Positions 1 through 64,000 of a stretch of DNA of 64,000 nt are shown one piece after another; positions within the stretch are counted from its first letter, which is position 1; each line of letters starts with the position of its first letter. The stretch covers positions 3,162,001 through 3,226,000 of the forward strand of contig NZ_CP154631.1 of NCBI RefSeq assembly GCF_039555755.1. Direction: 5' to 3'. The notes beneath the pieces were generated by a model. That model was not told the origin of the DNA and searched no databases. It was given only the letters and a program-made list of their open reading frames with translations. The position numbers and the translations under genes are program-made. Source of the DNA: Pseudomonas sediminis. GTDB taxonomy: Bacteria > Pseudomonadota > Gammaproteobacteria > Pseudomonadales > Pseudomonadaceae.

Positions 1-1800
1 GATGTTGCTCAGCAGCGCGCTTTCGGTCACCTCCAGTTCCAGGCAGTGAGCAGGGCAACGGGTCGCGTTCAACAACTGCTCGATGCGCCCGGGTAACTGA
101 TCGTTGGCCAGGTTCAGGGCCGAGCAGTTGACCGCGATCTTCAGCCCTGGATAGCCCATGTGATCGAGGCTGTTGAGGTCCAGGCAGGCGCGGCGCAGCA
201 CCCAATTGTCGAGCAGGTCGATGAAGCCGTTGGCCTCGGCAATGGCGATGAAGCGCTCCGGTGTGAGCAGGCCGTGCTGCGGGTGATGCCAGCGCACCAG
301 GGCTTCGAGCTTGCTCAGCTCGCCGCTGCGCAGATCGATGATCGGCTGGTAGTAGAGAATCAGCCCGTCATCCTGTTGCAACGCCTGGCGCAGGTCTTCT
401 TCAAGTTGCAGCTCGTACGAGGCTTTCTGCTTCAGGTGCGGGTTGAAGAAGTGCACCACATTGCGGCCGCTGCCTTTGGACTGATACAGCGCCAGATCGG
501 CATGTTTGAGCAGTTCGTCGGTGCTGCTGCCGTCCTGTGGGAACAGGCTGATGCCGACGCTGGTGGTCATCACGATCTTGCGCCCAGCCAGGCCAATTGG
601 CTCCTTCATGTGCTCCAGCATGCGCGCGGCCAGGGCGCGTGGGTCGGCAGTGCTGTCGAGGCTGGCGATCACGCAGAACTCGTCGCCGCCGAAGCGCGCG
701 ATGATGTCGCGCTCACGCAACGCGCTGCGGATGCGCTGTGCCACCACGCGTAGCAGTTCGTCGCCGGCATCGTGGCCAAGGCTGTCGTTGATGCGCTTGA
801 AGTGATCGACATCGAGAAACATCACCGCCAGGCTGCGGCCGGTCACCGCGTGCTCCTCCAGGGTGGCAGCGAAAACCCGGTTGAAGCCACGGCGGTTGAG
901 CAGCTCGGTCAGTGGGTCGATATGCGCCACTTGCTCAAGCGAGGCCTTGGCCTGATCGAGCTGCACCAGCAAGGTGTTGACCCGCTGCAGGTCGCGCTCC
1001 TTGTCGTCGAGCTTGCGTCCGGCCCAGGCTGCGGCCAGGCTCAGGCCGAGAATCAGCAGGGTGATGGAGGCGACGATCAGCACCAGTTGCACGCTATTGT
1101 CGGCGCTGCGCAATTGCAGTGCAGTGCCGTCCGGCACCACCAGGTTGAGCGCGCTCATGCCGGTGTAGTGCATCGAGGCAATGGCCGCGCCCATCACCAG
1201 CGCTGCCGAATATTTCATCCAGCGCTGTCGACGCGGCGAGCCATGGCGTACATAGCGGTTGAGCAGCAGCGCGGCGAAGCTGGCGCTGATGGCGATGACG
1301 ATGGACAGGGTGAACAGGCCGCCGTGGTAGTAGGCCTGAGCATCCGAGCGGATCGCCGCCATACCGCTGTAGTGCATGGCGCTGATACCCAGGCCGATGA
1401 TGCTGGCGGCCAGCAACTGTCGGCTCAAGCCGGGGCGCGGCATGACCATGTAATAAACGGCGAGAAGGGCAGCGGCCAGGGCCACCAACAGCGACAGCAC
1501 CGTGGTGGCAAGGTCGTAGCGAATGGCGACAGGCGCCTGGAACGCCAGCATGCCGATGAAGTGCATGGACCAGATGGCACCCGCCAGGCACAGCCCGCCG
1601 AGCAGGCCCCAGATCAGACGCATGCTGCGTCTTTGCACCTGGTCGAGATGGCGGGCGATGGTCAGTGTACTCAGGCTGCCGACGCTGGCGATGACGTACG
1701 AAAGGGCCACGAGCCAGGGATCGTGTTGGCAATCGAGCAGGAGCCGTCCCTGTTCTGGCATATCGACAAGAAAGCGGATCGAGAGTCCTTCCATAGCCAT
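1..1800 (-). CDS. MHYT-GGDEF-EAL c-di-GMP signalling protein (3' end outside window)
   Basis: Predicted inner-membrane protein combining a sensory MHYT domain with diguanylate cyclase and phosphodiesterase domains, so it makes and/or degrades cyclic-di-GMP. Read on the minus strand from the ATG at 1798-1800, the N-terminus has three MHYT-type repeats (SMHFIGM near residue 78, then AMHYSGM and SMHYTGM) embedded in hydrophobic helices. A GGDEF domain follows with an intact RFGGDEF near residue 370, and an EAL domain begins with KLEALVRWH near residue 498. Both catalytic signatures are present, so activity of either domain cannot be excluded. The frame is open at base 1, so the C-terminal part of the EAL domain lies outside the window. 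The family assignment is firm; the signal sensed is unknown. Confidence 0.93.
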   Translation of the reverse strand, partial: MAMEGLSIRFLVDMPEQGRLLLDCQHDPWLVALSYVIASVGSLSTLTIARHLDQVQRRSMRLIWGLLGGLCLAGAIWSMHFIGMLAFQAPVAIRYDLATTVLSLLVALAAALLAVYYMVMPRPGLSRQLLAASIIGLGISAMHYSGMAAIRSDAQAYYHGGLFTLSIVIAISASFAALLLNRYVRHGSPRRQRWMKYSAALVMGAAIASMHYTGMSALNLVVPDGTALQLRSADNSVQLVLIVASITLLILGLSLAAAWAGRKLDDKERDLQRVNTLLVQLDQAKASLEQVAHIDPLTELLNRRGFNRVFAATLEEHAVTGRSLAVMFLDVDHFKRINDSLGHDAGDELLRVVAQRIRSALRERDIIARFGGDEFCVIASLDSTADPRALAARMLEHMKEPIGLAGRKIVMTTSVGISLFPQDGSSTDELLKHADLALYQSKGSGRNVVHFFNPHLKQKASYELQLEEDLRQALQQDDGLILYYQPIIDLRSGELSKLEALVRWHHPQHGLLTPERFIAIAEANGFIDLLDNWVLRRACLDLNSLDHMGYPGLKIAVNCSALNLANDQLPGRIEQLLNATRCPAHCLELEVTESALLSNI

Positions 1801-2208
1801 CTCCCCCCGCCTCGCGGCGGTGTGAGCGTCCAATTCGATGAATTACAGGCTTACATTGCCAGTCAGTCGGGTATTGGTCAAAAGATGACCGGCTCCATTG
1901 TTCTAGCACGGAATAAAGCCCTCTGCCTTATGTCTGCCGGCTATCAGCTTGAGTGGCGTCTGCCGACATTGGCTTGCATAGAACGAGGGCGTGGCTGCAG
2001 GCGTGTTGCGCCAAGGACATGGATATCCGTAAGCCGGGTTCAGGCCCAGGAGGATAGCGCCAATGCAGCGCATGCAGGGCGCATTGATGTGCATGAGAAG
2101 CGGGCCGCGTTATCACGGTGGGCCGGTGAACGGTGCGCCCTTAGCAGGTGGACGCACCGTTTGAATGTCGGAGTCAGGGTGAGCTGCGCGCAGCAATCAC
2201 CCACAGCA
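1801..2208. other. Intergenic region without a supported gene
   Basis: About 400 bases lie between the start of the MHYT-GGDEF-EAL gene and the end of the reductase gene. It should hold the promoter of the former. The small open frames here overlap one another, lack ribosome binding sites and show no recognisable domain. Confidence 0.5.
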
Positions 2209-3186
2209 TCAGGGCACCAGCAGAATCTTGCCATCACGCTCGCCGCTGGCGGCAGCGGCTACGGCGTCCTTGATGTGCTCCAGGTCATAAGTCGCCGCGA
2301 CGCGGGTCTTCAGTTTGCCGCTGGCGATCAGTTGCACCAGTTCGCCGAACACCTTCATCTGTTGCGCTGGGCTGGCCTGCTGGAACCACTTGGCCAGCCA
2401 GAAACCGCGTAGGGTCACGTCGCGGAACACGAAGGAGGCCGGCGACACCTGGCAGGCCTGGCCGCTCATCATGCCGTAGTTCACCAGCACGCCGCCGTTG
2501 GCCAGGGCCGCTGCCAGGTTGTCGGTGCTGACGCCGCCAACTGCGTCGATACCCAGGCGGACTTCAGCGCCGCCCGTGGCTGCGCGCACGCGCTTGGCTA
2601 GGTCCGGGCCATCGACCAGCACCAGGTCACCGCCCTCGGCCTCGACACCGGCAATGGCCGAATCACGGCGCACCACGTTGATGGTCTTGAAACCGCGCAG
2701 CTTGGCCAGCTGAATCAGGTAGCTGCCGACACCCGAGTTGGCGGCGTTCTGGATTACCCAGTCGCCTGGCTTGAGGTCGACGAACTCGCTGAGCAGCAGC
2801 GAGGCGGTGGGCGGGTTGACGGTGAGCATGGCCAGTTGCAGCGGGTCGGCATCCGGCAGCGGAATGAGTTTCTCGGCCGGGGCGTTCAAGGCCGTGACCC
2901 AGGTACCGCAGCCGACCGGCAGCAGCACGGTCTGGCCGACCTTGAAGTTGCTGACGCCTTCACCAAGCGCCTCGACCTTGCCGACGCCTTCGTTACCGCC
3001 CACGGCCGGCAGTGGCGGCAGCATGCCGTAGGCGCCGGTCAGGGTCAGTACGTCGGACGGGTTGATCGGTGCAGCCAATACCTTGACCCGCACCTGCCCG
3101 GCAGCGGGCTCCGGCAGTTGCAGTGGCACTGCGCTGATCACGTCTTGCGGTACCGGGCCGCGCTGTTGGTATTCGGCTTTGAGCAT
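2209..3186 (-). CDS. Zinc-independent MDR-family quinone/2-enoyl reductase
   Basis: Medium-chain dehydrogenase/reductase of about 325 residues, resembling the mitochondrial trans-2-enoyl reductase (MECR) and quinone oxidoreductase branch; expected to reduce an activated double bond or a quinone with NADPH in the cytosol. The N-terminal GroES-like fold carries PINPSDVLTLTGAYG and GNEGVGKVEALG. The Rossmann domain carries NAANSGVGSYLIQLAK, the usual nucleotide-binding loop. I chose the ATG at 3184-3186 because AGGAGA lies just upstream; an in-frame ATG at 3270 would add 28 residues without homology. It diverges from the solute-binding protein gene at 3334. The substrate cannot be read from sequence. 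Confidence 0.85.
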   Translation of the reverse strand: MLKAEYQQRGPVPQDVISAVPLQLPEPAAGQVRVKVLAAPINPSDVLTLTGAYGMLPPLPAVGGNEGVGKVEALGEGVSNFKVGQTVLLPVGCGTWVTALNAPAEKLIPLPDADPLQLAMLTVNPPTASLLLSEFVDLKPGDWVIQNAANSGVGSYLIQLAKLRGFKTINVVRRDSAIAGVEAEGGDLVLVDGPDLAKRVRAATGGAEVRLGIDAVGGVSTDNLAAALANGGVLVNYGMMSGQACQVSPASFVFRDVTLRGFWLAKWFQQASPAQQMKVFGELVQLIASGKLKTRVAATYDLEHIKDAVAAAASGERDGKILLVP

Positions 3187-3333
3187 GGTCTTGGTCTCCT
3201 GAAGGCAGGCGCAAAATGCGTGCAGCCAGTCTAGCCGCGATAGGGCAAAGCGGAATGAATCAGCCGGCATCCACTCTGGTTATGAAGGTGGTCAGGCGTC
3301 TATGCTCTGGCGGGTCCGATAACGAGGTAGACG

Positions 3334-4059
3334 ATGGTCAGATGGTGGCTGGGATTGATGCTGGCGTGCCTGAGCGCGACGGTTGCGGCCGAGGTGCTGC
3401 ATGTCGGCTTTGGTACGCACAAGCCGCCTTATGTCTACGAAGGTGAGCCGCGTGGCCTGGAGTATGAATTGGTGGAGCGTGCCGCGCGTAACGCCGGTTT
3501 TGAAGTGACCGCCTATTACGCGCCGATAGAGCGCCTGCACCTGATGCTGCGCCGCGGTGAGATCGATGCCATCACCACTACCCACGAGCGCAGTGGCGTG
3601 CAGGCCTTCTATTCGGACGTCTACATCCATTACCAGAACGTGGCAGTGGCGCTAGCCAAGCGCGGTTATCACATCGAGCAGATCTCCGACCTCAGCCAGT
3701 ACGCGGTCAGCGCCTTCCAGCGTGCGCGACTGCTGATGGGGCCGGAGTTCGAGCGCATGGCCATGAACAACCCGCGCTATCGCGAGGAGGCGCTGCAGAT
3801 TAATCGCAACCGCCTGCTCTACAGCGGCCGCACCGATGTGGTGGTGGGCGACGAGCGCATCATCCGCTACCTGGATCGCGAGGTGAACGACCAGGTCGAC
3901 GTCACCCAGCCACTGGCCTGGTTCGAGATATTCCCGCCCACGCCATACAGCGTCGGCTTTCGCCGGGAGGAACAACGTCGGCGCTTCGACGAGGGGCTAC
4001 GCTTGCTGCGTGAGTCCGGCGAATACCAGCGCATCGAGCAGCGTTACCTGACGGACTGA
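3334..4059 (+). CDS. Periplasmic solute-binding protein, SBP_bac_3 type
   Basis: Protein of 241 residues starting with a clear Sec signal peptide (MVRWWLGLMLACLSATVAAE). The mature start, EVLHVGFGTHKPPYVYEG, is typical of family 3 extracytoplasmic binding proteins, followed by a GLEYELVERAARNAGF segment. These proteins bind amino acids or related small solutes in the periplasm; many pseudomonad paralogues of this size stand alone, without an ABC permease, as here. No transporter genes are adjacent. The ligand is not predictable. Confidence 0.82.
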   Translation: MVRWWLGLMLACLSATVAAEVLHVGFGTHKPPYVYEGEPRGLEYELVERAARNAGFEVTAYYAPIERLHLMLRRGEIDAITTTHERSGVQAFYSDVYIHYQNVAVALAKRGYHIEQISDLSQYAVSAFQRARLLMGPEFERMAMNNPRYREEALQINRNRLLYSGRTDVVVGDERIIRYLDREVNDQVDVTQPLAWFEIFPPTPYSVGFRREEQRRRFDEGLRLLRESGEYQRIEQRYLTD

Positions 4060-4139
4060 AACCTGAGGAAACTTTTACGGGGCTGCCACGGTTGAGGGGC
4101 TGTTGCACTATTGCCGCTTGTCTGACGCCTGGAGACGCC

Positions 4140-5288
4140 ATGATGCCGCGCCTGAAACCCCTCGCAGCCCTCGGTCTGGTCGCCCTGTTCGGTTACCAGT
4201 ACAGCTTCGCCGAAGATCGGCAACTGAGCTCCGAGCTGGGGCCGCTGAACGTTCACACCGTCGCCGAAGGTCTGGCCAACCCCTGGGCCGTCGCCTTTCT
4301 ACCGGAGGGACAGGGTTATCTGGTGAGCGAGCGGCCAGGCGCCTTGCGCCGGGTAAGCGCCGAGGGTGAAGTATCCGAACCACTGCGCGGTGTGCCCAAG
4401 GTGTTCGCCGTTGGCCAGGGTGGCTTGCTCGACGTGGTGTTGTCGCCGGACTTCGCCAAGGATCGCCTGGTCTACCTGTCCTACGCCGAGGAGGGCGACG
4501 GTGCCGCAGGTACGGCCGTAGGGCGCGGCAAGCTGTCGGCCGATGCCTCGGCGCTGGAAGGCTTCGAGGTGATCTTCCGACAGCAACCCAAGCTGTCCAG
4601 CGGCACGCACTTCGGTTCGCGCCTGGTGTTCGACCGTGACGGCCATCTGTTCATCGCTCTGGGCGACAACAACAATCGCCCCACCGCGCAGGACCTCGAC
4701 AAGCTGCAGGGCAAGCTGGTGCGGATCTTCCCGGACGGGCGCATTCCTGAGGACAACCCCTTCACCAGCCGTGACGGCGCGCGCGAGGAAATCTGGTCCT
4801 ACGGCCATCGCAATCAGCAGGGCGCGGCACTCAATCCCTGGAGTGGCCGCTTGTGGACCCATGAACACGGCCCACGTGGTGGCGACGAAATCAACATTCC
4901 CGAGGCCGGCAAGAACTACGGCTGGCCGCTGGCGACCCATGGCATCAACTATTCGATGCTGGCGATTCCCGAGGCCAAGGGCAAAACCGTGGAGGGCACC
5001 GAACCGCCGCATCATGTCTGGGAAAAATCACCGGCCATCAGCGGCATGGCGTTCTACGATGCCGAGCGTTTCCCGGCCTGGCAGCACAACCTGTTCATTG
5101 GTGCGCTCTCCGGTCAGGCGCTGATTCGCCTGCAGCTCGACGGCGACAAGATCACCCATGAGGAGCGGTTGCTGGAATCGCTGAACGCACGGGTACGCGA
5201 CGTACGGCAGGGGCCGGACGGCTATATCTATGTGCTGACGGATGCGCCGAAAGGGCAGTTGCTGCGCCTGGGGCTGGCGAGCGAGTAA
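4140..5288 (+). CDS. PQQ-dependent aldose sugar dehydrogenase (YliI/GSDH family)
   Basis: Predicted periplasmic beta-propeller dehydrogenase of 382 residues that would oxidise aldoses using pyrroloquinoline quinone. After a signal peptide (hydrophobic stretch then YQYSFAEDRQ), family hallmarks follow: NPWAVAFLPEG, LFIALGDNNNRP, KLQGKLVRIFPDG, WSYGHRNQQG and THEHGPRGGDEIN, the last containing cofactor- and calcium-binding surroundings in characterised members. I place the start at the ATG pair at 4140/4143, preceded by GGAG; the open frame extends to 4092 but that extension looks non-coding. No pqq biosynthesis genes are visible in this window. Whether the physiological substrate is glucose or another sugar is open. 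Confidence 0.88.
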   Translation: MMPRLKPLAALGLVALFGYQYSFAEDRQLSSELGPLNVHTVAEGLANPWAVAFLPEGQGYLVSERPGALRRVSAEGEVSEPLRGVPKVFAVGQGGLLDVVLSPDFAKDRLVYLSYAEEGDGAAGTAVGRGKLSADASALEGFEVIFRQQPKLSSGTHFGSRLVFDRDGHLFIALGDNNNRPTAQDLDKLQGKLVRIFPDGRIPEDNPFTSRDGAREEIWSYGHRNQQGAALNPWSGRLWTHEHGPRGGDEINIPEAGKNYGWPLATHGINYSMLAIPEAKGKTVEGTEPPHHVWEKSPAISGMAFYDAERFPAWQHNLFIGALSGQALIRLQLDGDKITHEERLLESLNARVRDVRQGPDGYIYVLTDAPKGQLLRLGLASE

Positions 5289-5307
5289 AGCAGGAGGGGG
5301 AGAGGCT

Positions 5308-5326
5308 GGGTGCGCATCGCGCACCC
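5308..5326. terminator. Hairpin between convergent genes
   Basis: Inverted repeat GGGTGCG / CGCACCC with a 5-base loop, lying between the sugar dehydrogenase stop and the convergent small gene. There is no long T run, so a role as a rho-independent terminator is plausible but not certain. Confidence 0.5.
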
Positions 5327-5333
5327 GAGGCGA

Positions 5334-5525
5334 TCACTTCTTGCTGATGGTGATCTGGCGAGTGCCGCCGTAAGTCTGGCCGCTGACGCCCTTGGCGATC
5401 TGCTGGATCTCGCCGCCGCCCTGCAGGAAGGCAGCAATCTGCGCCTCGATGGACTCGCGGGTTTCCACGGCAGGGGCGGGTTTGCTGACTTTGCTGGAGG
5501 AGGACTTCACGCGCAGGGTGGCCAT
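5334..5525 (-). CDS. Small conserved protein, FLQGGGEIQQI motif
   Basis: Predicted 63-residue soluble basic protein starting MATLRVKSSSSKVSKP and ending in RQITISKK. The middle segment (IEAQIAAFLQGGGEIQQIAKG) resembles the C-terminal FLxxGGxxxxI pattern of the pseudomonad RNA-polymerase-associated protein SutA, but it lacks the long acidic N-terminus of SutA. I infer only a distant similarity; the function is not known. It is convergent with the sugar dehydrogenase and separated from it by a hairpin. Confidence 0.6.
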   Translation of the reverse strand: MATLRVKSSSSKVSKPAPAVETRESIEAQIAAFLQGGGEIQQIAKGVSGQTYGGTRQITISKK

Positions 5526-5765
5526 GACCTTGATCTCTTTCAGATGGGCGGCCGGCCATTATGCCTCAAGCAGCCTCTTTCTGCTTGGTTAATCGCCATG
5601 ATGAATACCATAACGCCGCGCATGGGCGGCTTTTCGCGACAATTTATGGCTTGTTTCCCAGTTACTTACGCCACCAGTCGACCGGCCGTCGATTCGCCAC
5701 ACCGTCAGCCCGGTCGAGGATTAACTCGGGTAGAATGGCCGGCTGTTTTGGTGAGGTGAAACGCG

Positions 5766-6608
5766 ATGGCCTTGATTGGGCGGATGAATTCTTTGCAGGT
5801 GGTCAAGCACACCGACTTCGGTCTGTACCTGGACGGTGGTGCGGACGGCGAAATCCTCCTGCCCAAGCGCTACATCCCCAAGGACACGCCGAGCGAAGTC
5901 GAGGACTGGCTCAACGTGTTCCTCTACCTCGACAGCGAAGACAAGCTGATCGCCACTACCCTGAAACCGAAGATCCAGCTCGGTGAGTTCGCCAGCCTCA
6001 AAGTGGTGGACATCAACCGCGTTGGGCTGTTCTTCGACTGGGGCCTGCCCAAGGATCTGCTGCTGCCGCACTCTGAAGAGAAACGCCCGCTGCAGATCGG
6101 CGACTACTGCGTGATCTACCTCTATCTGGACAAACGCACCCGCCGCCTCACCGCCACCGCGCGCCTGGATCGCCACCTGGACAAGGTGCCGGCCAACTAC
6201 CAGGTCGGCCAGGAAGTCGACCTACTGGTGGTCGAGCGTACCGATCTCGGCTTCAAGGCCATCATCGACGGCAAGCACTGGGGCCTGATCCACAAGAACG
6301 AGCTGTTCAAGTTCATCCGCAGCGGCATGCGCGAGAAGGGCTACATCAAAGAGCTGCGCGCCGACGGCAAGATCAGCCTGAGCCTGCAGCCCATTGGTCA
6401 CGAAGCTGCCAGTGGCCTGGCCGAGCAGATCATCGAACGACTGCGTGCGCAGGATGGTGTACTGCCGCTGGGTGACAAGAGCCCGCCAGAGCTGATCTCC
6501 GAGCATTTCCGGGTCAGCAAGGGCAACTTCAAGAAGGCCATCGGCGGTCTCTACAAACAGGGCTTGATCCGCATCCACGACGACCGCATCGAACTGCTCG
6601 ACAGCTGA
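5766..6608 (+). CDS. CvfB-family S1-like RNA-binding protein
   Basis: Cytosolic protein of 280 residues made of tandem S1-like beta-barrels and a C-terminal winged helix, the layout of the CvfB/YitL family (post-transcriptional regulators that bind RNA). Segments such as DFGLYLDGGADGEILLPKRY, RVGLFFDWGLPKDLLLPHSE and DLGFKAIIDGKHWGLIHKNE are successive S1-like units; the final part (SEHFRVSKGNFKKAIGGLYK) is the winged-helix portion. It lies just upstream of tRNA-Thr, with about 55 bases between them. Family identification is strong, the RNA targets are unknown. Confidence 0.88.
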   Translation: MALIGRMNSLQVVKHTDFGLYLDGGADGEILLPKRYIPKDTPSEVEDWLNVFLYLDSEDKLIATTLKPKIQLGEFASLKVVDINRVGLFFDWGLPKDLLLPHSEEKRPLQIGDYCVIYLYLDKRTRRLTATARLDRHLDKVPANYQVGQEVDLLVVERTDLGFKAIIDGKHWGLIHKNELFKFIRSGMREKGYIKELRADGKISLSLQPIGHEAASGLAEQIIERLRAQDGVLPLGDKSPPELISEHFRVSKGNFKKAIGGLYKQGLIRIHDDRIELLDS

Positions 6609-6663
6609 TGCTTCAGCGACTTGAGCGCGAGCGTGGCAACTCGCATAATGCCGACGTTTTCCC

Positions 6664-6739
6664 GCCGGTGTAGCTCAGTCGGTAGAGCAGCGCACTCGTA
6701 ACGCGAAGGTCGTAGGTTCGATTCCTATCTCCGGCACCA
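6664..6739 (+). tRNA. tRNA-Thr (anticodon CGT)
   Basis: A 76-base cloverleaf: acceptor GCCGGTG pairing with CTCCGGC (one T-T mismatch), D-arm GCTC/GAGC, anticodon loop CTCGTAA with anticodon CGT, T-arm with GGTTCGATTCC, and an encoded 3' CCA. The sequence closely follows the bacterial threonine CGU tRNA, including the weak top of the anticodon stem. It is followed at once by a rho-independent terminator. Confidence 0.96.
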
Positions 6740-6746
6740 TTTCCAG

Positions 6747-6780
6747 CAAAGGGTCAGCTTCGGCTGACCCTTTGTCGTTT
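6747..6780 (+). terminator. Rho-independent terminator after tRNA-Thr
   Basis: Twelve-base arms (CAAAGGGTCAGC / GCTGACCCTTTG) around a TTCG tetraloop, followed by TCGTTT. It starts eight bases after the tRNA CCA end and clearly serves that tRNA. Confidence 0.92.
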
Positions 6781-6881
6781 CAGGTATGAAAATTCCCTCG
6801 TGTTGTTGTCAAAGCCGGTGTGATGATGGTTTTCGGGTTTCAGGCGGGCAATGCCTGGCCCCGCTCAGATGGGAGGTACTC

Positions 6882-7208
6882 ATGTTCGTTCGTTCGCTTG
6901 TGTTGATCCTGGCTACGATGTTGGCCGGTGCTGCGTTCGCTGATCAGCCGCAGACCATTCGCGTCATTCCCAAGAGCTACGTCAGCCCCGGTGCCAGTGG
7001 CAGCGTCTCGGGCTCGTCGAGTTATGAGCAGCACAACCTCTATGGCGGGCAGCGTCTGCCGCAGGGCAGCGTGCGTCAGGAAAGCAGCTATGGCAGCTAT
7101 TCCAGCGAAACCCGTGGTGGTATTCGCCAGAGCACCGAATATCCGGGTGGATTGATCATCGAGCGTCAGCCAGGCAGTGGCCGTTATCAGCAACAACGCA
7201 GCCGCTGA
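6882..7208 (+). CDS. Small secreted Gly/Ser/Tyr/Gln-rich protein
   Basis: Predicted 108-residue exported protein. MFVRSLVLILATMLAGAAFA is a good signal peptide, and the mature part is low in hydrophobic residues and rich in Gly, Ser, Tyr, Gln and Arg (for example SSYEQHNLYGGQRLPQGS). The start at 6882 is set by GGGAGGT upstream; the longer open frame to 6786 includes a cysteine-rich segment that looks non-coding. No domain is recognised; a periplasmic or surface role is inferred only from the signal peptide. Confidence 0.7.
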   Translation: MFVRSLVLILATMLAGAAFADQPQTIRVIPKSYVSPGASGSVSGSSSYEQHNLYGGQRLPQGSVRQESSYGSYSSETRGGIRQSTEYPGGLIIERQPGSGRYQQQRSR

Positions 7209-7212
7209 GACC

Positions 7213-8250
7213 TCATGACGCGGCGGCAGCCTGGTTCAGGCTGTCGGCGATCACGGCGCGGTTACGTCCTTCGCTTTTGGCCCGGTAGAGGCATTCATCG
7301 GCGCGCTGCAGCCAGCTTTCCCAATGTTCGCCGCTATGCAGGATAGCGCCGCCGATGGAGACGGTGACTGCGCCGCCCGGGCTTTCCAGTTCACTGGCGA
7401 CCTTGTCCAGCAGATGCCGCGCGGCAGTGCGCAGACCCTCTGTGTCGGTGTTGGGCAGCAAGAGCAGAAATTCTTCACCACCGAAGCGAAACAGGCGGTC
7501 TTCCTTGCGCGAGCAGCGCATGATCAGCTCGACGAAGGCCACCAGTACCTGGTCGCCGACATGATGGCCAAAGCGGTCGTTGATCTGTTTGAAGTGATCC
7601 AGGTCCATCACCAGCAGTCCGTAGCTGTCGCTGTGGCGGCGGTGGCTGGCCATGGCGATCTTCAGTTCTTCGTTCATGGCCCTGCGGTTGCGGGCGCCGG
7701 TCAGCGGGTCATGCAGAACCATCTCCTGCAGTTGGTCGCGCTGGTTGCGGGTACGGAAGGCGAAAATGAAGCTGAGCACGCTGGCCATCATGCAGGTGAC
7801 CAGGAATGACACCATCTGATAATGGCTTTCGAACACGCTGCCGGGTATCAGCAGAGCATGGCTGGTCAGGCTGCCCAGAACCAGCGAACTGGCGAGCAAG
7901 GCCTTGCCAGGGGTGACCATGAAGAAGTTGAACAGGATCAGCGGATAGATCCAGAACAGGCCATTGACCCCCAGGTTGATGGCGATCAGCGTGGCGGCGA
8001 TAGAGAGCACGGCTGCCAGGAAAATGCCAGGTTTGACCGTATCCCGGGTGAGCCAGGCATAGCGCACGGCAAAGAGCGTGGACAGGACGATGATGGTGTC
8101 GGCGATACCGACCAGGTAGTTGCCTTCCAGCAGGCGGTAGACGGCATAGGGCGAGATGCCGATCACGCCGAACAGACCCATCAGGGTGATGATCGACAGC
8201 TGGAAATCGTTGCGCAGGCGCTTCAGCAAACGAGCGGTCTGGGTAGCCAT
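7213..8250 (-). CDS. Membrane-bound diguanylate cyclase (GGEEF)
   Basis: Protein of 345 residues with about six N-terminal membrane helices (roughly residues 20-185) and a C-terminal GGDEF domain that should make c-di-GMP from two GTP. The domain has DPLTGARNRRA, MDLDHFKQINDRFGHHVGD and the active-site FRFGGEEFLLLL, so it looks catalytically competent; no clear RxxD inhibitory site immediately precedes it (RKEDRLFRFGGEEF contains a related RKED, spaced differently). The start is taken at the ATG at 8250, where MATQTARLLKRLR begins; the 19-residue extension upstream looks spurious. It converges on the secreted protein gene with only four bases between their ends. Confidence 0.92.
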   Translation of the reverse strand: MATQTARLLKRLRNDFQLSIITLMGLFGVIGISPYAVYRLLEGNYLVGIADTIIVLSTLFAVRYAWLTRDTVKPGIFLAAVLSIAATLIAINLGVNGLFWIYPLILFNFFMVTPGKALLASSLVLGSLTSHALLIPGSVFESHYQMVSFLVTCMMASVLSFIFAFRTRNQRDQLQEMVLHDPLTGARNRRAMNEELKIAMASHRRHSDSYGLLVMDLDHFKQINDRFGHHVGDQVLVAFVELIMRCSRKEDRLFRFGGEEFLLLLPNTDTEGLRTAARHLLDKVASELESPGGAVTVSIGGAILHSGEHWESWLQRADECLYRAKSEGRNRAVIADSLNQAAAAS

Positions 8251-8358
8251 AGCATTTCTTTTCGTTGTTATGGAACAAGCATGCAGAGCTTTGACCGCGA
8301 ATGGCAAGGGGCATTCCTGAGCAAAGTGCCAGTATTTTTGCCCAGGGCGACAGGCCGC

Positions 8359-8769
8359 TCAGTGGATGCGCAGCGAGATTAGCGACTTGTTGCGCTGATA
8401 GCGGGTCAGTCGTTCGGCCAGCTCGGCCGGCAGGCTCTGACAGTCCTCGAAGCCCAGGCGCTGATAGAGGGTGTGCAGCTCGGGGTGACAGAACAGCCAG
8501 ACTGGCTCGGGATGTAGCGCCAGGCTGCGATTGAGCAATGCTGCTGCCACGCCTTGGCGCCGCAGCGCGGGGGCGACGAACAGGCCAGTCAGCCACTGTC
8601 CTCCCGCTACAGGGCGAAGGCTCAGGGTTGCGACGATCTCGCTGGCGTTTTCCGCCACCCACAGTTCATCCCCCGCCTGGCTGCGCATCGGCGAGCGGTG
8701 GTCGCGGTAGAACTTGTCGACCAGAGGTCGCAACTGCAGGGGCAAGCGGCGAAAACGCGGTGAGGTCAT
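8359..8769 (-). CDS. GNAT-family N-acetyltransferase
   Basis: A 136-residue acetyltransferase with the acetyl-CoA loop in LFVAPALRRQGVAAALLNRS, followed by LYQRLGFEDC, the usual C-terminal GNAT strand. These enzymes transfer acetyl groups from acetyl-CoA to an amine; the acceptor is not predictable. The start at 8769 (MTSPRFRRLPLQ) gives the normal family length; a longer frame to 8898 adds arginine-rich sequence without homology. It diverges from the phosphatase gene at 8910. Confidence 0.85.
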   Translation of the reverse strand: MTSPRFRRLPLQLRPLVDKFYRDHRSPMRSQAGDELWVAENASEIVATLSLRPVAGGQWLTGLFVAPALRRQGVAAALLNRSLALHPEPVWLFCHPELHTLYQRLGFEDCQSLPAELAERLTRYQRNKSLISLRIH

Positions 8770-8909
8770 GGGTTCAGGTGGCGGATCTGGCGACTTATTT
8801 AACCATCGCATTTTGGTTAACGGTTGCGCATTTACGGCCTTGCGGGCGGTGACAGCCCGTTCGCGTCGCCGCATCATGGGGAATCGCATTTTGCTCAAGG
8901 ATTCGCCGC

Positions 8910-9698
8910 GTGTCTCAGTCCTCCCCTGTATCCGTGGTGTTCGCTGCGCAAAGCGTTGCCGGCCAGGTACGCACGCATAACGAGGATGCTCTGGTCTGCC
9001 GTCCCGATCTGGGGCTGTGGGCGCTGGCCGATGGCATGGGTGGGCACGAGCGTGGCGAGGTGGCCAGTGCCTTGGCGCTGGAGGAGCTGGTGGGCGCCGT
9101 GCAACAGGGCGAGGAGCTATTTGCAGCGGTGCATGCAGCCCACCTGGCTATCGCCGCGGCGGCGCAACCTGTTGCGGGCGGGGCGGGCATGGGCAGTACG
9201 CTGGTTGCCGTGCGCCTGAACGGGGATGAGTTCGAGCTGGCCTGGGTTGGTGACAGCCGCGCCTATCGCATCGGCAGCGAACATATCGAGCAGCTCAGTC
9301 ACGACCACAGCTGGGTTCAGGTCATGGTCGATGCTGGCCAGATGAGCACCGAGGAGGCGCGTGAGCACCCACGCCGTAACGTGATCGTGCAGTGCCTGGG
9401 GCAGGTTGGAGATGCACCTGATGTCGGCCTGCTGCGCGTCCGACTGGAGCCGGACGAATTGCTGCTGCTGTGCAGCGACGGGCTGACCAGCGAGCTGGAC
9501 GACGCTGCCATCCAGCGCTGTTGCGCTGAGGCGGCCACGCTCGAAATGATGGTCGAGCAACTGGTGGGGTTGGCCAATAGCCATGGCGGCAGAGACAATA
9601 TCAGCTGTATCGTCCTGGGCCTTGGCCCGGCTGCCGAACCCCGTGAAGCGTCGCCCCTCGGCCTGCTGCGCAAGTTGTTCAAATCCCTTAAACCCTGA
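8910..9698 (+). CDS. pppA: PP2C-family Ser/Thr phosphatase, PppA/Stp1 type
   Basis: Soluble protein phosphatase of 262 residues that should reverse phosphorylation by the kinase encoded next to it. PP2C metal-binding and core motifs are all present: ALADGMGGHERGEVAS, GMGSTLVAVRL, WVGDSRAYRI, LLCSDGLTSEL and GGRDNISCIVLGL. The start is a GTG at 8910 with AAGGA nine bases upstream. First gene of a three-gene operon with the kinase (start 16 bases after this stop) and an FHA protein. In pseudomonads such trios regulate type VI secretion, but no T6SS structural gene is present in this window. The symbol follows family usage. Confidence 0.9.
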   Translation: MSQSSPVSVVFAAQSVAGQVRTHNEDALVCRPDLGLWALADGMGGHERGEVASALALEELVGAVQQGEELFAAVHAAHLAIAAAAQPVAGGAGMGSTLVAVRLNGDEFELAWVGDSRAYRIGSEHIEQLSHDHSWVQVMVDAGQMSTEEAREHPRRNVIVQCLGQVGDAPDVGLLRVRLEPDELLLLCSDGLTSELDDAAIQRCCAEAATLEMMVEQLVGLANSHGGRDNISCIVLGLGPAAEPREASPLGLLRKLFKSLKP

Positions 9699-9714
9699 GC
9701 GCCAGTCGAGCCGC

Positions 9715-11193
9715 ATGAGCCAGCCCACCATCAGAGTACCCGGTTACAGCATTCACCATCGCCTCGGCAAAGGCGGCATGGCCGAGGTCTATCTGGCTAC
9801 CGAGCAGGCGCTGCAGCGCCAGGTGGCGCTCAAGGTGCTGTTGCATCGCGAGGACGCAGCCTTCACTCAGCGCTTCATCAAGGAAGGCCATACCGTCGCG
9901 TCCCTGCAGCATCCGTCGATCATTACCATTTACCGCATCGACCAACTCGACGATGGCCGCCATTTCCTCGCCATGGAGTACCTGGCAGGCAGCGATCTGG
10001 CTCAGTACAAGGGCCAGACTCTGGAGCCGGCGCGTGCGCTGCGCATCGTCCGGCAGATCGCCAGCGCCCTGGCGCTGGTGCACGACAAGGGCCTGGTGCA
10101 CCGCGACATCAAGCCGGGCAACATCCTGTTTCGTGACGATGGCACCGCCGTGCTCAGCGACTTTGGCGTGGCCAAGGAGCTGCAGCTCGACAGCGAACTG
10201 ACCCAGTCCGGCATTGCCGTCGGCAGCCCGGCCTACAGCAGCCCCGAGCAGGCGCAGTGTCAGGCGCTGGACGCGCGCAGCGACATCTACAGCCTGGGCG
10301 TGATCCTGCTGGAGATGCTCAGCGGGCATAACCCCTTTCGCGGCACTAACTACACCCAGACCCTGATGAATCAATTGCAGCTAGAGGCGCCGCCGCTTCC
10401 GGAGTCGCTGAGCGAGCTGCAATGGCTACTCGACCGCATGCTGGCCAAGGACCCGGAAGATCGCTTCGCCGACTGCCACGTGCTGCTGGCCAGCCTCGAT
10501 GAGCTGCAGGACGCCGATCAGGACCAGACCCGTCTTAGCCCGGGCGTCAGCCTGCCGCCTCGTCCACCCCGGCGGCGCTGGCTGCCCTGGGCCGTGCTCG
10601 GCCTTTTGTTGCTCGGTATGGGCAGCGCGGGCGGCTACTACTGGCAACTGCAGCAGCGCATCGCCGGGCTGCTCGTGCTCGCTGAAACGCGCCTGAGCGA
10701 GGGGCGTCTGCTGACCCCTTCGCAGGACAACGCCGATTATTACTTTCGCCAGGCGCTGGCCCTGGACGAGGACAACGCCCAGGCCAGCGATGGCCTGCAG
10801 CGCGTGCTGCAGGCACGTATCCAGCAGTATCTCGACCTGGCCGAGCAACGCCTCGGCGAGGGCTTGCTGATCCTGCCCGAGGACGACAGTGCGGTGTATT
10901 ACTTTCGCCAGGTGCTTGGCTGGGAGCCGGACAACCTGCTGGCTCTGGCTGGCATCAATCGCGTGGCGCAGCGTTTTATCGAGCAGAGTGAGGCGGCGTA
11001 TGCCCGGCGCGAGTACAACCTGGCGCTTGAGCACATCAAGCAAGGCCTTGAGGCCGAGCCCGACAACGAACGGCTGCTGGCCCTCTATGACAGCCACGAG
11101 CAGCGCGTGCGGCAGGCGGCGAGCAGCCCACGCAGCGCGCAGCCGGCCCAGCAGAACCCGATCAAGCGCTTGCTGAACAATCTATTCGACTGA
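9715..11193 (+). CDS. ppkA: Transmembrane Ser/Thr protein kinase, PpkA/Stk1 type
   Basis: Eukaryotic-like Ser/Thr kinase of 492 residues. The kinase domain (about residues 10-270) has the glycine loop LGKGGMAEVYLA, catalytic lysine in VALKVLLH, HRD loop GLVHRDIKPGNILF, DFG in LSDFGVAKE and DIYSLGVILLEMLSG, so it looks active. A single membrane helix follows a basic PPRPPRRRWLP segment, and the C-terminal part contains two near-identical units (AETRLSEGRLL...YYFRQALALDEDNAQA and AEQRLGEGLLI...YYFRQVLGWEPDNLLA) resembling TPR repeats. Translation starts at the ATG at 9715; the frame upstream overlaps the phosphatase. Its product probably phosphorylates the FHA-partner system encoded downstream. 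Confidence 0.92.
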   Translation: MSQPTIRVPGYSIHHRLGKGGMAEVYLATEQALQRQVALKVLLHREDAAFTQRFIKEGHTVASLQHPSIITIYRIDQLDDGRHFLAMEYLAGSDLAQYKGQTLEPARALRIVRQIASALALVHDKGLVHRDIKPGNILFRDDGTAVLSDFGVAKELQLDSELTQSGIAVGSPAYSSPEQAQCQALDARSDIYSLGVILLEMLSGHNPFRGTNYTQTLMNQLQLEAPPLPESLSELQWLLDRMLAKDPEDRFADCHVLLASLDELQDADQDQTRLSPGVSLPPRPPRRRWLPWAVLGLLLLGMGSAGGYYWQLQQRIAGLLVLAETRLSEGRLLTPSQDNADYYFRQALALDEDNAQASDGLQRVLQARIQQYLDLAEQRLGEGLLILPEDDSAVYYFRQVLGWEPDNLLALAGINRVAQRFIEQSEAAYARREYNLALEHIKQGLEAEPDNERLLALYDSHEQRVRQAASSPRSAQPAQQNPIKRLLNNLFD

Positions 11194-11208
11194 CCCGAGG
11201 CGACCACG

Positions 11209-12117
11209 ATGCTCAGACTGCAGTTCCTGGATAACCGCCAAGCGCCGGTCTGGCTGACCGACGAACGCCTGACCATCGGTCAGGACAGCCGTAACCAACT
11301 GGTGCTTGGCGATGCCGGAATCGCCAGCTTCCACGCCGAGATCCGCCAGGATCACGGCTACTACTACCTGAGCGATGCCGGTCAGGGCGCCACCTGGGTC
11401 AACGACCAGCGCGTCGGTACACGCTTTCAGTTGCGCGACGGTGATCGCCTGCGCCTGGGCGTCGTCGAACTGCAGCTGGTCGACCCGGCGAAAAGTGCGG
11501 CCAGACCCGAGGCTGCCGCGCCGCGCTGGTTTCTGCAGGTGATTCAAGGCGAACACCAGGGGCGCAAGTTTCATGTCCACGGCTCGATGACCTTCGGCCG
11601 TTCGAGCAAGTGTGAGCTGTGCTTCAGCGATCTGGAACTGTCGCGCCGGCATTGCGAGTTCTTTCTCAAGGACGACGTGCTGGAGATCAAGGACCTCGCC
11701 TCGGCCAACGGTGTGCTGGTCAACCAGCAGAGGGTCAGGACCGCCGTGCTGCAACCGGGTGATCAATTGAAGATGGGCACGGTGACGCTATTGGTGATCG
11801 GGCCGAAGGTGAACGTGAGTGATGCGCCCGACGAGGATGCCACCCAGTTCATGCGCGTGGCGGACCTACCGCCAGCTTTGGCTGCCAAGGCAGCTGGCGG
11901 CGGCGCTACGCAGATCGCCCCGGTGCCGCAGGTAGTAGTGCGTGCCAGCGCCAAGGCAGCGCCGGCGGCGGCCAGTCCGCTGCGTGTGGCTCAGGCCAAG
12001 CCGGCCCCCCTTGCCGCGCCACCTGCGGCCAGTGCGGGCAAGCTGTGGCTGGGTGGGATCGTACTGCTGCTGATCGGCGTAGGCCTCGGTGCTGTCGCCA
12101 TGCGGCTATTGGGCTGA
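11209..12117 (+). CDS. Double FHA-domain membrane-anchored protein
   Basis: Protein of 302 residues with two forkhead-associated domains, which bind phosphothreonine: one in about residues 1-90 (LTIGQDSRNQLVLGDAGIAS) and one in about residues 115-195 (MTFGRSSKCELCFSDLELSRRH, then LASANGVLVNQQRV). A long Ala/Pro-rich linker leads to a C-terminal membrane helix (LWLGGIVLLLIGVGLGAVAM). The start is 15 bases after the kinase stop, so the three genes form an operon. I infer that it reads the kinase's phosphorylation at the membrane. Confidence 0.9.
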   Translation: MLRLQFLDNRQAPVWLTDERLTIGQDSRNQLVLGDAGIASFHAEIRQDHGYYYLSDAGQGATWVNDQRVGTRFQLRDGDRLRLGVVELQLVDPAKSAARPEAAAPRWFLQVIQGEHQGRKFHVHGSMTFGRSSKCELCFSDLELSRRHCEFFLKDDVLEIKDLASANGVLVNQQRVRTAVLQPGDQLKMGTVTLLVIGPKVNVSDAPDEDATQFMRVADLPPALAAKAAGGGATQIAPVPQVVVRASAKAAPAAASPLRVAQAKPAPLAAPPAASAGKLWLGGIVLLLIGVGLGAVAMRLLG

Positions 12118-12148
12118 GGCGGGGCGCGTCACCCGATAGAACCGGCAT

Positions 12149-12207
12149 GGCGGGTTGCACCCGCCTTACGGGGTAGCGCTCGTGTCGTAGGGCGGGGGTA
12201 CCCCGCC
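12149..12207. repeat. Two GC-rich hairpins after the FHA operon
   Basis: GGCGGGT-TGC-ACCCGCC at 12149-12165 and GGCGGGG-GTA-CCCCGCC at 12191-12207, two perfect 7-base-arm hairpins about 40 bases apart in the gap after the kinase operon. They could end transcription of the operon or be members of a dispersed extragenic repeat; no T run follows either. Confidence 0.6.
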
Positions 12208-12260
12208 GTTGTGGTCCCGGTGGGTTGGTGCGCACCGAATGCCTCGAAACACGCTGAATC

Positions 12261-12590
12261 TCAGGCCGGCGTCAGGCGTCGCCGCTCCGCACGGATCTCC
12301 GGCAAATCGCTGCGGCGCAGGTAGACGCGCAGCGGCTCACCGAGATTCACTCGATCATCGATGCGTTGCTCCTGCAGCCAGGCTAGGCGTTGGCGATCCA
12401 GGCGCATCAGTTCGCCCTCGTCAGCGTGCCAGACGTATTCGCAGGTAGGCGTGATGGTTTCGGCCGGTACGTCGAGACCGAAGCTGTCTTCGGAGAATCG
12501 CAGCAGGTACTGCTCGGTCTTGGCGTTGAAGCCGACGAAACCCTGCAACTGGTCGGCGGCCTCGCAGATTTGGGCGGACGTGATACTCAT
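12261..12590 (-). CDS. Conserved hypothetical protein
   Basis: Predicted soluble protein of 109 residues starting MSITSAQICEAADQLQGFVG. It is acidic in the N-terminal half and basic at the C-terminus (AERRRLTPA). No signal peptide, membrane helix or recognisable motif is visible. It lies between the FHA operon and the NUDIX gene on the opposite strand to the former. I do not recognise the family and give no function. Confidence 0.6.
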   Translation of the reverse strand: MSITSAQICEAADQLQGFVGFNAKTEQYLLRFSEDSFGLDVPAETITPTCEYVWHADEGELMRLDRQRLAWLQEQRIDDRVNLGEPLRVYLRRSDLPEIRAERRRLTPA

Positions 12591-12731
12591 GGCAAACCTC
12601 GTTTCCTGTGGGGTTTGCAGGCAAGGCGAATGGTTTTGTTTATCGGCGCAGCCTAATCGCTGGTGTTGTCACCCGCGTTGTCGTGGATCAAGAAACTACC
12701 GCGAGCGGTTTTGATGCCGCGAGCAACGCTC

Positions 12732-13139
12732 TTACACTGACGGCAGCCGTTTCAGGGCCGGCAGCACCTGATCGCGCAGCAGAGGCGCCAGGTCGTCAGG
12801 AAGGGGCAGGGAAGTATCGAGCCAGCGCAGTTCCTCCAGCTCGGCGGCGGGCTGAACGGCATGGGGGAGGGCGGCGCGAAAGATGTCTGCCTGCACCCAG
12901 GTATCGGCTTCGTTGGCGGCGGGCGCCTGGAACTGACCGAGTGGTTGCAGTGCGCCGGCCTGTAGTTGCAGCTCCAACTCTTCGAGCAGCTCACGCTGAA
13001 GCGCAGACAGCGCATCTTCGCCCGGTTCGCGTTTACCGCCAGGCAGCATGAAGAATCGGGTGTTGCGCTTGCGCACGAGCAGCAGGCGGCCTTGTTCGTC
13101 GAACAGGCAGGCGGCGGCAATGTGCAGGGTGGTTGGCAT
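12732..13139 (-). CDS. NUDIX hydrolase
   Basis: A 135-residue pyrophosphohydrolase of the NUDIX superfamily, which cleaves nucleoside-diphosphate-linked substrates. The Nudix box is seen as GGKREPGEDALSALQRELLE followed by ELEL, matching Gx5Ex7REUxEE; the usual final glycine is replaced. RLLLVRKRNTRFFMLPGG precedes it. The ATG at 13139 (MPTTLHIAAACLFDEQ) gives the typical length; an upstream in-frame ATG at 13181 would run into the end of the yebC-like gene. Same strand and close spacing to that gene suggest co-transcription. Substrate unknown. Confidence 0.85.
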   Translation of the reverse strand: MPTTLHIAAACLFDEQGRLLLVRKRNTRFFMLPGGKREPGEDALSALQRELLEELELQLQAGALQPLGQFQAPAANEADTWVQADIFRAALPHAVQPAAELEELRWLDTSLPLPDDLAPLLRDQVLPALKRLPSV

Positions 13140-13180
13140 GGGAGCAGCGTTGGGCGCCCAATTCGGGCGCCCAGCGAACA

Positions 13181-13882
13181 TCAGCCAGCGAGGCCGACAT
13201 AGACGTTCTGCACGTCGTCATGGCCGTCGATGGCTTCGAGGAAGGCTTCGACTTCTTCCATCTGCTCCGACGTCAGACTGCTTACCGGGTTCTTCGGGCG
13301 GTAGCCGAGCTTGGCCGAGTTGACGGTGAAACCCTGTTCCGGCAGTGCCTTGCACACGGCGTCGAGGTCGGTCGGGTCGGTGATGAACAGGGTCGAGCCC
13401 TCGTCATCGGGCACGAAGTCCTGGGCGCCGGCTTCGATGGCCGCCAGTTCCGGGTCAGCGCCTTCTTCGGTAGTGGCTTCGATCAGGCCAACGTGGTCGA
13501 AGTCCCAGCTGACCGAGCCGGAAGCGCCGAGCTGGCCCTTGCGGAACAGCACGCGAATCTCGGCGACGGTGCGGTTGACGTTATCGGTCAGGCACTCGAC
13601 GATCACCGGCACCTGGTGCGGGGCGAAGCCTTCGTACAGGGTGCGCTCGTAGTTGATCACTTCACCGGACAGGCCGGCGCCTTTCTTGATGGCGCGCTCC
13701 AGGGTGTCCTTGGGCATCGAGGCTTTCTTGGCCTGATGCACGGCCAGGCGCAGCTTGGGGTTCATGTCCGGGTCGGCGCCGTTGCGCGCGGCGATCATGA
13801 TTTCCTTCACCAGCTTGCCGAAGATCTTGCCTCGGGCATTGGCGGCGGCTTCTTTGGGTTTGGCTTTCCACTGGGCGCCCAT
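13181..13882 (-). CDS. YebC/PmpR-family protein
   Basis: A 233-residue member of the YebC family (DNA-binding regulators; some members aid translation of proline stretches). The start [20 protein letters not shown] is a clear family N-terminus, followed by [33 protein letters not shown] and [19 protein letters not shown]. Length matches the family. The 5' frame extends to 13987, but translation from 13882 gives the normal N-terminus. Pseudomonads usually carry more than one paralogue, so I do not assign the symbol yebC or pmpR. Confidence 0.92.
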
Positions 13883-14002
13883 CTGGGGTCTCCTGGCCGA
13901 TAGGTGAGACGGCGTCGCGCGAATCTGGGCGTGACGATCGGATAGGCTGCGGATTCTAGTGCCTTGCGCGGTTGTCGGCACCTGCAATTTCAGTCGGCGG
14001 AC

Positions 14003-14737
14003 TCAGAGGTAGCGCCAGATCAACTGCACGCCCGCCAGCAGAATGCCCAACCGGGCGATGCGGTAGAACCACAGGTGGTTGACCCGCGATTGCAGCCACA
14101 GGCCGCTCCAAACGCCTAGTGGCACGATGGGCGCGAGCATCAGACTGAGCAGCAGGTTTTCCTGGGTGAACTGACCCAGCGCGGCGTAGGGAAACAGCTT
14201 CGCTGCGTTGGTCAGCAGGAAGAACAGGTTGATGGTGGCGACGAAACGCACCTTGTCCAGTTGCTGCGGCAGCAGGTGCATCATCACCGGCGGGCCACCG
14301 GCGTGGGCGACGAAACTGGTGAAGCCGGCCAGGCTCGACAGCAGTGTGCCGCGTCCTTTATGCAGCGGGCGGGGTGCCTGGTTGCCAACTACCAGGCCGA
14401 GCCCGACGAAGATAATGGCGATGGCGCCGATCAGCAGGCCGATGGCGCGCTCGTCGAACAAACCGAAAGTCATCGAGCCGATGGCGATGCCGATGACCGC
14501 GCCCGGCAGCATGACCTTGAGATTGGCCGTATCCCACTTGCCCCAGTAGGCCTTGAGGCCCACCACATCGGCCAGGCAGAGAATTGGCAACATCACCGCC
14601 ACCGCCTGTTTCGGCGACGTGGCCAGTGCCAGCAACGGCACGGCGATGCCGCCCAGAGCGCCGCCGAAGCCACCCTTGGACAGCCCGGTGAGAAACACTG
14701 CAGGCAAGGCGAACAGAAGGAAATCTTGCAGAGTCAT
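14003..14737 (-). CDS. TSUP-family (TauE/SafE) membrane transporter
   Basis: Membrane protein of 244 residues with about eight hydrophobic helices. The N-terminal half contains the family-typical LSKGGFGGALGGIAVPLLAL, and the second half has a related repeat around TSFVAHAGGPPVMMHLLPQ. TSUP proteins export or import sulfite, organosulfonates or small acids; nothing in the sequence or neighbours fixes the substrate. It stands alone on the minus strand, divergent from the DMT transporter gene. Confidence 0.87.
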   Translation of the reverse strand: MTLQDFLLFALPAVFLTGLSKGGFGGALGGIAVPLLALATSPKQAVAVMLPILCLADVVGLKAYWGKWDTANLKVMLPGAVIGIAIGSMTFGLFDERAIGLLIGAIAIIFVGLGLVVGNQAPRPLHKGRGTLLSSLAGFTSFVAHAGGPPVMMHLLPQQLDKVRFVATINLFFLLTNAAKLFPYAALGQFTQENLLLSLMLAPIVPLGVWSGLWLQSRVNHLWFYRIARLGILLAGVQLIWRYL

Positions 14738-14876
14738 GGGTTTGGCGTACCACTACAGAAGCGCACAGGTTAGCAGCCGGCAGTGGCTGTGTGGCTTTTT
14801 TCCTCGGCCTCTGTGTCTGTCTGCTGCGGGGTGAGGCTGTTCTAATGCCGGCTCACTCAACTCGAGGTTTGTGCTC

Positions 14877-15770
14877 ATGACCCCCAAGGATCTGCTGCTG
14901 GCGCTGCTGGTGATCGTCGTCTGGGGGCTGAACTTCGTGGTCATCAAGGTCGGCCTGCACGGCATGCCGCCGATGCTGATGGGCGCCCTGCGTTTCATGC
15001 TCGCGGCGTTTCCGGCGATTCTCTTCGTGCGTCGGCCGCAGGTGCCCCTACGCTGGATGCTGGCCTACGGCATGACCATTTCCCTGGGGCAGTTCGCCTT
15101 TCTCTTCTACGCCATGTATGTCGGCATGCCGGCCGGCCTGGCGTCGCTGGTGCTGCAGTCGCAGGCGTTCTTCACTCTGTTTTTCGCCGCGCTGTTTCTC
15201 GGCGAGCGGCTGCGCGGCAGCAACCTGTTCGGCCTGCTGGTGGCGGCCAGCGGCCTGGTGTTGATCGGTCTGCAGGGCGGGCAGGCGATGACCCTGGCCG
15301 GCTTTGCCCTGACCATCGCCGCTGCCTCGATGTGGGCGCTGGGCAACGTGGTCACACGCAAGCTGGGCAAGGTCAATCTGGTCGGCCTGGTGGTCTGGGG
15401 CAGCCTGATCCCGCCGCTGCCGTTTCTGGCGTTATCGCTGTGGCTGGAAGGCCCGGAACTGATCAGCCAGTCGCTGCGTAGTCTCAGCCTGGACTCGCTG
15501 CTGGTACTGGCTTACCTGGCATTCGGTGCCACCATTCTCGGTTACGGGCTCTGGAGTCGTCTGCTGTCGCGTTACCCGGCCAGCCAGGTGGCACCGTTCT
15601 CGCTGCTGGTGCCGGTGGTGGGTATCAGCTCCTCGGCGCTGTTGCTCGATGAGCGCCTCGGCAGCTTGCAGATGGTCGGTGCGGCGCTGGTGATGGCCGG
15701 GCTGCTGATCAACGTGTGGGGCGGACGCTTGCTAGATAGCTGGCGGCAGCGCGAGCCGACGCTACCGTAG
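14877..15770 (+). CDS. EamA/DMT-family exporter
   Basis: A 297-residue drug/metabolite transporter with ten predicted helices in two EamA halves. WGLNFVVIKVGLHGMPPMLM marks the first half and LGNVVTRKLGKVNLVGLVVW the junction to the second. Members export amino acids, purines or drugs. Two start codons are possible, GTG at 14871 and ATG at 14877; GAGG at 14863 is better spaced for the ATG. Substrate unknown. Confidence 0.87.
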   Translation: MTPKDLLLALLVIVVWGLNFVVIKVGLHGMPPMLMGALRFMLAAFPAILFVRRPQVPLRWMLAYGMTISLGQFAFLFYAMYVGMPAGLASLVLQSQAFFTLFFAALFLGERLRGSNLFGLLVAASGLVLIGLQGGQAMTLAGFALTIAAASMWALGNVVTRKLGKVNLVGLVVWGSLIPPLPFLALSLWLEGPELISQSLRSLSLDSLLVLAYLAFGATILGYGLWSRLLSRYPASQVAPFSLLVPVVGISSSALLLDERLGSLQMVGAALVMAGLLINVWGGRLLDSWRQREPTLP

Positions 15771-15806
15771 TCTACGCTGCGCGCCTGGCCTGAATGCCTG
15801 AACTCT

Positions 15807-15823
15807 GGTGCGCACGGCGCACC
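15807..15823. terminator. Hairpin between convergent genes
   Basis: GGTGCGC-ACG-GCGCACC, a perfect 7-base-arm hairpin between the DMT gene and the convergent DUF1003 gene, similar to hairpins at 5308 and 12149. Terminator or extragenic repeat; no T run. Confidence 0.5.
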
Positions 15824-15851
15824 CTACGGTGCAAACGCGGCCCGCGTCGGC

Positions 15852-16391
15852 TCAGTCTTGCGGGCGTTTTTCCGGCAGGCGCTCGAGAATCTGGTCCAGA
15901 CGCTGCTGGATGCGTTGGTCGATCTTCTCGTGCAGGCGCATGATTTCCAACTCGGCGCGCAGGTTCACTTCGAAGTCCAGGCTCGCGGCCAGGCGATCCT
16001 TCGCCGCCTGGCGGTTCTGGCTCATCATGATGATCGGCGCCTGGACGGCGGCCAGGGTCGACAGCATCAGGTTGAGGAAAATGTAAGGGTAGGGGTCGAA
16101 GGCCATGCCGAAGTGCGACAGCACGTCGGTGTTGAGCAGCATCCAGCCGAGCATGGTCAGTGAAAAACAGATGATGAAGGTCCATGAGCCGCCGACCGAT
16201 GCGACCCTGTCGGAAAGCCTCTCGCCGAAAGATGATTGTTCATCCGACGCGTCGGCAGCATCGCGGCTGATGGGGCGACGCTGGCGAATCTGTTCGAGCA
16301 CATGGCTTTCTTCCGGCTCGAGTTCGTGGGGGGCTTTGCCGAGCAGGGTCTGGGCGAGTTTTTGCAGCGGGTGCGAGGTGTCGTTGCTCAT
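15852..16391 (-). CDS. DUF1003-family membrane protein
   Basis: A 179-residue protein with two central membrane helices (TFIICFSLTMLGWMLL and an interrupted second one around PYIFLNLMLSTLAAVQAPII) followed by MMSQNRQAAKDRLAASLDFE and a C-terminal amphipathic helix rich in Glu/Arg. This pattern, including the conserved PxIxMSQNRQ stretch, is that of DUF1003 proteins, whose role is not established. The soluble N-terminal 75 residues are charged. Confidence 0.87.
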   Translation of the reverse strand: MSNDTSHPLQKLAQTLLGKAPHELEPEESHVLEQIRQRRPISRDAADASDEQSSFGERLSDRVASVGGSWTFIICFSLTMLGWMLLNTDVLSHFGMAFDPYPYIFLNLMLSTLAAVQAPIIMMSQNRQAAKDRLAASLDFEVNLRAELEIMRLHEKIDQRIQQRLDQILERLPEKRPQD

Positions 16392-16450
16392 CGTGACTGC
16401 TCATTTATGGCTGACAGTAGCAGGGATGCTGAATCGCTCCGGCCGACTTG

Positions 16451-17980
16451 TCACCTGTCCACTGCATCCTGGCGTGCTGCACTTTCCAGGCGGTTGCGAC
16501 CATTGGCCTTGGCCCGATACAGCGCCTGGTCCGCTGCGTCGATCAGGCTCAGAGCGCTTGTGGCGCTGTCCTGGGTGCCGGGGCTCAGGCTGGCCAGGCC
16601 GATGCTCACTGTAATTCTCTGGAATGGACTGTTCTCATGCGGCAGTGCGCTGTGCTCCAGGTTTGTCATGAACGCGAGAGCGATGGCTTCGGCGCCCTCG
16701 CTACTGGTGTTCGGCAGAATCACGGCCAGTTCTTCGCCGCCGTAGCGTGCCGCCAGGTCGCCGGGGCGACGCATGCAGCGCTGGAGCAGGTCGGCGACGC
16801 TGCGCAGGCATTCGTCACCCGCCAGGTGGCCGTAGTGATCGTTGTAGCGCTTGAACAGGTCGATATCGAGCAGCATCAGGGTAAGGTCTGAACCCTGGCG
16901 CTGCGCACGGCGAATTTCCACTTCCAGCGTCTGGTCGAAGCTGCGACGGTTGGCCAGGCCGGTCAGGGCGTCCTGCGAAGCCAGTATTTCCAGGCGGGCA
17001 TTGGCGTCGAGCAGTTCTTCCCGGGCGCTGAGCAGTTGGCGCTCGGCGCGCGAGCGACGGTGCATGTCGACAAGTAGCCGCAGGCCGATGATAGCGACGG
17101 CGAGCAGCAGGATCAGAACCACCGTGGCGAACAGTCGTGCATCACGGCGCCAGGCCGTTAGTGCCTCATCGCGACCCAGCGCCACCACAGTGATCAGGGG
17201 GAGGTTGCTGTTATGGCGGAACGCGTACAGGCGCTCGATGCCATCGATGCGGGAGACCTGTGTGGTCGTGGCCTGTTGCCGTTCGCGTAATGTCTGAAAG
17301 ATCGGCGAGCTCGACCAATCCAGCCCCACATCCTGTTCACGGAAGGGCTGGCGAAACAGCAGGGTGCCATCGCTGGCTGAGAGGCTCATCGTGCCTTGCT
17401 GGCCCAGATCGAGGCTGCCGAACAGCTGGAGGAAATGCTTCACGCTCAACGTGATGGCCACCACGCCGGAGAAATTGCCGTCGGTATCGTTCAGGCGCCG
17501 GCTGACGGTGAATACCCACTCGTGCGCCAGGCGGCTCTTGATGGTCGGGCCGATGAACGTCTCGGGCGAGGGATTGTCGCGATGATGGATGAAGAACGCA
17601 CGATCGGCGGCGTTCGGGCGCGCATTGATATCGCCCCGCGATACCAGCAGGCGGTCACCCTTGGCGTTGTAGATGATGATGGTGCTGGCCAGCTTGAGCA
17701 CCCGGCTCTGTTCCTGCACGACCTGCTGCAGGCGATCGAGATGTGCCCGACCCTTGCCTTCGTGCTCCAGGCGTTCTGCCAGCTCCACCAATACCAGCTC
17801 GGATTGGCGAATCACCCCTTCGCTGTAATTGTCCAGGGCACGCGCCAGGTTGAGATTGGCCACGTTCAGATCATGCAGGGCACGCTCGCGGGAAAACCAG
17901 ATCTGCCAGGCCGTCAGCAATGCCAGCGACAGGCATATGAATACCAGCAGGATGAAGGTGAGGCGGGTACCGCGTTTCAT
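16451..17980 (-). CDS. Diguanylate cyclase with periplasmic Cache-type sensor
   Basis: Membrane protein of 509 residues: N-terminal helix (LTFILLVFICLSLALLTAW), a periplasmic sensor of about 260 residues of the double-Cache type (RADRAFFIHHRD-like region and TFIGPTIKSR), a second membrane helix (LFATVVLILLLAVAIIGLRL) and a cytosolic GGDEF domain. The active site reads RYGGEELAVIL, with Leu in place of the final Phe, a tolerated variant in many active enzymes; DALTGLANRRSFDQ and LLDIDLFKRYNDHYGH are intact. It probably produces c-di-GMP in response to a small extracellular ligand. Confidence 0.92.
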   Translation of the reverse strand: MKRGTRLTFILLVFICLSLALLTAWQIWFSRERALHDLNVANLNLARALDNYSEGVIRQSELVLVELAERLEHEGKGRAHLDRLQQVVQEQSRVLKLASTIIIYNAKGDRLLVSRGDINARPNAADRAFFIHHRDNPSPETFIGPTIKSRLAHEWVFTVSRRLNDTDGNFSGVVAITLSVKHFLQLFGSLDLGQQGTMSLSASDGTLLFRQPFREQDVGLDWSSSPIFQTLRERQQATTTQVSRIDGIERLYAFRHNSNLPLITVVALGRDEALTAWRRDARLFATVVLILLLAVAIIGLRLLVDMHRRSRAERQLLSAREELLDANARLEILASQDALTGLANRRSFDQTLEVEIRRAQRQGSDLTLMLLDIDLFKRYNDHYGHLAGDECLRSVADLLQRCMRRPGDLAARYGGEELAVILPNTSSEGAEAIALAFMTNLEHSALPHENSPFQRITVSIGLASLSPGTQDSATSALSLIDAADQALYRAKANGRNRLESAARQDAVDR

Positions 17981-18061
17981 AAAGCCAGAGCCCTGCCGTG
18001 GGACTGAACAGCGTGGGCAACGGAAAAACCACCGGCGGGTGGCTTTTCCATTGCGAGAGAA

Positions 18062-18343
18062 TCAGTCCTGACGGCTGGTGACTTCCAGCAGGTGATAACC
18101 GAACTGAGTCTTGACCGGGCCTTGCACCACGCCGACCGGTGCGCTGAACACCACGGTGTCGAATTCCTTGACCATCTGGCCCGGGCCGAAGGAACCCAGA
18201 TCACCGCCGCTACGGCCGGACGGGCAGGAGGAGTTGTCGCGGGCCAGTTGGGCGAAATCGGCACCGCCCTCGATGGCGGCTTTCAGTTCGTTGCACTTGT
18301 CTTCGCTGGCAACCAGGATGTGGCGGGCAGTGGCGCGGGCCAT
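18062..18343 (-). CDS. Parvulin-type peptidyl-prolyl isomerase (PpiC-like)
   Basis: A 93-residue stand-alone parvulin that catalyses cis-trans isomerisation of peptidyl-proline bonds in the cytosol. It shows ARHILVASEDKCNELKAAI, ADFAQLARDNSSCPSGRSGG, LGSFGPGQMVKEFDTVVF and KTQFGYHLLEV, the standard rotamase motifs. Start at 18343, with GGAGGT directly upstream; the earlier in-frame ATG at 18400 is not needed. Size fits the PpiC/Par10 type. The symbol ppiC would be reasonable but is not proven. Confidence 0.9.
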   Translation of the reverse strand: MARATARHILVASEDKCNELKAAIEGGADFAQLARDNSSCPSGRSGGDLGSFGPGQMVKEFDTVVFSAPVGVVQGPVKTQFGYHLLEVTSRQD

Positions 18344-18510
18344 GGGAGTACCTCCTATCAATGAAGGTGCAGAGCCTAGCGCAATCGCCTCGACAAGCAA
18401 ACGGTCGGCCGTTCGTCCATCTGTCAGGAGCCGTTTCGGCGTCTGGCTTGTCCCATCTTCTGTAAGTGGGCATTTGCCCTGAACTCAGGCTTCACTGAGG
18501 AGACTTGCGG

Positions 18511-18852
18511 ATGAACACCCTGAGCATCGACGGTTGGCGCAAGGCCGACAATGACAGCAAATCCATCCCTATCGGCACTATGCAGTTCTATGTCAGCGAG
18601 GCGGAGCACTTGCGCCTGGAGCAGGCTGAGGAGCAATTGCAGCGCAGCGGCGTCCGGGACGCGATGATCGACGCAGACATGCAGACGTTGGAGCTGGTCA
18701 TGCCGGAGGGCTTCGGCCCACTGAGTGAATGCAAATGGCGCGTCTACATTGGCGGCGAAGAGGGGCGTGGCCAGTTTCATCTGGTCGGCTACAGCGCCGA
18801 AGATGGCTGCCTGATCTACAGCAACGCGGTAATGGTCGATCTATTGGGTTGA
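18511..18852 (+). CDS. Conserved hypothetical protein
   Basis: A 113-residue soluble acidic protein (MNTLSIDGWRKADNDSKSIP). AGGAGA eight bases upstream supports the ATG at 18511. The pattern EAEHLRLEQAEEQLQRSGVR then VYIGGEEGRGQFHLVGYS suggests a small alpha/beta fold, but I recognise no family and propose no role. Confidence 0.6.
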   Translation: MNTLSIDGWRKADNDSKSIPIGTMQFYVSEAEHLRLEQAEEQLQRSGVRDAMIDADMQTLELVMPEGFGPLSECKWRVYIGGEEGRGQFHLVGYSAEDGCLIYSNAVMVDLLG

Positions 18853-18987
18853 CCGCTATTGGCAAACCCTTGCCTCGGGGTGGCAAGTCCATGCCGCGAC
18901 GTCGTATGAAAGCCGCGTATTTACTGGTCTGCAGCGGCTGGCCCGGAATCTGCTATGCATCAGGCGAACGGATTTCGCGGAGGCCTC

Positions 18988-19437
18988 ATGACCAGTATCA
19001 ACAACAGCACGCCTGCCATGCTCAGCTACTACGGTAGCCAGCTCAACAATCGCTCGACTGCGACCAGCGGCGAAGCCAACGGTCAGGCCAGTCAGGATCC
19101 AGTTGCCGACTTGCGGCGTTTTGCCAAACAGGTGGTGGCGCGCAGTGAGGGTGGACTACTACGCGCGATGAATGGTGGCGCGGCGCAGGCCAGCAATACC
19201 GTGCAGCGCAGTGGCGACAGTCAGCCGACTAGGCCTTCGGTGATTCAATTGCCGGATGTGACGCAGCTCGATCGCGACGATGCCGCCAAGCTGCTGGCGC
19301 AGGTGCAGAAGATGGTGGATGCCGGCATGGATGGCAGCGTGCGCATCGCCGGTTACAACGGCGACCAGCAGACCGACTCGCTGGAAACCTACCGCCAGTG
19401 GCTGCAGGAAAAGGGCGGAGTCAGCATCTACGTCTGA
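18988..19437 (+). CDS. Hypothetical protein with a disordered N-terminus
   Basis: A 149-residue protein with a Ser/Asn/Gln-rich first half and a more ordered C-terminal part (LDRDDAAKLLAQVQKMVDAG ... DSLETYRQWLQEKGGVSIYV). CGGAGG upstream supports the ATG at 18988, 33 bases into the longest frame. No signal peptide or known motif. Function unknown. Confidence 0.6.
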   Translation: MTSINNSTPAMLSYYGSQLNNRSTATSGEANGQASQDPVADLRRFAKQVVARSEGGLLRAMNGGAAQASNTVQRSGDSQPTRPSVIQLPDVTQLDRDDAAKLLAQVQKMVDAGMDGSVRIAGYNGDQQTDSLETYRQWLQEKGGVSIYV

Positions 19438-19448
19438 TCCGCAGCCGT

Positions 19449-20489
19449 TCAGCCCAGAATGGGTTCTACGTCCTCTCGGGTGATCACCCGGTTACGCCCG
19501 GCGCGCTTGGCCGCGTAGGTGCGCCTGTCTGCCGCCAGCATCAGCTCGTCCAGTGATTGCCCATCTACCCCGAAACAGGCCACGCCAGCGCTCAACGTCA
19601 TGTGCAGCGTGGTTTCATCCACCGTCAGCGATTGCGCAACCAGGCGTTCGCGCAGGCTTTCGGCGATTTCCCGAGCTTGCGCTGCCTTGCTGCCTGGCAG
19701 CAGCACCGCAAATTCCTCACCGCCCAGGCGACAGAACAGATCATTGACCCGTAAACGCTGCGCCAGCACCTTGGCGAAGTGAACCAGGGCACGGTCACCG
19801 ACTTCGTGGCCAAAGCGGTCGTTGATCTGCTTGAAGTGGTCGATATCGACGAATACCAGCGAAAGCGGCGTGCCATTGCGCAACGCATGGGCACGCTCAC
19901 GCTCGAATACCTCGGCCAGCTTCAGGCGGTTTGGCTGGCTGGTCAGAGAGCCGGTGGTCGCCTGCTCGGTCAGGCGCTGCTCATTGAGCAGGCGGCTGCG
20001 CTCGTAGATGTGCGCGAAAATCATCACCGCCAAGCTGGCGAGGCCGAGATTGGCGATGATCTCGACGTTTTGCAGCAATTCATCGGACGAAAACCGCTGA
20101 CTGAAGACGAACAGGCCGACACCGACGAACACGATCGAGCCGTACATCCCCAGGCGCAACCCCAGTAATAGATAGCAGATGATCGGAATTGTCTGGATCC
20201 AGGCGAACACCGCGAAGGTAGTGGTGGTCTGAGACAGCGCCACAATCATGATGCTGAAGAACGGCAGCAGGTAAATTGCGGTCAATAGCTGCAGGTTGCG
20301 TGTTTTATCGATGATGGTCAGCAAATACAGCGACACCGCGGCGTAGCCGATCTCCAGACCGGCCAACAGCCAGTTGTCGTGCAACAGATTGACGACCGAG
20401 AAGAACAAACCGCCGCTCAAGGTGATCCCTAGCAAGGCTTTAAGGACCAGGCGGCGATGTTGTTCGTTCTTGGCGAAGTAACCGGGCAT
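19449..20489 (-). CDS. Membrane-bound diguanylate cyclase (GGEEF)
   Basis: A 346-residue protein with six N-terminal membrane helices (about residues 15-165) and a C-terminal GGDEF domain. The domain has FVDIDHFKQINDRFGHEVGD and the active site RLGGEEFAVLLPG; the NDLFCRLGGEEF segment lacks a clear RxxD inhibitory site. One departure is the domain entry, which reads SLTSQPNRLKLAEVFE instead of the common D-LTGLxNRR, so the first motif is weak. It should make c-di-GMP. It ends 12 bases from the convergent hypothetical gene. Confidence 0.92.
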   Translation of the reverse strand: MPGYFAKNEQHRRLVLKALLGITLSGGLFFSVVNLLHDNWLLAGLEIGYAAVSLYLLTIIDKTRNLQLLTAIYLLPFFSIMIVALSQTTTTFAVFAWIQTIPIICYLLLGLRLGMYGSIVFVGVGLFVFSQRFSSDELLQNVEIIANLGLASLAVMIFAHIYERSRLLNEQRLTEQATTGSLTSQPNRLKLAEVFERERAHALRNGTPLSLVFVDIDHFKQINDRFGHEVGDRALVHFAKVLAQRLRVNDLFCRLGGEEFAVLLPGSKAAQAREIAESLRERLVAQSLTVDETTLHMTLSAGVACFGVDGQSLDELMLAADRRTYAAKRAGRNRVITREDVEPILG

Positions 20490-20674
20490 TAGTGTTCTCA
20501 GGCGGGAGAGGCGAGTGCATAAGTTGTGTGATGACGATAGATGGCGTCATGCAGGAACCCTGCCGTTCGGCCGCGATGCCAATGTACGCGGGCGTTCGAT
20601 GGGATCAGGAAACCGGCCATGACCCTGCGCCGGGAATTGCGTCAGAATCACGACGTTAGTTGGGAGAAGGCTGT

Positions 20675-21535
20675 ATGACAACAACAATGAGCAAATGGGG
20701 AAGGCAAGGCTGCCTGCTGGCGCTGCTGTTGATGGGGATTGCGGGCACGGCTCAGGCGGCTGAGGACCTTGAGCTGATCGAGACGATCAACAGCTATCGC
20801 AGCGAGGTGCAACGCTGCGGCGTGCAGGCCTCCGAGCCATTGCCACCGTTGACCAACGATCCACGCCTGATCCTGCCTGCCAACGGCACTGCGGACCTGC
20901 AGGATTCGCTGAGCGCGGCCGGTTACCCGTTGGTCAACGTACAGGCCATCACGCTCTCCGGCCCGCGCAATGCGCAGGCTGCCATGCAGGCCTTGAGCGA
21001 GAGCTTCTGTCGCGTGATGCTCGACCCTCAGTTCATCGATATCGGCGTCAGTCAGCAGGATCGCGACTGGCGCATCGTACTGGCTCGGCCGCTGCTCAGT
21101 GGGCGGCTGCAAACATGGCAGACCGAGGGGGAAAGTCTGCTCCTGCTGATCAACTCCGCTCGCGCCGAGGCGCGCCAGTGCGGTGACCAGGCCTTTGCCG
21201 CTACTACGCCGCTGGTATGGAGCGACGAACTGGGCAGCGCCGCCGAGAGCCATAGCCGGGCCATGGCCAATGGCAATTTCTTCGCTCATCAGGGGCGTGA
21301 CGGCCTCACGCCGGGTGACCGCGCGGAGCTGGCGGGTTACAGCGGTACCAAGGTCGGCGAGAACATCGCCGCAGCGCTGGATACCACCGCCAAGGTGGTC
21401 GAGGGCTGGCTGGCCAGCTCCGGGCACTGCGCCAACATCATGAACCCGGAGTTCAGCGAGCTAGGCGCTGCCTATGCCAACGACCCGCAGAGCGATGCTG
21501 GCATCTATTGGACGGCGCTGTTCGGCGGGCAATGA
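20675..21535 (+). CDS. Secreted CAP-domain (SCP/PR1-like) protein
   Basis: Exported protein of 286 residues with a signal peptide ending near TAQAAED. The C-terminal 130 residues form a CAP domain: LLLLINSARAEARQCGD, LGSAAESHSRAMANGNFFAH (the conserved AxxHSxxMA-type helix), GENIAAALDT and GHCANIMNPEFSELGAAYA. The N-terminal part (ELIETINSYRSEVQRCG) looks like a second, degenerate CAP unit. Bacterial CAP proteins are extracytoplasmic and mostly uncharacterised. Start at 20675 by GGAGAAGG upstream; an in-frame TTG at 20660 is less likely. Confidence 0.87.
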   Translation: MTTTMSKWGRQGCLLALLLMGIAGTAQAAEDLELIETINSYRSEVQRCGVQASEPLPPLTNDPRLILPANGTADLQDSLSAAGYPLVNVQAITLSGPRNAQAAMQALSESFCRVMLDPQFIDIGVSQQDRDWRIVLARPLLSGRLQTWQTEGESLLLLINSARAEARQCGDQAFAATTPLVWSDELGSAAESHSRAMANGNFFAHQGRDGLTPGDRAELAGYSGTKVGENIAAALDTTAKVVEGWLASSGHCANIMNPEFSELGAAYANDPQSDAGIYWTALFGGQ

Positions 21536-21548
21536 GCGAGCGCCTGCG

Positions 21549-22136
21549 TCAGGCGACGCCGAACACCTGGGCGAGGTGCTGCTCGTAGCGCGCCACGTCC
21601 TGCTCGATGGCCGGTACTTTCATCACATCATTGCAGATGAAGGTGGGCAGGCCAGTCATGCCGAGGAATTCGTTGGCCTTGTGGAAGGGGAAGTACACCG
21701 CGTCCACGCCTTTGCCTTCGAAGAAATCGGTCGGGTCCTCGAAGGCCTGCACTGGGGCGTTCCAGGTCAGCGACAGCATGTACTGCTTGCCCTGGATGAG
21801 CCCGCCGCTGCCGTACTTCTGCGAGGCGTCGGAGCGCGTACGCCCGTCGTTGGCATAGAGGCTGCCGTGACCGGCGGTGAACACCTCGTCGAGGTACTTC
21901 TTCACCGTCCAGGGAGCGCCCATCCACCAGCCGGGCATCTGGTAGATCACCACATCGGCCCAGAGAAATTTCTGCACTTCTTCTTCGACGTCGTAGCCGC
22001 CGTCGATAAAGGTGGTCTTGACGTCGAATCCGGCGCGGTCGAGGAAGGCCACTGCTGCGTCATGCAGGGTGGTGTTGTACTGGCCGTGGGAATGGGCGAA
22101 CGCTTTGCCGCCGTTGAGCAGGAGGATCTTTTTCAT
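21549..22136 (-). CDS. mdaB: NAD(P)H quinone oxidoreductase MdaB
   Basis: Flavodoxin-like cytosolic quinone reductase of 195 residues, expected to reduce quinones to quinols by two electrons and so limit oxidative stress. MKKILLLNGGKAFAHSHGQY is the family N-terminus with the flavin phosphate loop; YQMPGWWMGAPWTVKKYLDE and YMLSLTWNAPVQAFED are diagnostic of MdaB. Length equals the family norm. It is divergent from a quinol monooxygenase of the YgiN type, the partner found next to mdaB in enterobacteria, which supports the assignment. Confidence 0.93.
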   Translation of the reverse strand: MKKILLLNGGKAFAHSHGQYNTTLHDAAVAFLDRAGFDVKTTFIDGGYDVEEEVQKFLWADVVIYQMPGWWMGAPWTVKKYLDEVFTAGHGSLYANDGRTRSDASQKYGSGGLIQGKQYMLSLTWNAPVQAFEDPTDFFEGKGVDAVYFPFHKANEFLGMTGLPTFICNDVMKVPAIEQDVARYEQHLAQVFGVA

Positions 22137-22291
22137 GGTGTTTCTCCAAAAAATGTGGCTGCAGGTTATCCAGCCCTGCGCGTGCGAAACACCGCGAAAC
22201 GGTCAAATTATTGTTGACTGAAAATCATGAAAGGCTCGCTGAATGCTGCGCTAAGGTGAGGCATCTTCCCCACATCGAGGCGCCTGCACCC

Positions 22292-22600
22292 ATGTACGGC
22301 TTTATCCTTCACGCGCACACCCATCCCGAGCAGGCCGAGGCCTTCGAGCAACTGTTTCGCGCCTATGTCGAACCCAGTCGCACCGAGCCTGGCTGCATCG
22401 AATACCACATGCTGCGCGATGCACAGGACCCGACCCTGTTCATCTTCTACGAGGTGTGGGCATCGCGGGAGGCGCTAGCCGAGCACACGGCGTTGCCACA
22501 CATGCGCGCGTTTCACGACAAGCGCATGGACTACCTGAGACGTGATTTCGACATTCGCGAGATCGAGATGCTCAGCCCGGCGAGTGCAGCGCGGGCCTAG
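22292..22600 (+). CDS. Antibiotic-biosynthesis-monooxygenase-fold protein (YgiN-like)
   Basis: A 102-residue ferredoxin-like ABM-domain protein; YgiN of E. coli is a quinol monooxygenase working with MdaB in a quinone redox cycle. The sequence has MYGFILHAHTHPEQAEAFEQ, EPGCIEYHMLRDAQDPTLFI and FYEVWASREALAEHTALPHM, all typical. Translation from 22292 gives the normal length; the upstream part of the frame is non-coding. It is divergent from mdaB with about 155 bases between starts, so both may share a regulated promoter region. Confidence 0.85.
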   Translation: MYGFILHAHTHPEQAEAFEQLFRAYVEPSRTEPGCIEYHMLRDAQDPTLFIFYEVWASREALAEHTALPHMRAFHDKRMDYLRRDFDIREIEMLSPASAARA

Positions 22601-22610
22601 TTCGCGATCC

Positions 22611-22671
22611 GTGGGAGCCAGCTTGCTGGCGATAGTTGTGGTGGCCAGGATTGCATCCGGGCCACCACAAC
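22611..22671. repeat. REP-type hairpin and second inverted repeat
   Basis: GTGGGAGCCAGCTTGCTGGC at 22611-22630 is the pseudomonad REP sequence form, folding as GCCAGC-TT-GCTGGC. It is followed by 12-base arms GTTGTGGTGGCC (22635-22646) and GGCCACCACAAC (22660-22671). Both lie between convergent genes and may end transcription from both sides. Confidence 0.8.
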
Positions 22672-22685
22672 AGGCGAGGCTGGGC

Positions 22686-24695
22686 TCAGTGGCTGTAACC
22701 CGGCTTCTGGCGAATGGTCTTGAGCAGGTCGTCGGGTGAAATGTGCCCGACCACCTGGGTCGCCGCGCTGCCCGGTTGCGGCAGGTCGAGAATGTGGCCC
22801 TTCATCTTGCCGATCACGTGCATCTCACACGGCTTGCAGTCGAACTTCAGGGTCAGCACTTCATCGCCATGTACCAGCTGCATCGGTGCGACCTTGGTCT
22901 TCACGCCGGTTACACCCTTGGCCTGTTTCGGACACAGGTTGAAGGAGAAGCGCAGGCAGTGCTTGGTGATCATCACCGGCACTTCGCCTTCTTCTTCGTG
23001 CGCCTCGTAGGCAGCGTCGATCAGTTGCACGCCGTGGCGGTGGTAGAAGTCGCGGGCCTTCTGGTTGTAAACGTTGGCCAGGAACGACAGGTGCGATTCC
23101 GGGTACACCGGCGCTGGGTCGGTCTCGGCCTTGCGGCCGCCACGTGGATGGGCAGCGATGCGCGCTTCGGTGAGTGCTTCGATGGCGTCGCGGCGCAGTG
23201 CCTTGAGCTGCGAGTTGGGCACGAAGAACGCTTGCGGCGCATCCAGCGTCACGCTTTGGGCGTGGTAGATGGTGGTGCCGAGCTGGGTGAGCAGGTCACG
23301 CAGGCCATCGAGTGCCTGTCCCGGCTTGTTGGCCACACCGAACGGGCCGGGCAGGGCGACGTCAACACTGATGCCCTCTTCGCTGGTGGCGGTGAGCTTG
23401 AGGGCGTCTTCACGCAGCTCGGTCTTCCAGCTCACGCCAATACGGCGCTCGGCGCTGGTGCGTTGCAGCGCCTGCTGCCAGTTGTGGTCGAGGTTGCGCG
23501 AGAGCGGATGATTCGGGCGCAAGCGGAACAGGCCTTCGGGCATCTCGTTGGGCTCGACGCGGTAGCGGTAGCGCTTCTCGCCGTCTTCCTCGAACTCACC
23601 TTTGAGTTCAGCGATATTGGCGCGGAAACCCACCACCTCGCGCTTGACCAGCACGTTGAGGCCGTCGCCGTTGGACAGCGGCTCATGGGTAACGGCGATC
23701 AGGTCGCGCTTGTTCACCTTCTCCACGCTGCCGACCAGCAGGCCGGTAAAGGTGGGCGAATCGAAGGCGCCGATATCCACCTTGCGCTCAGTGACGAAGT
23801 AGTCGGTGCTGCCACGGTGGAAGGTCTTGTCCGGATCGGGCACGAAGAAGTGCGCGGTACGGCCGCTGGAGGCGCGAGCGAGGTCCGGGCGGTCTTCGAG
23901 AATGGCGTCAAGCTCGCGGCGGTAGTGGGCGGTGATGTTCTTCACGTAGGCCACGTCCTTGTAGCGGCCCTCGATCTTGAACGAGCGCACGCCAGCCTCG
24001 ACCAGGGCGCGCAGGTTGGCGCTCTGGTTGTTGTCCTTCATCGACAGCAGGTGTTTTTCATAGGCGATTACGCCGCCTTTTTCATCCTTGAGGGTGTAGG
24101 GCAGGCGGCAGGCCTGCGAGCAGTCGCCACGGTTGGCGCTGCGCCCGGTCTGCGCGTGGGAGATGTTGCACTGGCCGGAGAAGGCCACGCATAGCGCGCC
24201 GTGGATGAAGAACTCGATGGCGGCATCGGTGGCATCGGCGATCTGACGGATTTCCTGCAGGTTCAGCTCGCGTGCCAGTACCAGTTGGGAGAAACCGGCC
24301 TGGTCGAGAAACTTGGCCCGTGCCAGGGTGCGAATGTCGGTCTGGGTGCTGGCGTGCAGCTCGATGGGCGGAATATCCAGCTCCATCACCCCCATGTCTT
24401 GCACGATCAGCGCATCCACGCCTGCGTCGTAGAGCTGGTGGATCAGCGTACGTACCTGCTCCAGCTCGTCGTCGTGGAAGATGGTGTTGAGCGTGGTGAA
24501 CACCCGTGCATGGTAGCGCCGGGCGAACTCCACCAGCTTGGCGATCTCGCTCACCTCGTTGCAGGCGTTGTGCCGCGCGCCGTAGCTCGGGCCGCCGATA
24601 TAGATGGCGTCGGCGCCATGCAGAATGGCCTCGCGGGCGATTTCGACGTCACGCGCAGGGCTGAGCAGTTCCAGGTGGTTCTTGGGCAAGGACAT
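22686..24695 (-). CDS. rlhA: Peptidase U32-family 23S rRNA hydroxylation protein (RlhA/YdcP)
   Basis: Protein of 669 residues of the U32 family; the E. coli homologue RlhA (YdcP) is needed for hydroxylation of C2501 in 23S rRNA. The N-terminal part has LELLSPARDVEIAREAILHG, ADAIYIGGPSYGARHNACNE and FIHGALCVAFSGQCNISHAQ, followed by the cysteine-bearing RSANRGDCSQACRLPY, which matches the conserved Cys cluster (probable iron-sulfur site). The C-terminal region has further cysteines (CLRFSFNLCPKQAKG, KFDCKPCEMH). Length fits RlhA rather than the short U32 proteins. The symbol is by family similarity. Confidence 0.88.
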   Translation of the reverse strand: MSLPKNHLELLSPARDVEIAREAILHGADAIYIGGPSYGARHNACNEVSEIAKLVEFARRYHARVFTTLNTIFHDDELEQVRTLIHQLYDAGVDALIVQDMGVMELDIPPIELHASTQTDIRTLARAKFLDQAGFSQLVLARELNLQEIRQIADATDAAIEFFIHGALCVAFSGQCNISHAQTGRSANRGDCSQACRLPYTLKDEKGGVIAYEKHLLSMKDNNQSANLRALVEAGVRSFKIEGRYKDVAYVKNITAHYRRELDAILEDRPDLARASSGRTAHFFVPDPDKTFHRGSTDYFVTERKVDIGAFDSPTFTGLLVGSVEKVNKRDLIAVTHEPLSNGDGLNVLVKREVVGFRANIAELKGEFEEDGEKRYRYRVEPNEMPEGLFRLRPNHPLSRNLDHNWQQALQRTSAERRIGVSWKTELREDALKLTATSEEGISVDVALPGPFGVANKPGQALDGLRDLLTQLGTTIYHAQSVTLDAPQAFFVPNSQLKALRRDAIEALTEARIAAHPRGGRKAETDPAPVYPESHLSFLANVYNQKARDFYHRHGVQLIDAAYEAHEEEGEVPVMITKHCLRFSFNLCPKQAKGVTGVKTKVAPMQLVHGDEVLTLKFDCKPCEMHVIGKMKGHILDLPQPGSAATQVVGHISPDDLLKTIRQKPGYSH

Positions 24696-24841
24696 GGTGT
24701 TTTCTTTTATCAGGCTGGCACACGGGCAAGGCGCGCATTGTACCGGGCTGTGGCCCGCTGGGCACTCACCAGATGCCGGACGGCTGGCAATACGTGCCGA
24801 TGCAGGTACAGTAGCGGCCTTTTTCAGGCGGAGGCGTGGCG

Positions 24842-25486
24842 ATGGACAACAGAGGGTTGGAGAAGCTCGATCAGTGGCTGCTCAAGTACGGCAACGATGA
24901 CTCGATCCTCTCTGCCAGCGAACTGGACGGCTTCTTCGCCGCCATCGTCTCCGCCCCGCGCCAGGTTGCGCCTGCCATCTGGTATTCGGCGATCTGGGCT
25001 GACCAGCCGCCGCAGTGGCCGAGTGACAAGGATGGCGAACGTTTCATGAAACTGGCCGTCGAGCTGATGAGCGAGGCCGCCTACATGCTCGCCGAAGAGC
25101 CGGACGACTACGAAGCGATCTTCCTGGCCGACAACAACGGCAAGGGCGAGAAGCTGATCGTCTCCGAATGGTGCGCGGGTTACCTGCGTGGTGCGGCGGT
25201 GGCCGGCTGGCTCGATGCATCGCTGCCGGAGTCGGTGGCGGCAGCTCTGGCGCTGATCACCCTGCATGGCGATGAAAGCGGCAGCGCGACGCTCAAGGCC
25301 ATGACCGACGCCGAGTACGACGCCAGTACGGCGTTGCTCGAACCCGCCGCCGTCGAGCTTTTCCAGTATTGGCAGGATAACCTGGACCCGCTGCTGCCGG
25401 TGCGCCGCGAGGAGGCTAAAGTCGGGCGTAACGACCCCTGCACCTGCGGCAGTGGCAAGAAGTACAAGCAGTGCTGCATGCGCTGA
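24842..25486 (+). CDS. YecA/UPF0149-family protein with SEC-C motif
   Basis: A 214-residue protein: an N-terminal UPF0149 domain ([51 protein letters not shown]) followed by a C-terminal zinc-binding SEC-C motif, [20 protein letters not shown]. The SEC-C motif is the same as at the SecA C-terminus and binds zinc; its role in YecA proteins may involve ribosome or nascent-chain contact. ATG at 24842 is preceded by GGCGGAGG; a GTG at 24836 is the alternative. Confidence 0.9.
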
Positions 25487-25512
25487 GTCGTGACCCGGGG
25501 CACGGGCCCCGC

Positions 25513-25693
25513 GAAAACGAGGCGAGTTGGCCAGGCGCAGTACCTTGGCAGCGATGACCGGGGCGTGCTCGATATTGCGCGCCACGCTTTCCAGGCTCGA
25601 AGACGGGTTGTCGAACTGTTGAATCAGCTCCTGCGCGACCTTCGGAATGCTGGGCAGGGTGTGCAGTCGAGCGAACAGACTTTCTATATCCAT
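25513..25693 (-). pseudogene. HDOD-domain gene remnant (5' end only)
   Basis: The minus strand from the ATG at 25691-25693 encodes a good HDOD N-terminus: LFARLHTLPSIPKVAQELIQ, DNPSSSLESVARNIEHAPVI and AAKVLRLANSPRF. After about residue 60 the similarity stops, exactly where the conserved domain should go on, and the frame continues antisense into the intact yecA-like gene. This is therefore a truncated copy of a signalling gene, with its 3' part lost by deletion next to yecA. It has no obvious RNA-protected function. Confidence 0.8.
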
Positions 25694-26080
25694 GGCAACT
25701 CCGATAGGGAAGAACGCTGCAGTTGCGTTGGATGAGAAATAGCTCTCTGAGCACAGCTGTGCCTAACGCCTCAGCCAGTCCCATAGTTGCTATTTAGAGC
25801 CTTTTCCATGGGGGGTACCAGTCTGAAATACCCGCCCCGAGGGGTAATGCTGTTCACATAAGCAATGGTCGGACGCGATTAGTCACCTCGCCCCTTTGGG
25901 GAGAGGGTTAGGGCGGGCCGCGTTCGGCGAGGGGGAAACTGGCAGTTTTGCGGTGTTCTCAGCCCTCTCCCCCAACCCCTCTCCACTAGGCGTGCCCCCA
26001 ATAAATGGGAGAGGGGGCCAAACGTGTGCAACTTTAAGTGAATAACATTCCGCCCCGAGGGGCGGTTTTTCGACGATGCG
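25694..26080. other. Intergenic stretch with GC-rich imperfect repeats
   Basis: About 390 bases without a supported gene. It contains oppositely oriented versions of a CCCTCTCCCC-type motif (GGGGAGAGGGTTAGGGCGGG near 25907 and CCCTCTCCCCCAACCCCTCT near 25964), a dispersed pattern common between pseudomonad genes. It could fold into a long imperfect hairpin. Confidence 0.55.
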
Positions 26081-26428
26081 TCAGGCGAACACGAAGTACT
26101 TGCGCACCGTTTCCACCACTTCCCAGGTGCCTTTCATACAAGGCTCGACCACGAAGATGTCGCCGGCCCTGAGGTGGATCGGCTCCATGCCGTCCGGGGT
26201 GATGATGCAGTAGCCTTCCTGGAAGTGGCAGTACTCCCACTTCACGTAATCCACGCGCCATTTGCCGGGTGTGCAGATCCAGGTGCCCATGATCTTGCTT
26301 CCATCTTCGGAGGTGTAGGCATTGAGGTTGACGGTGTGCGGGTCACCTTCGATGCGCTCCCACTTGCAGGCATCGACGACGGGCATCGGCTGGGTATCGC
26401 GCAGAACGGTGATCGGTTTGTTGGTCAT
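26081..26428 (-). CDS. Cupin-domain protein (DUF861/cupin_3)
   Basis: A 115-residue single-domain cupin. WERIEGDPHTVNLNAYTSED, GKWRVDYVKWEYCHFQEGYC, IITPDGMEPIHLRAGDIFVV and CMKGTWEVVETVRKYFV match the (S)-ureidoglycine aminohydrolase-like cupin_3 group, small beta-barrels of mostly unknown substrate. ATG at 26428 gives the compact domain; the longer frame to 26599 crosses a terminator and is rejected. Substrate unknown. Confidence 0.85.
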   Translation of the reverse strand: MTNKPITVLRDTQPMPVVDACKWERIEGDPHTVNLNAYTSEDGSKIMGTWICTPGKWRVDYVKWEYCHFQEGYCIITPDGMEPIHLRAGDIFVVEPCMKGTWEVVETVRKYFVFA

Positions 26429-26554
26429 GGGGCGCTCCGGTGAGTGATCAAAGTGGCGTTCACCATAGAGCGGGGGCGGGGCGGTCGATTGCCTGGGGTC
26501 GACACGGGGCTGCTCATTCGCGCAGTGCGCGGGGCTTTCTATTCCTGAAAAAAC

Positions 26555-26581
26555 CAAGGCCGGTTTATCAGGCCGGCCTTG
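26555..26581 (-). terminator. Rho-independent terminator
   Basis: Arms CAAGGCCGG / CCGGCCTTG, followed on the minus strand by GGTTTTTTC. It ends the transcript of the small exported protein gene just upstream of the cupin gene. Confidence 0.87.
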
Positions 26582-26639
26582 TGGGGCTGCGCGTTCCATC
26601 GAGTCATTCGACGTTCTCGATCAGTTCATCAGGAAGGTA

Positions 26640-26807
26640 TCAGGCGGTGCGGCTTTCGATCAGACGATCGGAGCCACCTTCAGCGACGCGGTTCTGGATC
26701 AGACGATCAGAGCCACCTTCGGCGACTACAGGTTGGGCGGAGGAGGCGGCGAATACGTTGGCTGCCAGTACGGAGAAAGCGAAGCTGAGGATGAGTTGGC
26801 GTTTCAT
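26640..26807 (-). CDS. Small exported protein with AEGGSDRLI repeats
   Basis: A 55-residue protein: signal peptide MKRQLILSFAFSVLAANVFA, then a mature part of 35 residues that is almost entirely two copies of VAEGGSDRLI (with -QNR and -ESR tails). Similar short tandem AEGG-repeat proteins occur in several pseudomonads, often in multiple copies; their role is not established. Start at 26807 chosen by the signal peptide; the frame upstream to 26900 is not supported. Confidence 0.75.
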   Translation of the reverse strand: MKRQLILSFAFSVLAANVFAASSAQPVVAEGGSDRLIQNRVAEGGSDRLIESRTA

Positions 26808-27092
26808 GATGTTTTGCTCCAGCGGTGTTGTGGTTGGGTATGGAGCAGATGTTACGCACTGGATTTTTTCAGAGAACTTCATTGGCATGATGGTGAACAT
26901 CGATGCCGCTGATAGCTGGTGAAATCCACGGAATACAAAGCCTCCAGCTGTTTCGTGAGCGTCGCTGGGGCCCGTTCATGGTGAGCGTCGGGCTCGACCA
27001 GACCGCCGGCATAGCAACGGCAGCGATAGTGATTTTGCCCATTCGCGGCCTGAGCTATGATGCGCGCCCTTCGTCCTTGCGCCCCTGTCATC

Positions 27093-27836
27093 ATGTCTGG
27101 CAATGCCCTCTATACCGACCTGTCGGGTTACTACGATCTGATGTGCGCGGACATCGACTACGCCGCCCAGAGTCATTGCGTGCACCGCCTGCAACAACTG
27201 TTCGGCAACGGAGGCAAGCGCCACCTCGATCTGGCCTGTGGCACCGGCCCGCATGTGCGCCATTTTCTCGATGCCGGCTATTCCAGCAGCGGCCTGGACA
27301 TCAACCAGCCGATGCTCGATCGCGCCGCCCAGCGCTGCCCCGAGGCACGCTTTGCCCGGCAGGACATGTGCGGTTTTCAGGTCGACGAGCCGCTGGACCT
27401 AATCACCTGCTTTCTCTATTCCATCCATTACAGCGCCAGCATCGAACGGCTCAAGGCTTGTATCGCCAGCGTGCACGGCGCCCTGGCGGTTGGCGGGGTG
27501 TTCTGCTTCAACGCGGTGGACAAGCAGCGCATCGATAACGCCTCGTTCGTTGCCCACAGCGCACGGCATGCCGAAGGGCAGTTCCGCTTCAGCTCCGGCT
27601 GGTACTACCGCGGTGAAGGCGAACAGCAGGCGCTAAGGCTGCGTATCGAACTTACCCTCGCCGAACAGACCGAGGTCTGGCACGACGAACACCCGATGGT
27701 GGCGGTGAACTTCACCGAGCTGCAGAGCCTGCTGGCGCCGTACTTCGAGGTGCAGGTGCTTGAGCACGACTATCAGCGGCTGGCGCCGTGGGATGGCAGC
27801 TCTGGCAACGCGCTGTTTGCCTGCACCAAGCGCTGA
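27093..27836 (+). CDS. Class I SAM-dependent methyltransferase
   Basis: A 247-residue methyltransferase with the SAM loop HLDLACGTGPHVRHFLDAGY, GLDINQPMLDRAAQRCPEAR and QDMCGFQVDEPLDLITCFLY (motifs I, II and III/IV). It begins with MSGNALYTDLSGYYDLMCAD, which resembles small-molecule methyltransferases. The start at 27093 gives that N-terminus; a start at 27057 adds 12 residues without homology. Acceptor unknown. Confidence 0.87.
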   Translation: MSGNALYTDLSGYYDLMCADIDYAAQSHCVHRLQQLFGNGGKRHLDLACGTGPHVRHFLDAGYSSSGLDINQPMLDRAAQRCPEARFARQDMCGFQVDEPLDLITCFLYSIHYSASIERLKACIASVHGALAVGGVFCFNAVDKQRIDNASFVAHSARHAEGQFRFSSGWYYRGEGEQQALRLRIELTLAEQTEVWHDEHPMVAVNFTELQSLLAPYFEVQVLEHDYQRLAPWDGSSGNALFACTKR

Positions 27837-27871
27837 GGCGAGGCAGCGTCATCCTCGGCCTGGCCATTGCC

Positions 27872-28066
27872 TCACGCCGGCTCCTCGACGCGCTCGGCTT
27901 GCAATGAACGCTGCAGCTCGGCCACCAGCGCATCGACCTTTGCCAAGGCCTGTTTGACGGATTCGGCGAGCAGTTCACCGCCGACTTCCTGGCCTTCGAT
28001 GGCAATCTGGTGTACGCGGGTGATGCCGATGAAGCCGAGCGCGGTGATCAGATTCGGCTCCAGATG
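27872..28066 (-). pseudogene. Azoreductase-like gene remnant (3' end only)
   Basis: The minus strand reads LITALGFIGITRVHQIAIEG then QEVGGELLAESVKQALAKVD and ends at a stop at 27872-27874. This is the C-terminal part of an FMN-dependent NADH-azoreductase/NAD(P)H quinone oxidoreductase. The flavin-binding N-terminal two thirds are missing; the sequence is joined at about 28066 to the tail of a LysR gene on the other strand. Confidence 0.75.
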
Positions 28067-28281
28067 GTTCGGCGGCCGTTGGCGCCCAGGGCGAGGCGCT
28101 GATGCGCCGGCAACTGATCGAGGATGAGCTGAGAGAGGGACGATTGGTGCAGCCTTTCGGCCCGGAACTGGAGGGCAGACCGTTCTTTCTGGTGTACCCG
28201 GAGAGCCGCAGAAACGATCCGACCATTCTCGCGGTGCGGGAGTGGATCATGGCGGTGCTGGGAGGGTTGTGTTCGCTGTGA
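28066..28281 (+). pseudogene. LysR-family regulator remnant (3' end only)
   Basis: The plus strand reads ALMRRQLIEDELREGRLVQP, FGPELEGRPFFLVYPESR and DPTILAVREWIMAVLGG, and stops at 28279-28281. This is the C-terminal part of a LysR-type substrate-binding domain; the helix-turn-helix and most of the sensor domain are gone. Together with the azoreductase remnant it looks like the outer halves of a divergent regulator/target pair fused by an internal deletion. Confidence 0.75.
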
Positions 28282-28737
28282 CGACTTTATTCAGGCGGTG
28301 CCGGGTGACGAGGTAATCAAGAAGGCCAGAGCCCTGATTCGATGAAGCATTTTTCCACCCGGTAGCGGAAGCCGAGTTTCTGTAGTCAGTCGGTTACTAC
28401 GAATCGAAGGTTCCTGGATTAGGTGGGCATTGATCAACGAGTTTCAGGCCTTGGCCAAATTGATTGGTGAGTCACCCATGGCCTGGCGGATTGAACTTGA
28501 ACCAGATATTCGCAGCGTCCCCCCTTCGGCGTTTTCCGCTATCGATCATTTACCGGCCAAGGCCAGACGGCTTCCAGATTCTGGCCGTTACCCTTCACCG
28601 CCGCCGTCCGCAGTACTGGCTTGGCAGGCTCTGATTCCGGGCTTTCCAGCTGTCTCCCATGCGGTTGCATGGGAGTCGCCCTGTGACCTGGTTAATGCCA
28701 GACAGCAGAACTCCTGAGCGTTGGACCGCGATTTCAA
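28282..28737. other. Intergenic region with one hairpin
   Basis: No convincing gene. A short plus-strand frame near 28430-28717 is proline-rich, lacks a ribosome binding site and has no recognised domain. A perfect hairpin CTCCCATGC-GGTT-GCATGGGAG lies at 28654-28675, near the end of the FAD oxidoreductase gene on the other strand, and may be its terminator. Confidence 0.45.
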
Positions 28738-30129
28738 TCAGTGGCCACTGGGCTGCAGGTAATAGGCATCCCACAGCTTATTGCGGAATTTGTTGCTTGG
28801 GTCGACGCGTTTTTTCAGCGCGAAAAATTCCTCGGCGCGAGGGTAGGCGGCAAGGAATTGCTCCCGGCTGGCGTGGATTTGATAGGGCAGGTAGTAGCTG
28901 CCCTGGTGGGCGATGGCCAGATCGATCAGCTGTCGTGTCCAGTCGCCTACGGCGGCGCGCTCGCTGGGTGAGACGCCCTGGCGGTAGTAGATCACCAGCG
29001 CGAAGGTGTCTTCGCGGGCCCAGGCCAGCAGCGTACCCGGGTCGGCCTTGGCATGGCGGATGGAGATATTGGCGACCTTGACCTTGTGCGCTTTGAGCAC
29101 GTCTCTCATGCCCGCGACAAAAGGCTCCAACTGGGCTTCGGGCACGAAATATTCCTGCAGCACATAGCTGTAGTCGGTGCCGGAAATGGGCTGCAGTTCG
29201 CGCACATCCAGGCTGGCCTCATGGTTGCGCCACTGCACTTGCGGTCGTTTCAGCAGCAGCGGGTCGACGACGCTTTCACGCACCTTTGCGCCGCCATTGC
29301 TGCTGGCCACTGCCAGCGCGGCGCGCATGGCCTTGTAGTCGCGGTCCAGCGGTACCAGGCGTTCGGTGACGGTCAGCGGCGCATCCGTACGCAGGTAGGA
29401 CACGGCGCGTACGCTGTCGTAATCGTCGGTATAGAGAATGCCGTTGTGCATCACCATGTCCGGGTTGCCGCGTACCTGGCTGGCGAAGAACTGCGCATAG
29501 TCTCCGAGCGGCATGAGCTGCGTCTGACGCACCAGCTTGCTGTTCTCCACCAAGTGCAGGGTGGCCTCGACGATCACGCCCAGCCCGCCGTAACCGCCTA
29601 TGGCGCCATGGAACAGCTCGCTGTTGTGCGTCGGGCTGGCATCCACCACCTGACCGTCAGCCAGCACCAGGCGTAGCGAGCGAACGCCCAGCACCAACGG
29701 CCCCTGGCCGACGTATCGGCCATGAGCGTTGACGCTGAGGGCGCCACCGACGGTGAAGTTGGCGTAGGACTGCATGATCTGCGGCGACAGGCCGTGTGGG
29801 TCGATGTACTCCAGTAACTCGCGCCAGGTGATACCGGCCTGCACACGAATCTCCCGGCGTTCGGCGGAAAATTCCAGCACCCGGTTGAACCGGCGCATGT
29901 CCAGTTGCAGGGCCTGTTCGGTGGCGGTCTGCCCGCCCATGCTGTAGCGCCCGCCGCCAATGGCGATGGGGCCGGCATGCCCGCTAACGGCCGTGACGAT
30001 CTGCTCCAGTTCGGTGGGCGCCAGTACCTGCGCCACTTGGATGGGGTTCATGCCGGTGACGTCGTTGACGGTCTCGGTGGCGTGCACGCAATGGCACAGA
30101 AACAGCAGTAGGACGAGGGCGAGGCGCAT
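28738..30129 (-). CDS. Exported FAD-linked oxidoreductase (VAO family)
   Basis: A 463-residue flavoprotein with an N-terminal signal peptide (MRLALVLLLFLCHCVHA). The FAD-binding PCMH domain has GHAGPIAIGGGRYSMGGQTA, NFTVGGALSVNAHGRYVGQG and IGGYGGLGVIVEATLHL. The C-terminal substrate domain ends in YPRAEEFFALKKRVDPSNKF, a signature of the vanillyl-alcohol oxidase/aldonolactone oxidase superfamily. I infer an aldonolactone- or sugar-acid-type oxidation in the periplasm; the substrate is not determined. The downstream side is the deletion scar region. Confidence 0.83.
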   Translation of the reverse strand: MRLALVLLLFLCHCVHATETVNDVTGMNPIQVAQVLAPTELEQIVTAVSGHAGPIAIGGGRYSMGGQTATEQALQLDMRRFNRVLEFSAERREIRVQAGITWRELLEYIDPHGLSPQIMQSYANFTVGGALSVNAHGRYVGQGPLVLGVRSLRLVLADGQVVDASPTHNSELFHGAIGGYGGLGVIVEATLHLVENSKLVRQTQLMPLGDYAQFFASQVRGNPDMVMHNGILYTDDYDSVRAVSYLRTDAPLTVTERLVPLDRDYKAMRAALAVASSNGGAKVRESVVDPLLLKRPQVQWRNHEASLDVRELQPISGTDYSYVLQEYFVPEAQLEPFVAGMRDVLKAHKVKVANISIRHAKADPGTLLAWAREDTFALVIYYRQGVSPSERAAVGDWTRQLIDLAIAHQGSYYLPYQIHASREQFLAAYPRAEEFFALKKRVDPSNKFRNKLWDAYYLQPSGH

Positions 30130-30319
30130 GGAGCTTCCTTGTTCGCAGCGGAGAACGAATGGTTTGGCTGATAGTGCGTTGTGGCGTGTTCAGGTGGCAA
30201 TCGCCAGTGGCCATTCAGGGTGCTTCATTTTCAATAGGTCGAAGAAAGTATTAGCGCGTTCTGTCGGTGTTTCTTTTCGATTGAATGGACAAGGATGAAC
30301 CCACTCCACAGAGAGTGAG

Positions 30320-30718
30320 ATGAAACCCATGATCAAACACCCGAGTCTTTGGCTGTGCGTGCTGCTGTTCACTGTCCTCGCCGGGTGCGCAAGCCAACCC
30401 ATCGAACGAGTTAACACCATGAGCAAACCATTTGTATCCCTTGCCGTACTCAAGGCCAAACCCGGTAAACAACAGGAACTGAAAGAAGGATTGCTGAGCC
30501 TGATAGAACCCACGCGGGCCGAGCCGGGCAATCTTGATTACGTGCTGTTCGAAATGCGTGATGAGCCTGGCACCTTCTACATGCGTGAAGCCTTCAAGGA
30601 TCAGGCAGCCCTGGATGCGCATTTTGCGACGCCCTATTTTCAGGCGTTTGCCGCCACCGCTGATGAACTGCTCAGCGAGCCATTGCAGCTGATATTCCTC
30701 GAGCAGGTGTCCAACTGA
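30320..30718 (+). CDS. ABM-fold lipoprotein (putative monooxygenase)
   Basis: A 132-residue protein with a lipoprotein signal (LWLCVLLFTVLAGCASQPIE; lipobox LAGC, so the mature N-terminal Cys is lipidated). The body is an antibiotic-biosynthesis-monooxygenase fold: PFVSLAVLKAKPGKQQELKE, EPGNLDYVLFEMRDEPGTFY, MREAFKDQAALDAHFATPYF. This is an exported relative of the YgiN-like protein at 22292. Catalysis is not shown. An internal ATG at 30419 could yield an unlipidated cytosolic form. Confidence 0.8.
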   Translation: MKPMIKHPSLWLCVLLFTVLAGCASQPIERVNTMSKPFVSLAVLKAKPGKQQELKEGLLSLIEPTRAEPGNLDYVLFEMRDEPGTFYMREAFKDQAALDAHFATPYFQAFAATADELLSEPLQLIFLEQVSN

Positions 30719-30969
30719 GTGGGACCTATGGCCATTGCTTGATGCATGGGTATACCCGTTGGTTCGCTGATGGTCGCTCCCACGCCTCTAGATGGGCCGC
30801 CTGGTGGTCTGCGCCGACCGGGCGAGAGTCCCTGTCTTAATGCTTTATCAGCGTTGGCGGGCGTTCAACGTCCGCCAACTGCGCGTGTGCATGCGTGGTG
30901 TCGGCTGACCGCCACAGGTGATTGCAATCGGCGTTTCGTGAAGCCCCACGGCTAGCGTGGGGCATTGCC

Positions 30970-31665
30970 TCAATGCAGGGCGCGCGAGGGCAGGCGCTCG
31001 TCGACCAGTTGCTGAGCCTGGAGCGCGAGTGCATCGAGGTGCGCGTCACGCTGCTTTTCCGCCTGTTGCATGGCGCGCTGGCCGTGTTGCTTGAGCAGGT
31101 AGGCGTGAATCTGCCTGACCTCGGTGGAGGCAAACACCGGCGCCAGGTCGGCGACCGCTACCATGCCGGTGGAGCGGTAGTCGCGGCTGTTCATCACCAC
31201 CAGCGCACCCTGAGCGGCCAGCACCTGCAAGCCTAGGGCCTCGAACAGCGGCACCTTGCCTGCCACGCAGGCCAGCTCCAGATGCGGGCGTCGCTCCAGC
31301 ACCCGTTGCAGCAGCGCCCGGCCGATGCCCTGAGCGCGATACTCGTTATGCACCGCCAGATAGGCGAGGGTGCAGGCGGCAGCATCGTCCGGGCTCGGCA
31401 GATACAGGGCAAACCCCAGCACACGGGCCGGATCTTCATCGTCCAGCGCCAGTAGCAACTGCACGGGGCCTTCGGCGTCGCCGTTCATGGTCTGCAGGTG
31501 CAGATGCAGCTCATAGCCGATCACGTACTGGTACAACTGATACAGCGGATTGCTTGGCAGCAGCGGTACTGCGCTGACATCGGCGAAGTAGTCCACCACC
31601 ATCTGCTGCACTTGGCTCTTCAGTGACTCGGGCGGCGGGCTGCTGAGGTGGGAAAGGGTGAACAT
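30970..31665 (-). CDS. GNAT-family acetyltransferase with C-terminal extension
   Basis: A 231-residue protein: a GNAT core (LLALDDEDPARVLGFALYLP, LAYLAVHNEYRAQGIGRALL with the acetyl-CoA loop) followed by a Gln/Ala/Arg-rich C-terminal helical tail of about 60 residues (AYLLKQHGQRAMQQAEKQRD) that is not part of the catalytic fold. Acceptor unknown. Confidence 0.8.
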   Translation of the reverse strand: MFTLSHLSSPPPESLKSQVQQMVVDYFADVSAVPLLPSNPLYQLYQYVIGYELHLHLQTMNGDAEGPVQLLLALDDEDPARVLGFALYLPSPDDAAACTLAYLAVHNEYRAQGIGRALLQRVLERRPHLELACVAGKVPLFEALGLQVLAAQGALVVMNSRDYRSTGMVAVADLAPVFASTEVRQIHAYLLKQHGQRAMQQAEKQRDAHLDALALQAQQLVDERLPSRALH

Positions 31666-31867
31666 CGGTATATGGTCCGCTGGAGAATGCGTGGGCCGTG
31701 GATTGTAACCCGCGGGCGGGGTTGCTCGGGCGCCATGATCGTACCCTCACTCGGCGTTACCCCGTGTCGCGGATACCATTTTCCGGCCTCGCCCCATCAA
31801 TTCCCTCTGGCCGTTTTGCGCCTCGGGTAACATGGCGGCGCAGCGAACTCGGACCCAGAACAACCTT

Positions 31868-32203
31868 ATGCCATCGCCGAAACGAAAATACTCAGGCATC
31901 GAGCGCGAGCTGATTCGCACCCTGACCCTTGCCTGTGAAACGGCGAAAAGCGAAATCGTCGGCTTCCAGTGGCTGACCCATGATGTGAACTACGAGCAGT
32001 TTCCGCAGAGCCTTGTGGTGACCTGGGTGTTCGACAGCGAAGCGAACAAGGCGCGTGCACTTGCCTGCGCCGACAAGGCGAGAATGCGGGCGCTGACGCT
32101 GGCCGCTTTCGATGAGGTGGGCATCAGCGTTTCCAGCATCGCCGACCACGTCGCGTTCTCGGTCGAACGACCGGCAAGGGGCAAGCGTGGCCAAGGACAT
32201 TGA
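31868..32203 (+). CDS. Conserved small protein (unknown function)
   Basis: A 111-residue protein starting MPSPKRKYSGIERELIRTLT, with WLTHDVNYEQFPQSLVVTWV in the middle and a basic tail (RPARGKRGQGH). It is conserved in pseudomonads and sometimes labelled a Fis-type regulator, but I see no clear helix-turn-helix. The next gene's start lies inside its end, so the two are translationally coupled. Confidence 0.65.
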   Translation: MPSPKRKYSGIERELIRTLTLACETAKSEIVGFQWLTHDVNYEQFPQSLVVTWVFDSEANKARALACADKARMRALTLAAFDEVGISVSSIADHVAFSVERPARGKRGQGH

Positions 32204-32378
32204 GAACCCCTGCGTGTCGCTGTGCCAGCTCAACAGTGAGCTGTGCGTCAGTTGCGGGCGCACGCGCGAGGAAATCCGCAAATGGCGAGGCATGAAAAGG
32301 CCCGAGAAGATGGCCAGTGTGCAGAAGGCCGCAGCGCGGATGAAGGCGATTGCCAAGAAGAAAGGCAAAGGTCAGTAG
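32187..32378 (+). CDS. DUF1289 small cysteine protein
   Basis: A 63-residue protein with the DUF1289 pattern ENPCVSLCQLNSELCVSCGR followed by TREEIRKWRGM and a lysine-rich tail; four cysteines suggest zinc binding. The start is a GTG at 32187 preceded by AAGGGG; the longer frame upstream overlaps the preceding gene. Overlap with that gene by 17 bases indicates translational coupling. Confidence 0.85.
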   Translation: MAKDIENPCVSLCQLNSELCVSCGRTREEIRKWRGMKRPEKMASVQKAAARMKAIAKKKGKGQ

Positions 32379-32548
32379 GGTGGATGACGCTTTTTTCATC
32401 CACTCTTCAGCGGTTCTCAGGTCTACTCGCTCAACCAGCCAAGAACCACGATGGCTCACGCCTGACGGCACTTTGGTTAGACCTCAGTTACACCACTTCC
32501 TGGGACACGATCCGGCGTGAACTCGCCGCTTCCATGTTGTTGCCGATA

Positions 32549-33143
32549 CCGGTTCCGCTCTTACAGCGGCTCACTTTTGGCAGACGCCCCAAAAGTAAGC
32601 AAAAGGTCTGTGCCCCTGCCATCCGGCCCGACTTCGTCGGGTTCCCTCGCTCCATCATTGTTCCAGGGGCCCGCCGCGAAGGGCCATCCCTGGCCCATCG
32701 CGGCTCTCGCGGCATCCATGCCGCTCAACCCCTTACACAACGATTCCACTCGGCCTCCTGACGGGGCGTTTGGCGTCGTCTGTGAGATCGGCGATCCAGC
32801 ACCAAACAGAGCGAGAGCATTGCGGCTTGGCCGCAATGCTCTCGCTTTAAGCTCTGCTTTTGCTTTTTTGCTCTGCCTTCCACAACACGTTCAAATACCG
32901 CGGTCCCCGAATCCCGTCAGGAGGCCGAGTGGAGGTGCTGTGGAGAGGGGCGTTTGGCATGGATGCCAAACGAGGAGTGATGGGCCAGGGATGGCCCTTC
33001 GCGACGACCCTCGGAGCAGCGCCGGAGCGAGGGGAGTTTCGCGTAGCGAAACCCGGATGCCGGGCGCGCTTTCTCTTTGGTTACTTTCTCTTTCGCGCGA
33101 GCAAAGAGAAAGTGGCTCGCCGTAAGGGCGAAAACGGTAAAGG
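32549..33143. repeat. Inverted pair of dispersed repeats
   Basis: Two copies of a roughly 220-base element face opposite ways: one read on the minus strand (about 32549-32760) and one on the plus strand (about 32919-33143). Shared blocks include CAGGAGGCCGAGTGGA, GGCATGGATGCC, ATGGGCCAGGGATGGCCC and, at the outer ends, a TTACTTT...AAAGTG...CTCGCCGTAAG-like stretch. Similar elements recur in pseudomonad genomes and generate spurious short frames. Nothing in the 32379-33206 gap looks like a gene. Confidence 0.75.
32810..32863 (+). terminator. Strong hairpin with T-rich tail
   Basis: Perfect 17-base arms (AGCGAGAGCATTGCGGC at 32810-32826 and its complement at 32830-32846) with a TTG loop, followed by TTAAGCTCTGCTTTTGCTTT. 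It sits in the centre of the inverted repeat pair and is the best terminator candidate downstream of the DUF1289 gene, though 430 bases away from it. Confidence 0.75.
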
Positions 33144-33206
33144 AGAGCGACATAAAAACGTTTCAGGTTTAACTGGAGTCGTAGGGGAATTAGTATTTTG
33201 AAGTTT

Positions 33207-34406
33207 TTAATTGTTATCTTTGATAAGTTGTGCTTGGATTTTTTGCCATGCGGGGTCACTAGCCTCTATTAAATTGCATAGGTCTCCGGCGCTGTCTTTA
33301 TTGATCATTTCAAGTGTTCCTGCAGATTGGGTGCGATAATGATTATGCATTTTCTTAACGCGATCCAATATGGGAATTATTTGAGATGTTACTTTATTTA
33401 GATAGTCTTGGATGTCAGATAGAGATGTCGGTATTTTGTAACCATTTGGGCTGCTCGCGATTATGACGCTTTCGTCTCGAAGTTTTGCAATTCCTCCAGT
33501 GCGTAGCATTTGTTGTGTGATGTCTGTGAGTCCAATATTTTTTAAGTGATTTTCTATTTCTACCGTGCTTATGTAGTTGGACGTTCCCTCTAGTGTGTTT
33601 TTGAAAAGCAAGAATTTCAGTATCGCCGTTTGTAGTCTTTTAGATTGATCGGCAGATTTTGGTGTTTTAGAAAGGTAATCATATGCGCTTTTTATAGCGA
33701 TTTCGTATACCTTTTGGTCTTGGGGTGTTGAAGATTTAGATTGGGGAGGTGATGTGTATCGGATTGGCCACTCAATAAAAGAATTCTGCTTTTCTCTGAT
33801 TTTATTTAAGTACTCCAGGGCAATATACGGTGGGCATTTTTCTTCGTATATGTGCGCTATCGTGCCCGCATAGAAGTCGGCTACTTGAATTAATATGGCT
33901 TCATGGCTCTTTGCTGTTCCGAAGGCCGAGGTGGAGTCGATTAAATCAAATTTCCTATTGACGTACGCTTCTAGCGAGGATTTGAATTCTGGCGACCCAT
34001 GCTCATCAGCTAACACCTCAATGGTGGGATATGTTTCATATAGGTTTTTATATAGTATGCTGGTTCCATATTTTATGAAGGATTTTTTATGCTTGAGGCC
34101 GCTATCTGGATATATTTCAGATTTGTTTATTGCGATAATCTCAAGCCTTATCTCGAGCTTGGCTAGGTCTTCTAGTATTTGAATTCTGCGGTTATGGCTT
34201 TTATGTCCGACGTTGCTTGATTTTATTTCGCTTGTTTTGAAATGTCTTTCTCTTATTGCTTCGGCAACTTTTTCGTTTTGCTTTAAATTGTGCTCTGAGC
34301 TAATTATTGCGCATACTACATAGTATTCTGATGTTCCGTCCTTTTCTATGTTTAAGCTAGTATTTCCCGACTCGTCGACATATGCGTAATGTTTTTCAGT
34401 AAGCAT
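33207..34406 (-). CDS. DUF3800-domain protein, AT-rich
   Basis: A 399-residue soluble protein with the DUF3800 N-terminal signature YAYVDESGNTSLN, then AIRERHFKTSEIKSSNVGHK and the later ILIQVADFYAGTIAHIYEEK, the two acidic motifs of this RNase H-like fold. DUF3800 proteins recur in mobile and defence islands, with nuclease activity suspected but not established to my knowledge. Base composition is strikingly AT-rich against the flanking core genes, with many ATA/TTA codons, indicating recent transfer. The C-terminal 180 residues are helical and unassigned. It lies just outside the transposon edge I propose at about 34500. Confidence 0.82.
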   Translation of the reverse strand: MLTEKHYAYVDESGNTSLNIEKDGTSEYYVVCAIISSEHNLKQNEKVAEAIRERHFKTSEIKSSNVGHKSHNRRIQILEDLAKLEIRLEIIAINKSEIYPDSGLKHKKSFIKYGTSILYKNLYETYPTIEVLADEHGSPEFKSSLEAYVNRKFDLIDSTSAFGTAKSHEAILIQVADFYAGTIAHIYEEKCPPYIALEYLNKIREKQNSFIEWPIRYTSPPQSKSSTPQDQKVYEIAIKSAYDYLSKTPKSADQSKRLQTAILKFLLFKNTLEGTSNYISTVEIENHLKNIGLTDITQQMLRTGGIAKLRDESVIIASSPNGYKIPTSLSDIQDYLNKVTSQIIPILDRVKKMHNHYRTQSAGTLEMINKDSAGDLCNLIEASDPAWQKIQAQLIKDNN

Positions 34407-34421
34407 ATATTCCTCGCCAAT

Positions 34422-34450
34422 AAAAAGCCCCGCACTAGGCGGGGCTTTTT
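34422..34450. terminator. Bidirectional terminator
   Basis: AAAAAGCCCCGC-ACTAG-GCGGGGCTTTTT, perfect 7-base arms flanked by A and T runs. If the region to its right is a transposon, this is probably the original terminator of nrdB, displaced from it by the insertion. Confidence 0.9.
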
Positions 34451-34499
34451 ATTCAACTTCATTCCCAACATCCCTGGCAGGTGTAGGGTCAATCTACTC

Positions 34500-34641
34500 T
34501 GATGTCAGCCACTCATTTTCGTTAATTGCCGAAACCTTGATCCCGGAACTCAGGGCCTCTAGGTTGATTTCTCGCTGGGGGCGAAACTTATTTTTCGCTA
34601 TTTCGCGAATTTCTAACCAGTTTTTGCACTAATTTGCGAAA
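34500..34641 (+). repeat. Left end: four TnsB-site-like repeats
   Basis: Copies at about 34516-34534 (TTTTCGTTAATTGCCGAAA), 34568-34586 (TTTCTCGCTGGGGGCGAAA), 34592-34610 and 34622-34641. The shared core is TCGCTAwTTnGCGAAA. Spacings are irregular, as in Tn7 ends. All have the same orientation, inverted relative to those at the right edge. The terminus is probably TGATG at 34500 or TGT at 34503. Confidence 0.72.
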
Positions 34642-34710
34642 TGGCTTTTTAAGGTTTTAAAAGTTTGTGTTCGCAGTAACAGAACGCTACTGGTTTTTGC
34701 GGAGGAGTGG

Positions 34711-36657
34711 CTACTTTATCTCGTTGATATCATTGCGGCGAACAAGGCGAACCGTAGATACATAGCCGGCTTCATTGGAAAGGATAGGGTTAAGTTTTTT
34801 CATTCTTATAAGGTTGGCGGTGTGGCCAATGGGCGCGCCAAGAATTTCGTCCGCTTCGCAGAGACTGACGAATAGGTAGCGGTGCTCTTGGATGCGATGA
34901 AGCTGCTCCACCGGCACTAGGATTTTGCTACCTATACGAATGTACTTCAGAAAGTCACTTTGGATGTATCTCCTGGAAAAAGTCTGAGAAGACATGCCGA
35001 GCTGACCTGAAAAGCACTTGAGTGAGACCGTGCTCTTAAGCAGTGCTTGAGCATTTTTCACTGAGCTGTTAGTGAAATAGCGACCTGTCTTAAGGTTCTT
35101 TGATCGAATGAGGTGACCAAGTCGTTCGAGATGCTTCAAGTCGTGCACGCCGACACCCAGCGTGCGCGCCGTATCTGTGCTTGATGTAGATTCATCTCCC
35201 GAGCGGCTAGAACAACCAGCCGGTTTCCTGCCTGAGTTTGATTTGTAGTGAGCGAGATTTTGTAGCGTGGCCTGAACCTCGTCGGTTACATCATCTCGGC
35301 GATATATAGGTATTAGACCTTCATCAAACCCATGCCCAGAAACGGGAGCTATCCCGAGGTGAAGGAGCTTGGCGGAAAGGGTGGTTCTAGGAAGACTCAG
35401 ATCCGTAGCAAGCTGACCTACGAAAGCGAAGGTCGCTGAAAAATGGTCTACCGCAGCCGCCTGGAGCAGTCTCCTGCCATGAGCATCTTTCCTCGCCGAG
35501 GCGTGCATGAAGCCCTGCGAGTAGGCGCTACGAACTGCATCTGGGTATACGCCCAAGCGGACAGCGACCTCATCAATGGTGAGGTATGTACTGCAATCGT
35601 GGGTTGAGGGGCTCAAGGTGGAAGCATGCTTAGCTTCCGCGCTAGGCGCGGTCGACTGCTCAAGCAGCATGCATAGCTTCTTGGCAGAGTACTTCCATCG
35701 TGCTTCATCCCCCTTCGCGCGTTGAACCAAATCACGGGTCAGGAATGATCTGAGCTTGGTCGGTGAAACCTTCAGGGCATAAACCATCTCGTCCTGATAA
35801 AGCTGAAGTTCTGAGCAATTGCATGTCCCGCTTGCGTCGGCGATATCGGCTTTGGAACGAAGCAAGTGGTGTACTTGGCTTTTGACCCATGAATCCTCCG
35901 AGGCGATCCAAGGAGCGAGAAGTGGTCTCGCCGTAAGGCACGGGTAGAGGCGCTCGGATGCCTGTATCAGCTCCTCGAATACCCCCGCGTCACAATCGGC
36001 GACACGTGCAGCGGCTTCTACAATGCTCTGCGCTTGCTCATGGTGCTGGGTATACCGAAGGGCCTTCAGCGCATAAATGAATCGATCCAAAGCGGGCTGA
36101 TCTTTTCGCCTGAAGATGTTCAGGAGTCGATGGGAACTGTCCGCGTGAGTGGAAATTATCGGCGTAGCGCGTAGATCAAATCCGCACTGACAATGGGGGC
36201 CGGAAAGCTGGGTCCATCGGATACCCCGAGAGCATTCAGGGCACGCCGACACTAGCTTGCAAGCGTGATAGGGGCAGCTTTCTAGCCAGTTGAGATCCAG
36301 TATCGATGGATGGCTGCCTGACTGGATGCAGCCTGGGCAAAAGCTATACGCATCAGTCCGAATAATGGCCGCCGGCACGGCCAATCCCATCACCTCAACG
36401 GGGCTCTCACTTGTGCGTCCGAGCTGTCTGTAGAAACTCGCGAGAAATTGTGTGCTATTGAGGCCTTCATGGCTGGCCAACTGACTAGCAAGTTTTGAGT
36501 GCTGCATTTGCCAAGCGAAGGGTTGGCGTGACTCCTTCGCTCCAAAGGCTCTGGCCATTGCTGAAACTGAGCCAAACCCGTTCGCATGGGCGGTACGCAT
36601 CATTACGCTTCGGGGGCTCTCTTCATGACGGGCGTGGGCGAGGTGGAAAATTTTCAT
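34711..36657 (-). CDS. tniQ: TniQ/TnsD-like target-selection protein
   Basis: A 648-residue protein. The N-terminal TniQ domain contains zinc-finger cysteines and histidines: SFCPGCIQSG, LESCPYHACKLVSACPECSR and PHCQCGFDL. In Tn7, TnsD uses this domain to contact TnsC, and its long C-terminal part recognises the attachment site. Here too the C-terminal 350 residues are long, with several helix-turn-helix-like segments (LTIDEVAVRLGVYPDAVRSA, FSGQLGMSSQTFSRRYIQSD, LCEADEILGAPIGHTANLIR), suggesting sequence-specific DNA binding. Start overlaps the tnsC stop by four bases (ATGA). The likely target, by position, is the nrdB 3' end. Confidence 0.87.
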   Translation of the reverse strand: MKIFHLAHARHEESPRSVMMRTAHANGFGSVSAMARAFGAKESRQPFAWQMQHSKLASQLASHEGLNSTQFLASFYRQLGRTSESPVEVMGLAVPAAIIRTDAYSFCPGCIQSGSHPSILDLNWLESCPYHACKLVSACPECSRGIRWTQLSGPHCQCGFDLRATPIISTHADSSHRLLNIFRRKDQPALDRFIYALKALRYTQHHEQAQSIVEAAARVADCDAGVFEELIQASERLYPCLTARPLLAPWIASEDSWVKSQVHHLLRSKADIADASGTCNCSELQLYQDEMVYALKVSPTKLRSFLTRDLVQRAKGDEARWKYSAKKLCMLLEQSTAPSAEAKHASTLSPSTHDCSTYLTIDEVAVRLGVYPDAVRSAYSQGFMHASARKDAHGRRLLQAAAVDHFSATFAFVGQLATDLSLPRTTLSAKLLHLGIAPVSGHGFDEGLIPIYRRDDVTDEVQATLQNLAHYKSNSGRKPAGCSSRSGDESTSSTDTARTLGVGVHDLKHLERLGHLIRSKNLKTGRYFTNSSVKNAQALLKSTVSLKCFSGQLGMSSQTFSRRYIQSDFLKYIRIGSKILVPVEQLHRIQEHRYLFVSLCEADEILGAPIGHTANLIRMKKLNPILSNEAGYVSTVRLVRRNDINEIK

Positions 36658-37601
36658 TTTACTTTCACCCCGGAGATGATTTTAGTGAGCGACTCGTCGG
36701 TGAGACGAAAGGCATTGCCGCGATACAGAGCGGTGGGGATGACAGAGAGATCTGCGGCGCTGATCAGGTCGATAAGTTCGAAACTACCGTTGTTACGCAG
36801 CAGTGCGAGCCGGAAAGCATCGTTGAGGAGCTGGCGAATGCCATTCATGTTTCCGCCTGTCGTCAGGTACATCGCCTTAAGCGGCTGCTCTGTGTTCAAG
36901 CTAATGCACTTCTCGAATTCACCGATTTTCTTGATCGCTCCACCAAGCGCCCGCAAGGTCTTACTGAATACGGAGGCAGGGTCAAGCGCGGCGTAGGTGA
37001 AGTGATTCATTTGGTGCCGATACGGATACCGTCTGGAAAGCTGGGGATGTGCATTGATGATTTCTTCGCAGCTGGGAATACCAACAATCGCAACCGGAAC
37101 CAATGTTTCGTTCAACAGGGTGCGCACCCAATCGCAGACTTGTTCGCGGGATTTTTCTGCTCCCTTGCGAAGCAGGTTGTCGAACTCGTCAAGCACGATG
37201 AGCTTGGTCTGGCACGTTTGAAGAAGAGTGACCAGGCGCTTGAATAGCGTCGAGCTGTTGCCGGTCACGTTGCTGCATCCCAGCTCCTGCAACATCGACG
37301 TTGTGAGGCTCTTGGTCGTGGCGCCCGCTTGTAGAGAGCAGTAGAACGCTGGAACAATTTCGGTCGTACCTGCCTCCGTGGTGACAATCCGCCTCTCACC
37401 GAACTGGCTCAAGGCTATCCTGCAAGCCGTTGATTTACCCGTCCCTGGTTCTCCAGTCAGGAGCGCTGATGCCGGTTCTCCCCGTGTCGTCGTGGCTTCA
37501 ATGCTGCGGGTGATGCAACTCAGTGCATCGGCGTACTCAGGGTGGTTCACAACAAATTGTGCAAACTGCACCAGCTTGTCTTTGATCTCGTCGTTCATCA
37601 T
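36654..37601 (-). CDS. tnsC: TnsC/TniB-like AAA+ transposition ATPase
   Basis: A 315-residue AAA+ ATPase expected to bridge the target-selection protein and the transposase. Walker A is ALLTGEPGTGKSTACRIALS; Walker B is TKLIVLDEFDNLLRKG; QLSRRYPYRHQMNHFTY carries the arginine region. Size lies between TniB and Tn7 TnsC. Its start overlaps the transposase stop by one base (TAATG), showing tight coupling. Called by synteny and AAA+ similarity. Confidence 0.9.
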   Translation of the reverse strand: MMNDEIKDKLVQFAQFVVNHPEYADALSCITRSIEATTTRGEPASALLTGEPGTGKSTACRIALSQFGERRIVTTEAGTTEIVPAFYCSLQAGATTKSLTTSMLQELGCSNVTGNSSTLFKRLVTLLQTCQTKLIVLDEFDNLLRKGAEKSREQVCDWVRTLLNETLVPVAIVGIPSCEEIINAHPQLSRRYPYRHQMNHFTYAALDPASVFSKTLRALGGAIKKIGEFEKCISLNTEQPLKAMYLTTGGNMNGIRQLLNDAFRLALLRNNGSFELIDLISAADLSVIPTALYRGNAFRLTDESLTKIISGVKVK

Positions 37602-39520
37602 TACTTCCTAGGTAGTTCGAAGGTTTCGTAGTCGTCATCGTCATCAAGCGTGTCGTCAATAAGTTCAAGATCGATTTCCTCTGCAAGTTCGATGTGTTCG
37701 TTGATGTGTTGAACATCATCACTCAAGTTATTAGGGGCGGTAATGTTCTGTGTCTGGTTACTGCGAACATCACTGAGATGGGCGCGTTTACGTCGCGCAT
37801 TGTTCGCTGTGCTCTCGCTCAGGGCCTGCCAGATCCGGCGCAATGTCTGCCGAGCTTCTTCGCCTGTAAAGAGCTTTGCCTCTTCCTTAAGCTTTTTTTG
37901 TACCAGTTCGTGTTCATACATGGACAAGCCAAACTGATAGCTATGCACTCCATCTGCTTGATAGAACGTACCGCTGCTCGGATCTCGCACGTAGACAGTA
38001 CCGAGGTCCGTTCGGTCGTATAGAACTTCGACCTTTTGTGATGTCTTCAAATTACTTTCAATTATGGGTAGCCCCGGACCGGACCATGCCAGGTTCTTGA
38101 ACCGAACTCGACCGCGATTGATAGTGCAGAAGTGAGTCGAAATACAGATAAAACTCAGAGCCTCAGCTGTAAAAACTTTCGGCGGATTCATTTTGTCTAT
38201 GTATCGCTCCCACAGCACGTTTGCTGGCAGATAGCGATGGCCGTGACTCATTTTGTTGTAGTAGTTCAGAATCCAGTCATCGACGATCGCGCGAAACTCA
38301 TCTAGCGTCATTACCGCTTCGCTTTCGGAGTCATAGTCTCCCCGCATTGTTGGATTGGACTTCGTGGTTCCGCTCAACCCATGAATGAGTTGTAGATTCA
38401 AAGTGCGGAAAAAGCTCTCAACGTGGGGTTTTTGGTTAGGTTGGCCCTTCGAGCAGAAGCGAACGGTGAACCCAAGGCGGTTGGCCAAGGCAAGCAGAGA
38501 GGCGTTGTAGAACTCTGGCCCGTTATCTACGACTAGCTCTTCCATGAGTCCGGCGGGGGAGCCATCCTCGCGCACGCGCAACGCATGACTCAGCGCGCTG
38601 GCGGTTTTTTCGAAACAAGGCGGAGTGAACGAAAGGCTCCAGCCAATAACCGAACTGGTTAGTACTTCTAGCAATACGGTTAGGTAGGCACGTCCTATGT
38701 AGATGCCATCCTCACCAACCAGGTGAATGTCTACTTCCTGAGTGTCCGCCTCGACCCTGCTCAATAGCCTTTCAGGGACGTGGATTCCTTTGCCGAAGCC
38801 ATACTTTTTAGCTGCTGCTCTTGAGCCAAGTCGGGCGCGGTCCACGTCGTAGCTGTTGAGTGCTTTTAGCGCTCGGTAAAAAGTCGAAGCGGACGGTACG
38901 TCCAGCTTGCTTTCGGAGTGCAGGTTCAGCTCTTCCAGGTGAGATACGAACAATTTGTAGACCATCAGTGCAGGCGGCTTTGTGCTCTTCAAATAGTGAT
39001 GGCGGATATAGTCCTGCATGACTTCCAGGGACTCTTGGCTCAACCGCTTGGCGCGTAGCTGCTTACCTGTTGCCAGATCGACAAGGGCGAGCGTGCTTTT
39101 TCCGTTTGCCAAGAAGAGCTTTACTTGCTCGTATAGCTTGGTGTACTTCGGCGGTTTTGGATCTCCCAACTCAGCGGCCATCGTCGCTACCGCAGCGAGA
39201 GTCTTTTCGCGTGGGAGCGAACCATGAAACATCTCTATAAGATTCTGGATGTAGTAGGACATGTGGTCGAGCTTGAGACGCTGAGCTGCGTCTAGCCTCA
39301 CCAGTTGTAGGGCCTTTTGTTGATCCATCAGGGCGCTGCTGATTGGTACGAAACGGCCTTGGCGGATGAGCTGATCCACTTCTGTCTCAGGAAGGTACAA
39401 GGCGCCTTTATGGTTCACACCACGCATGAATATGCGTCCGTTGGCCTGATCGATGACCTCGACCAAATCCCCGTTCAGTTCGTACCGTGCCCCGATTTGT
39501 ACAGTGTGCTGGTTCGGCAT
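37601..39520 (-). CDS. tnsB: TnsB/TniA-like DDE transposase
   Basis: A 639-residue Mu-type transposase with an rve catalytic core. The DDE triad is visible as Asp in TQEVDIHLVGEDG (about residue 264), Asp in ELVVDNGPEFYNAS (about 332) and Glu in KPHVESFFRTLN (about 368). A Mu-transposase C-terminal domain follows (MSHGHRYLPANVLWERYID), and the tail is acidic (DLELIDDTLDDDDDYETF), likely a TnsC contact as in other family members. It should bind the end repeats and join 3' ends to target DNA. It lies three bases after tnsA. Confidence 0.92.
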   Translation of the reverse strand: MPNQHTVQIGARYELNGDLVEVIDQANGRIFMRGVNHKGALYLPETEVDQLIRQGRFVPISSALMDQQKALQLVRLDAAQRLKLDHMSYYIQNLIEMFHGSLPREKTLAAVATMAAELGDPKPPKYTKLYEQVKLFLANGKSTLALVDLATGKQLRAKRLSQESLEVMQDYIRHHYLKSTKPPALMVYKLFVSHLEELNLHSESKLDVPSASTFYRALKALNSYDVDRARLGSRAAAKKYGFGKGIHVPERLLSRVEADTQEVDIHLVGEDGIYIGRAYLTVLLEVLTSSVIGWSLSFTPPCFEKTASALSHALRVREDGSPAGLMEELVVDNGPEFYNASLLALANRLGFTVRFCSKGQPNQKPHVESFFRTLNLQLIHGLSGTTKSNPTMRGDYDSESEAVMTLDEFRAIVDDWILNYYNKMSHGHRYLPANVLWERYIDKMNPPKVFTAEALSFICISTHFCTINRGRVRFKNLAWSGPGLPIIESNLKTSQKVEVLYDRTDLGTVYVRDPSSGTFYQADGVHSYQFGLSMYEHELVQKKLKEEAKLFTGEEARQTLRRIWQALSESTANNARRKRAHLSDVRSNQTQNITAPNNLSDDVQHINEHIELAEEIDLELIDDTLDDDDDYETFELPRK

Positions 39521-39523
39521 GCT

Positions 39524-40174
39524 TTACCCCCAGAAAACCCGGCTGCTGGTAGAAATTGGTTTGTCCCAGTTGCAGCGCAACTCTTGTTCAAAAAGCGCCG
39601 CAGACAGCGAGGCTGGAGAGGGAGGTGAGGGCAACGCCAGAAGGTCACCAATTTGCATGGGGGCTTTCAGCATGCTGAGCTGATCGCGCAGATAAGCCCG
39701 CTCAATTGGTGTCACGCCACGGGCCTGCGAGTAGGTCTTGATCAGGTTATTCAGCCGAGGCTGCTGGCGAATTTGGCTATCAGTGAGCAGTTGGAAGCGC
39801 TGCCCGCGCTTATGGAGGAATTCTTCTGCCGCGCGATACAGGGCTAGGTATTTGGGCTTGCGGTAGACGTTGTCTGGTTTGACTTCAACAAACGTGGTCG
39901 AGCCGTCCGAATAGAGAACCTCGAAGTCCGGTACATATGTACGGATCTTGCCCTCGACTTCCAGGACAAGCCGTTCGGGTTGCGGGCGATAGCTGATGAC
40001 GTCCTTATCGTACTCCCAGTGGAAGCATGCATCTGCTTCCAGGCGTACTTCACAGACAATGGATTCGCCGTTCTTTCGAGAGGGGAAAATGGTTGTTTGT
40101 TTGCCAAACTGGCTGCGTTTTATGTTTCTTAGGGGCGAAGCTGTTTCGCCGCCATTAATCCGGAGTTTTTTCAT
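39524..40174 (-). CDS. tnsA: TnsA-like endonuclease
   Basis: A 216-residue protein of the TnsA type, which cuts the 5' ends of Tn7-like elements so that they move by cut-and-paste. The restriction-endonuclease-like core shows Glu in CEVRLEADACFHWEY, Asp in RTYVPDFEVLYSDG and the lysine in TTFVEVKPDNVYRKP, i.e. an E-PD-ExK arrangement. The C-terminal part (TPIERAYLRDQLSMLKAPM) matches the TnsC-interacting tail region. First gene of the four-gene operon. Its presence separates this element from Tn5053/Tn402 types, which lack TnsA. Confidence 0.87.
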   Translation of the reverse strand: MKKLRINGGETASPLRNIKRSQFGKQTTIFPSRKNGESIVCEVRLEADACFHWEYDKDVISYRPQPERLVLEVEGKIRTYVPDFEVLYSDGSTTFVEVKPDNVYRKPKYLALYRAAEEFLHKRGQRFQLLTDSQIRQQPRLNNLIKTYSQARGVTPIERAYLRDQLSMLKAPMQIGDLLALPSPPSPASLSAALFEQELRCNWDKPISTSSRVFWG

Positions 40175-41059
40175 GATGTTTGCTCGATATGAGTGGACTA
40201 GAGGTTGGTAGCCGTTTTTGGGCTTGTCAAACAGGTAGCTGGATTAATCGGCATAACATCATGGGTTTTCTCCTTGCTGCACGTTTGCTGTATTGACAAC
40301 TTGAAAGTTGCACAAGTTAATCAATGACTTAGACAGTTTTATTTTATTGTCCCGCAGGGAGTTTCCGAGTTCTAAATCTGACGAACGGGCACAGAAAAAA
40401 TCAGCGTAAATGCACTGTTCGAGAATAGAAGCGTTCGGAAGATGGTAGACGGCCAAAGATGGCCGAACATCCCAGTGAGGGATTCAGAAGAGGCGTAATA
40501 ACGAGGGGAGGGAGTAGCAAGAGTGTTGCATCAGAGAGCTTCGCATTTGCTGGTCGGATTGACCTGATGCCTTCAAATACTAACAACTGTTTTCCGAAAA
40601 GTCAATAGCTAAGTTGCTCCCGATGTGACCTGCCGACTGCGCACTTGCCCGCGCCAGAGGGCCTGAAGTGCCCGTGCTATGTGGCTTTCACTCACAAGGC
40701 GAGCTAGGTCAGCTAGGTCTTTGAGGCCTCTGGTGTCGCTCTGTCGTGAAAGGCTGTTGCTACCTTGAAGCTCTTTGTGCAGTCCTTCTTCAGTGAAAAA
40801 TGAAACGCTAACTGATGATGCGATTTTTTAGTTGGTCGTGAGTTGACACACAGATTTGATCGACTAAGTTCTTTTTATGTTTTCCAAATCTTAAGTTGGT
40901 AGCAGACCAAAAGCGCACTACTCAGCTGCATTCACATTGTATGTCTCGCCATCTGTTTTGGGACGGTGCCTCAAATCAGTGGTAGGTGCTTTTGAGCCCA
41001 TTTAGCGTGCTCATGGTGTTGGACGGTTGTTGTATGGTCGGCGATGGTTAGGAGGGGAA
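40175..41059. other. Long non-coding stretch upstream of tnsA
   Basis: About 885 bases without a supported gene. It must contain the tns operon promoter. I looked for copies of the end repeat here (as in Tn7, where tnsA is close to an end) and found none convincing. Short frames such as 40259-40456 lack ATG starts with ribosome binding sites. Confidence 0.5.
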
Positions 41060-41398
41060 ATGCTTATGCCAGGCAAAACAGCACTACTTGTTAATGCGCT
41101 GCTAGAGGAATACCCAGAGTATGTGATCACCGGATATTTGACAGATGTTTACATAAGCGCCTATTGCGCTGTTGGCTACGTCTATAAGCACGCTCAATAT
41201 GAAAACGGCAGAAAGATGTTGACCGAAGAGATCAGCAAGGTCATCGAGTTTGAGCACAGGTACATGATTGAGACTGTTGATGGTGAGCGGCTTTTACTTG
41301 TGAATTTTCATTCGTGTGGTGGGCGAAAGTCGTTGATGTTCCTTCTGGAACTATTCAGTAGCGGCGCAATGTCTGGGTCGAGGTACTGCGTGCAATGA
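41060..41398 (+). CDS. Hypothetical cargo protein
   Basis: A 112-residue protein beginning MLMPGKTALLVNALLEEYPE with a strong ribosome binding site (AGGAGGGG) just upstream. It includes YITGYLTDV-like and VIEFEHRYMIETVDGERLLL segments and no cysteine motif or membrane helix. I recognise no family. It is the first cargo gene after the tns operon, in the opposite orientation. Confidence 0.55.
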   Translation: MLMPGKTALLVNALLEEYPEYVITGYLTDVYISAYCAVGYVYKHAQYENGRKMLTEEISKVIEFEHRYMIETVDGERLLLVNFHSCGGRKSLMFLLELFSSGAMSGSRYCVQ

Positions 41399-41557
41399 CA
41401 GAGTGCAATCGAACGGAGATACACATAACACTGTTTCGGTTGGATGGCGGGACGACCCCTCTGCCTCTGACGCTAGGAGTGATCGTGATGGAGAGTCCGA
41501 GTCGGAACGGCGTTATTCACTGCGCGGTGTGCGACAGTGACACGCGTGTGCTTGGCT

Positions 41558-42172
41558 ATGCATGAACAACTAGATGCGCTGCTGTGTCAGCGATATCCCG
41601 CGATTTTTTCAGTTGATGATTTCAGTGCTCTGCCGGTGTTCGGCTTTGAGTGCAGTGATGGCTGGTTCACGCTAATCGAGGCGGCGTGTGCATTGATTCA
41701 GCATCACGTCGATACTACGGGCGCTCAGCAACTGGTGGCGACGCAGGTGAAGGAAAAATTTGGTGGGCTGCGCTTCTATTACCGACACGGGGGCGATTAC
41801 GCAATACCTGTAATCGGGCTTGTTGAGCTGCTATCGACGCACGTGTGTGAGGTATGTGGCGCCTTGGGCGAGGGCGTGTCGCTCTTTGGTTGGATGCAGA
41901 CGCGTTGCCTTGAGCATGCGAAAGCGATTGTGTATGAGGAACCGCTCATGGCGGTCATTAGGGAAAATCTCGTACTAGCCCCGCCGATGGGCGCACTGCT
42001 GGGGGCCTCGCTGGAATGCTTCGCCCTCGATGACCAAGCTGCTGCCCGCTGGTTGACCAAGCCTGCCCTGGCTTTGGGGAATATCGCGCCATTGGCGCTG
42101 GCTGGATCTCTCGATGGGCAACAGCAAGTACTGACGCTGATCGGCCGCCTGGAGCACGGCATCACGCCGTGA
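41558..42172 (+). CDS. Zinc-finger-like domain fused to a DUF2384 (MbcA/ParS-type) domain
   Basis: A 204-residue two-domain protein. The N-terminal 125 residues contain FGFECSDGWFTLIEAACALI, TQVKEKFGGLRFYYRHGGDY and STHVCEVCGALGEGV, a pattern known from phage- and island-borne proteins of unknown role. The C-terminal part, LGASLECFALDDQAAARWLT then KPALALGNIAPLALAGSLDG and VLTLIGRLEHG, matches the toxin-binding domain of MbcA/ParS/Xre antitoxins (partners of RES toxins). No RES toxin gene follows. The start is uncertain: ATG at 41558 or GTG at 41537. Confidence 0.7.
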   Translation: MHEQLDALLCQRYPAIFSVDDFSALPVFGFECSDGWFTLIEAACALIQHHVDTTGAQQLVATQVKEKFGGLRFYYRHGGDYAIPVIGLVELLSTHVCEVCGALGEGVSLFGWMQTRCLEHAKAIVYEEPLMAVIRENLVLAPPMGALLGASLECFALDDQAAARWLTKPALALGNIAPLALAGSLDGQQQVLTLIGRLEHGITP

Positions 42173-42176
42173 TGCT

Positions 42177-42243
42177 CTGGTTGTAAACCTTGTACGTTGC
42201 GTAAATCGAAGAGGTTTACGCAACGTACAAGGTTTACAACCAG
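42177..42243. repeat. Perfect 29-bp palindrome with 9-base loop
   Basis: Arms at 42177-42205 and 42215-42243 are exact complements, beginning CTGGTTGTAAACCTTGTACG and separated by TCGAAGAGG. It starts five bases after the stop of the DUF2384 fusion gene. It is AT-balanced and has no T run, so it is not a typical rho-independent terminator. Confidence 0.93.
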
Positions 42244-43050
42244 AAACTGGAATACCTAGAGGGCGGTCACGTTGCTCGCGGGCCGGCTCAGAGTTCGCCT
42301 CACTAAGGCGTTGACGCCGCCGCTCGTTCACCCGGCAGGCCTGGGACGGGCGTTGGCGGTAGTGATGGAGTTGGTGACCGCCGATGCCCTTAGTCTAGAG
42401 CGGGAGCAACTTGACTCTGCGTGCGAGGTGCTTGGGAGTAATCGGAGCGCTAGTTGTAGCCATACACCCGATATGACACCCATTTACACCCATTACTCTA
42501 GTTTCTGAACCGTGAAGCCTACGTCTGTGTCGTTACTACTCTGCGAGAACTGCACAATGCTTATTATCAGGACCTTGTGGCCCAAGGTGGTGGAGCTTGT
42601 GCTATCTACAGCCGTGGGCTGGTATGACACGCTAGCTATCGTTCGGGTTGTTCACGAGCCCCTAGCATTCTTCGCAAACGACCTTTTGGGTGCATCGTAT
42701 TGGTTCTCGTCCTCTGTAATCGGTCTTTGGGCAGCATCCGCTCGATCTTGTGCAAAGCCAAACGGGGCGCCAATAGATCCTTAAACTGCTCGAAGGCGTC
42801 AGCAGCAAGCCTGTTCTGGATTGATGCACTGCTAGGTCGGATAGCTGTTTGGAGCCGCCATAGTGTGTGGCAGGGTTTGCTTGGTATAAGTCCTAACCAA
42901 TGCAGCATTTGTGCTTCATTTTGAGTCTAATGCAGCATACGTGCTTCAAAATACGCGAATTGCATCATATATGCTGCGTAGGCCGATGCGGATTAAGCGA
43001 CCCGTAGCGGATTTTCAAGTGGTTATTGCAGTTGCAAGGTAAGGTTTCCG
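42244..43050. other. Gap before the XRE regulator gene
   Basis: About 800 bases without a supported gene apart from the operator-like repeats near 42901. Small frames on both strands (for example 42636-42908 minus) have no ribosome binding site or domain. The stretch may hold decayed cargo. Confidence 0.45.
42901..42978. promoter_or_regulatory. Three operator-like palindromes at 30-bp spacing
   Basis: Related 18-base sites at 42901 (TGCAGCATTTGTGCTTCA), 42931 (TGCAGCATACGTGCTTCA) and 42961 (TGCATCATATATGCTGCG), each an imperfect dyad of half-site GCAGCA/TGCTKC. The period is exactly 30 bases, about three helical turns. They end 73 bases before the XRE regulator start, so autoregulation by that protein is the simplest reading. 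Confidence 0.78.
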
Positions 43051-43431
43051 ATGAGAACAACATTGCTTGATCAGATTCTTAGGCGCAGAAAAGCCTTGAA
43101 GATTCGATCTTCTGACATGACTCTGCTAGCAGGTATCAATCGTCAGCAATATGAAAAAATTGAAAAAAGCGGGAATCCAAGCCTGATTACGTTGGATAAG
43201 ATTGCTGAGGCGCTGGACGCCGAACTGATGCTTATTCCTAAAGAGACGTTAGGTGCGGTCAGAAAAGTTTTAGCTATTTCCACCAATCCATCACAGACTT
43301 TGTTGGCCAGCAAATCTACAGTTGAAGAAAGTCTCTATCGGGCTGTGGATTCATCAGATAGCGAGGGGCTGGGTACCAGCCATGATGACCTTATCGCAGA
43401 TCCATGGGCCCTGATTGAGGGGAAGAGGTAG
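43051..43431 (+). CDS. XRE-family transcriptional regulator (HipB-like)
   Basis: A 126-residue protein with an N-terminal HTH_XRE domain (LLDQILRRRKALKIRSSDMT, LAGINRQQYEKIEKSGNPSL, ITLDKIAEALDAELMLIPKE) and a C-terminal tail ending in DDLIADPWALIEGKR. The domain resembles HipB-type antitoxins, and tails of this kind occur next to HipA-like kinases, but no HipA gene is found beside it. AAGGT precedes the ATG. The three palindromes upstream are its likely operators. Confidence 0.8.
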   Translation: MRTTLLDQILRRRKALKIRSSDMTLLAGINRQQYEKIEKSGNPSLITLDKIAEALDAELMLIPKETLGAVRKVLAISTNPSQTLLASKSTVEESLYRAVDSSDSEGLGTSHDDLIADPWALIEGKR

Positions 43432-43506
43432 CTCAATCTTAAATCAGTATCCACTCAGTTTGGGAAAGACCACTGTGCACATGATTTTCTAGCGATAGAT
43501 ATCCAA

Positions 43507-45693
43507 TTAAACCCTTTGCGTTAGATATTGCACAATCTCTCTGCGGTCATGGTCTATGGCTATCCATAGCGCATCATAGGTCTGCAATGGACTATTGCTG
43601 GGTATGAGGGGTAGTGCAGCGTCGCCGCCATAGCTTAGTAGGAGTTTAAACAGAGCTAGATCTCCAATTTCTGCGGCGAATAGTGTTGGGGTCCACTCGG
43701 CTATATGCTCCGGTTGAACTCGGTAGCGACGATTTGGATTGGCACCGTGCTTGAGTAGGACTTCGATGACTTGACGTCTGTCTTCTAGGGGGCGGGAATA
43801 GTATTCCCTAGTGGCTTGGAATAGATCTCGGTAATGGGGGCTTTGCATCATTTTGAGCATGGAAAGACGGCGGCTCGGTAGGTCAACGTCCACTGCGACA
43901 CCTTCTTTTGCATCATACGCATCACCGCGAGTTTTGCCGTTCACATAAAATTCTTGCTCGATAGCGAATGCGGTTTCTGGTCGTTTGCTGTGGTGGAATA
44001 GTGCCATTGCATAGCACAGCGCCGAAGCCTGATATCCGCAGGATATTTCAGTCTGGGCGCCCAGTTGTAGTAGTTGTTCGACAGCAGTAGCGTCAGCCAT
44101 TTCTATGGCCCATTTCATCGGCGTCTCTTTTTTTGTGGAGGCGTGGCGGTTTACCGTTTCGACGGTCAGTCCCGCGCTTAGTAAGTGATTCATGATGGCG
44201 GGATCTTTCTGGTCGCAAGCTCGGCGCATGGCATAACTGATCGGCCCTTCACCTGACTCCGGGATATAGTCGTTCGGGTCTCCGCCGCGTTCCAAGAGAG
44301 CCTTTACGTCATCCAGTGTGCCCATCATGACCGCCTGCATAAGCGGTGTTCGTCGTGTGCGCCCATCGGCGTATTTAACTTTTCGGTTTGGAGCCTCAAG
44401 AGCTTCGCTTGTGACGCGAAAGGGGCCTTCCAGAACCGCCATTTCCAGGGCCGGCGGTACGCGATCATGTGCTTTTAATGGTTGGAAGCGATACTCAAAG
44501 GCCAAGGCGAGGCTTCGGCGTTGTTGCTCATCAAATGGGCGTTTTGGCCAGTGGTTGATGCCTAGTAAAAAAGTCTTGTCCCAGAAGTGTTTTGCGACAC
44601 GCTGCTCGCCAGCACCAACAGCGAAAAGCAGTGCCTCTGTGAGCAGTGCCTTCTGATTAGCGCCTTTTCGCCACCAAGCCTGCTCGACTGCTCGCAGGTA
44701 TAGCGTCACGGCCTCACTGTGAGGACGAGTGAAAGCAGCTAGTCGCGCACTCAGCCAGTCGTGCTGGTATTGGAGCTGCGCTTGCTCTTGTTCTGTGCCT
44801 TGTCGGATCAGCTGTTGCAGCTGTTGAAGGTTCAGTTGAATGGTGTCCGCATGCGCTGCCGTCGACGCAAATAGCTCTTCGATTTCAATGATGAGCGGTA
44901 TGGCCTTTTTACGAATACCGTGAAAAGCCCACTGCGCTTCGCGTTGAGCAAAGGAGTTGATGACATCATCAAGCGATGGGGGGGAATATTGGAGCGATTG
45001 GCTTATGGCTACTCGCAGAACGGTAGGGATGTTTTGCAGGGTAATCGCCACGATCAGCCAGCCTGTACTTAGCTCGACTTGCCGTTCGGACAGAGCACGA
45101 TCTACACACGCTTCTACTTTCTTTCGGAGCGGCCAGAAGCTTTTTTTGATTGGCTTGCCTTGTAGCCAGCGTTGCAAGCTACGTATGTCAACGCCGAGGC
45201 AGGATTCTAGACGCTCTAGCAGGGTTGCCTGCTCAATCGCCAACTGCGCAGAAAGCCATTCAACCCAAGTATGGAAGGGAGACGCGCACAGGTTATTTAG
45301 GGGTGGCCCTGACATCTGACGTTGAGCCGACTGGAGAAGGCCCCTGCACAACGGCAGTTGAACCGTCTCCCGGTACAGCTCTTGGCCGTCCTCATCAGCC
45401 CAAGACATTTCATCAATGTTCTGCACAAGGGTTTGTATCGTTGTACGGGTGTGACGCCAGGCTGCGTCCAACCACTGGTGCCAAGAGGGGCCACACTCTG
45501 CGTGCACGGCTTTGAGTAGCTGCTGTTCAATCTCGGCGATCAGTTCTGCGGTGGATTCAGGGCGGGCCTCGATAGCCGCGTCGTCTAGGCCTTTATCCAT
45601 GCCTCGCTCGTTCAAGAGCGGACGCAGACCTGCATCGGTAATGACGTGGCGAAGCACTTCTCCGAGTTTGGGCAAAGGACTTCTGGAAAACAT
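43507..45693 (-). CDS. Ankyrin-repeat protein of the defence island
   Basis: A 728-residue soluble protein. The first 430 residues are helical and unassigned. Ankyrin repeats occupy the C-terminal part: RRTPLMQAVMMGTLDDVKAL, LLERGGDPNDYIPESGEGPI, ATAVEQLLQLGAQTE, VIEVLLKHGANPNRRYRVQP and TPTLFAAEIGDLALFKLLLS. No catalytic domain, signal peptide or membrane helix is visible. Ankyrin proteins in bacterial islands often bind partner proteins or act in interbacterial or anti-phage functions; here I only infer a protein-binding role. A terminator-like hairpin at 45714 separates it from the next small gene. Confidence 0.75.
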   Translation of the reverse strand: MFSRSPLPKLGEVLRHVITDAGLRPLLNERGMDKGLDDAAIEARPESTAELIAEIEQQLLKAVHAECGPSWHQWLDAAWRHTRTTIQTLVQNIDEMSWADEDGQELYRETVQLPLCRGLLQSAQRQMSGPPLNNLCASPFHTWVEWLSAQLAIEQATLLERLESCLGVDIRSLQRWLQGKPIKKSFWPLRKKVEACVDRALSERQVELSTGWLIVAITLQNIPTVLRVAISQSLQYSPPSLDDVINSFAQREAQWAFHGIRKKAIPLIIEIEELFASTAAHADTIQLNLQQLQQLIRQGTEQEQAQLQYQHDWLSARLAAFTRPHSEAVTLYLRAVEQAWWRKGANQKALLTEALLFAVGAGEQRVAKHFWDKTFLLGINHWPKRPFDEQQRRSLALAFEYRFQPLKAHDRVPPALEMAVLEGPFRVTSEALEAPNRKVKYADGRTRRTPLMQAVMMGTLDDVKALLERGGDPNDYIPESGEGPISYAMRRACDQKDPAIMNHLLSAGLTVETVNRHASTKKETPMKWAIEMADATAVEQLLQLGAQTEISCGYQASALCYAMALFHHSKRPETAFAIEQEFYVNGKTRGDAYDAKEGVAVDVDLPSRRLSMLKMMQSPHYRDLFQATREYYSRPLEDRRQVIEVLLKHGANPNRRYRVQPEHIAEWTPTLFAAEIGDLALFKLLLSYGGDAALPLIPSNSPLQTYDALWIAIDHDRREIVQYLTQRV

Positions 45694-45713
45694 TGGGTGT
45701 CCCTAGTGAAGAA

Positions 45714-45735
45714 GCGGGGCAGAAGCCCCGCGTTT
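45714..45735 (-). terminator. Hairpin between two minus-strand genes
   Basis: GCGGGGC-AGAA-GCCCCGC. Read on the minus strand it follows the stop of the 51-residue protein gene and is followed by TTCTTC, making it a probable terminator of that gene. Confidence 0.7.
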
Positions 45736-45742
45736 TCCTTAA

Positions 45743-45898
45743 TCAGCGTTTGTTCTTTTCAGCCGCACGAGTCGCCCGTGCAGTGAAACTGCCTTTGGAT
45801 ACCTGGCCGCCATTACCCTTTGCCTCACTGGAATGGATTCGGGCCGCTGCCTCGCTAGTCATTGGGGTGGGCGAGGTTGTCTTAGGTTGCTGGGTCAT
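45743..45898 (-). CDS. 51-residue SMP-like small protein
   Basis: A short gene starting MTQQPKTTSPTPMTSEAAAR and ending FTARATRAAEKNKR. The core, AARIHSSEAKGNGGQVSKGS, resembles small plasmid- and island-borne proteins related to seed-maturation-type repeats. AGGAG lies eight bases upstream of the ATG, and the frame is bounded by a terminator. Function unknown. Confidence 0.72.
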   Translation of the reverse strand: MTQQPKTTSPTPMTSEAAARIHSSEAKGNGGQVSKGSFTARATRAAEKNKR

Positions 45899-46033
45899 GA
45901 TTGCTCTCCTGATGATGTGCCATGAGCGGCACCGAAGAGATCATCCCGTCCAGCTCGACATAGTGCACGACAGACTACCGAGAACATTTACGAGTTTTCG
46001 GGATGATAGGTTTTAGGCGGCCGGCGGTTCGAG

Positions 46034-46051
46034 CTTGCTTGCTAAAGCAAG
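46034..46051. promoter_or_regulatory. Small dyad in a divergent intergenic region
   Basis: CTTGCTT-GCTA-AAGCAAG, followed by TATAATGGCATTATAGTGGC, an AT-rich stretch with -10-like TATAAT. It lies between the divergent small protein gene and the NucS-like gene, so it probably belongs to a promoter/operator. No factor is assigned. Confidence 0.4.
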
Positions 46052-46171
46052 TCAATATAATGGCATTATAGTGGCATTTGTTCCGCCTGAGATGCTGACC
46101 AAGTGGGCGGCTTTACTTGCATATCCCTTTATCATTGTCGCCGGAGATCGCGGCGCTAAGGATTAGCCCCA

Positions 46172-47197
46172 ATGCTATATGAGCTGACTGTGCAGGCCTT
46201 AGTCGACAGTCGTCGAGTCCCTATCGAACGCCCGGATGCCCTGGGGATTAGCGAAAAGCATATTGAGGAGTTCTTGGCTTCTCACCTTGTTGAGTTGATT
46301 CCCGAAGAACAGCTCATGCTGCTGGCTCAGGAGCGGCAGTTCCAGGAAGAGGCCGATATTCTGGCACTGGATCGTAAAGGTACTCTTTTCATCTTCGAGC
46401 TGAAACGATGGCAATCGAGTGCGGAGAACCTGCTCCAGGTCATGCGCTATGGCCAGAAATTTGGCCGTTACACCTACGCTCAGCTGGAGACGATGGTGCA
46501 GAGGCAGCAACGCTTGCAGGGGGCCTTGAGTGCTCGGCACCAAGAGTACTTTGGGCTTGAAGCGCCGCTGAAAGAGCAGGAGTTCAATCAAGACCAACGA
46601 TTTGTTGTGGTAACCAATGGTGTGGATCGTGACACCTTGGAGGCCATTCAGTACTGGTCGAAAAAAGGCGTTCACATCGACAGCCTGACCTACAAGCTTT
46701 ACAGGGTGGGAGGTAAGCCATTCATTCAGTTCGACACGTACAACCCCGAACTGGATCTGTTGATGGAGGCTAACCCCGGCATCTTCATCGTCAACACCAA
46801 CCGTACCTACATGGACGATGCCTGGCGCGACATGCTCGGCGATGGCAAGAAAGGAAAAGCGGCGGCTTACTATGACCGTAAGAACGCGGTGCGGAAGATC
46901 GGAAAGGGATCGACCGTGTTCCTGTATCACACAGGAGTTGGGGTAATTGCCAAAGGCAAGGCAACTGGTGGTGTACAGGCCACCGACTATGAAGGAGATG
47001 TGGACGAGCAGTTCTTTGTCCCGCTCCAGTTTGAGTGGTCGTTGCCGGATCCGGAAAGCTGGTCGTCACGGGCGCCCAAGGCCTACGAAATCAATGCATT
47101 GACTGGGGCTAGCAACCGTTTTCGCCAGACAGTGTTCAACGCCTCGGAAGAAATGCGGGATGCGATTCAGGGCGTGTGGGCTGCACGCAACACCTGA
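46172..47197 (+). CDS. NucS-like PD-(D/E)XK nuclease
   Basis: A 341-residue protein whose N-terminal 150 residues form a NucS/DUF91-type nuclease fold: Asp62 in EEADILALDRKG and Glu76/Lys78 in LFIFELKRW are the PD-(D/E)XK catalytic residues, and Gln in AENLLQVMRYGQKFG lies on the next helix as in NucS. NucS acts on branched or mismatched DNA; here the domain more likely serves defence. The C-terminal part (about residues 210-341) is a separate unassigned domain. It precedes the metallo-beta-lactamase gene in the same orientation with a gap of 134 bases, so co-transcription is possible. Confidence 0.78.
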   Translation: MLYELTVQALVDSRRVPIERPDALGISEKHIEEFLASHLVELIPEEQLMLLAQERQFQEEADILALDRKGTLFIFELKRWQSSAENLLQVMRYGQKFGRYTYAQLETMVQRQQRLQGALSARHQEYFGLEAPLKEQEFNQDQRFVVVTNGVDRDTLEAIQYWSKKGVHIDSLTYKLYRVGGKPFIQFDTYNPELDLLMEANPGIFIVNTNRTYMDDAWRDMLGDGKKGKAAAYYDRKNAVRKIGKGSTVFLYHTGVGVIAKGKATGGVQATDYEGDVDEQFFVPLQFEWSLPDPESWSSRAPKAYEINALTGASNRFRQTVFNASEEMRDAIQGVWAARNT

Positions 47198-47331
47198 TTC
47201 CAGTCTCTACATGCCCTTTCGTTCAGGTGGATCTGCTTGGCGGCGCTGATTTGAGATGAACTGGTCGAGTGGCGCTGAATTTAGTTGGCCGCAACAGATT
47301 TAAGGCTATTCAACATAAGGAAGAACTACGC

Positions 47332-48528
47332 ATGGACGTCACCATGATTCAGCACCCTGTCGGACAAGGCGGGCTGTTCAGCGGCCAGCTTCAGGCGGGA
47401 AGTTCTGTCCTCCGGTGGATCTATGACTGCGGCTCCAACCAGCAGGATCGGCTCAGCGAGGAGATTCTTTCCGTCGCGGATCAGGGTGCGATTGATCTGA
47501 TGTTTCTCTCCCACTTGGACAGCGATCATGTCAACGGTGTTGACCGTCTGCTCGCAGCAACGACGGTGGGAGAAGTGGTGCTTCCATATCTGAATGCAGT
47601 CGACTACGCGGTGGCAGTCATTCAAGACATTGAAGCTGGGACGCTCTCCGGAACTTTTCTGGAGTTTGTGGCCGATCCGGTGAAGTGGATGATCGGGCGG
47701 GGTATTGGCAAGGTAAGCGTTGTGCGAGTTGGAGGGAGCGATAAGCCTCTAGGTGAGACGCTGAGTGACGCTGAGCAAGAAGGGGCGGGAGATCGGGACG
47801 CTGATGGTTTCTGGTACGGTTGGTCGTCGGCGATTAAGCAGCGATCCGTAAGAAATGCGACTGTCCAAGAAATTGAGGCAGGGAGCACTGCCAGCATTTA
47901 TCTCGATGGCCGCAGGATCGACTGGTCGCTGGCACCCTATGCCCATGCACCTACCAGGCAGCAGATGCGTGACTTCATCAATGCACTGAGGTCTGCGTTA
48001 GGTTCCCGCTTGACCCGCCATGCTGTCGTGCGCCTGGCGCGTAGTCAGGCAGGTCGTGCGTTGCTGAAACGGTGCTACAGACCCTTTGGGGGCGTCCATA
48101 ACAAGGTATCAATGGCACTCTATTCCGGGCCTCGCCAGCATTTGGTGAACAGGCTCAGTCAGGTACCGTTTGATCGCTCGGATATCGAATCATTCTGCGA
48201 CCAAAGAGAGATCGGCTGGCTAGCAACAGGTGATGCCGAGCTTGGTACTAAAACACGGTTGCAAGCGCTGCTGCATCACTATGATGGGTTGCGAGCGCGT
48301 GTGGGCGTCTTGGCGCTGCCTCACCATGGTGCTCACAGCAACTTTAGCCCACAGTTGCTGGTCGATTTACCTCGATTGCATACGTGCGTCGCCGCTGCGG
48401 GTCGGAACCGTCATGGGCATCCAGCCCCTTCGGTCGCTGCCGCTGTGACAGCTCATCTTGGTCCGTCAGGTTGGCGTCATGTCAGCGAGAGTGACTGGAG
48501 CCGTTTCGGTATTTACGCCCAGTTGTGA
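47332..48528 (+). CDS. Metallo-beta-lactamase-fold hydrolase
   Basis: A 398-residue soluble protein with the MBL metal motif HxDxDH in MFLSHLDSDHVNGVDRLLAA, an aspartate-bearing WLATGDAELGTKT and LPHHGAHSNF, the order seen in the ComEC/Rec2 C-terminal domain and related MBL proteins. It lacks the ComEC membrane part. The middle 120 residues are an insertion with no known domain. The start at 47332 (MDVTMIQHPVGQGG) is preceded by GGAAG. A nuclease or phosphodiesterase role is inferred from the fold only. Confidence 0.8.
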   Translation: MDVTMIQHPVGQGGLFSGQLQAGSSVLRWIYDCGSNQQDRLSEEILSVADQGAIDLMFLSHLDSDHVNGVDRLLAATTVGEVVLPYLNAVDYAVAVIQDIEAGTLSGTFLEFVADPVKWMIGRGIGKVSVVRVGGSDKPLGETLSDAEQEGAGDRDADGFWYGWSSAIKQRSVRNATVQEIEAGSTASIYLDGRRIDWSLAPYAHAPTRQQMRDFINALRSALGSRLTRHAVVRLARSQAGRALLKRCYRPFGGVHNKVSMALYSGPRQHLVNRLSQVPFDRSDIESFCDQREIGWLATGDAELGTKTRLQALLHHYDGLRARVGVLALPHHGAHSNFSPQLLVDLPRLHTCVAAAGRNRHGHPAPSVAAAVTAHLGPSGWRHVSESDWSRFGIYAQL

Positions 48529-48535
48529 TCTGGCC

Positions 48536-48562
48536 GTAGATCGTGGTCAGGCCACAATCTAC
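48536..48562. terminator. Imperfect hairpin after the MBL gene
   Basis: GTAGATCGTGG / CCACAATCTAC with one mismatch and a five-base loop, eight bases after the MBL stop. There is no T run. Confidence 0.5.
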
Positions 48563-48806
48563 GTCTGATAAATGACCAGCGCGTGGGCACTCAGTGGCCC
48601 GCTGTGCGTCGATGGTGGTGTACTGCGTGTAATTTGCCCTTATGGTCAATCGATCCCCTCTCTTAGGCCGTGTCTGGCGTGGCTCCTTCCGGGGGCTGGT
48701 CACCAGCACCCCGGTCACTGGTCGACCGGAAGTTACCCAACTGGTTGAGAGGCGCTGCGACCACTAGCCTGAACCGACAGGTCGAGGACTGTTGGGGCTA
48801 GAAAAA

Positions 48807-49043
48807 ATGAAAAAGGCAGTTGAGCAGGACACGCTGGTGGCGTTGATCGAGAGTGGCGCAGCGCGGGAGTTTCGCGCCACCCGTGGGCCGGGTGGCGAGG
48901 GCTGGAGTTTGAGCACGCGGCTGGGTCGGTTCTGGCTGCCGGTGCGCTCGCGGCGCGAGCCGGTCAGGACGTGGGCGAGCCTGACCGCGCTGGGGCGGTT
49001 TTGCGAAGGTGTAGGGATTCGCTGTCTGACAGTGGAAATGTGA
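48807..49043 (+). CDS. Small ParC-type plasmid-partition-associated protein
   Basis: A 78-residue basic protein with LVALIESGAAREFRATRGPG, GWSLSTRLGRFWLPVRSRRE and a final RFCEGVGIRCLTVEM. The layout (ESGAxRE, two short strands, then xxxRxFxSLxALxRFLxxxGI) resembles the small ParC-like proteins of plasmids and integrative elements. The ATG at 48807 has a poor ribosome binding site; the in-frame TTG at 48792 has GAGG upstream. It ends 11 bases from the convergent GHKL gene. Confidence 0.6.
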   Translation: MKKAVEQDTLVALIESGAAREFRATRGPGGEGWSLSTRLGRFWLPVRSRREPVRTWASLTALGRFCEGVGIRCLTVEM

Positions 49044-49053
49044 GTTTCCCTGA

Positions 49054-50997
49054 CTACTGCGGATCCGCCTCAACCATTAGATCGCCCTGGCGAACTGGCA
49101 CCGGCTTCAGAAAGCTGGCGAGTTGCTCTTGCTGTTCGAGCAGGAATGGAGCGTCCTGGACTCTAGAGTAAAGGTTCAGAAGGCGCTTTTCGGCCCTAGT
49201 GAGGATGGTGTCGTAGAGCATGGGAATGATCTTGACCTCCTCGCCATGGGAGGTCGGATCATCTTCACCTTGTTCGATGATACTGCCGAGAATGAAGCCA
49301 TCCACCCGCGTGTGCTGACGAATATGTCCCTTCGCTTTCAGTTCCTTCACGTACTTCCAGACCTGATCCTTTTCGCGGGAGCCGAGCGGCAACTCAGTGG
49401 TCTTGAGGTCCACGATCACGACGTGCGCCGCACCATTCTCGTTGTAGTCCTCGTCGTAGGACGATCTGGCATAGAAGCTGACGCTGCAATCTGGCAGGGC
49501 GACAAAGTCCGGGCGGTTGCGGCTGCCCTTACCCTGGCTGTCGCCGAACAGTTGGCGGATGACGGAGGTCATGCCCTTGTTGGAGGTGAATTCGATGGAC
49601 TCGAACTGGGCACCGAACATCCATAAGCCGCGCTCGAACAACGGTTGCAATTCGTGCACTTCGTCGATCCCGGCGACCTGAATCTTGGTGCGAAGCTCTC
49701 CGATGAGTTTCAGGCGATTCTGGATCTCGTCGAGCACGAGCTTGGCCATGCTGACCGTCCATTCGGAGAGGATGGTGTGCAGGGTGTCGTAATCGTTGGG
49801 CTCGCATTTATGCAAGAGATCGAGCAGGCCATAGCGTGACTTCGCCTTTTCCAGCTTGGCCAGGATCGTGGAGAGCTGAACAATCTCCTGTTCGCCAAAG
49901 TTGGGGCAGGTTTCTACCACTTCGTCGATGAAGGCTTCGACGCGGTCCTTGCTGATGGGGGAGAGGGTGTTGACGGTATTGCCGACACGCTCAAAAACCG
50001 CTGCACGCTTGGCTTCGCGCTCACTTTCACCACTGCCGTGAATGATCTGCCGGATGCGGTCCTGAACAGCTTCGCGGGTGATGCGCCAGGCCTGGTTGTC
50101 GTCCTTGAATCCGCTCCAGTCAGGGGTGACTGCGTCATGCTGGTTCAGGAAGTCGGCCTGGACGATGAAGGTGAAGCGCTTGGCTTCGGACGTGCGGCCA
50201 TCGAGCACGCGCTCGTAGTCGCTGCGACTCCATTTGCAGTCGCCAACGGCACGGTTCTGCACCCACCAGGCTATGCCATGCTGCTTGGTGGTTCGATCTG
50301 CCTTTTTGGTATCGATATGCAGGATGGTCACTTTCCCTAGATCAGGGATTTCAATCTCCTCGCTGGACAGCAACTCAGGGATGTCCCTGAAGGTGATTGG
50401 GCTTCCATTGATCGAAACCGTGAACGCTGGGTTCGCCAGAAAGCGACTGCCGATCAGCTCGCGGGCTTGCTCTTCGCTAAACCTCAGAGGAGGGATGCTG
50501 CCGTTACCAATGATCTCAGTGCCGTGACCTTTGACGCCCTCAGCCGTGAAGGATATTTCTTCCAGCACCAGTGGCTCGGTCAGCGTTCTATGGACACGGC
50601 AGACGAACTCCTGGCCATTCTTGCGTGAAGTGATCAGATATTCATCGGCAAAGCAGAAACTGGCGAACCGTCCCTTGCCATTCTTACCAAATACCGGACG
50701 AAGCAAGCCTTCAACACCTTGAGGAGGTGCGGCGACTGCACCCTGTACCGAGAGTCGGTTATAGGCAATGGTGCGCCATATGTGTTGGAACTCGTCACGG
50801 GTCATCCCGTGGCCGTTGTCTTTGATCCTAAATTGTCGACCTGAATCAGCTGCCGGCCAGGTAATCTCCACCTGGGTGGCGTAGGCATCCCAGCAGTTGG
50901 CGACCAGCTCGACGATTGCGGTTGCTGGGTCGGTGACGATGGCACCCGCGTAGCTTTCGAGAAAGCGGGCATCGTAGAGAAGAGATCGTTGCTCCAT
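49054..50997 (-). CDS. GHKL ATPase fused to a PD-(D/E)XK nuclease
   Basis: A 647-residue protein. The N-terminal Hsp90/MORC-type ATPase has the N box AIVELVANCWDAYATQVEIT, the G1 box IKDNGHGMTRDEF and the G2-like VFGKNGKGRFASFCF. A helical linker leads to a C-terminal restriction-like domain with RNRPDFVALPD and HVVIVDLKTTELP, i.e. D and D-x-K of PD-(D/E)XK. ATPase-nuclease fusions of this kind are associated with restriction operons and defence islands (prokaryotic MORC-like families). I infer ATP-gated DNA or RNA cleavage; the trigger is unknown. Divergent from the RT-nitrilase gene. Confidence 0.83.
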   Translation of the reverse strand: MEQRSLLYDARFLESYAGAIVTDPATAIVELVANCWDAYATQVEITWPAADSGRQFRIKDNGHGMTRDEFQHIWRTIAYNRLSVQGAVAAPPQGVEGLLRPVFGKNGKGRFASFCFADEYLITSRKNGQEFVCRVHRTLTEPLVLEEISFTAEGVKGHGTEIIGNGSIPPLRFSEEQARELIGSRFLANPAFTVSINGSPITFRDIPELLSSEEIEIPDLGKVTILHIDTKKADRTTKQHGIAWWVQNRAVGDCKWSRSDYERVLDGRTSEAKRFTFIVQADFLNQHDAVTPDWSGFKDDNQAWRITREAVQDRIRQIIHGSGESEREAKRAAVFERVGNTVNTLSPISKDRVEAFIDEVVETCPNFGEQEIVQLSTILAKLEKAKSRYGLLDLLHKCEPNDYDTLHTILSEWTVSMAKLVLDEIQNRLKLIGELRTKIQVAGIDEVHELQPLFERGLWMFGAQFESIEFTSNKGMTSVIRQLFGDSQGKGSRNRPDFVALPDCSVSFYARSSYDEDYNENGAAHVVIVDLKTTELPLGSREKDQVWKYVKELKAKGHIRQHTRVDGFILGSIIEQGEDDPTSHGEEVKIIPMLYDTILTRAEKRLLNLYSRVQDAPFLLEQQEQLASFLKPVPVRQGDLMVEADPQ

Positions 50998-51329
50998 GCT
51001 GCTTATCGTCCTTAGGCTTATTTAACCGATTCCACGCCTTGCTTACCGGCAGATACTATGCGACTCCTCCGGAGTAGTGCAGCAAATAGTGGGAGCTGTG
51101 GCGTACGCAGGGGCAGCCGAAATACATTATTGAAGCACTTTGCCTTTACGTCCATGGTCTGCCGAACGATGATGATGGCCATCGCATTGGCGGCATGTAG
51201 CGTTACCAGGGATGGCTTTTCCTTCGATTCTGCGAGGGATCAATGTCACCTAGTGTCTCTCTCGTTGCTACCCAAGCTTGCTTTTGATCGGCCTTGATTA
51301 GCTGTGTCCAGTTAACGAAGAGAGAGAAG
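50998..51329. other. Divergent control region of GHKL-nuclease and RT-nitrilase
   Basis: About 330 bases shared by two divergent start codons. It contains the small dyad ACTCC-TCC-GGAGT near 51063. A short plus-strand frame at 51058-51297 has no ribosome binding site or domain. It is long enough for a non-coding RNA as well as promoters, but nothing specific is visible. Confidence 0.45.
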
Positions 51330-54300
51330 ATGTCCATTATCAATGTGAATTATCAAACCCTGCTCCCCCAGGGTAAGACCCTTCAGGACATTGTCGTACT
51401 GGCACAGGCTTGGAAGAAATCCCAGGGCTTCATTCGTCGGCATAACTCATATGCTGACGTTTTGGAACTCGACAGTTCCACTATCAATCTGGAGCGCCAA
51501 CTCAAGGAGTGGAGTCAGGCTATAGGTGACCCCGGTTTTCTGCCGGAAGATCTCAAATTGGTACCAGCTCCTAAGAATGGAAAATGGGAGTTTCGTTCAA
51601 ACCCTGGTTTGACGATCGAGGAGCTGCTAGATACTCCTTTTAACGATCTAGATTCGCTGTTTAACGAATGGAGACCCTGTGCGGATCAAGATGCTGGGGA
51701 GCCGCCAGCCTCGCCAGGGCTGCAAAAACTGCGACCTTTGGCTCACATTTCCATCAGGGACCAGTCATTGGCGACAGCCGTGATGATGTGCCTTGCGGAG
51801 TCCATTGAGACAGCGCAGGGAAACCCGGATGAGATAGATGCAATGAAAGCGCGGGACTGCGGTCTGGCCAGCTATGGCAACCGTCTCCACTGTCGCTGGT
51901 CCGAGACCGGCGGTACGCAAGCCAGGGCTCATTTTTCCTGGGGCAATAGCCAAACCTACCGCAAGTATTTTCAAGACTATCGAGCATTCTTGTCTCGTCC
52001 TCGCCAGGTTTGTGCAGAGTTCTCGCCACGCTTACCAAAAGGGCGGGAGCTATTTGTCGTCTCCCTAGATTTGAAGGCCTTTTATGATCGAGTGGATCGC
52101 CGGGCGCTGTTGGCGGAATTGCAACGCCTGGAGGCTGAGTACCGGCAAGACTTCCACCTCCAGGCTGAGAGTGGGGCTGACCAAGATTTCTGGGATAAGA
52201 CTGCCCGGATCATGGATTGGCGCTGGCGTGGTGGTGACATTGTCCACGCGGGGTTATTCAACGAGACAGAAAGCAAGGAACTTGAGCTTGGATTACCTCA
52301 GGGGCTGGTTGCCTCGGGATTTCTGGCCAACGCATACCTGATTGGCTTCGATAGAGCTGTCGACAAGGCCTCGAAGGAAGCACATGAGGTAAGTGATGGC
52401 ATCAAAATACTCGACTATTGCCGCTATGTTGATGACATTAGAGTTGTCGTTGAGGCACCGAGCTATGCGTCCCTGCTGGAACCGATCAAGACGTTCATCT
52501 TGGAGCAACTCAAGGAGCATTGCGCACGTCTCGGTACTAGCAAGGAAATTAGCCTTTCCGAGGCTAAGTGCTCAGTCACTCCATATCGCTCCATGTCCGC
52601 GCAGAACAATGTCTCGACGCTGATGAGTGTTCTCGGAGCGGAGCTTAGTGGCACTTTCGACCTTGAGTCACTGGCGCAGGCTGCCGGTGGTCTTGAGGGG
52701 CTGCTGTGGATATCGGATCAGATCGAGGGATCGCAGGAGCCGCCTAGATCGAGGCTCCGGTTGGCAACAATTGCGGCACCGGCCACAGATGTTCGAGACG
52801 ATACGGTCAAGCGATTCGTAGCAACCCGACTTGCCGAATTAATGAGGCAGCGTCTTGCCATGACTGACGTCAGTGCGCCGGACGACACAGGGGAGTCTCT
52901 TGGCGAACGTGTAACAAATGGAATGGCGCTTGCGCATGAGTTCGAGTCGACAGCTCGCAAGCTCATAAAGTGCTGGGCTGAGAACCCTGCTTTGGTCTTG
53001 CTGCTGCGATGTGGTCTTGACTTATTTCCTCATCCCCGACTGCTCGCACCGGTCTTGGAAGCACTGAACTCAAAGCTTTATGACGTGACGCTCAGCTGGC
53101 TCAAGCCAGAGCAGTTACGTGAGATCCGGGCTGCTGAATATGTTGCCGCTGATCTGCTGCGTGCTGGCGTTGTCGAGACCGGTTATCGGGATATGGAGGA
53201 CTACCCGGAGGCAATCGATATTCAGGGCTATAGGGAAGAGCTAGGTGTCTTTGCCAGGAGAGTCGTTATCGAGCGAGCTGATTCGCCATGGTATCTATTG
53301 CAGCAGGCTTTTCTTTATTTGGCTTCAATCGGGGACTGTGGCCTGGCTGTAAATGCTATTACAGAACCCTCGCTAGGGGCCGCCTACAACAAGCTTCGAA
53401 GGGCAATGCTGTTCGAACCTACGGCGTCCAAGGACTTGCTGGAAATACTTCCATCAGCACTAGTTACCCAGCAGATGCATCCGAACTCACGTCGCTTTGG
53501 TGTCTGGTTGTCCGAGGGACTCCGTGCCACTCAGGATGAGGTCCTTGTCCAGGAGATCGTGAACACGGTTGCTCTTGAGAGACCTGATCTACTCCTTGAA
53601 GCGATAGGTAAGCGCGGTGGCCGCCCTCCTAAGTGGAGGGAGTTTGTTCCACAATCTCTCGTGGAAATTAACCGCATCAGCTCCAGCAAGCAAAAGGATG
53701 GAAGTGCTCTGCCATCTCGCCAGTTGTTGCGGGTCATGCAGGACCCATTCAATGTTTTTGGGCAGGAGAACGGACTTCTTATGCTCGCCAAGGCCCTCCT
53801 GAGTGTGCCGCGTATCGAGGAGCGCCTATCGGCCGGTCTCAGTCCAGTCGATATTATTTTGAAATGTGCTGACTGGCCCAGCATTCATGCGCTACCTGAG
53901 GGCGCAGGGTTTCTAGAGGTCAGTCTGACTGAAGGTGAGGGGCTGGAAAATCCGCTTTATGAGCGGCCTGAATGGGTGAGCAAGGAGGGGGCCTGGCTGT
54001 ACGGCTTGGGAAGAGTCCTTCGATCTGCCCTAACTGGGGAGTTTGATTTCACAAGCCGTCGTTTCCTTGTGACCGAGGAAGTCGGACGCTACAGGGGGAT
54101 TCGGAGCAGTTGGTATAAGCGACGTTTCGGGATGCTCAATTCCGTTAACGGATTGATGGATGAGCCTGCACCAGTATCCCTCTGGCTTTCGGGTTTCCTT
54201 TCCACTTTGCTCCAGTGGCCGGGGATTGAGTTCAAGGCAAACGATGCGGCCCCTGTCTCTGCGGTGCGTACGCCGGGTGAGTTGTTGGCGCTCTTGGAGA

Positions 54301-55271
54301 AACGTATTGCGGTACAGCGCGCTTTGTATGGGGAAAGGAGTAAGACGCCAATCTATGTGCTTCCCACTAGTGACAATGGCCTGCTTGTTGATCGTCCCTT
54401 GCGCGTAGCAATTGTCCAAACCCTTCGCCCGAAGATGGATGACTTCGATACCAAGGATCCTACGCATTGGACTCCGGCAATGCTGTCTCAGCATCGACGC
54501 CACCTCGCTGAGGTTTGCCGTCTGGCTCACGCTAAGTTGCGTGCATGGGCATCAGCAAGGCCGCTGCAAGAGGGAGAAAGCGAGGCTCCCACCATAGATG
54601 TAATCCTTTTCCCCGAGCTGGCAGTGCATCCTGAGCATGTGTTCTTTCTGCGACGTCTCTCTGACAAGCTCAAGGCAAATATCTTTGCGGGGCTAACCTT
54701 CATGCACTCTGATAAGTGCGGAGGTCCGATCAATCAGGGCTTGTGGTTGATACGTACGGATGCACCGGATCATGGCCGCAGTATCCAGTATGTGTGGCAA
54801 GGGAAGCTCCATCCAATGAAGCTTGAACAGCAAATGGGAGTCAAGGGGTATCGACCGCACGTGACCCTAGTGGAGTTGCCGGTCGGTACGACGTCACCGA
54901 CACGTCTCGCCGCGGCAATCTGCTATGACGCTACTGATCTTGATTTAGTTGCGGACCTCAGGGATCGCTCAGACGTGTTCCTGGTTGCGGCCCTGAATCA
55001 AGATGTGCAGACCTTTGACAACATGGTTGCGGCGTTGCATTTCCATATGTACCAGCCTGTGGTGCTTGCCAATTCCGGAGAGTTTGGGGGCTCCACTGCT
55101 CAAGTACCACTTCCGAAACATGATCGTCTGGTTGCGCATACCCACGGTAATAACCAGGTCGCAGTGAGCGTATTCGAGCTTGATCCCGCTCCCTTCAAGT
55201 CGACTAAACCGGTGAGGTCACCAAAACAGTTAAAGACTGCGCCGGCAGGCTACAAGGGAAGGCCTTTTTGA
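51330..55271 (+). CDS. drt1: RT-nitrilase fusion, defence-associated reverse transcriptase (DRT type 1/UG1)
   Basis: A 1313-residue protein with a reverse transcriptase domain at residues of about 60-480 and a C-terminal nitrilase domain at about 1020-1300. The RT palm has motif A in FVVSLDLKAFYDRVDRR (Asp247), the motif B-like LGLPQGLVASGFLANAYL and motif C in CRYVDDIRVVVE (Asp368, Asp369). The nitrilase shows the Glu-Lys-Cys triad: Glu1096 in VILFPELAVHPEH, Lys1159 or Lys1164 in WQGKLHPMKLEQQ and Cys1198 in AAAICYDATDLD. The roughly 540 residues between are helical and unassigned. This architecture defines the UG1/DRT1 anti-phage system. The ATG at 51330 follows GAAGAGAGAGAAG. The symbol follows the published family. 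Confidence 0.93.
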   Translation: MSIINVNYQTLLPQGKTLQDIVVLAQAWKKSQGFIRRHNSYADVLELDSSTINLERQLKEWSQAIGDPGFLPEDLKLVPAPKNGKWEFRSNPGLTIEELLDTPFNDLDSLFNEWRPCADQDAGEPPASPGLQKLRPLAHISIRDQSLATAVMMCLAESIETAQGNPDEIDAMKARDCGLASYGNRLHCRWSETGGTQARAHFSWGNSQTYRKYFQDYRAFLSRPRQVCAEFSPRLPKGRELFVVSLDLKAFYDRVDRRALLAELQRLEAEYRQDFHLQAESGADQDFWDKTARIMDWRWRGGDIVHAGLFNETESKELELGLPQGLVASGFLANAYLIGFDRAVDKASKEAHEVSDGIKILDYCRYVDDIRVVVEAPSYASLLEPIKTFILEQLKEHCARLGTSKEISLSEAKCSVTPYRSMSAQNNVSTLMSVLGAELSGTFDLESLAQAAGGLEGLLWISDQIEGSQEPPRSRLRLATIAAPATDVRDDTVKRFVATRLAELMRQRLAMTDVSAPDDTGESLGERVTNGMALAHEFESTARKLIKCWAENPALVLLLRCGLDLFPHPRLLAPVLEALNSKLYDVTLSWLKPEQLREIRAAEYVAADLLRAGVVETGYRDMEDYPEAIDIQGYREELGVFARRVVIERADSPWYLLQQAFLYLASIGDCGLAVNAITEPSLGAAYNKLRRAMLFEPTASKDLLEILPSALVTQQMHPNSRRFGVWLSEGLRATQDEVLVQEIVNTVALERPDLLLEAIGKRGGRPPKWREFVPQSLVEINRISSSKQKDGSALPSRQLLRVMQDPFNVFGQENGLLMLAKALLSVPRIEERLSAGLSPVDIILKCADWPSIHALPEGAGFLEVSLTEGEGLENPLYERPEWVSKEGAWLYGLGRVLRSALTGEFDFTSRRFLVTEEVGRYRGIRSSWYKRRFGMLNSVNGLMDEPAPVSLWLSGFLSTLLQWPGIEFKANDAAPVSAVRTPGELLALLEKRIAVQRALYGERSKTPIYVLPTSDNGLLVDRPLRVAIVQTLRPKMDDFDTKDPTHWTPAMLSQHRRHLAEVCRLAHAKLRAWASARPLQEGESEAPTIDVILFPELAVHPEHVFFLRRLSDKLKANIFAGLTFMHSDKCGGPINQGLWLIRTDAPDHGRSIQYVWQGKLHPMKLEQQMGVKGYRPHVTLVELPVGTTSPTRLAAAICYDATDLDLVADLRDRSDVFLVAALNQDVQTFDNMVAALHFHMYQPVVLANSGEFGGSTAQVPLPKHDRLVAHTHGNNQVAVSVFELDPAPFKSTKPVRSPKQLKTAPAGYKGRPF

Positions 55272-55356
55272 CTGGGGCATAGCCCGGGGATGTCTACCGG
55301 AGCGGAGGTAGTCCAATGCGCATGGGGCCAGTGTCTACAAAAAACTGGGCGAATGA

Positions 55357-56067
55357 TCAAACCGCATCCCCAAACACCGCCCGCTCCAACACCTGATGTT
55401 GCCGCTGCCAATCAGGCATATGGCTGGCCACCAGTGCCCAGAATGCTTTGGTGTGGTTCTTTTCCACCGTGTGACATAGCTCATGGACGATGACATAGTC
55501 CTGCACGCTGGTAGGTAGTTCCATAACCCGAGGATGAAATTCCAGGGTGTTGTTCGCATCGCAGCTGGCCCAGCGGCTTTGGAAGTGGCGGATTCGAGCA
55601 CCATTTGCCTGAAGCCCGGTTTCTCGCTGCCAGTGACGGACTCGTACCAACAACTTCTCATGAGCACGATCCCGGTAGAACCGCTCAAGCAATGGCATCA
55701 GCACGTCCGGCAGGATGCTCGCCGCATCTGGGCTATCCACGATGAAGCGTGATGCTGTGAAGGTGAGTCGGGGTTTCAGGATGTCCGGTGTATGCCGTAC
55801 CTCGGTGAAGTACGTACGCCCGGCATAGCGTAGGCGACTGCCCGTCACGATGGGTTCGCTGGCCAGGGGCTGATTCATCTGTGCCAGCTTTTCACGAATC
55901 CAGCGTGCACGGCGCAGCACCAAAGCTTCTTGCTCAGGCTCATCCACTAGCGGCCCACGCAAAAGCACGGGACGACCCCGTTCCACGGTCACGTAGTGGC
56001 GCTTGAGTTTACTATCGAGCTGGAAGTACCACTCGATAGCCGTTTGGCCGTAATTCAAGACTGGCAT
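55357..56067 (-). CDS. YgjP/M48-type metallopeptidase of the RM locus
   Basis: A 236-residue predicted zinc metallopeptidase of the YgjP (DUF45) group. The active-site helix is VIVHELCHTVEKNHTKAFWA, giving HExxH plus a third His. SRWASCDANNTLEFHPRVME precedes it as in family members. It is the last gene of the type I restriction locus, 13 bases after hsdR, an association seen widely. Its role in restriction control is not established; limited proteolysis of a subunit is one idea. Confidence 0.87.
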   Translation of the reverse strand: MPVLNYGQTAIEWYFQLDSKLKRHYVTVERGRPVLLRGPLVDEPEQEALVLRRARWIREKLAQMNQPLASEPIVTGSRLRYAGRTYFTEVRHTPDILKPRLTFTASRFIVDSPDAASILPDVLMPLLERFYRDRAHEKLLVRVRHWQRETGLQANGARIRHFQSRWASCDANNTLEFHPRVMELPTSVQDYVIVHELCHTVEKNHTKAFWALVASHMPDWQRQHQVLERAVFGDAV

Positions 56068-56080
56068 GGGTAACGCCGCG

Positions 56081-59000
56081 TTAGTTTTTCAGCAAAATAT
56101 CGAAGATTCGCTTGGCGTGATCACGCGCCACTGAACGCTCCCAGCCCGCCAGAGGCATCAATACCCCGCGCAGGTGGTCTCTGAAATCAGGGTGCGTATC
56201 CGGCATTTTCTTCCAGTTTTCAGTCGCCAGCGCACGGTTCAGCATTTCATCTTCAAACAGCTTGGTCGTTGCCACTCTTGCCGTATCCTCTGCCAGTAAC
56301 GCGGCAAGGTAGTGGTAAACCGCTGAGTGCGCAGGCTTATTAAAACCGGTGTTGTCCTTGTTTTGAATCCGCTGGCTGAACAGCTCCAGTTGCTCCAGGA
56401 ATTTGGCCTGGGTAATGCGCCCCGCCTTTTCCTCTTCCAGCAGCTTTTCCAGCTCCTCGGCGATCTTGTCGAAGAATGCTGGATCCTTGTCCTTACCAGT
56501 GACGATGGTCTGCTTCAGCTGGTTTTTCATTACCAGGGCGCGACTACCGGGGCTCGCCAGTTTCTTCAACCGCTCCATATCACTGGCATCCAGAATAGAC
56601 ACCTCATGACCCAGCAGGCTCTTCGCCGGGCTGGCCGCGATGTACTCATCCAGCAGCTGTTGCAGCAGCGCGGACTCCAGTTTGGTGATGCGCTCCTTGT
56701 GGGTACTGCCCGGCAGTTTGTCGCGCAGCATCAGGCGAATCTCACCTAGCAGGGTGAAATAGGGCTTGAACGGTACGCCGCGTACATCCGGCAGGATGAT
56801 GTCCACTGAGCGGTTGAATTGTTTCACCAGGTCGAGGAATTCTTCGACCATGTCCAACCGGGTGGCAGGATCAAGGAAGCGCTCGGCGTCGTCTTTGTAG
56901 GTCTCGCGCTGTGCTACAGGGTCATGCTTTTTCGGCAGCAACTTGAGGATGCGGTCGAGTGTGGCTTGCAGTTTGGGCAGTTCGGTTTCGACACCTTCCC
57001 AGACCTGCGAAGGTTTCACGTTTCCACCATAAATCTTCAGCGCATGGTCAAGGTGATCGACCACCCCATGGTAATCCACGATGTAACCGGCATTTTTGCC
57101 GGGCAAGGTGCGGTTCACCCGTGCAATAGCCTGCAACAGGGTGTGTTCCTTAAGCGGCTTGTCGAGGTACATGATGCCAACAATCGGGGCATCCCACCCC
57201 GTCAGCAGCATGTCTGAAACGATGATCAGTCCGACGTTGTTCGCCTGCGGCTTACCATCCAGCCCCTTAGTCTCTTCACCGTAGGGCAGGGGAAATAGCT
57301 TGCTGACAAAGTTACCAATCTGCTCGGATGGCATGGCCACGGGGGGCTTTCCGGCTTTCACCTCGGCCTTGACCCGCTCCTCGATGCTGCGAATTTTATC
57401 GGCCTCAATCGCGTACGCTGCCGCCTCCTCCATGGTAGAAGCGCCCGTACGGGAAGAGGTGATGCTGGCCAGAGAAATAATCACCTTGCTGTCAAAAGTG
57501 GGCAGCCCTTTGTTCGCCCGTTCGACCATGATCGCATCGAGCAGATCCTTGTAACGTACCGCCATATCGCGGCCATCGCACACCAGCATGGCCTTCAAAC
57601 CTTTGGCCTTTACGCTACCGAGAAAATGCTCGACCAGATGCTCGGCGACCTGCTCCATGCGGTCACTGGCCTGACGCCAGCGGCGCAGCAGCTCACGCTT
57701 CAGCTCGTGTTGACGCACTTCACTCTGGTCAGAAAACTGCTCTTTGAACGCGGCATCCAGATCAGCATTGGCCGACAGCGCTACCCAGGCGTCCTGGTAT
57801 TTGATCGGCAGGGTTGCGCCATCCGCTACCGCTTCATGCAGGCGATATTCGTCGATGTACTCGCCACCGCCAAACTCGCCCAGCGTGTGTTTGTCCTCTT
57901 GCAGCAAAGGTGTACCGGTAAAGGCAATAAACCTTGCGTTGGGCAAGCTGGCGCGCATAAAGGCTGCGAGGAAGTCGTACTGGCTACGGTGAGCTTCATC
58001 GACCAGCACATAGAAATTTGGCTTGGTGCTCAGCACTCGGAAGTGCACCTTTTCCCGGCTGATTTCTTCCCACTTGGGCTTAACCGGAACACCGCTCTCA
58101 TCCACCTCCAGGTGGCGGACATTTCGCTCATGCACGATGAAGAAGTCCTTCTCCTCACGAATCCGCCGGTGGCGGGTCGCTTGCAGGGCATCATCTTCTT
58201 CGTCAGGCGTCTCGGCAGCCTGCTCAGTAGGCTGGTCGTTTTCCTGGAACTTCTGCACGGTGCTGGTGAACACGCTGCCGTAGTCGTTAGACAGCATCTT
58301 CAGCAGGCCATCAACCGACACGGCCTGAATGGCATTGATGCCCACCGCATGGAAGGTGTCGAAGATCTGCTTATCGAGGTCTTTACGGTCGGTCAGCACC
58401 AACACGGTTGGGTTGTTTAACCCTGTGCTATCTGCCCGCAGCATGCGCGCGAGCAGAGCCATGGTCAGGGACTTGCCGCTACCCTGGGTGTGCCAAACGA
58501 CGCCGCCTGAAGGTTTCGGGGCGCACAGGCGATCCACCGTTTTGCGCACGGCACGCCATTGCTGGTAGCGCGGAAGTTTCTTCACGGTCTTGCCGTCGCG
58601 GGTTTCGAACAGCACAAAATGGGTGATCAGTTGCAGGAAGCGGCTCGGCTCAAACAATGCCCACAGCACATTTTCCTGCTCACTGGGAGCATCGCCTAAC
58701 AGGGCAGCAACAGCGGCAGTCTCCAGCGCCTGCATCCGATAGCGGGCGTAATAGGCAGGTTTGGTGAGGATCGCGCCATACAAACCTTCACGCCGATTCA
58801 ACCCAACACAGACCTGGTTGAACACAAACTGGGTTGGGAAGGTGCTTTGGTAGCCATCCAACTGGCCCAGGGCTTCATCCACGCGGTGATGACTGGCTTT
58901 GCATTCGATGATGGCTAGCGGCAAGCCATTCACAAACAACAGCAGATCAGGACGGAAAACATCCCCATCCGCATTGCGCCCCACGTACTGATCGACCACA

Positions 59001-59365
59001 TGGAAGTCGTTGTTGCTGGCATCGCTGGCGTCGAAGAAGCGCACGCTGCGCGGCTTACCCTCGACGTCCTTCACCTGGATATCCGAACGATGCACCACCT
59101 GTTCCCAGAACGTCTTGTTGGCCGGCAACAGCTCATCATTCACGCGTTTACGTAGCTCAATCAGCGCTGCACTGATACCGCCAGGTGCAGTCGCGAGCCA
59201 TGGATTCAGGATCAGCAGCCGAGCTTGCAACACATCGTCCAGTACCGGAGCCAGGTGACGATGTTCAACCTCCACTTGGCTACCGGGCAGATGGGTGTAG
59301 CCCAGCTTGATCAGCCAATTGATAGCGGGCAGCTCGACCCCGACATTCTCCGGTGACTGGCTCAT
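56081..59365 (-). CDS. hsdR: Type I restriction endonuclease R subunit
   Basis: A 1094-residue HsdR subunit, the motor-nuclease of a type I restriction enzyme. The N-terminal nuclease site shows Asp in FRPDLLLFVNGLP and Glu/Lys in LAIIECKASHHR. The helicase core has Walker A in VVWHTQGSGKSLTMALLARM (about residue 295), the DEAH box in YVLVDEAHRSQYDFLAAF (about 455) and motif VI in QAIARVNRTLPGKNAG. Length and order are normal. It lies four bases after the OST-HTH gene stop. Confidence 0.95.
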   Translation of the reverse strand: MSQSPENVGVELPAINWLIKLGYTHLPGSQVEVEHRHLAPVLDDVLQARLLILNPWLATAPGGISAALIELRKRVNDELLPANKTFWEQVVHRSDIQVKDVEGKPRSVRFFDASDASNNDFHVVDQYVGRNADGDVFRPDLLLFVNGLPLAIIECKASHHRVDEALGQLDGYQSTFPTQFVFNQVCVGLNRREGLYGAILTKPAYYARYRMQALETAAVAALLGDAPSEQENVLWALFEPSRFLQLITHFVLFETRDGKTVKKLPRYQQWRAVRKTVDRLCAPKPSGGVVWHTQGSGKSLTMALLARMLRADSTGLNNPTVLVLTDRKDLDKQIFDTFHAVGINAIQAVSVDGLLKMLSNDYGSVFTSTVQKFQENDQPTEQAAETPDEEDDALQATRHRRIREEKDFFIVHERNVRHLEVDESGVPVKPKWEEISREKVHFRVLSTKPNFYVLVDEAHRSQYDFLAAFMRASLPNARFIAFTGTPLLQEDKHTLGEFGGGEYIDEYRLHEAVADGATLPIKYQDAWVALSANADLDAAFKEQFSDQSEVRQHELKRELLRRWRQASDRMEQVAEHLVEHFLGSVKAKGLKAMLVCDGRDMAVRYKDLLDAIMVERANKGLPTFDSKVIISLASITSSRTGASTMEEAAAYAIEADKIRSIEERVKAEVKAGKPPVAMPSEQIGNFVSKLFPLPYGEETKGLDGKPQANNVGLIIVSDMLLTGWDAPIVGIMYLDKPLKEHTLLQAIARVNRTLPGKNAGYIVDYHGVVDHLDHALKIYGGNVKPSQVWEGVETELPKLQATLDRILKLLPKKHDPVAQRETYKDDAERFLDPATRLDMVEEFLDLVKQFNRSVDIILPDVRGVPFKPYFTLLGEIRLMLRDKLPGSTHKERITKLESALLQQLLDEYIAASPAKSLLGHEVSILDASDMERLKKLASPGSRALVMKNQLKQTIVTGKDKDPAFFDKIAEELEKLLEEEKAGRITQAKFLEQLELFSQRIQNKDNTGFNKPAHSAVYHYLAALLAEDTARVATTKLFEDEMLNRALATENWKKMPDTHPDFRDHLRGVLMPLAGWERSVARDHAKRIFDILLKN

Positions 59366-59368
59366 TGC

Positions 59369-60253
59369 TTACTCCTGTTCCTTGGAGGTTTCCCTCGGGC
59401 GACTGCGATACCAAACCACCGTGGGGCCATTTTCGGCTTGGCTTTGTTTACGAATTTCAAACTGCTGCGACGCATGGATGACATGACGCCAACTGCCGCA
59501 GCCATAGCGCTTGGGTGTCTGCTCGGGGTAGGTCTTGGCAATCCAATGAATGGCTTCGAAAAGTGGTGTCCACCCAGCCTGAGCCAGCTTAGTTTCCGCT
59601 TCACGTAAGCAGGCAGTTATACCGCTGCCAGCCCAGTGGATGGTGCCATCGACCCAGATGCCGTGCACAACAGCATCCTCGTACTCTTTGGTTTGCATAA
59701 ACGAAACCATTAGCTTCCGAGCCTCATCCATGGATATGGCCCAGTCGCGCAGCGTCAGGTAATGGCCGTCGATGGTTTCGTTACTTTCATCGAGATAAGA
59801 CTCGGCGGCTATACAGCCATCGACACTCCAAAGGTCGAAGCGCTGAAGAAAGTGGTGCACCAACTCGTTTCGCAGGTCGACCAGCTCCTTGAGTGCAGCC
59901 TTGGTCTCGGCGTAGCGCTCCTCGGGTAACTCCATCTGGCATCGGAAGCTGACCCATATCTGATCAATAGGCTCAGCCTGCTCTGGCTCATCAGCTAAAT
60001 CAGGCAGCTTCAGATAGCTCTCGGTCAGCATCCCTACCAAGGTGCCCAGTGTCTTCTTATGGGCACAGGCAACTTTCTCTTCGCGAATCGCCTGAAGCCG
60101 TTCCGGAGGGCCACTCAACTCACTATGGGCAACCATCGCTTTGAGCAGCCGCTCGTACTGCTGCAACTGCAACATGCAGCGTCCGAGCTTGCGCTGCACG
60201 ATTCGCTGAAGGTCAGGTACCGGATCTGAGGAGAGGGGAGTGATTTCGTCCAT
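59369..60253 (-). CDS. OST-HTH (LOTUS) domain protein within the hsd operon
   Basis: A 294-residue protein placed between hsdS and hsdR. The C-terminal 65 residues form an OST-HTH/LOTUS domain (AGWTPLFEAIHWIAKTYPEQ, YGCGSWRHVIHASQQFEIRK), a fold linked to RNA binding. The N-terminal 225 residues are helical, with a conserved-looking LVDLRNELVHHFLQRFDLWS. It has no methylase or nuclease motif. Intervening genes are common in type I loci; this one could regulate restriction through RNA binding or partner recognition, which is inference. Confidence 0.8.
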   Translation of the reverse strand: MDEITPLSSDPVPDLQRIVQRKLGRCMLQLQQYERLLKAMVAHSELSGPPERLQAIREEKVACAHKKTLGTLVGMLTESYLKLPDLADEPEQAEPIDQIWVSFRCQMELPEERYAETKAALKELVDLRNELVHHFLQRFDLWSVDGCIAAESYLDESNETIDGHYLTLRDWAISMDEARKLMVSFMQTKEYEDAVVHGIWVDGTIHWAGSGITACLREAETKLAQAGWTPLFEAIHWIAKTYPEQTPKRYGCGSWRHVIHASQQFEIRKQSQAENGPTVVWYRSRPRETSKEQE

Positions 60254-60263
60254 GAATAAAAAC

Positions 60264-61517
60264 TCAGGCTATGCCGGTGGGGCTATCGAGCTTGACCCGC
60301 CACTCGCCGGTTAGCAGCTTTTGCATCAGTCCGCGTTTGAGTGAGGAATAATTTTCTCGCTTGGTCGATAGCAACCTAAGCTTTCCATCAACTGACGCCA
60401 AGATGGTTGCAATACGTGCTTGCTCCTCATCTGACGGCAATGGAAAGGAAAACTCACGAATGCGTGTTAGGGCCAGTTTTGGCTGGGCATTTGAGGTCGC
60501 CTCCCGTGCTATCAAATCCTGAATAGCGTCGGAGCAAAGGCAATAGAACAAGTAATCACGATTGATTTTGATGTCTGTGAGCTTGTCGGCGTTCTCTGTC
60601 AAGTTCGCCCCATCGAGTTCTTCTGGAACAATGCCCACAAGGCCCAACGTTCCAGCCACCGAAATAAAGATGTCGTCTTTGGAAATCGTGTATCGGGCAA
60701 TGGTGGGCCGCACGTGAGAGGGAACGTAAAGGATGCCTGCGGTATCGACCCCCCCCATAAACATATCGGTCACGCGAATATACGGGTGACCGGTGTTTTC
60801 TTCGGTCAGTGTCTCGCCCTTGGGCAGTCGCTTGCCGCCTTTTACCTCACAAACCTCTCCGACCGTAGTAACCACCCAAGCCGAGGGAATCTCCCCCAGC
60901 TTACTGCCCTTAAACTCGGTATGCGGTGTCCAGCCACCATTGGCATCTTGCGTGCCCACACCCCGGCTGAACAGGGTTTGCATTAGACCCTGCTTGAGGG
61001 CTTGAGTCGCTTCAATCTGGCGGGCAATTACATTCAGCTTATCGTCAACAGCGGTGAGGATCGCGGCGATTTTTTGTTGTTCAGGAAGCGGGGGAAATAC
61101 AACTATTTCTTTGTGTGCAACATTTCTATTGAGTGTTGGGACGCCTGTCCCTGTCTTGAATTTTTCAAGGCCAATTTCACTTAATTTGTAAAACGCGAAC
61201 TTCGGGAGATTCCCTTTGAAGTTTTTAACATACAACGTAGTGTTGAGCGGCCAATACTTATCTTCAGTGTAGAAGAGCTTCCCGATTGTTCCTGAGCGAC
61301 CAGTGATGACACCGGGGCCTTCCGTCACGTTGATGTTGTGAAATCCGAGCAAGCCATTAGATCCAAATATAGGTATGTCGCCCTGAGTGCGATCTTGCAC
61401 CGGCAGGTCTACACCCCGTTGAAGTTCTAGAAAGCTCAGCAACTCGCCAGTTTTCCAGCCAGACGGAGCGGGAGTCTCTGATTCTGGTGCGCGTTTTAAA
61501 GGCCAGGCCTGATTCAT
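60264..61517 (-). CDS. hsdS: Type I restriction-modification specificity subunit
   Basis: A 417-residue HsdS subunit that recognises a bipartite DNA target for the complex. It has two target recognition domains, each ended by a conserved helix (PPLPEQQKIAAILTAVDDKL and LPSDEEQARIATILASVDGK) that forms the spacer. Its ATG overlaps the hsdM stop (ATGA), and 10 bases separate its stop from the OST-HTH gene. The recognised sequence cannot be predicted by eye. Confidence 0.94.
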   Translation of the reverse strand: MNQAWPLKRAPESETPAPSGWKTGELLSFLELQRGVDLPVQDRTQGDIPIFGSNGLLGFHNINVTEGPGVITGRSGTIGKLFYTEDKYWPLNTTLYVKNFKGNLPKFAFYKLSEIGLEKFKTGTGVPTLNRNVAHKEIVVFPPLPEQQKIAAILTAVDDKLNVIARQIEATQALKQGLMQTLFSRGVGTQDANGGWTPHTEFKGSKLGEIPSAWVVTTVGEVCEVKGGKRLPKGETLTEENTGHPYIRVTDMFMGGVDTAGILYVPSHVRPTIARYTISKDDIFISVAGTLGLVGIVPEELDGANLTENADKLTDIKINRDYLFYCLCSDAIQDLIAREATSNAQPKLALTRIREFSFPLPSDEEQARIATILASVDGKLRLLSTKRENYSSLKRGLMQKLLTGEWRVKLDSPTGIA

Positions 61518-63127
61518 GTCGACTCAGCCTCCAACATTCCTAACTCCACCAGATAGCCATTCAGCTGTGTATCAATCCGAGCCTCCTCCTCGGCCAATGA
61601 GGCTAATTGAGCCAAGGTTGCCGCCAAATCGACTGCTGCTTCGGCCTCACCGTTGTCGATATAGCGGGAAATATTAAGATTGCCGTCGTTGCTGCGGATC
61701 TCGTCCAGCGTCACGACCCTGCAATAGTTCTCGACTTCTGCTTGCTTCGCAAATGCCGCTTTGTGGGCGCTTAAGATTCGTGTGATGTCTTCAGTACGAA
61801 GACTGTTCTGTGCCTTACCCTCAAGGTAGTCCCGGCTGGCATCGATGATGATGACCTTGCCTTTGAGGGTGGTGGGTTTCTGCTTGTTGAGGATGAGCAC
61901 GCAAGCCGGAATGCCGGTGTTGTAGAACAGAGCCGAGGGTAGGCCAACTATGGCTTCAATCAGATCACCCGGCTGATCGCCGCTGGCCGCATTCGTACCG
62001 AACAGCAGTCCCTCGCGAATCTTGCCTTCCTCACCACTGCGAAACAGCACACCGTGCGGCAAGATAATGCCCATACGACCATCAGCCTTGAGGCTGGCCA
62101 ACATATGCTGAGCAAAGGCGAGATCGGCATAGCTCCGTGGCGGGACACCATAGACCAAGCGACCATAAGGATCACTGACCTGCTTGTAGTTGGGTGCCTT
62201 GGGCTTCTTGCCACTGTCTTGCTCGTTCTCGTTACTCAGCTCCAACGGTGCCCACCAGGATTTTGCCGAGAACGGCGGATTGGCAATCACCCGGTCGAAG
62301 GTCTTCAGGTAATCTCCGTCAAGGTGCTTTGGCTCGACCAAGGTGTCGCCGCGCTCAATGGCTGCATGCATGTTGTGCAGGTAAAGATTGAGCTTGGCTA
62401 TGGCCCAGGTGCCCAGGTTCTTCTCCTGCCCGTACAGCAGCACATTGGGTTTACCCATCAGGGTGCCATTGGGCAAACCGGATACATGGTGGGCGCTTTC
62501 CACCAGCATGCCACCACTGCCGCAGGTAGGGTCATACACGCTGTGACCGGGTTGCGGGTCGATCAGCTCAACCACCAACTGCACCACGGCCTTGGGCGTA
62601 TAGAACTCACCGCCTTTCTTACCGGCATCATCGGCAAACTGCTTGATCAGATACTCATAGGCATCGCCCAGCATGTCGGCCTTGTACAGATCGTCATTGC
62701 CCAGCTTGTACTGGTTAAAGTGGCGCAGCAGACGCTGCAAGGTGGCATCCGCCAGCACCCGCTTATCGCCGTACTGCGTAGCGGTCAGTACATGTTGCAG
62801 TTCAGGGTTGTTGGCCTCGATGGTCGCGAAAGCCTTATCAAGGGCCTCGCCGATATTCTCGGTGCGCGAGATCAGATCGAACCAACGGGCGCTGATGGGG
62901 AACTTACCCCATTTGTCCTCGATCTCTTCCTGAGCATCGCTGTAGCTCAGGCTTTCGTCCTTCATCAGCTTGGTGACACGTTCGTCGAACACATCGTTGT
63001 AACGCTTGAGGAAGAGCAGGCCGAAGATGTAGTTCTTGAAGTCGGAGGAGTCGATGGAACCGCGCAGAATGTTGGCGGACTCCCAGAGCCAGGACTCCAA
63101 CGTTTCGAGTGACAGCTTGTCAGCCAT
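61514..63127 (-). CDS. hsdM: Type I restriction-modification methylase subunit
   Basis: A 537-residue N6-adenine methyltransferase subunit. The SAM site motif I is VYDPTCGSGGMLVESAHHVS (about residue 200) and the catalytic NPPF is in FDRVIANPPFSAKSWW (about 281). The N-terminal DKLSLETLESWLWESANILR is typical HsdM. I start at 63127 (MADKLSLETL); the frame extends to 63235 with non-conserved sequence. First gene of the hsdM-hsdS-OST-hsdR-peptidase operon. It lies only about 150 bases from the right-hand transposon repeats. Confidence 0.95.
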   Translation of the reverse strand: MADKLSLETLESWLWESANILRGSIDSSDFKNYIFGLLFLKRYNDVFDERVTKLMKDESLSYSDAQEEIEDKWGKFPISARWFDLISRTENIGEALDKAFATIEANNPELQHVLTATQYGDKRVLADATLQRLLRHFNQYKLGNDDLYKADMLGDAYEYLIKQFADDAGKKGGEFYTPKAVVQLVVELIDPQPGHSVYDPTCGSGGMLVESAHHVSGLPNGTLMGKPNVLLYGQEKNLGTWAIAKLNLYLHNMHAAIERGDTLVEPKHLDGDYLKTFDRVIANPPFSAKSWWAPLELSNENEQDSGKKPKAPNYKQVSDPYGRLVYGVPPRSYADLAFAQHMLASLKADGRMGIILPHGVLFRSGEEGKIREGLLFGTNAASGDQPGDLIEAIVGLPSALFYNTGIPACVLILNKQKPTTLKGKVIIIDASRDYLEGKAQNSLRTEDITRILSAHKAAFAKQAEVENYCRVVTLDEIRSNDGNLNISRYIDNGEAEAAVDLAATLAQLASLAEEEARIDTQLNGYLVELGMLEAEST

Positions 63128-63282
63128 GGGTAAATCAATCCCTATACAAAGCACGAGGCCCAGCACCTGGCGATTGCTGCCATGACGCCTGGGCACATCA
63201 GAAAAAGTGGGCTCGATTGTACAAGTCGACGCCATTTGGAGTCCGAAAAATCATCTCGCTCCACTGCTCCTGTCAAATGAGC

Positions 63283-63400
63283 ATTGCCGTTTAGAGAATA
63301 AAAAAAGGCTGCCCAGTGGCAGCCCTTTTTTGGTGCGTCCGTTTCACGTTTAGCGAGAAACTTTCGCGGTCTAGCGATTTTGAGCGTCAGCGAGCCATCA
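63283..63400 (-). repeat. Right end: three TnsB-site-like repeats
   Basis: Read on the minus strand the copies are at 63381-63362 (AAAATCGCTAGACCGCGAAA), 63360-63342 (TTTCTCGCTAAACGTGAAA) and 63302-63283 (TTTATTCTCTAAACGGCAAT). The middle one matches the second left-end repeat closely (TTTCTCGCT...CGAAA/GTGAAA). The outer edge reads TGATG from 63400, the same five bases as the left edge at 34500, and coincides with the nrdB stop codon. Confidence 0.7.
63299..63332. terminator. Bidirectional rho-independent terminator
   Basis: GGCTGCC-CAGT-GGCAGCC with an A run on the left and a T run on the right. It sits inside the right-end repeat array between hsdM and nrdB, and may have replaced the nrdB terminator lost to insertion. 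Confidence 0.9.
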
Positions 63401-64000
63401 ATCCCAGCTCAACGCCCCACCAGTCTGATACTCAATCACTCGGGTCTCGAAGAAGTTCTTCTCCTTCTTCAGGTCCATGATCTCGCTCATCCATGGGAAG
63501 GGGTTGGTAGTACCTGGGTACTCTTCCTTCAGGCCGATCTGGGTCAGACGGCGGTTGGCGATGAATTTGAGGTAGTCCTCCATCATCGCGGCGTTCATGC
63601 CCAGTACGCCGCGCGGCATGGTGTCACGCGCGTATTCGATCTCCAGCTGGGTGCCCTGCAGGATCATCTGGGTCGCTTCGTCCTTCATCTGGGCGTCCCA
63701 CAGGTGCGGGTTTTCGATCTTGATCTGGTTGATCACGTCGATGCCGAAGTTCAGGTGCATGGACTCGTCACGCAGGATGTACTGGAACTGCTCGGCGGTG
63801 CCGGTCATCTTGTTGCGGCGGCCCATGGAGAGGATTTGGGTGAAGCCGCAGTAGAAGAAGATGCCTTCCAGTACGCAGTAGTAGGCGATCAGGTTACGCA
63901 GGAACTGGCGGTCGGTTTCCGGGGTGCCGGTTTCGAACTTGGGATCGGAGATCGAGCGGGTGTACTTGAGGCCCCAGGAGGCCTTCTTCGCGACGCTCGG
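63398..64000 (-). CDS. nrdB: Ribonucleotide reductase class Ia beta subunit (5' end outside window)
   Basis: The last 200 codons of nrdB, whose product holds the diiron-tyrosyl radical cofactor that lets ribonucleotide reductase make dNTPs. LEGIFFYCGFTQILSMGRRN, ILRDESMHLNFGIDVINQIK (iron-ligand Glu and His) and the C-terminal NFFETRVIEYQTGGALSWD are typical; the end of the chain is the tail that docks on the alpha subunit. The frame runs off the window edge at 64000. The stop TGA at 63400-63398 coincides with the proposed right transposon end. Confidence 0.94.
   Translation of the reverse strand, partial: PSVAKKASWGLKYTRSISDPKFETGTPETDRQFLRNLIAYYCVLEGIFFYCGFTQILSMGRRNKMTGTAEQFQYILRDESMHLNFGIDVINQIKIENPHLWDAQMKDEATQMILQGTQLEIEYARDTMPRGVLGMNAAMMEDYLKFIANRRLTQIGLKEEYPGTTNPFPWMSEIMDLKKEKNFFETRVIEYQTGGALSWD

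Follow-up and report, generated by a model that had tools for sequence, protein, structure and literature searches.

Tn7 inserts about 20 bp past the stop codon of glmS, and its selector TnsD binds at +23 to +58 from the centre of the duplication (PMC2918618). Some type I-F3 elements have ends other than TGT, and some carry a parE-targeting TnsD (PMC11406308). Tn6022, which is Tn7-like and homes to a conserved gene, uses TniQ and TnsF and inserts within comM (PMC10293859).

The window, a stretch of 64,000 nucleotides of Pseudomonas sediminis DNA, carries behind nrdB an element of 28,877 bp (34510-63386). The element combines TnsA, TnsB and TnsC with a TniQ-family selector and a 5-bp target duplication, as Tn7 does (PMC2918618; PMC11406308), and it likewise lies shortly past the stop codon of a conserved gene that its right end faces (glmS there, nrdB here). 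Together with inverted arrays at its ends and a fixed orientation beside the gene, these features mark it as Tn7-like. It is not Tn7 proper, which homes to glmS (attTn7) through TnsD and has TnsE: here the target is nrdB, there is one TniQ-family gene, and no TnsE match was found among the 17 element open reading frames scanned. Insertion falls 9-11 nt past the stop codon rather than about 20 bp, the ends begin 5'-C rather than TGT, and the cargo of the window element sits between the right end and tnsA. The closest solved relatives of its TnsA, TnsB, TnsC and TniQ domain belong to CRISPR-associated transposons; unlike those, the window element has one long TniQ, and neither a CRISPR array nor a cas gene was found in it by a repeat scan and in the PADLOC matches listed for nine cargo proteins. 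While Tn6022 interrupts comM, nrdB remains whole here.

We thus describe a real Tn7-like element at an attachment site, a safe site behind an essential gene, that is apparently undescribed. No description of nrdB as a Tn7-like attachment site was found in the literature searched (supplementary tables may catalogue it), and none of the matches listed there joins Tn7-like elements or TniQ with nrdB or ribonucleotide reductase. Words beginning with "nrd" or "ribonucleo" are absent from the main texts of PMC10293859, PMC8649781 and PMC11406308. The suggestion of the earlier note that nrdB is perhaps a new attachment site fits this literature, within its limits. New as far as checked are the repeated use of nrdB for attachment and the partial association of this site with the C-terminal half of TniQ.

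Boundaries, ends and transposition genes

Comparison with an empty site, a check proposed beforehand, was possible in G064, a genome of the same species that has no TniQ match and an undisturbed site after nrdB. The window flanks joined with a single TCAGC reproduce the G064 sequence as predicted, with 88 nt identical across the junction; beyond these, the first changes are a single base some 35 nt upstream of the nrdB stop codon and those around the terminator. The 5-base duplication that had been reported missing is present, and this weakness of the earlier reading is removed. The duplication had been overlooked because TGATG, read as an outer end shared by both edges, is target DNA. TGATG is contained in the empty site (TGATGGCTCGCTGACATCA) and is ruled out as a terminus.

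34505..34509, no strand: left copy of the 5-bp target-site duplication TCAGC, identical to 63387-63391; one copy in the G064 empty site
34510..34641, plus strand: left end (L), distal to nrdB, with terminal CACTCATT followed by four TnsB-like sites (pattern scan and eye)
34517-34534, 34568-34586, 34593-34610 and 34624-34641: left-end TnsB-like sites, three found by pattern scan and that at 34568 by eye
63342..63386, minus strand: right end (R), proximal to nrdB, with terminal CGCTCAAA followed by two close TnsB-like sites
63362-63379 and 63342-63360: right-end TnsB-like sites, the former found by pattern scan, the latter by eye and weakly by weight matrix
63387..63391, no strand: right copy of the target-site duplication TCAGC (sequence match and G064 empty site)
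63398..64000, minus strand: 3' part of nrdB (a 453-aa open frame in the genome)

A sixth base also agrees in the window duplication (GTCAGC), and with this ambiguity the exact frame is set by relatives whose duplications are of exactly 5 bp. The DNA similarity between the P. composti element and the window stops at 34508, two bases outside the left end. A frame giving TGT ends was ruled out, as the duplications in G298, G069 and G279 would then no longer be exact at 5 bp. The proposed 28.9-kb Tn7-like unit behind nrdB stands with its edges corrected to 34510 and 63386; instead of touching the nrdB stop codon, its right end is 11 nt away from it. The element has a GC content of 0.54, against 0.613 for the left flank and 0.582 for the nrdB part. 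Positions 30001-34504 of the left flank, of low GC (0.539) and with a DUF3800 gene, differ from G064 beyond the terminator and so may contain another insert.

The arrays of a roughly 19-base inverted repeat noticed at both edges correspond to putative TnsB sites of about 18-19 bp, four in the left end and two in the right, in inverted orientation. A pattern composed after inspection of the ends matched 12 times in the window, against 1.85 (sd 1.31) expected; seven of the 12 matches fall in the two ends and represent four distinct sites, of which three match on both strands. Among the window matches to a weight matrix derived from the G298 and G069 ends, the top three lie in the left end and a right-end site ranks only 13th, a result that is not independent because the G298 left end is nearly identical to that of the window. 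The putative right-end sites of the window are weaker than the left-end ones. By the convention that the right end is the one upstream of the tns genes, the right end of the window element faces nrdB, and its two close sites with four spread sites on the left agree with the published correlation (PMC11406308). Tn7-like ends are typically TGT/ACA, some I-F3 and I-D elements differing according to the same source; here all 12 termini of the six resolved elements begin 5'-C, and TGT/ACA termini were not found.

An unrestricted end scan ranked the true ends first for G279 and G271, and not among the best four for G298. For G128, G172 and G373, whose elements lie away from nrdB, a scan for a duplication plus inverted repeats gave no convincing ends. 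The earlier note held that different termini in related elements would speak against the unit. Distant elements at nrdB do have other end sequences; the unit is not refuted by this, since each resolved distant element has its own matched ends and duplication.

The four tns/tniQ genes first noticed proved to be those of TnsA, TnsB, TnsC and TniQ, in one row on the minus strand and transcribed away from nrdB.

39524..40174, minus strand: tnsA, 216-aa endonuclease; CEVRLE, VPDF, EVK (Pfam, solved-structure match, motifs)
37601..39520, minus strand: tnsB, 639-aa DDE transposase; VEADTQEVD, VVDNGPE, HVESFF (Pfam, solved-structure match, motifs)
36654..37601, minus strand: tnsC, 315-aa AAA+ ATPase of the TniB family; GEPGTGKS, IVLDE (Pfam, solved-structure match, motifs)
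34711..36657, minus strand: tniQ, 648 aa, likely target selector (Pfam, alignments, half-protein profiles)

The motifs expected of an active endonuclease, DDE transposase and AAA+ ATPase are present, and we take them to hold the catalytic residues. Comparison of TnsB with solved proteins gave PseTnsAB (E 7.4e-35; the Pse element is presumably type I-F3), Tn6677 TnsB (IF3A, 3e-30) and Tn7 TnsB (1.7e-5), and the Pfam match of Mu-transpos_C is slightly below the cut-off. The nearest solved relative of TnsC in sequence comparison is VchTnsC, and that of TnsA is PseTnsAB. In TniQ the TniQ domain occupies residues 12-135 (PF06527, E 7.8e-10), and the best solved TniQ-domain match, from a CRISPR-associated transposon, spans residues 90-174 only. 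The C-terminal half has a MerR_1 match and an HTH_17 match slightly below the cut-off. When six segments of TniQ were compared by profile in a search for tandem HTH modules, the best pair reached 86% probability and the second 60%.

Recurrence and terminators behind nrdB

A tns operon lies downstream of nrdB, in the same orientation and about 0.1-34 kb away, in nine genomes (window, G298, G069, G279, G271, G750, G698, G801 and G934). The search for tniQ homologues beside nrdB suggested in the earlier note thus gave eight further genomes, five of them with a resolved 5-bp duplication. Since the genome sets overlap and the TniQ profile favours relatives of the query, the counts are not frequencies: at genus level a TniQ match with E of 1e-20 or below was found in 21 of 398 genomes, the window's own included, and the nrdB comparison covered the matches that reach this value. 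Four of the 21 are at nrdB (window, G069, G279 and G271); in 13, the 64 kb on the expected side contain no nrdB (G022, G088, G103, G128, G172, G178, G199, G214, G277, G340, G373, G384 and G391); four, on contigs ending too near, stand outside the nrdB count (G085, G151, G167 and G343). The P. composti genome G298 came from a separate scan, in which one of 39 matching stretches encoded a relative. In 390 genomes of the order the two non-self matches are G750 and G698, from one genus of another family, and both lie at nrdB, as do G801 and G934 among the three non-self matches in 369 genomes of the class; the third, G1108, gave no nrdB match. At phylum level (398 genomes) the TniQ search matched the window's own genome alone. 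A tblastn search of plasmids with TniQ gave seven records, none covering 80% of the query and all below 60% identity, and 24 stretches of viral contigs matched a pattern, none encoding a relative.

Both ends and a 5-bp duplication were resolved in six of the nine loci, 9-11 nt past the nrdB stop codon. Their hosts belong to the genus of the window, to P. composti and to one genus of another family in the order; G801 and G934, whose ends were not resolved, belong to other families of the class. The duplications (in nrdB sense), the distance of the insertion from the stop codon and the element length are as follows.

window: GCTGA, 11 nt, 28.9 kb
G298: GCCAC, 10 nt, 30.6 kb
G069: GCCAC, 10 nt
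G279: TAGCA, 10 nt, 39.7 kb
G271: CGCTC, 10 nt, 44.1 kb
G750: TGCGC, 9 nt, 28.0 kb

The ends of the G069 element lie on two contigs linked only by the duplication and a window-like terminator, and it was left out of the lengths. NrdB of G750 is one codon shorter after a shared Trp than the other five, so that the distance from the shared Trp codon is 12 nt, compared with 16-17 nt in the others. The far ends of the G698, G801 and G934 elements were not found. From nrdB to the start of the tns operon there are about 23.2 kb in the window, 25.0 kb in G298 and some 34 kb in both G279 and G271, with 0.14-19 kb for G934, G698, G750 and G801. The G934 locus (L113, G934:C9), with tnsA about 0.14 kb after the nrdB stop codon, has the classical Tn7 layout; the distance is at least 9 kb in the other eight. 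In G801 tnsB and tnsC look broken, and in G069 tnsB (L050, 797-2769) is divided, probably by a frameshift, between open frames of 428 and 227 aa.

Two terminators frame the window element.

63293..63330, minus strand: intrinsic terminator a short way inside the right end, oriented with nrdB; its hairpin (-19.2 kcal/mol) lies 67-97 nt past the stop codon of nrdB
34419..34453, minus strand: native nrdB terminator, displaced by the element; nearly the same hairpin lies shortly after nrdB in G064

The idea of a displaced terminator is supported by the near-identical hairpin right after nrdB in the empty site. Hairpins beyond the far end were seen by eye in all six resolved elements (in the window also through the empty site). 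We take them for the native nrdB terminators, and each insertion therefore falls between the gene and its terminator. An intrinsic terminator lies inside the near end, at most 330 nt from the nrdB stop codon, in 7 of 9 loci compared with 4 of 108 random windows, a contrast that is overstated because random windows of the same loci include coding DNA; with the settings used none was found in G069 or G801. The internal terminator might shield nrdB or the genes of the element.

In G271 the near-end terminator (L088, about 1799-1837) is nearly the same as the hairpin past the far end (L090, L096), with paired stem changes, as if the element had acquired an nrdB terminator from a host. Of the two nrdB copies in G279, L053 (G279:C1) and L056 (G279:C5), the element lies behind the C1 copy, whose last codons are by eye closer to those of other occupied sites than are the last codons of the C5 copy; G340 also has two copies. 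About 0.7 kb downstream of nrdB in G022 (L057, G022:C59, 9061-9381), an incomplete second copy of the 3' part of the gene contains an internal stop and is perhaps the trace of another element at the nrdB site.

Target choice and alternative explanations

The window very likely contains a complete, probably mobile Tn7-like transposon whose TniQ is a TnsD-like selector reading the 3' coding end of nrdB. The C-terminal half of the long TniQ would recognise this conserved end, at a position that can be predicted by analogy with TnsD at attTn7 (+23 to +58).

63412..63447, minus strand: stretch of nrdB predicted to be bound by TniQ

The N-terminal TniQ domain would recruit TnsC, and TnsA and TnsB would excise the element and join it 9-11 nt past the nrdB stop codon, with the right end facing nrdB and a 5-bp duplication. 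The insertion separates nrdB from its terminator, and the element brings another just inside its right end.

The hairpin seen by eye shortly past the far end in the six resolved loci might instead mean that the site is chosen by something other than the nrdB coding sequence, such as the terminator after the gene, nrdB being incidental. We consider this unlikely, as nrdB recurs in hosts whose terminator sequences differ, the insertions keep a narrow spacing from the nrdB stop codon, and the TnsD of Tn7 reads glmS coding sequence (PMC2918618). A shared position could also come from descent and not from targeting, if the element were a fossil, immobilised long ago and inherited; P. composti does have a related element at nrdB with much cargo in common. 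The empty site of G064, which is of the same species and has no TniQ match, makes this explanation very unlikely, as do the duplications, spacing and outer flanks that vary between hosts, and the intact genes and motifs. Moreover, some cargo proteins are 98-99.8% identical between the two species while the HsdS and metallo-beta-lactamase-fold proteins are 44-55% identical.

Guidance by RNA would be in keeping with the closest solved relatives of TnsA, TnsB and TnsC, which are proteins of CRISPR-associated transposons. It is nonetheless extremely improbable: TniQ is long, with DNA-binding-like C-terminal matches, the only close direct repeat of at least 20 nt in the element is one imperfect 23-bp pair, and the sole CRISPR-linked label among the PADLOC matches listed for nine cargo proteins is a weak reverse-transcriptase model (42 bits) that falls on the Drt1a protein (1378 bits).

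The preferred reading, in which TniQ selects nrdB, can be compared with profiles of the two TniQ halves (residues 1-260 and 360-648), built from 22 sequences including the window, G298, G069 and G279 and scored on full-length frames of 26 genomes besides the window's. With the C-terminal profile, the nrdB proteins outside the training set scored 144.6 (G750), 117.4 (G698), 83.5 (G934), 67.2 (G801) and 48.6 bits (G271). The 13 proteins elsewhere reached 84.6 (G128), 77.2 (G088), 68.8 (G178), 56.5 (G373) and 55.9 bits (G172), the others less; four unjudged proteins scored up to 64.0 (G085) and G1108 scored 59.0 bits. Only G750 and G698 stand clear, since the scores of G934, G801 and G271 are within the range of the proteins elsewhere. 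The N-terminal profile gives the opposite ranking, its four smallest scores among the 26 falling on G934 (46.2), G750 (48.1), G698 (48.2) and G801 (56.5). Of the five nrdB proteins outside the training set, these four score higher with the C-terminal than with the N-terminal profile, compared with 0 of 18 proteins away from, or unplaced relative to, nrdB; the profiles that retrieved the four distant nrdB proteins were ones in which a match could rest on the C-terminal half, which favours such cases. In G271 the C-terminal score (48.6) is below the N-terminal one (91.3), as in proteins elsewhere, and this element may owe its arrival at nrdB to a different C-terminal half. Agreement between the C-terminal half of TniQ and the nrdB location is thus only partial.

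TnsB of G750, at nrdB, is 26.7% identical to that of the window, and those of G172 and G373, elsewhere, are 27.9% and 32.4% identical. The half-profile and TnsB data fit a targeting half with a history of inheritance or exchange separate from that of the core. A wider proposal is conceivable, and we offer it with more doubt than conviction: the nrdB site would be shared by distant gammaproteobacterial Tn7-like transposons, the nrdB-reading C-terminal half of TniQ would be a module portable between TnsABC cores, and defence cargo would be swapped in elements with a replacement nrdB terminator and 5'-C ends. Natural pairs of TniQ and target could reveal which residues read which DNA. Target choice by TniQ is directly testable, and it could yield a new tool for site-specific insertion.

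Cargo of the elements

Much of the window cargo is, by its sequence matches, antiphage defence.

41537..42172, plus strand: protein with an Xre/MbcA/ParS antitoxin C-terminal domain
43507..45693, minus strand: ankyrin-repeat protein
46172..48528, plus strand: pair of a NucS-C-like protein and a metallo-beta-lactamase-fold protein; weak matches, candidate defence families
49054..50997, minus strand: HATPase_c_3 protein, with a sub-cut-off match to BbrUII/HgiDII restriction enzymes
51294..55271, plus strand: Drt1a defence reverse transcriptase (DRT type 1), 1325 aa (PDLC03745, 1378 bits)
55357..63235, minus strand: type I restriction-modification cargo block
61514-63235, 60264-61517 and 56081-59365, minus strand: hsdM, hsdS and hsdR
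59369-60253, minus strand: OST-HTH/LOTUS protein, between hsdS and hsdR
55357-56067, minus strand: YgjP-like metallopeptidase

Most genes tested are 84-99.8% identical in protein between the window and P. composti, with hsdS at 44% and the metallo-beta-lactamase-fold protein at 55%. The G279 cargo includes type III restriction-modification and a BrxHI/DISARM-like helicase, and that of G750 includes a type I restriction system whose hsdS and hsdR flank SIR2 and HerA genes. The cargo of the window, G279 and G750 marks the region behind nrdB as a collecting place for exchangeable antiphage systems. The LOTUS gene of the window (59369-60253) and the SIR2 and HerA genes of G750 (L084, 10621-13447) suggest an exchangeable slot inside the type I restriction operon.
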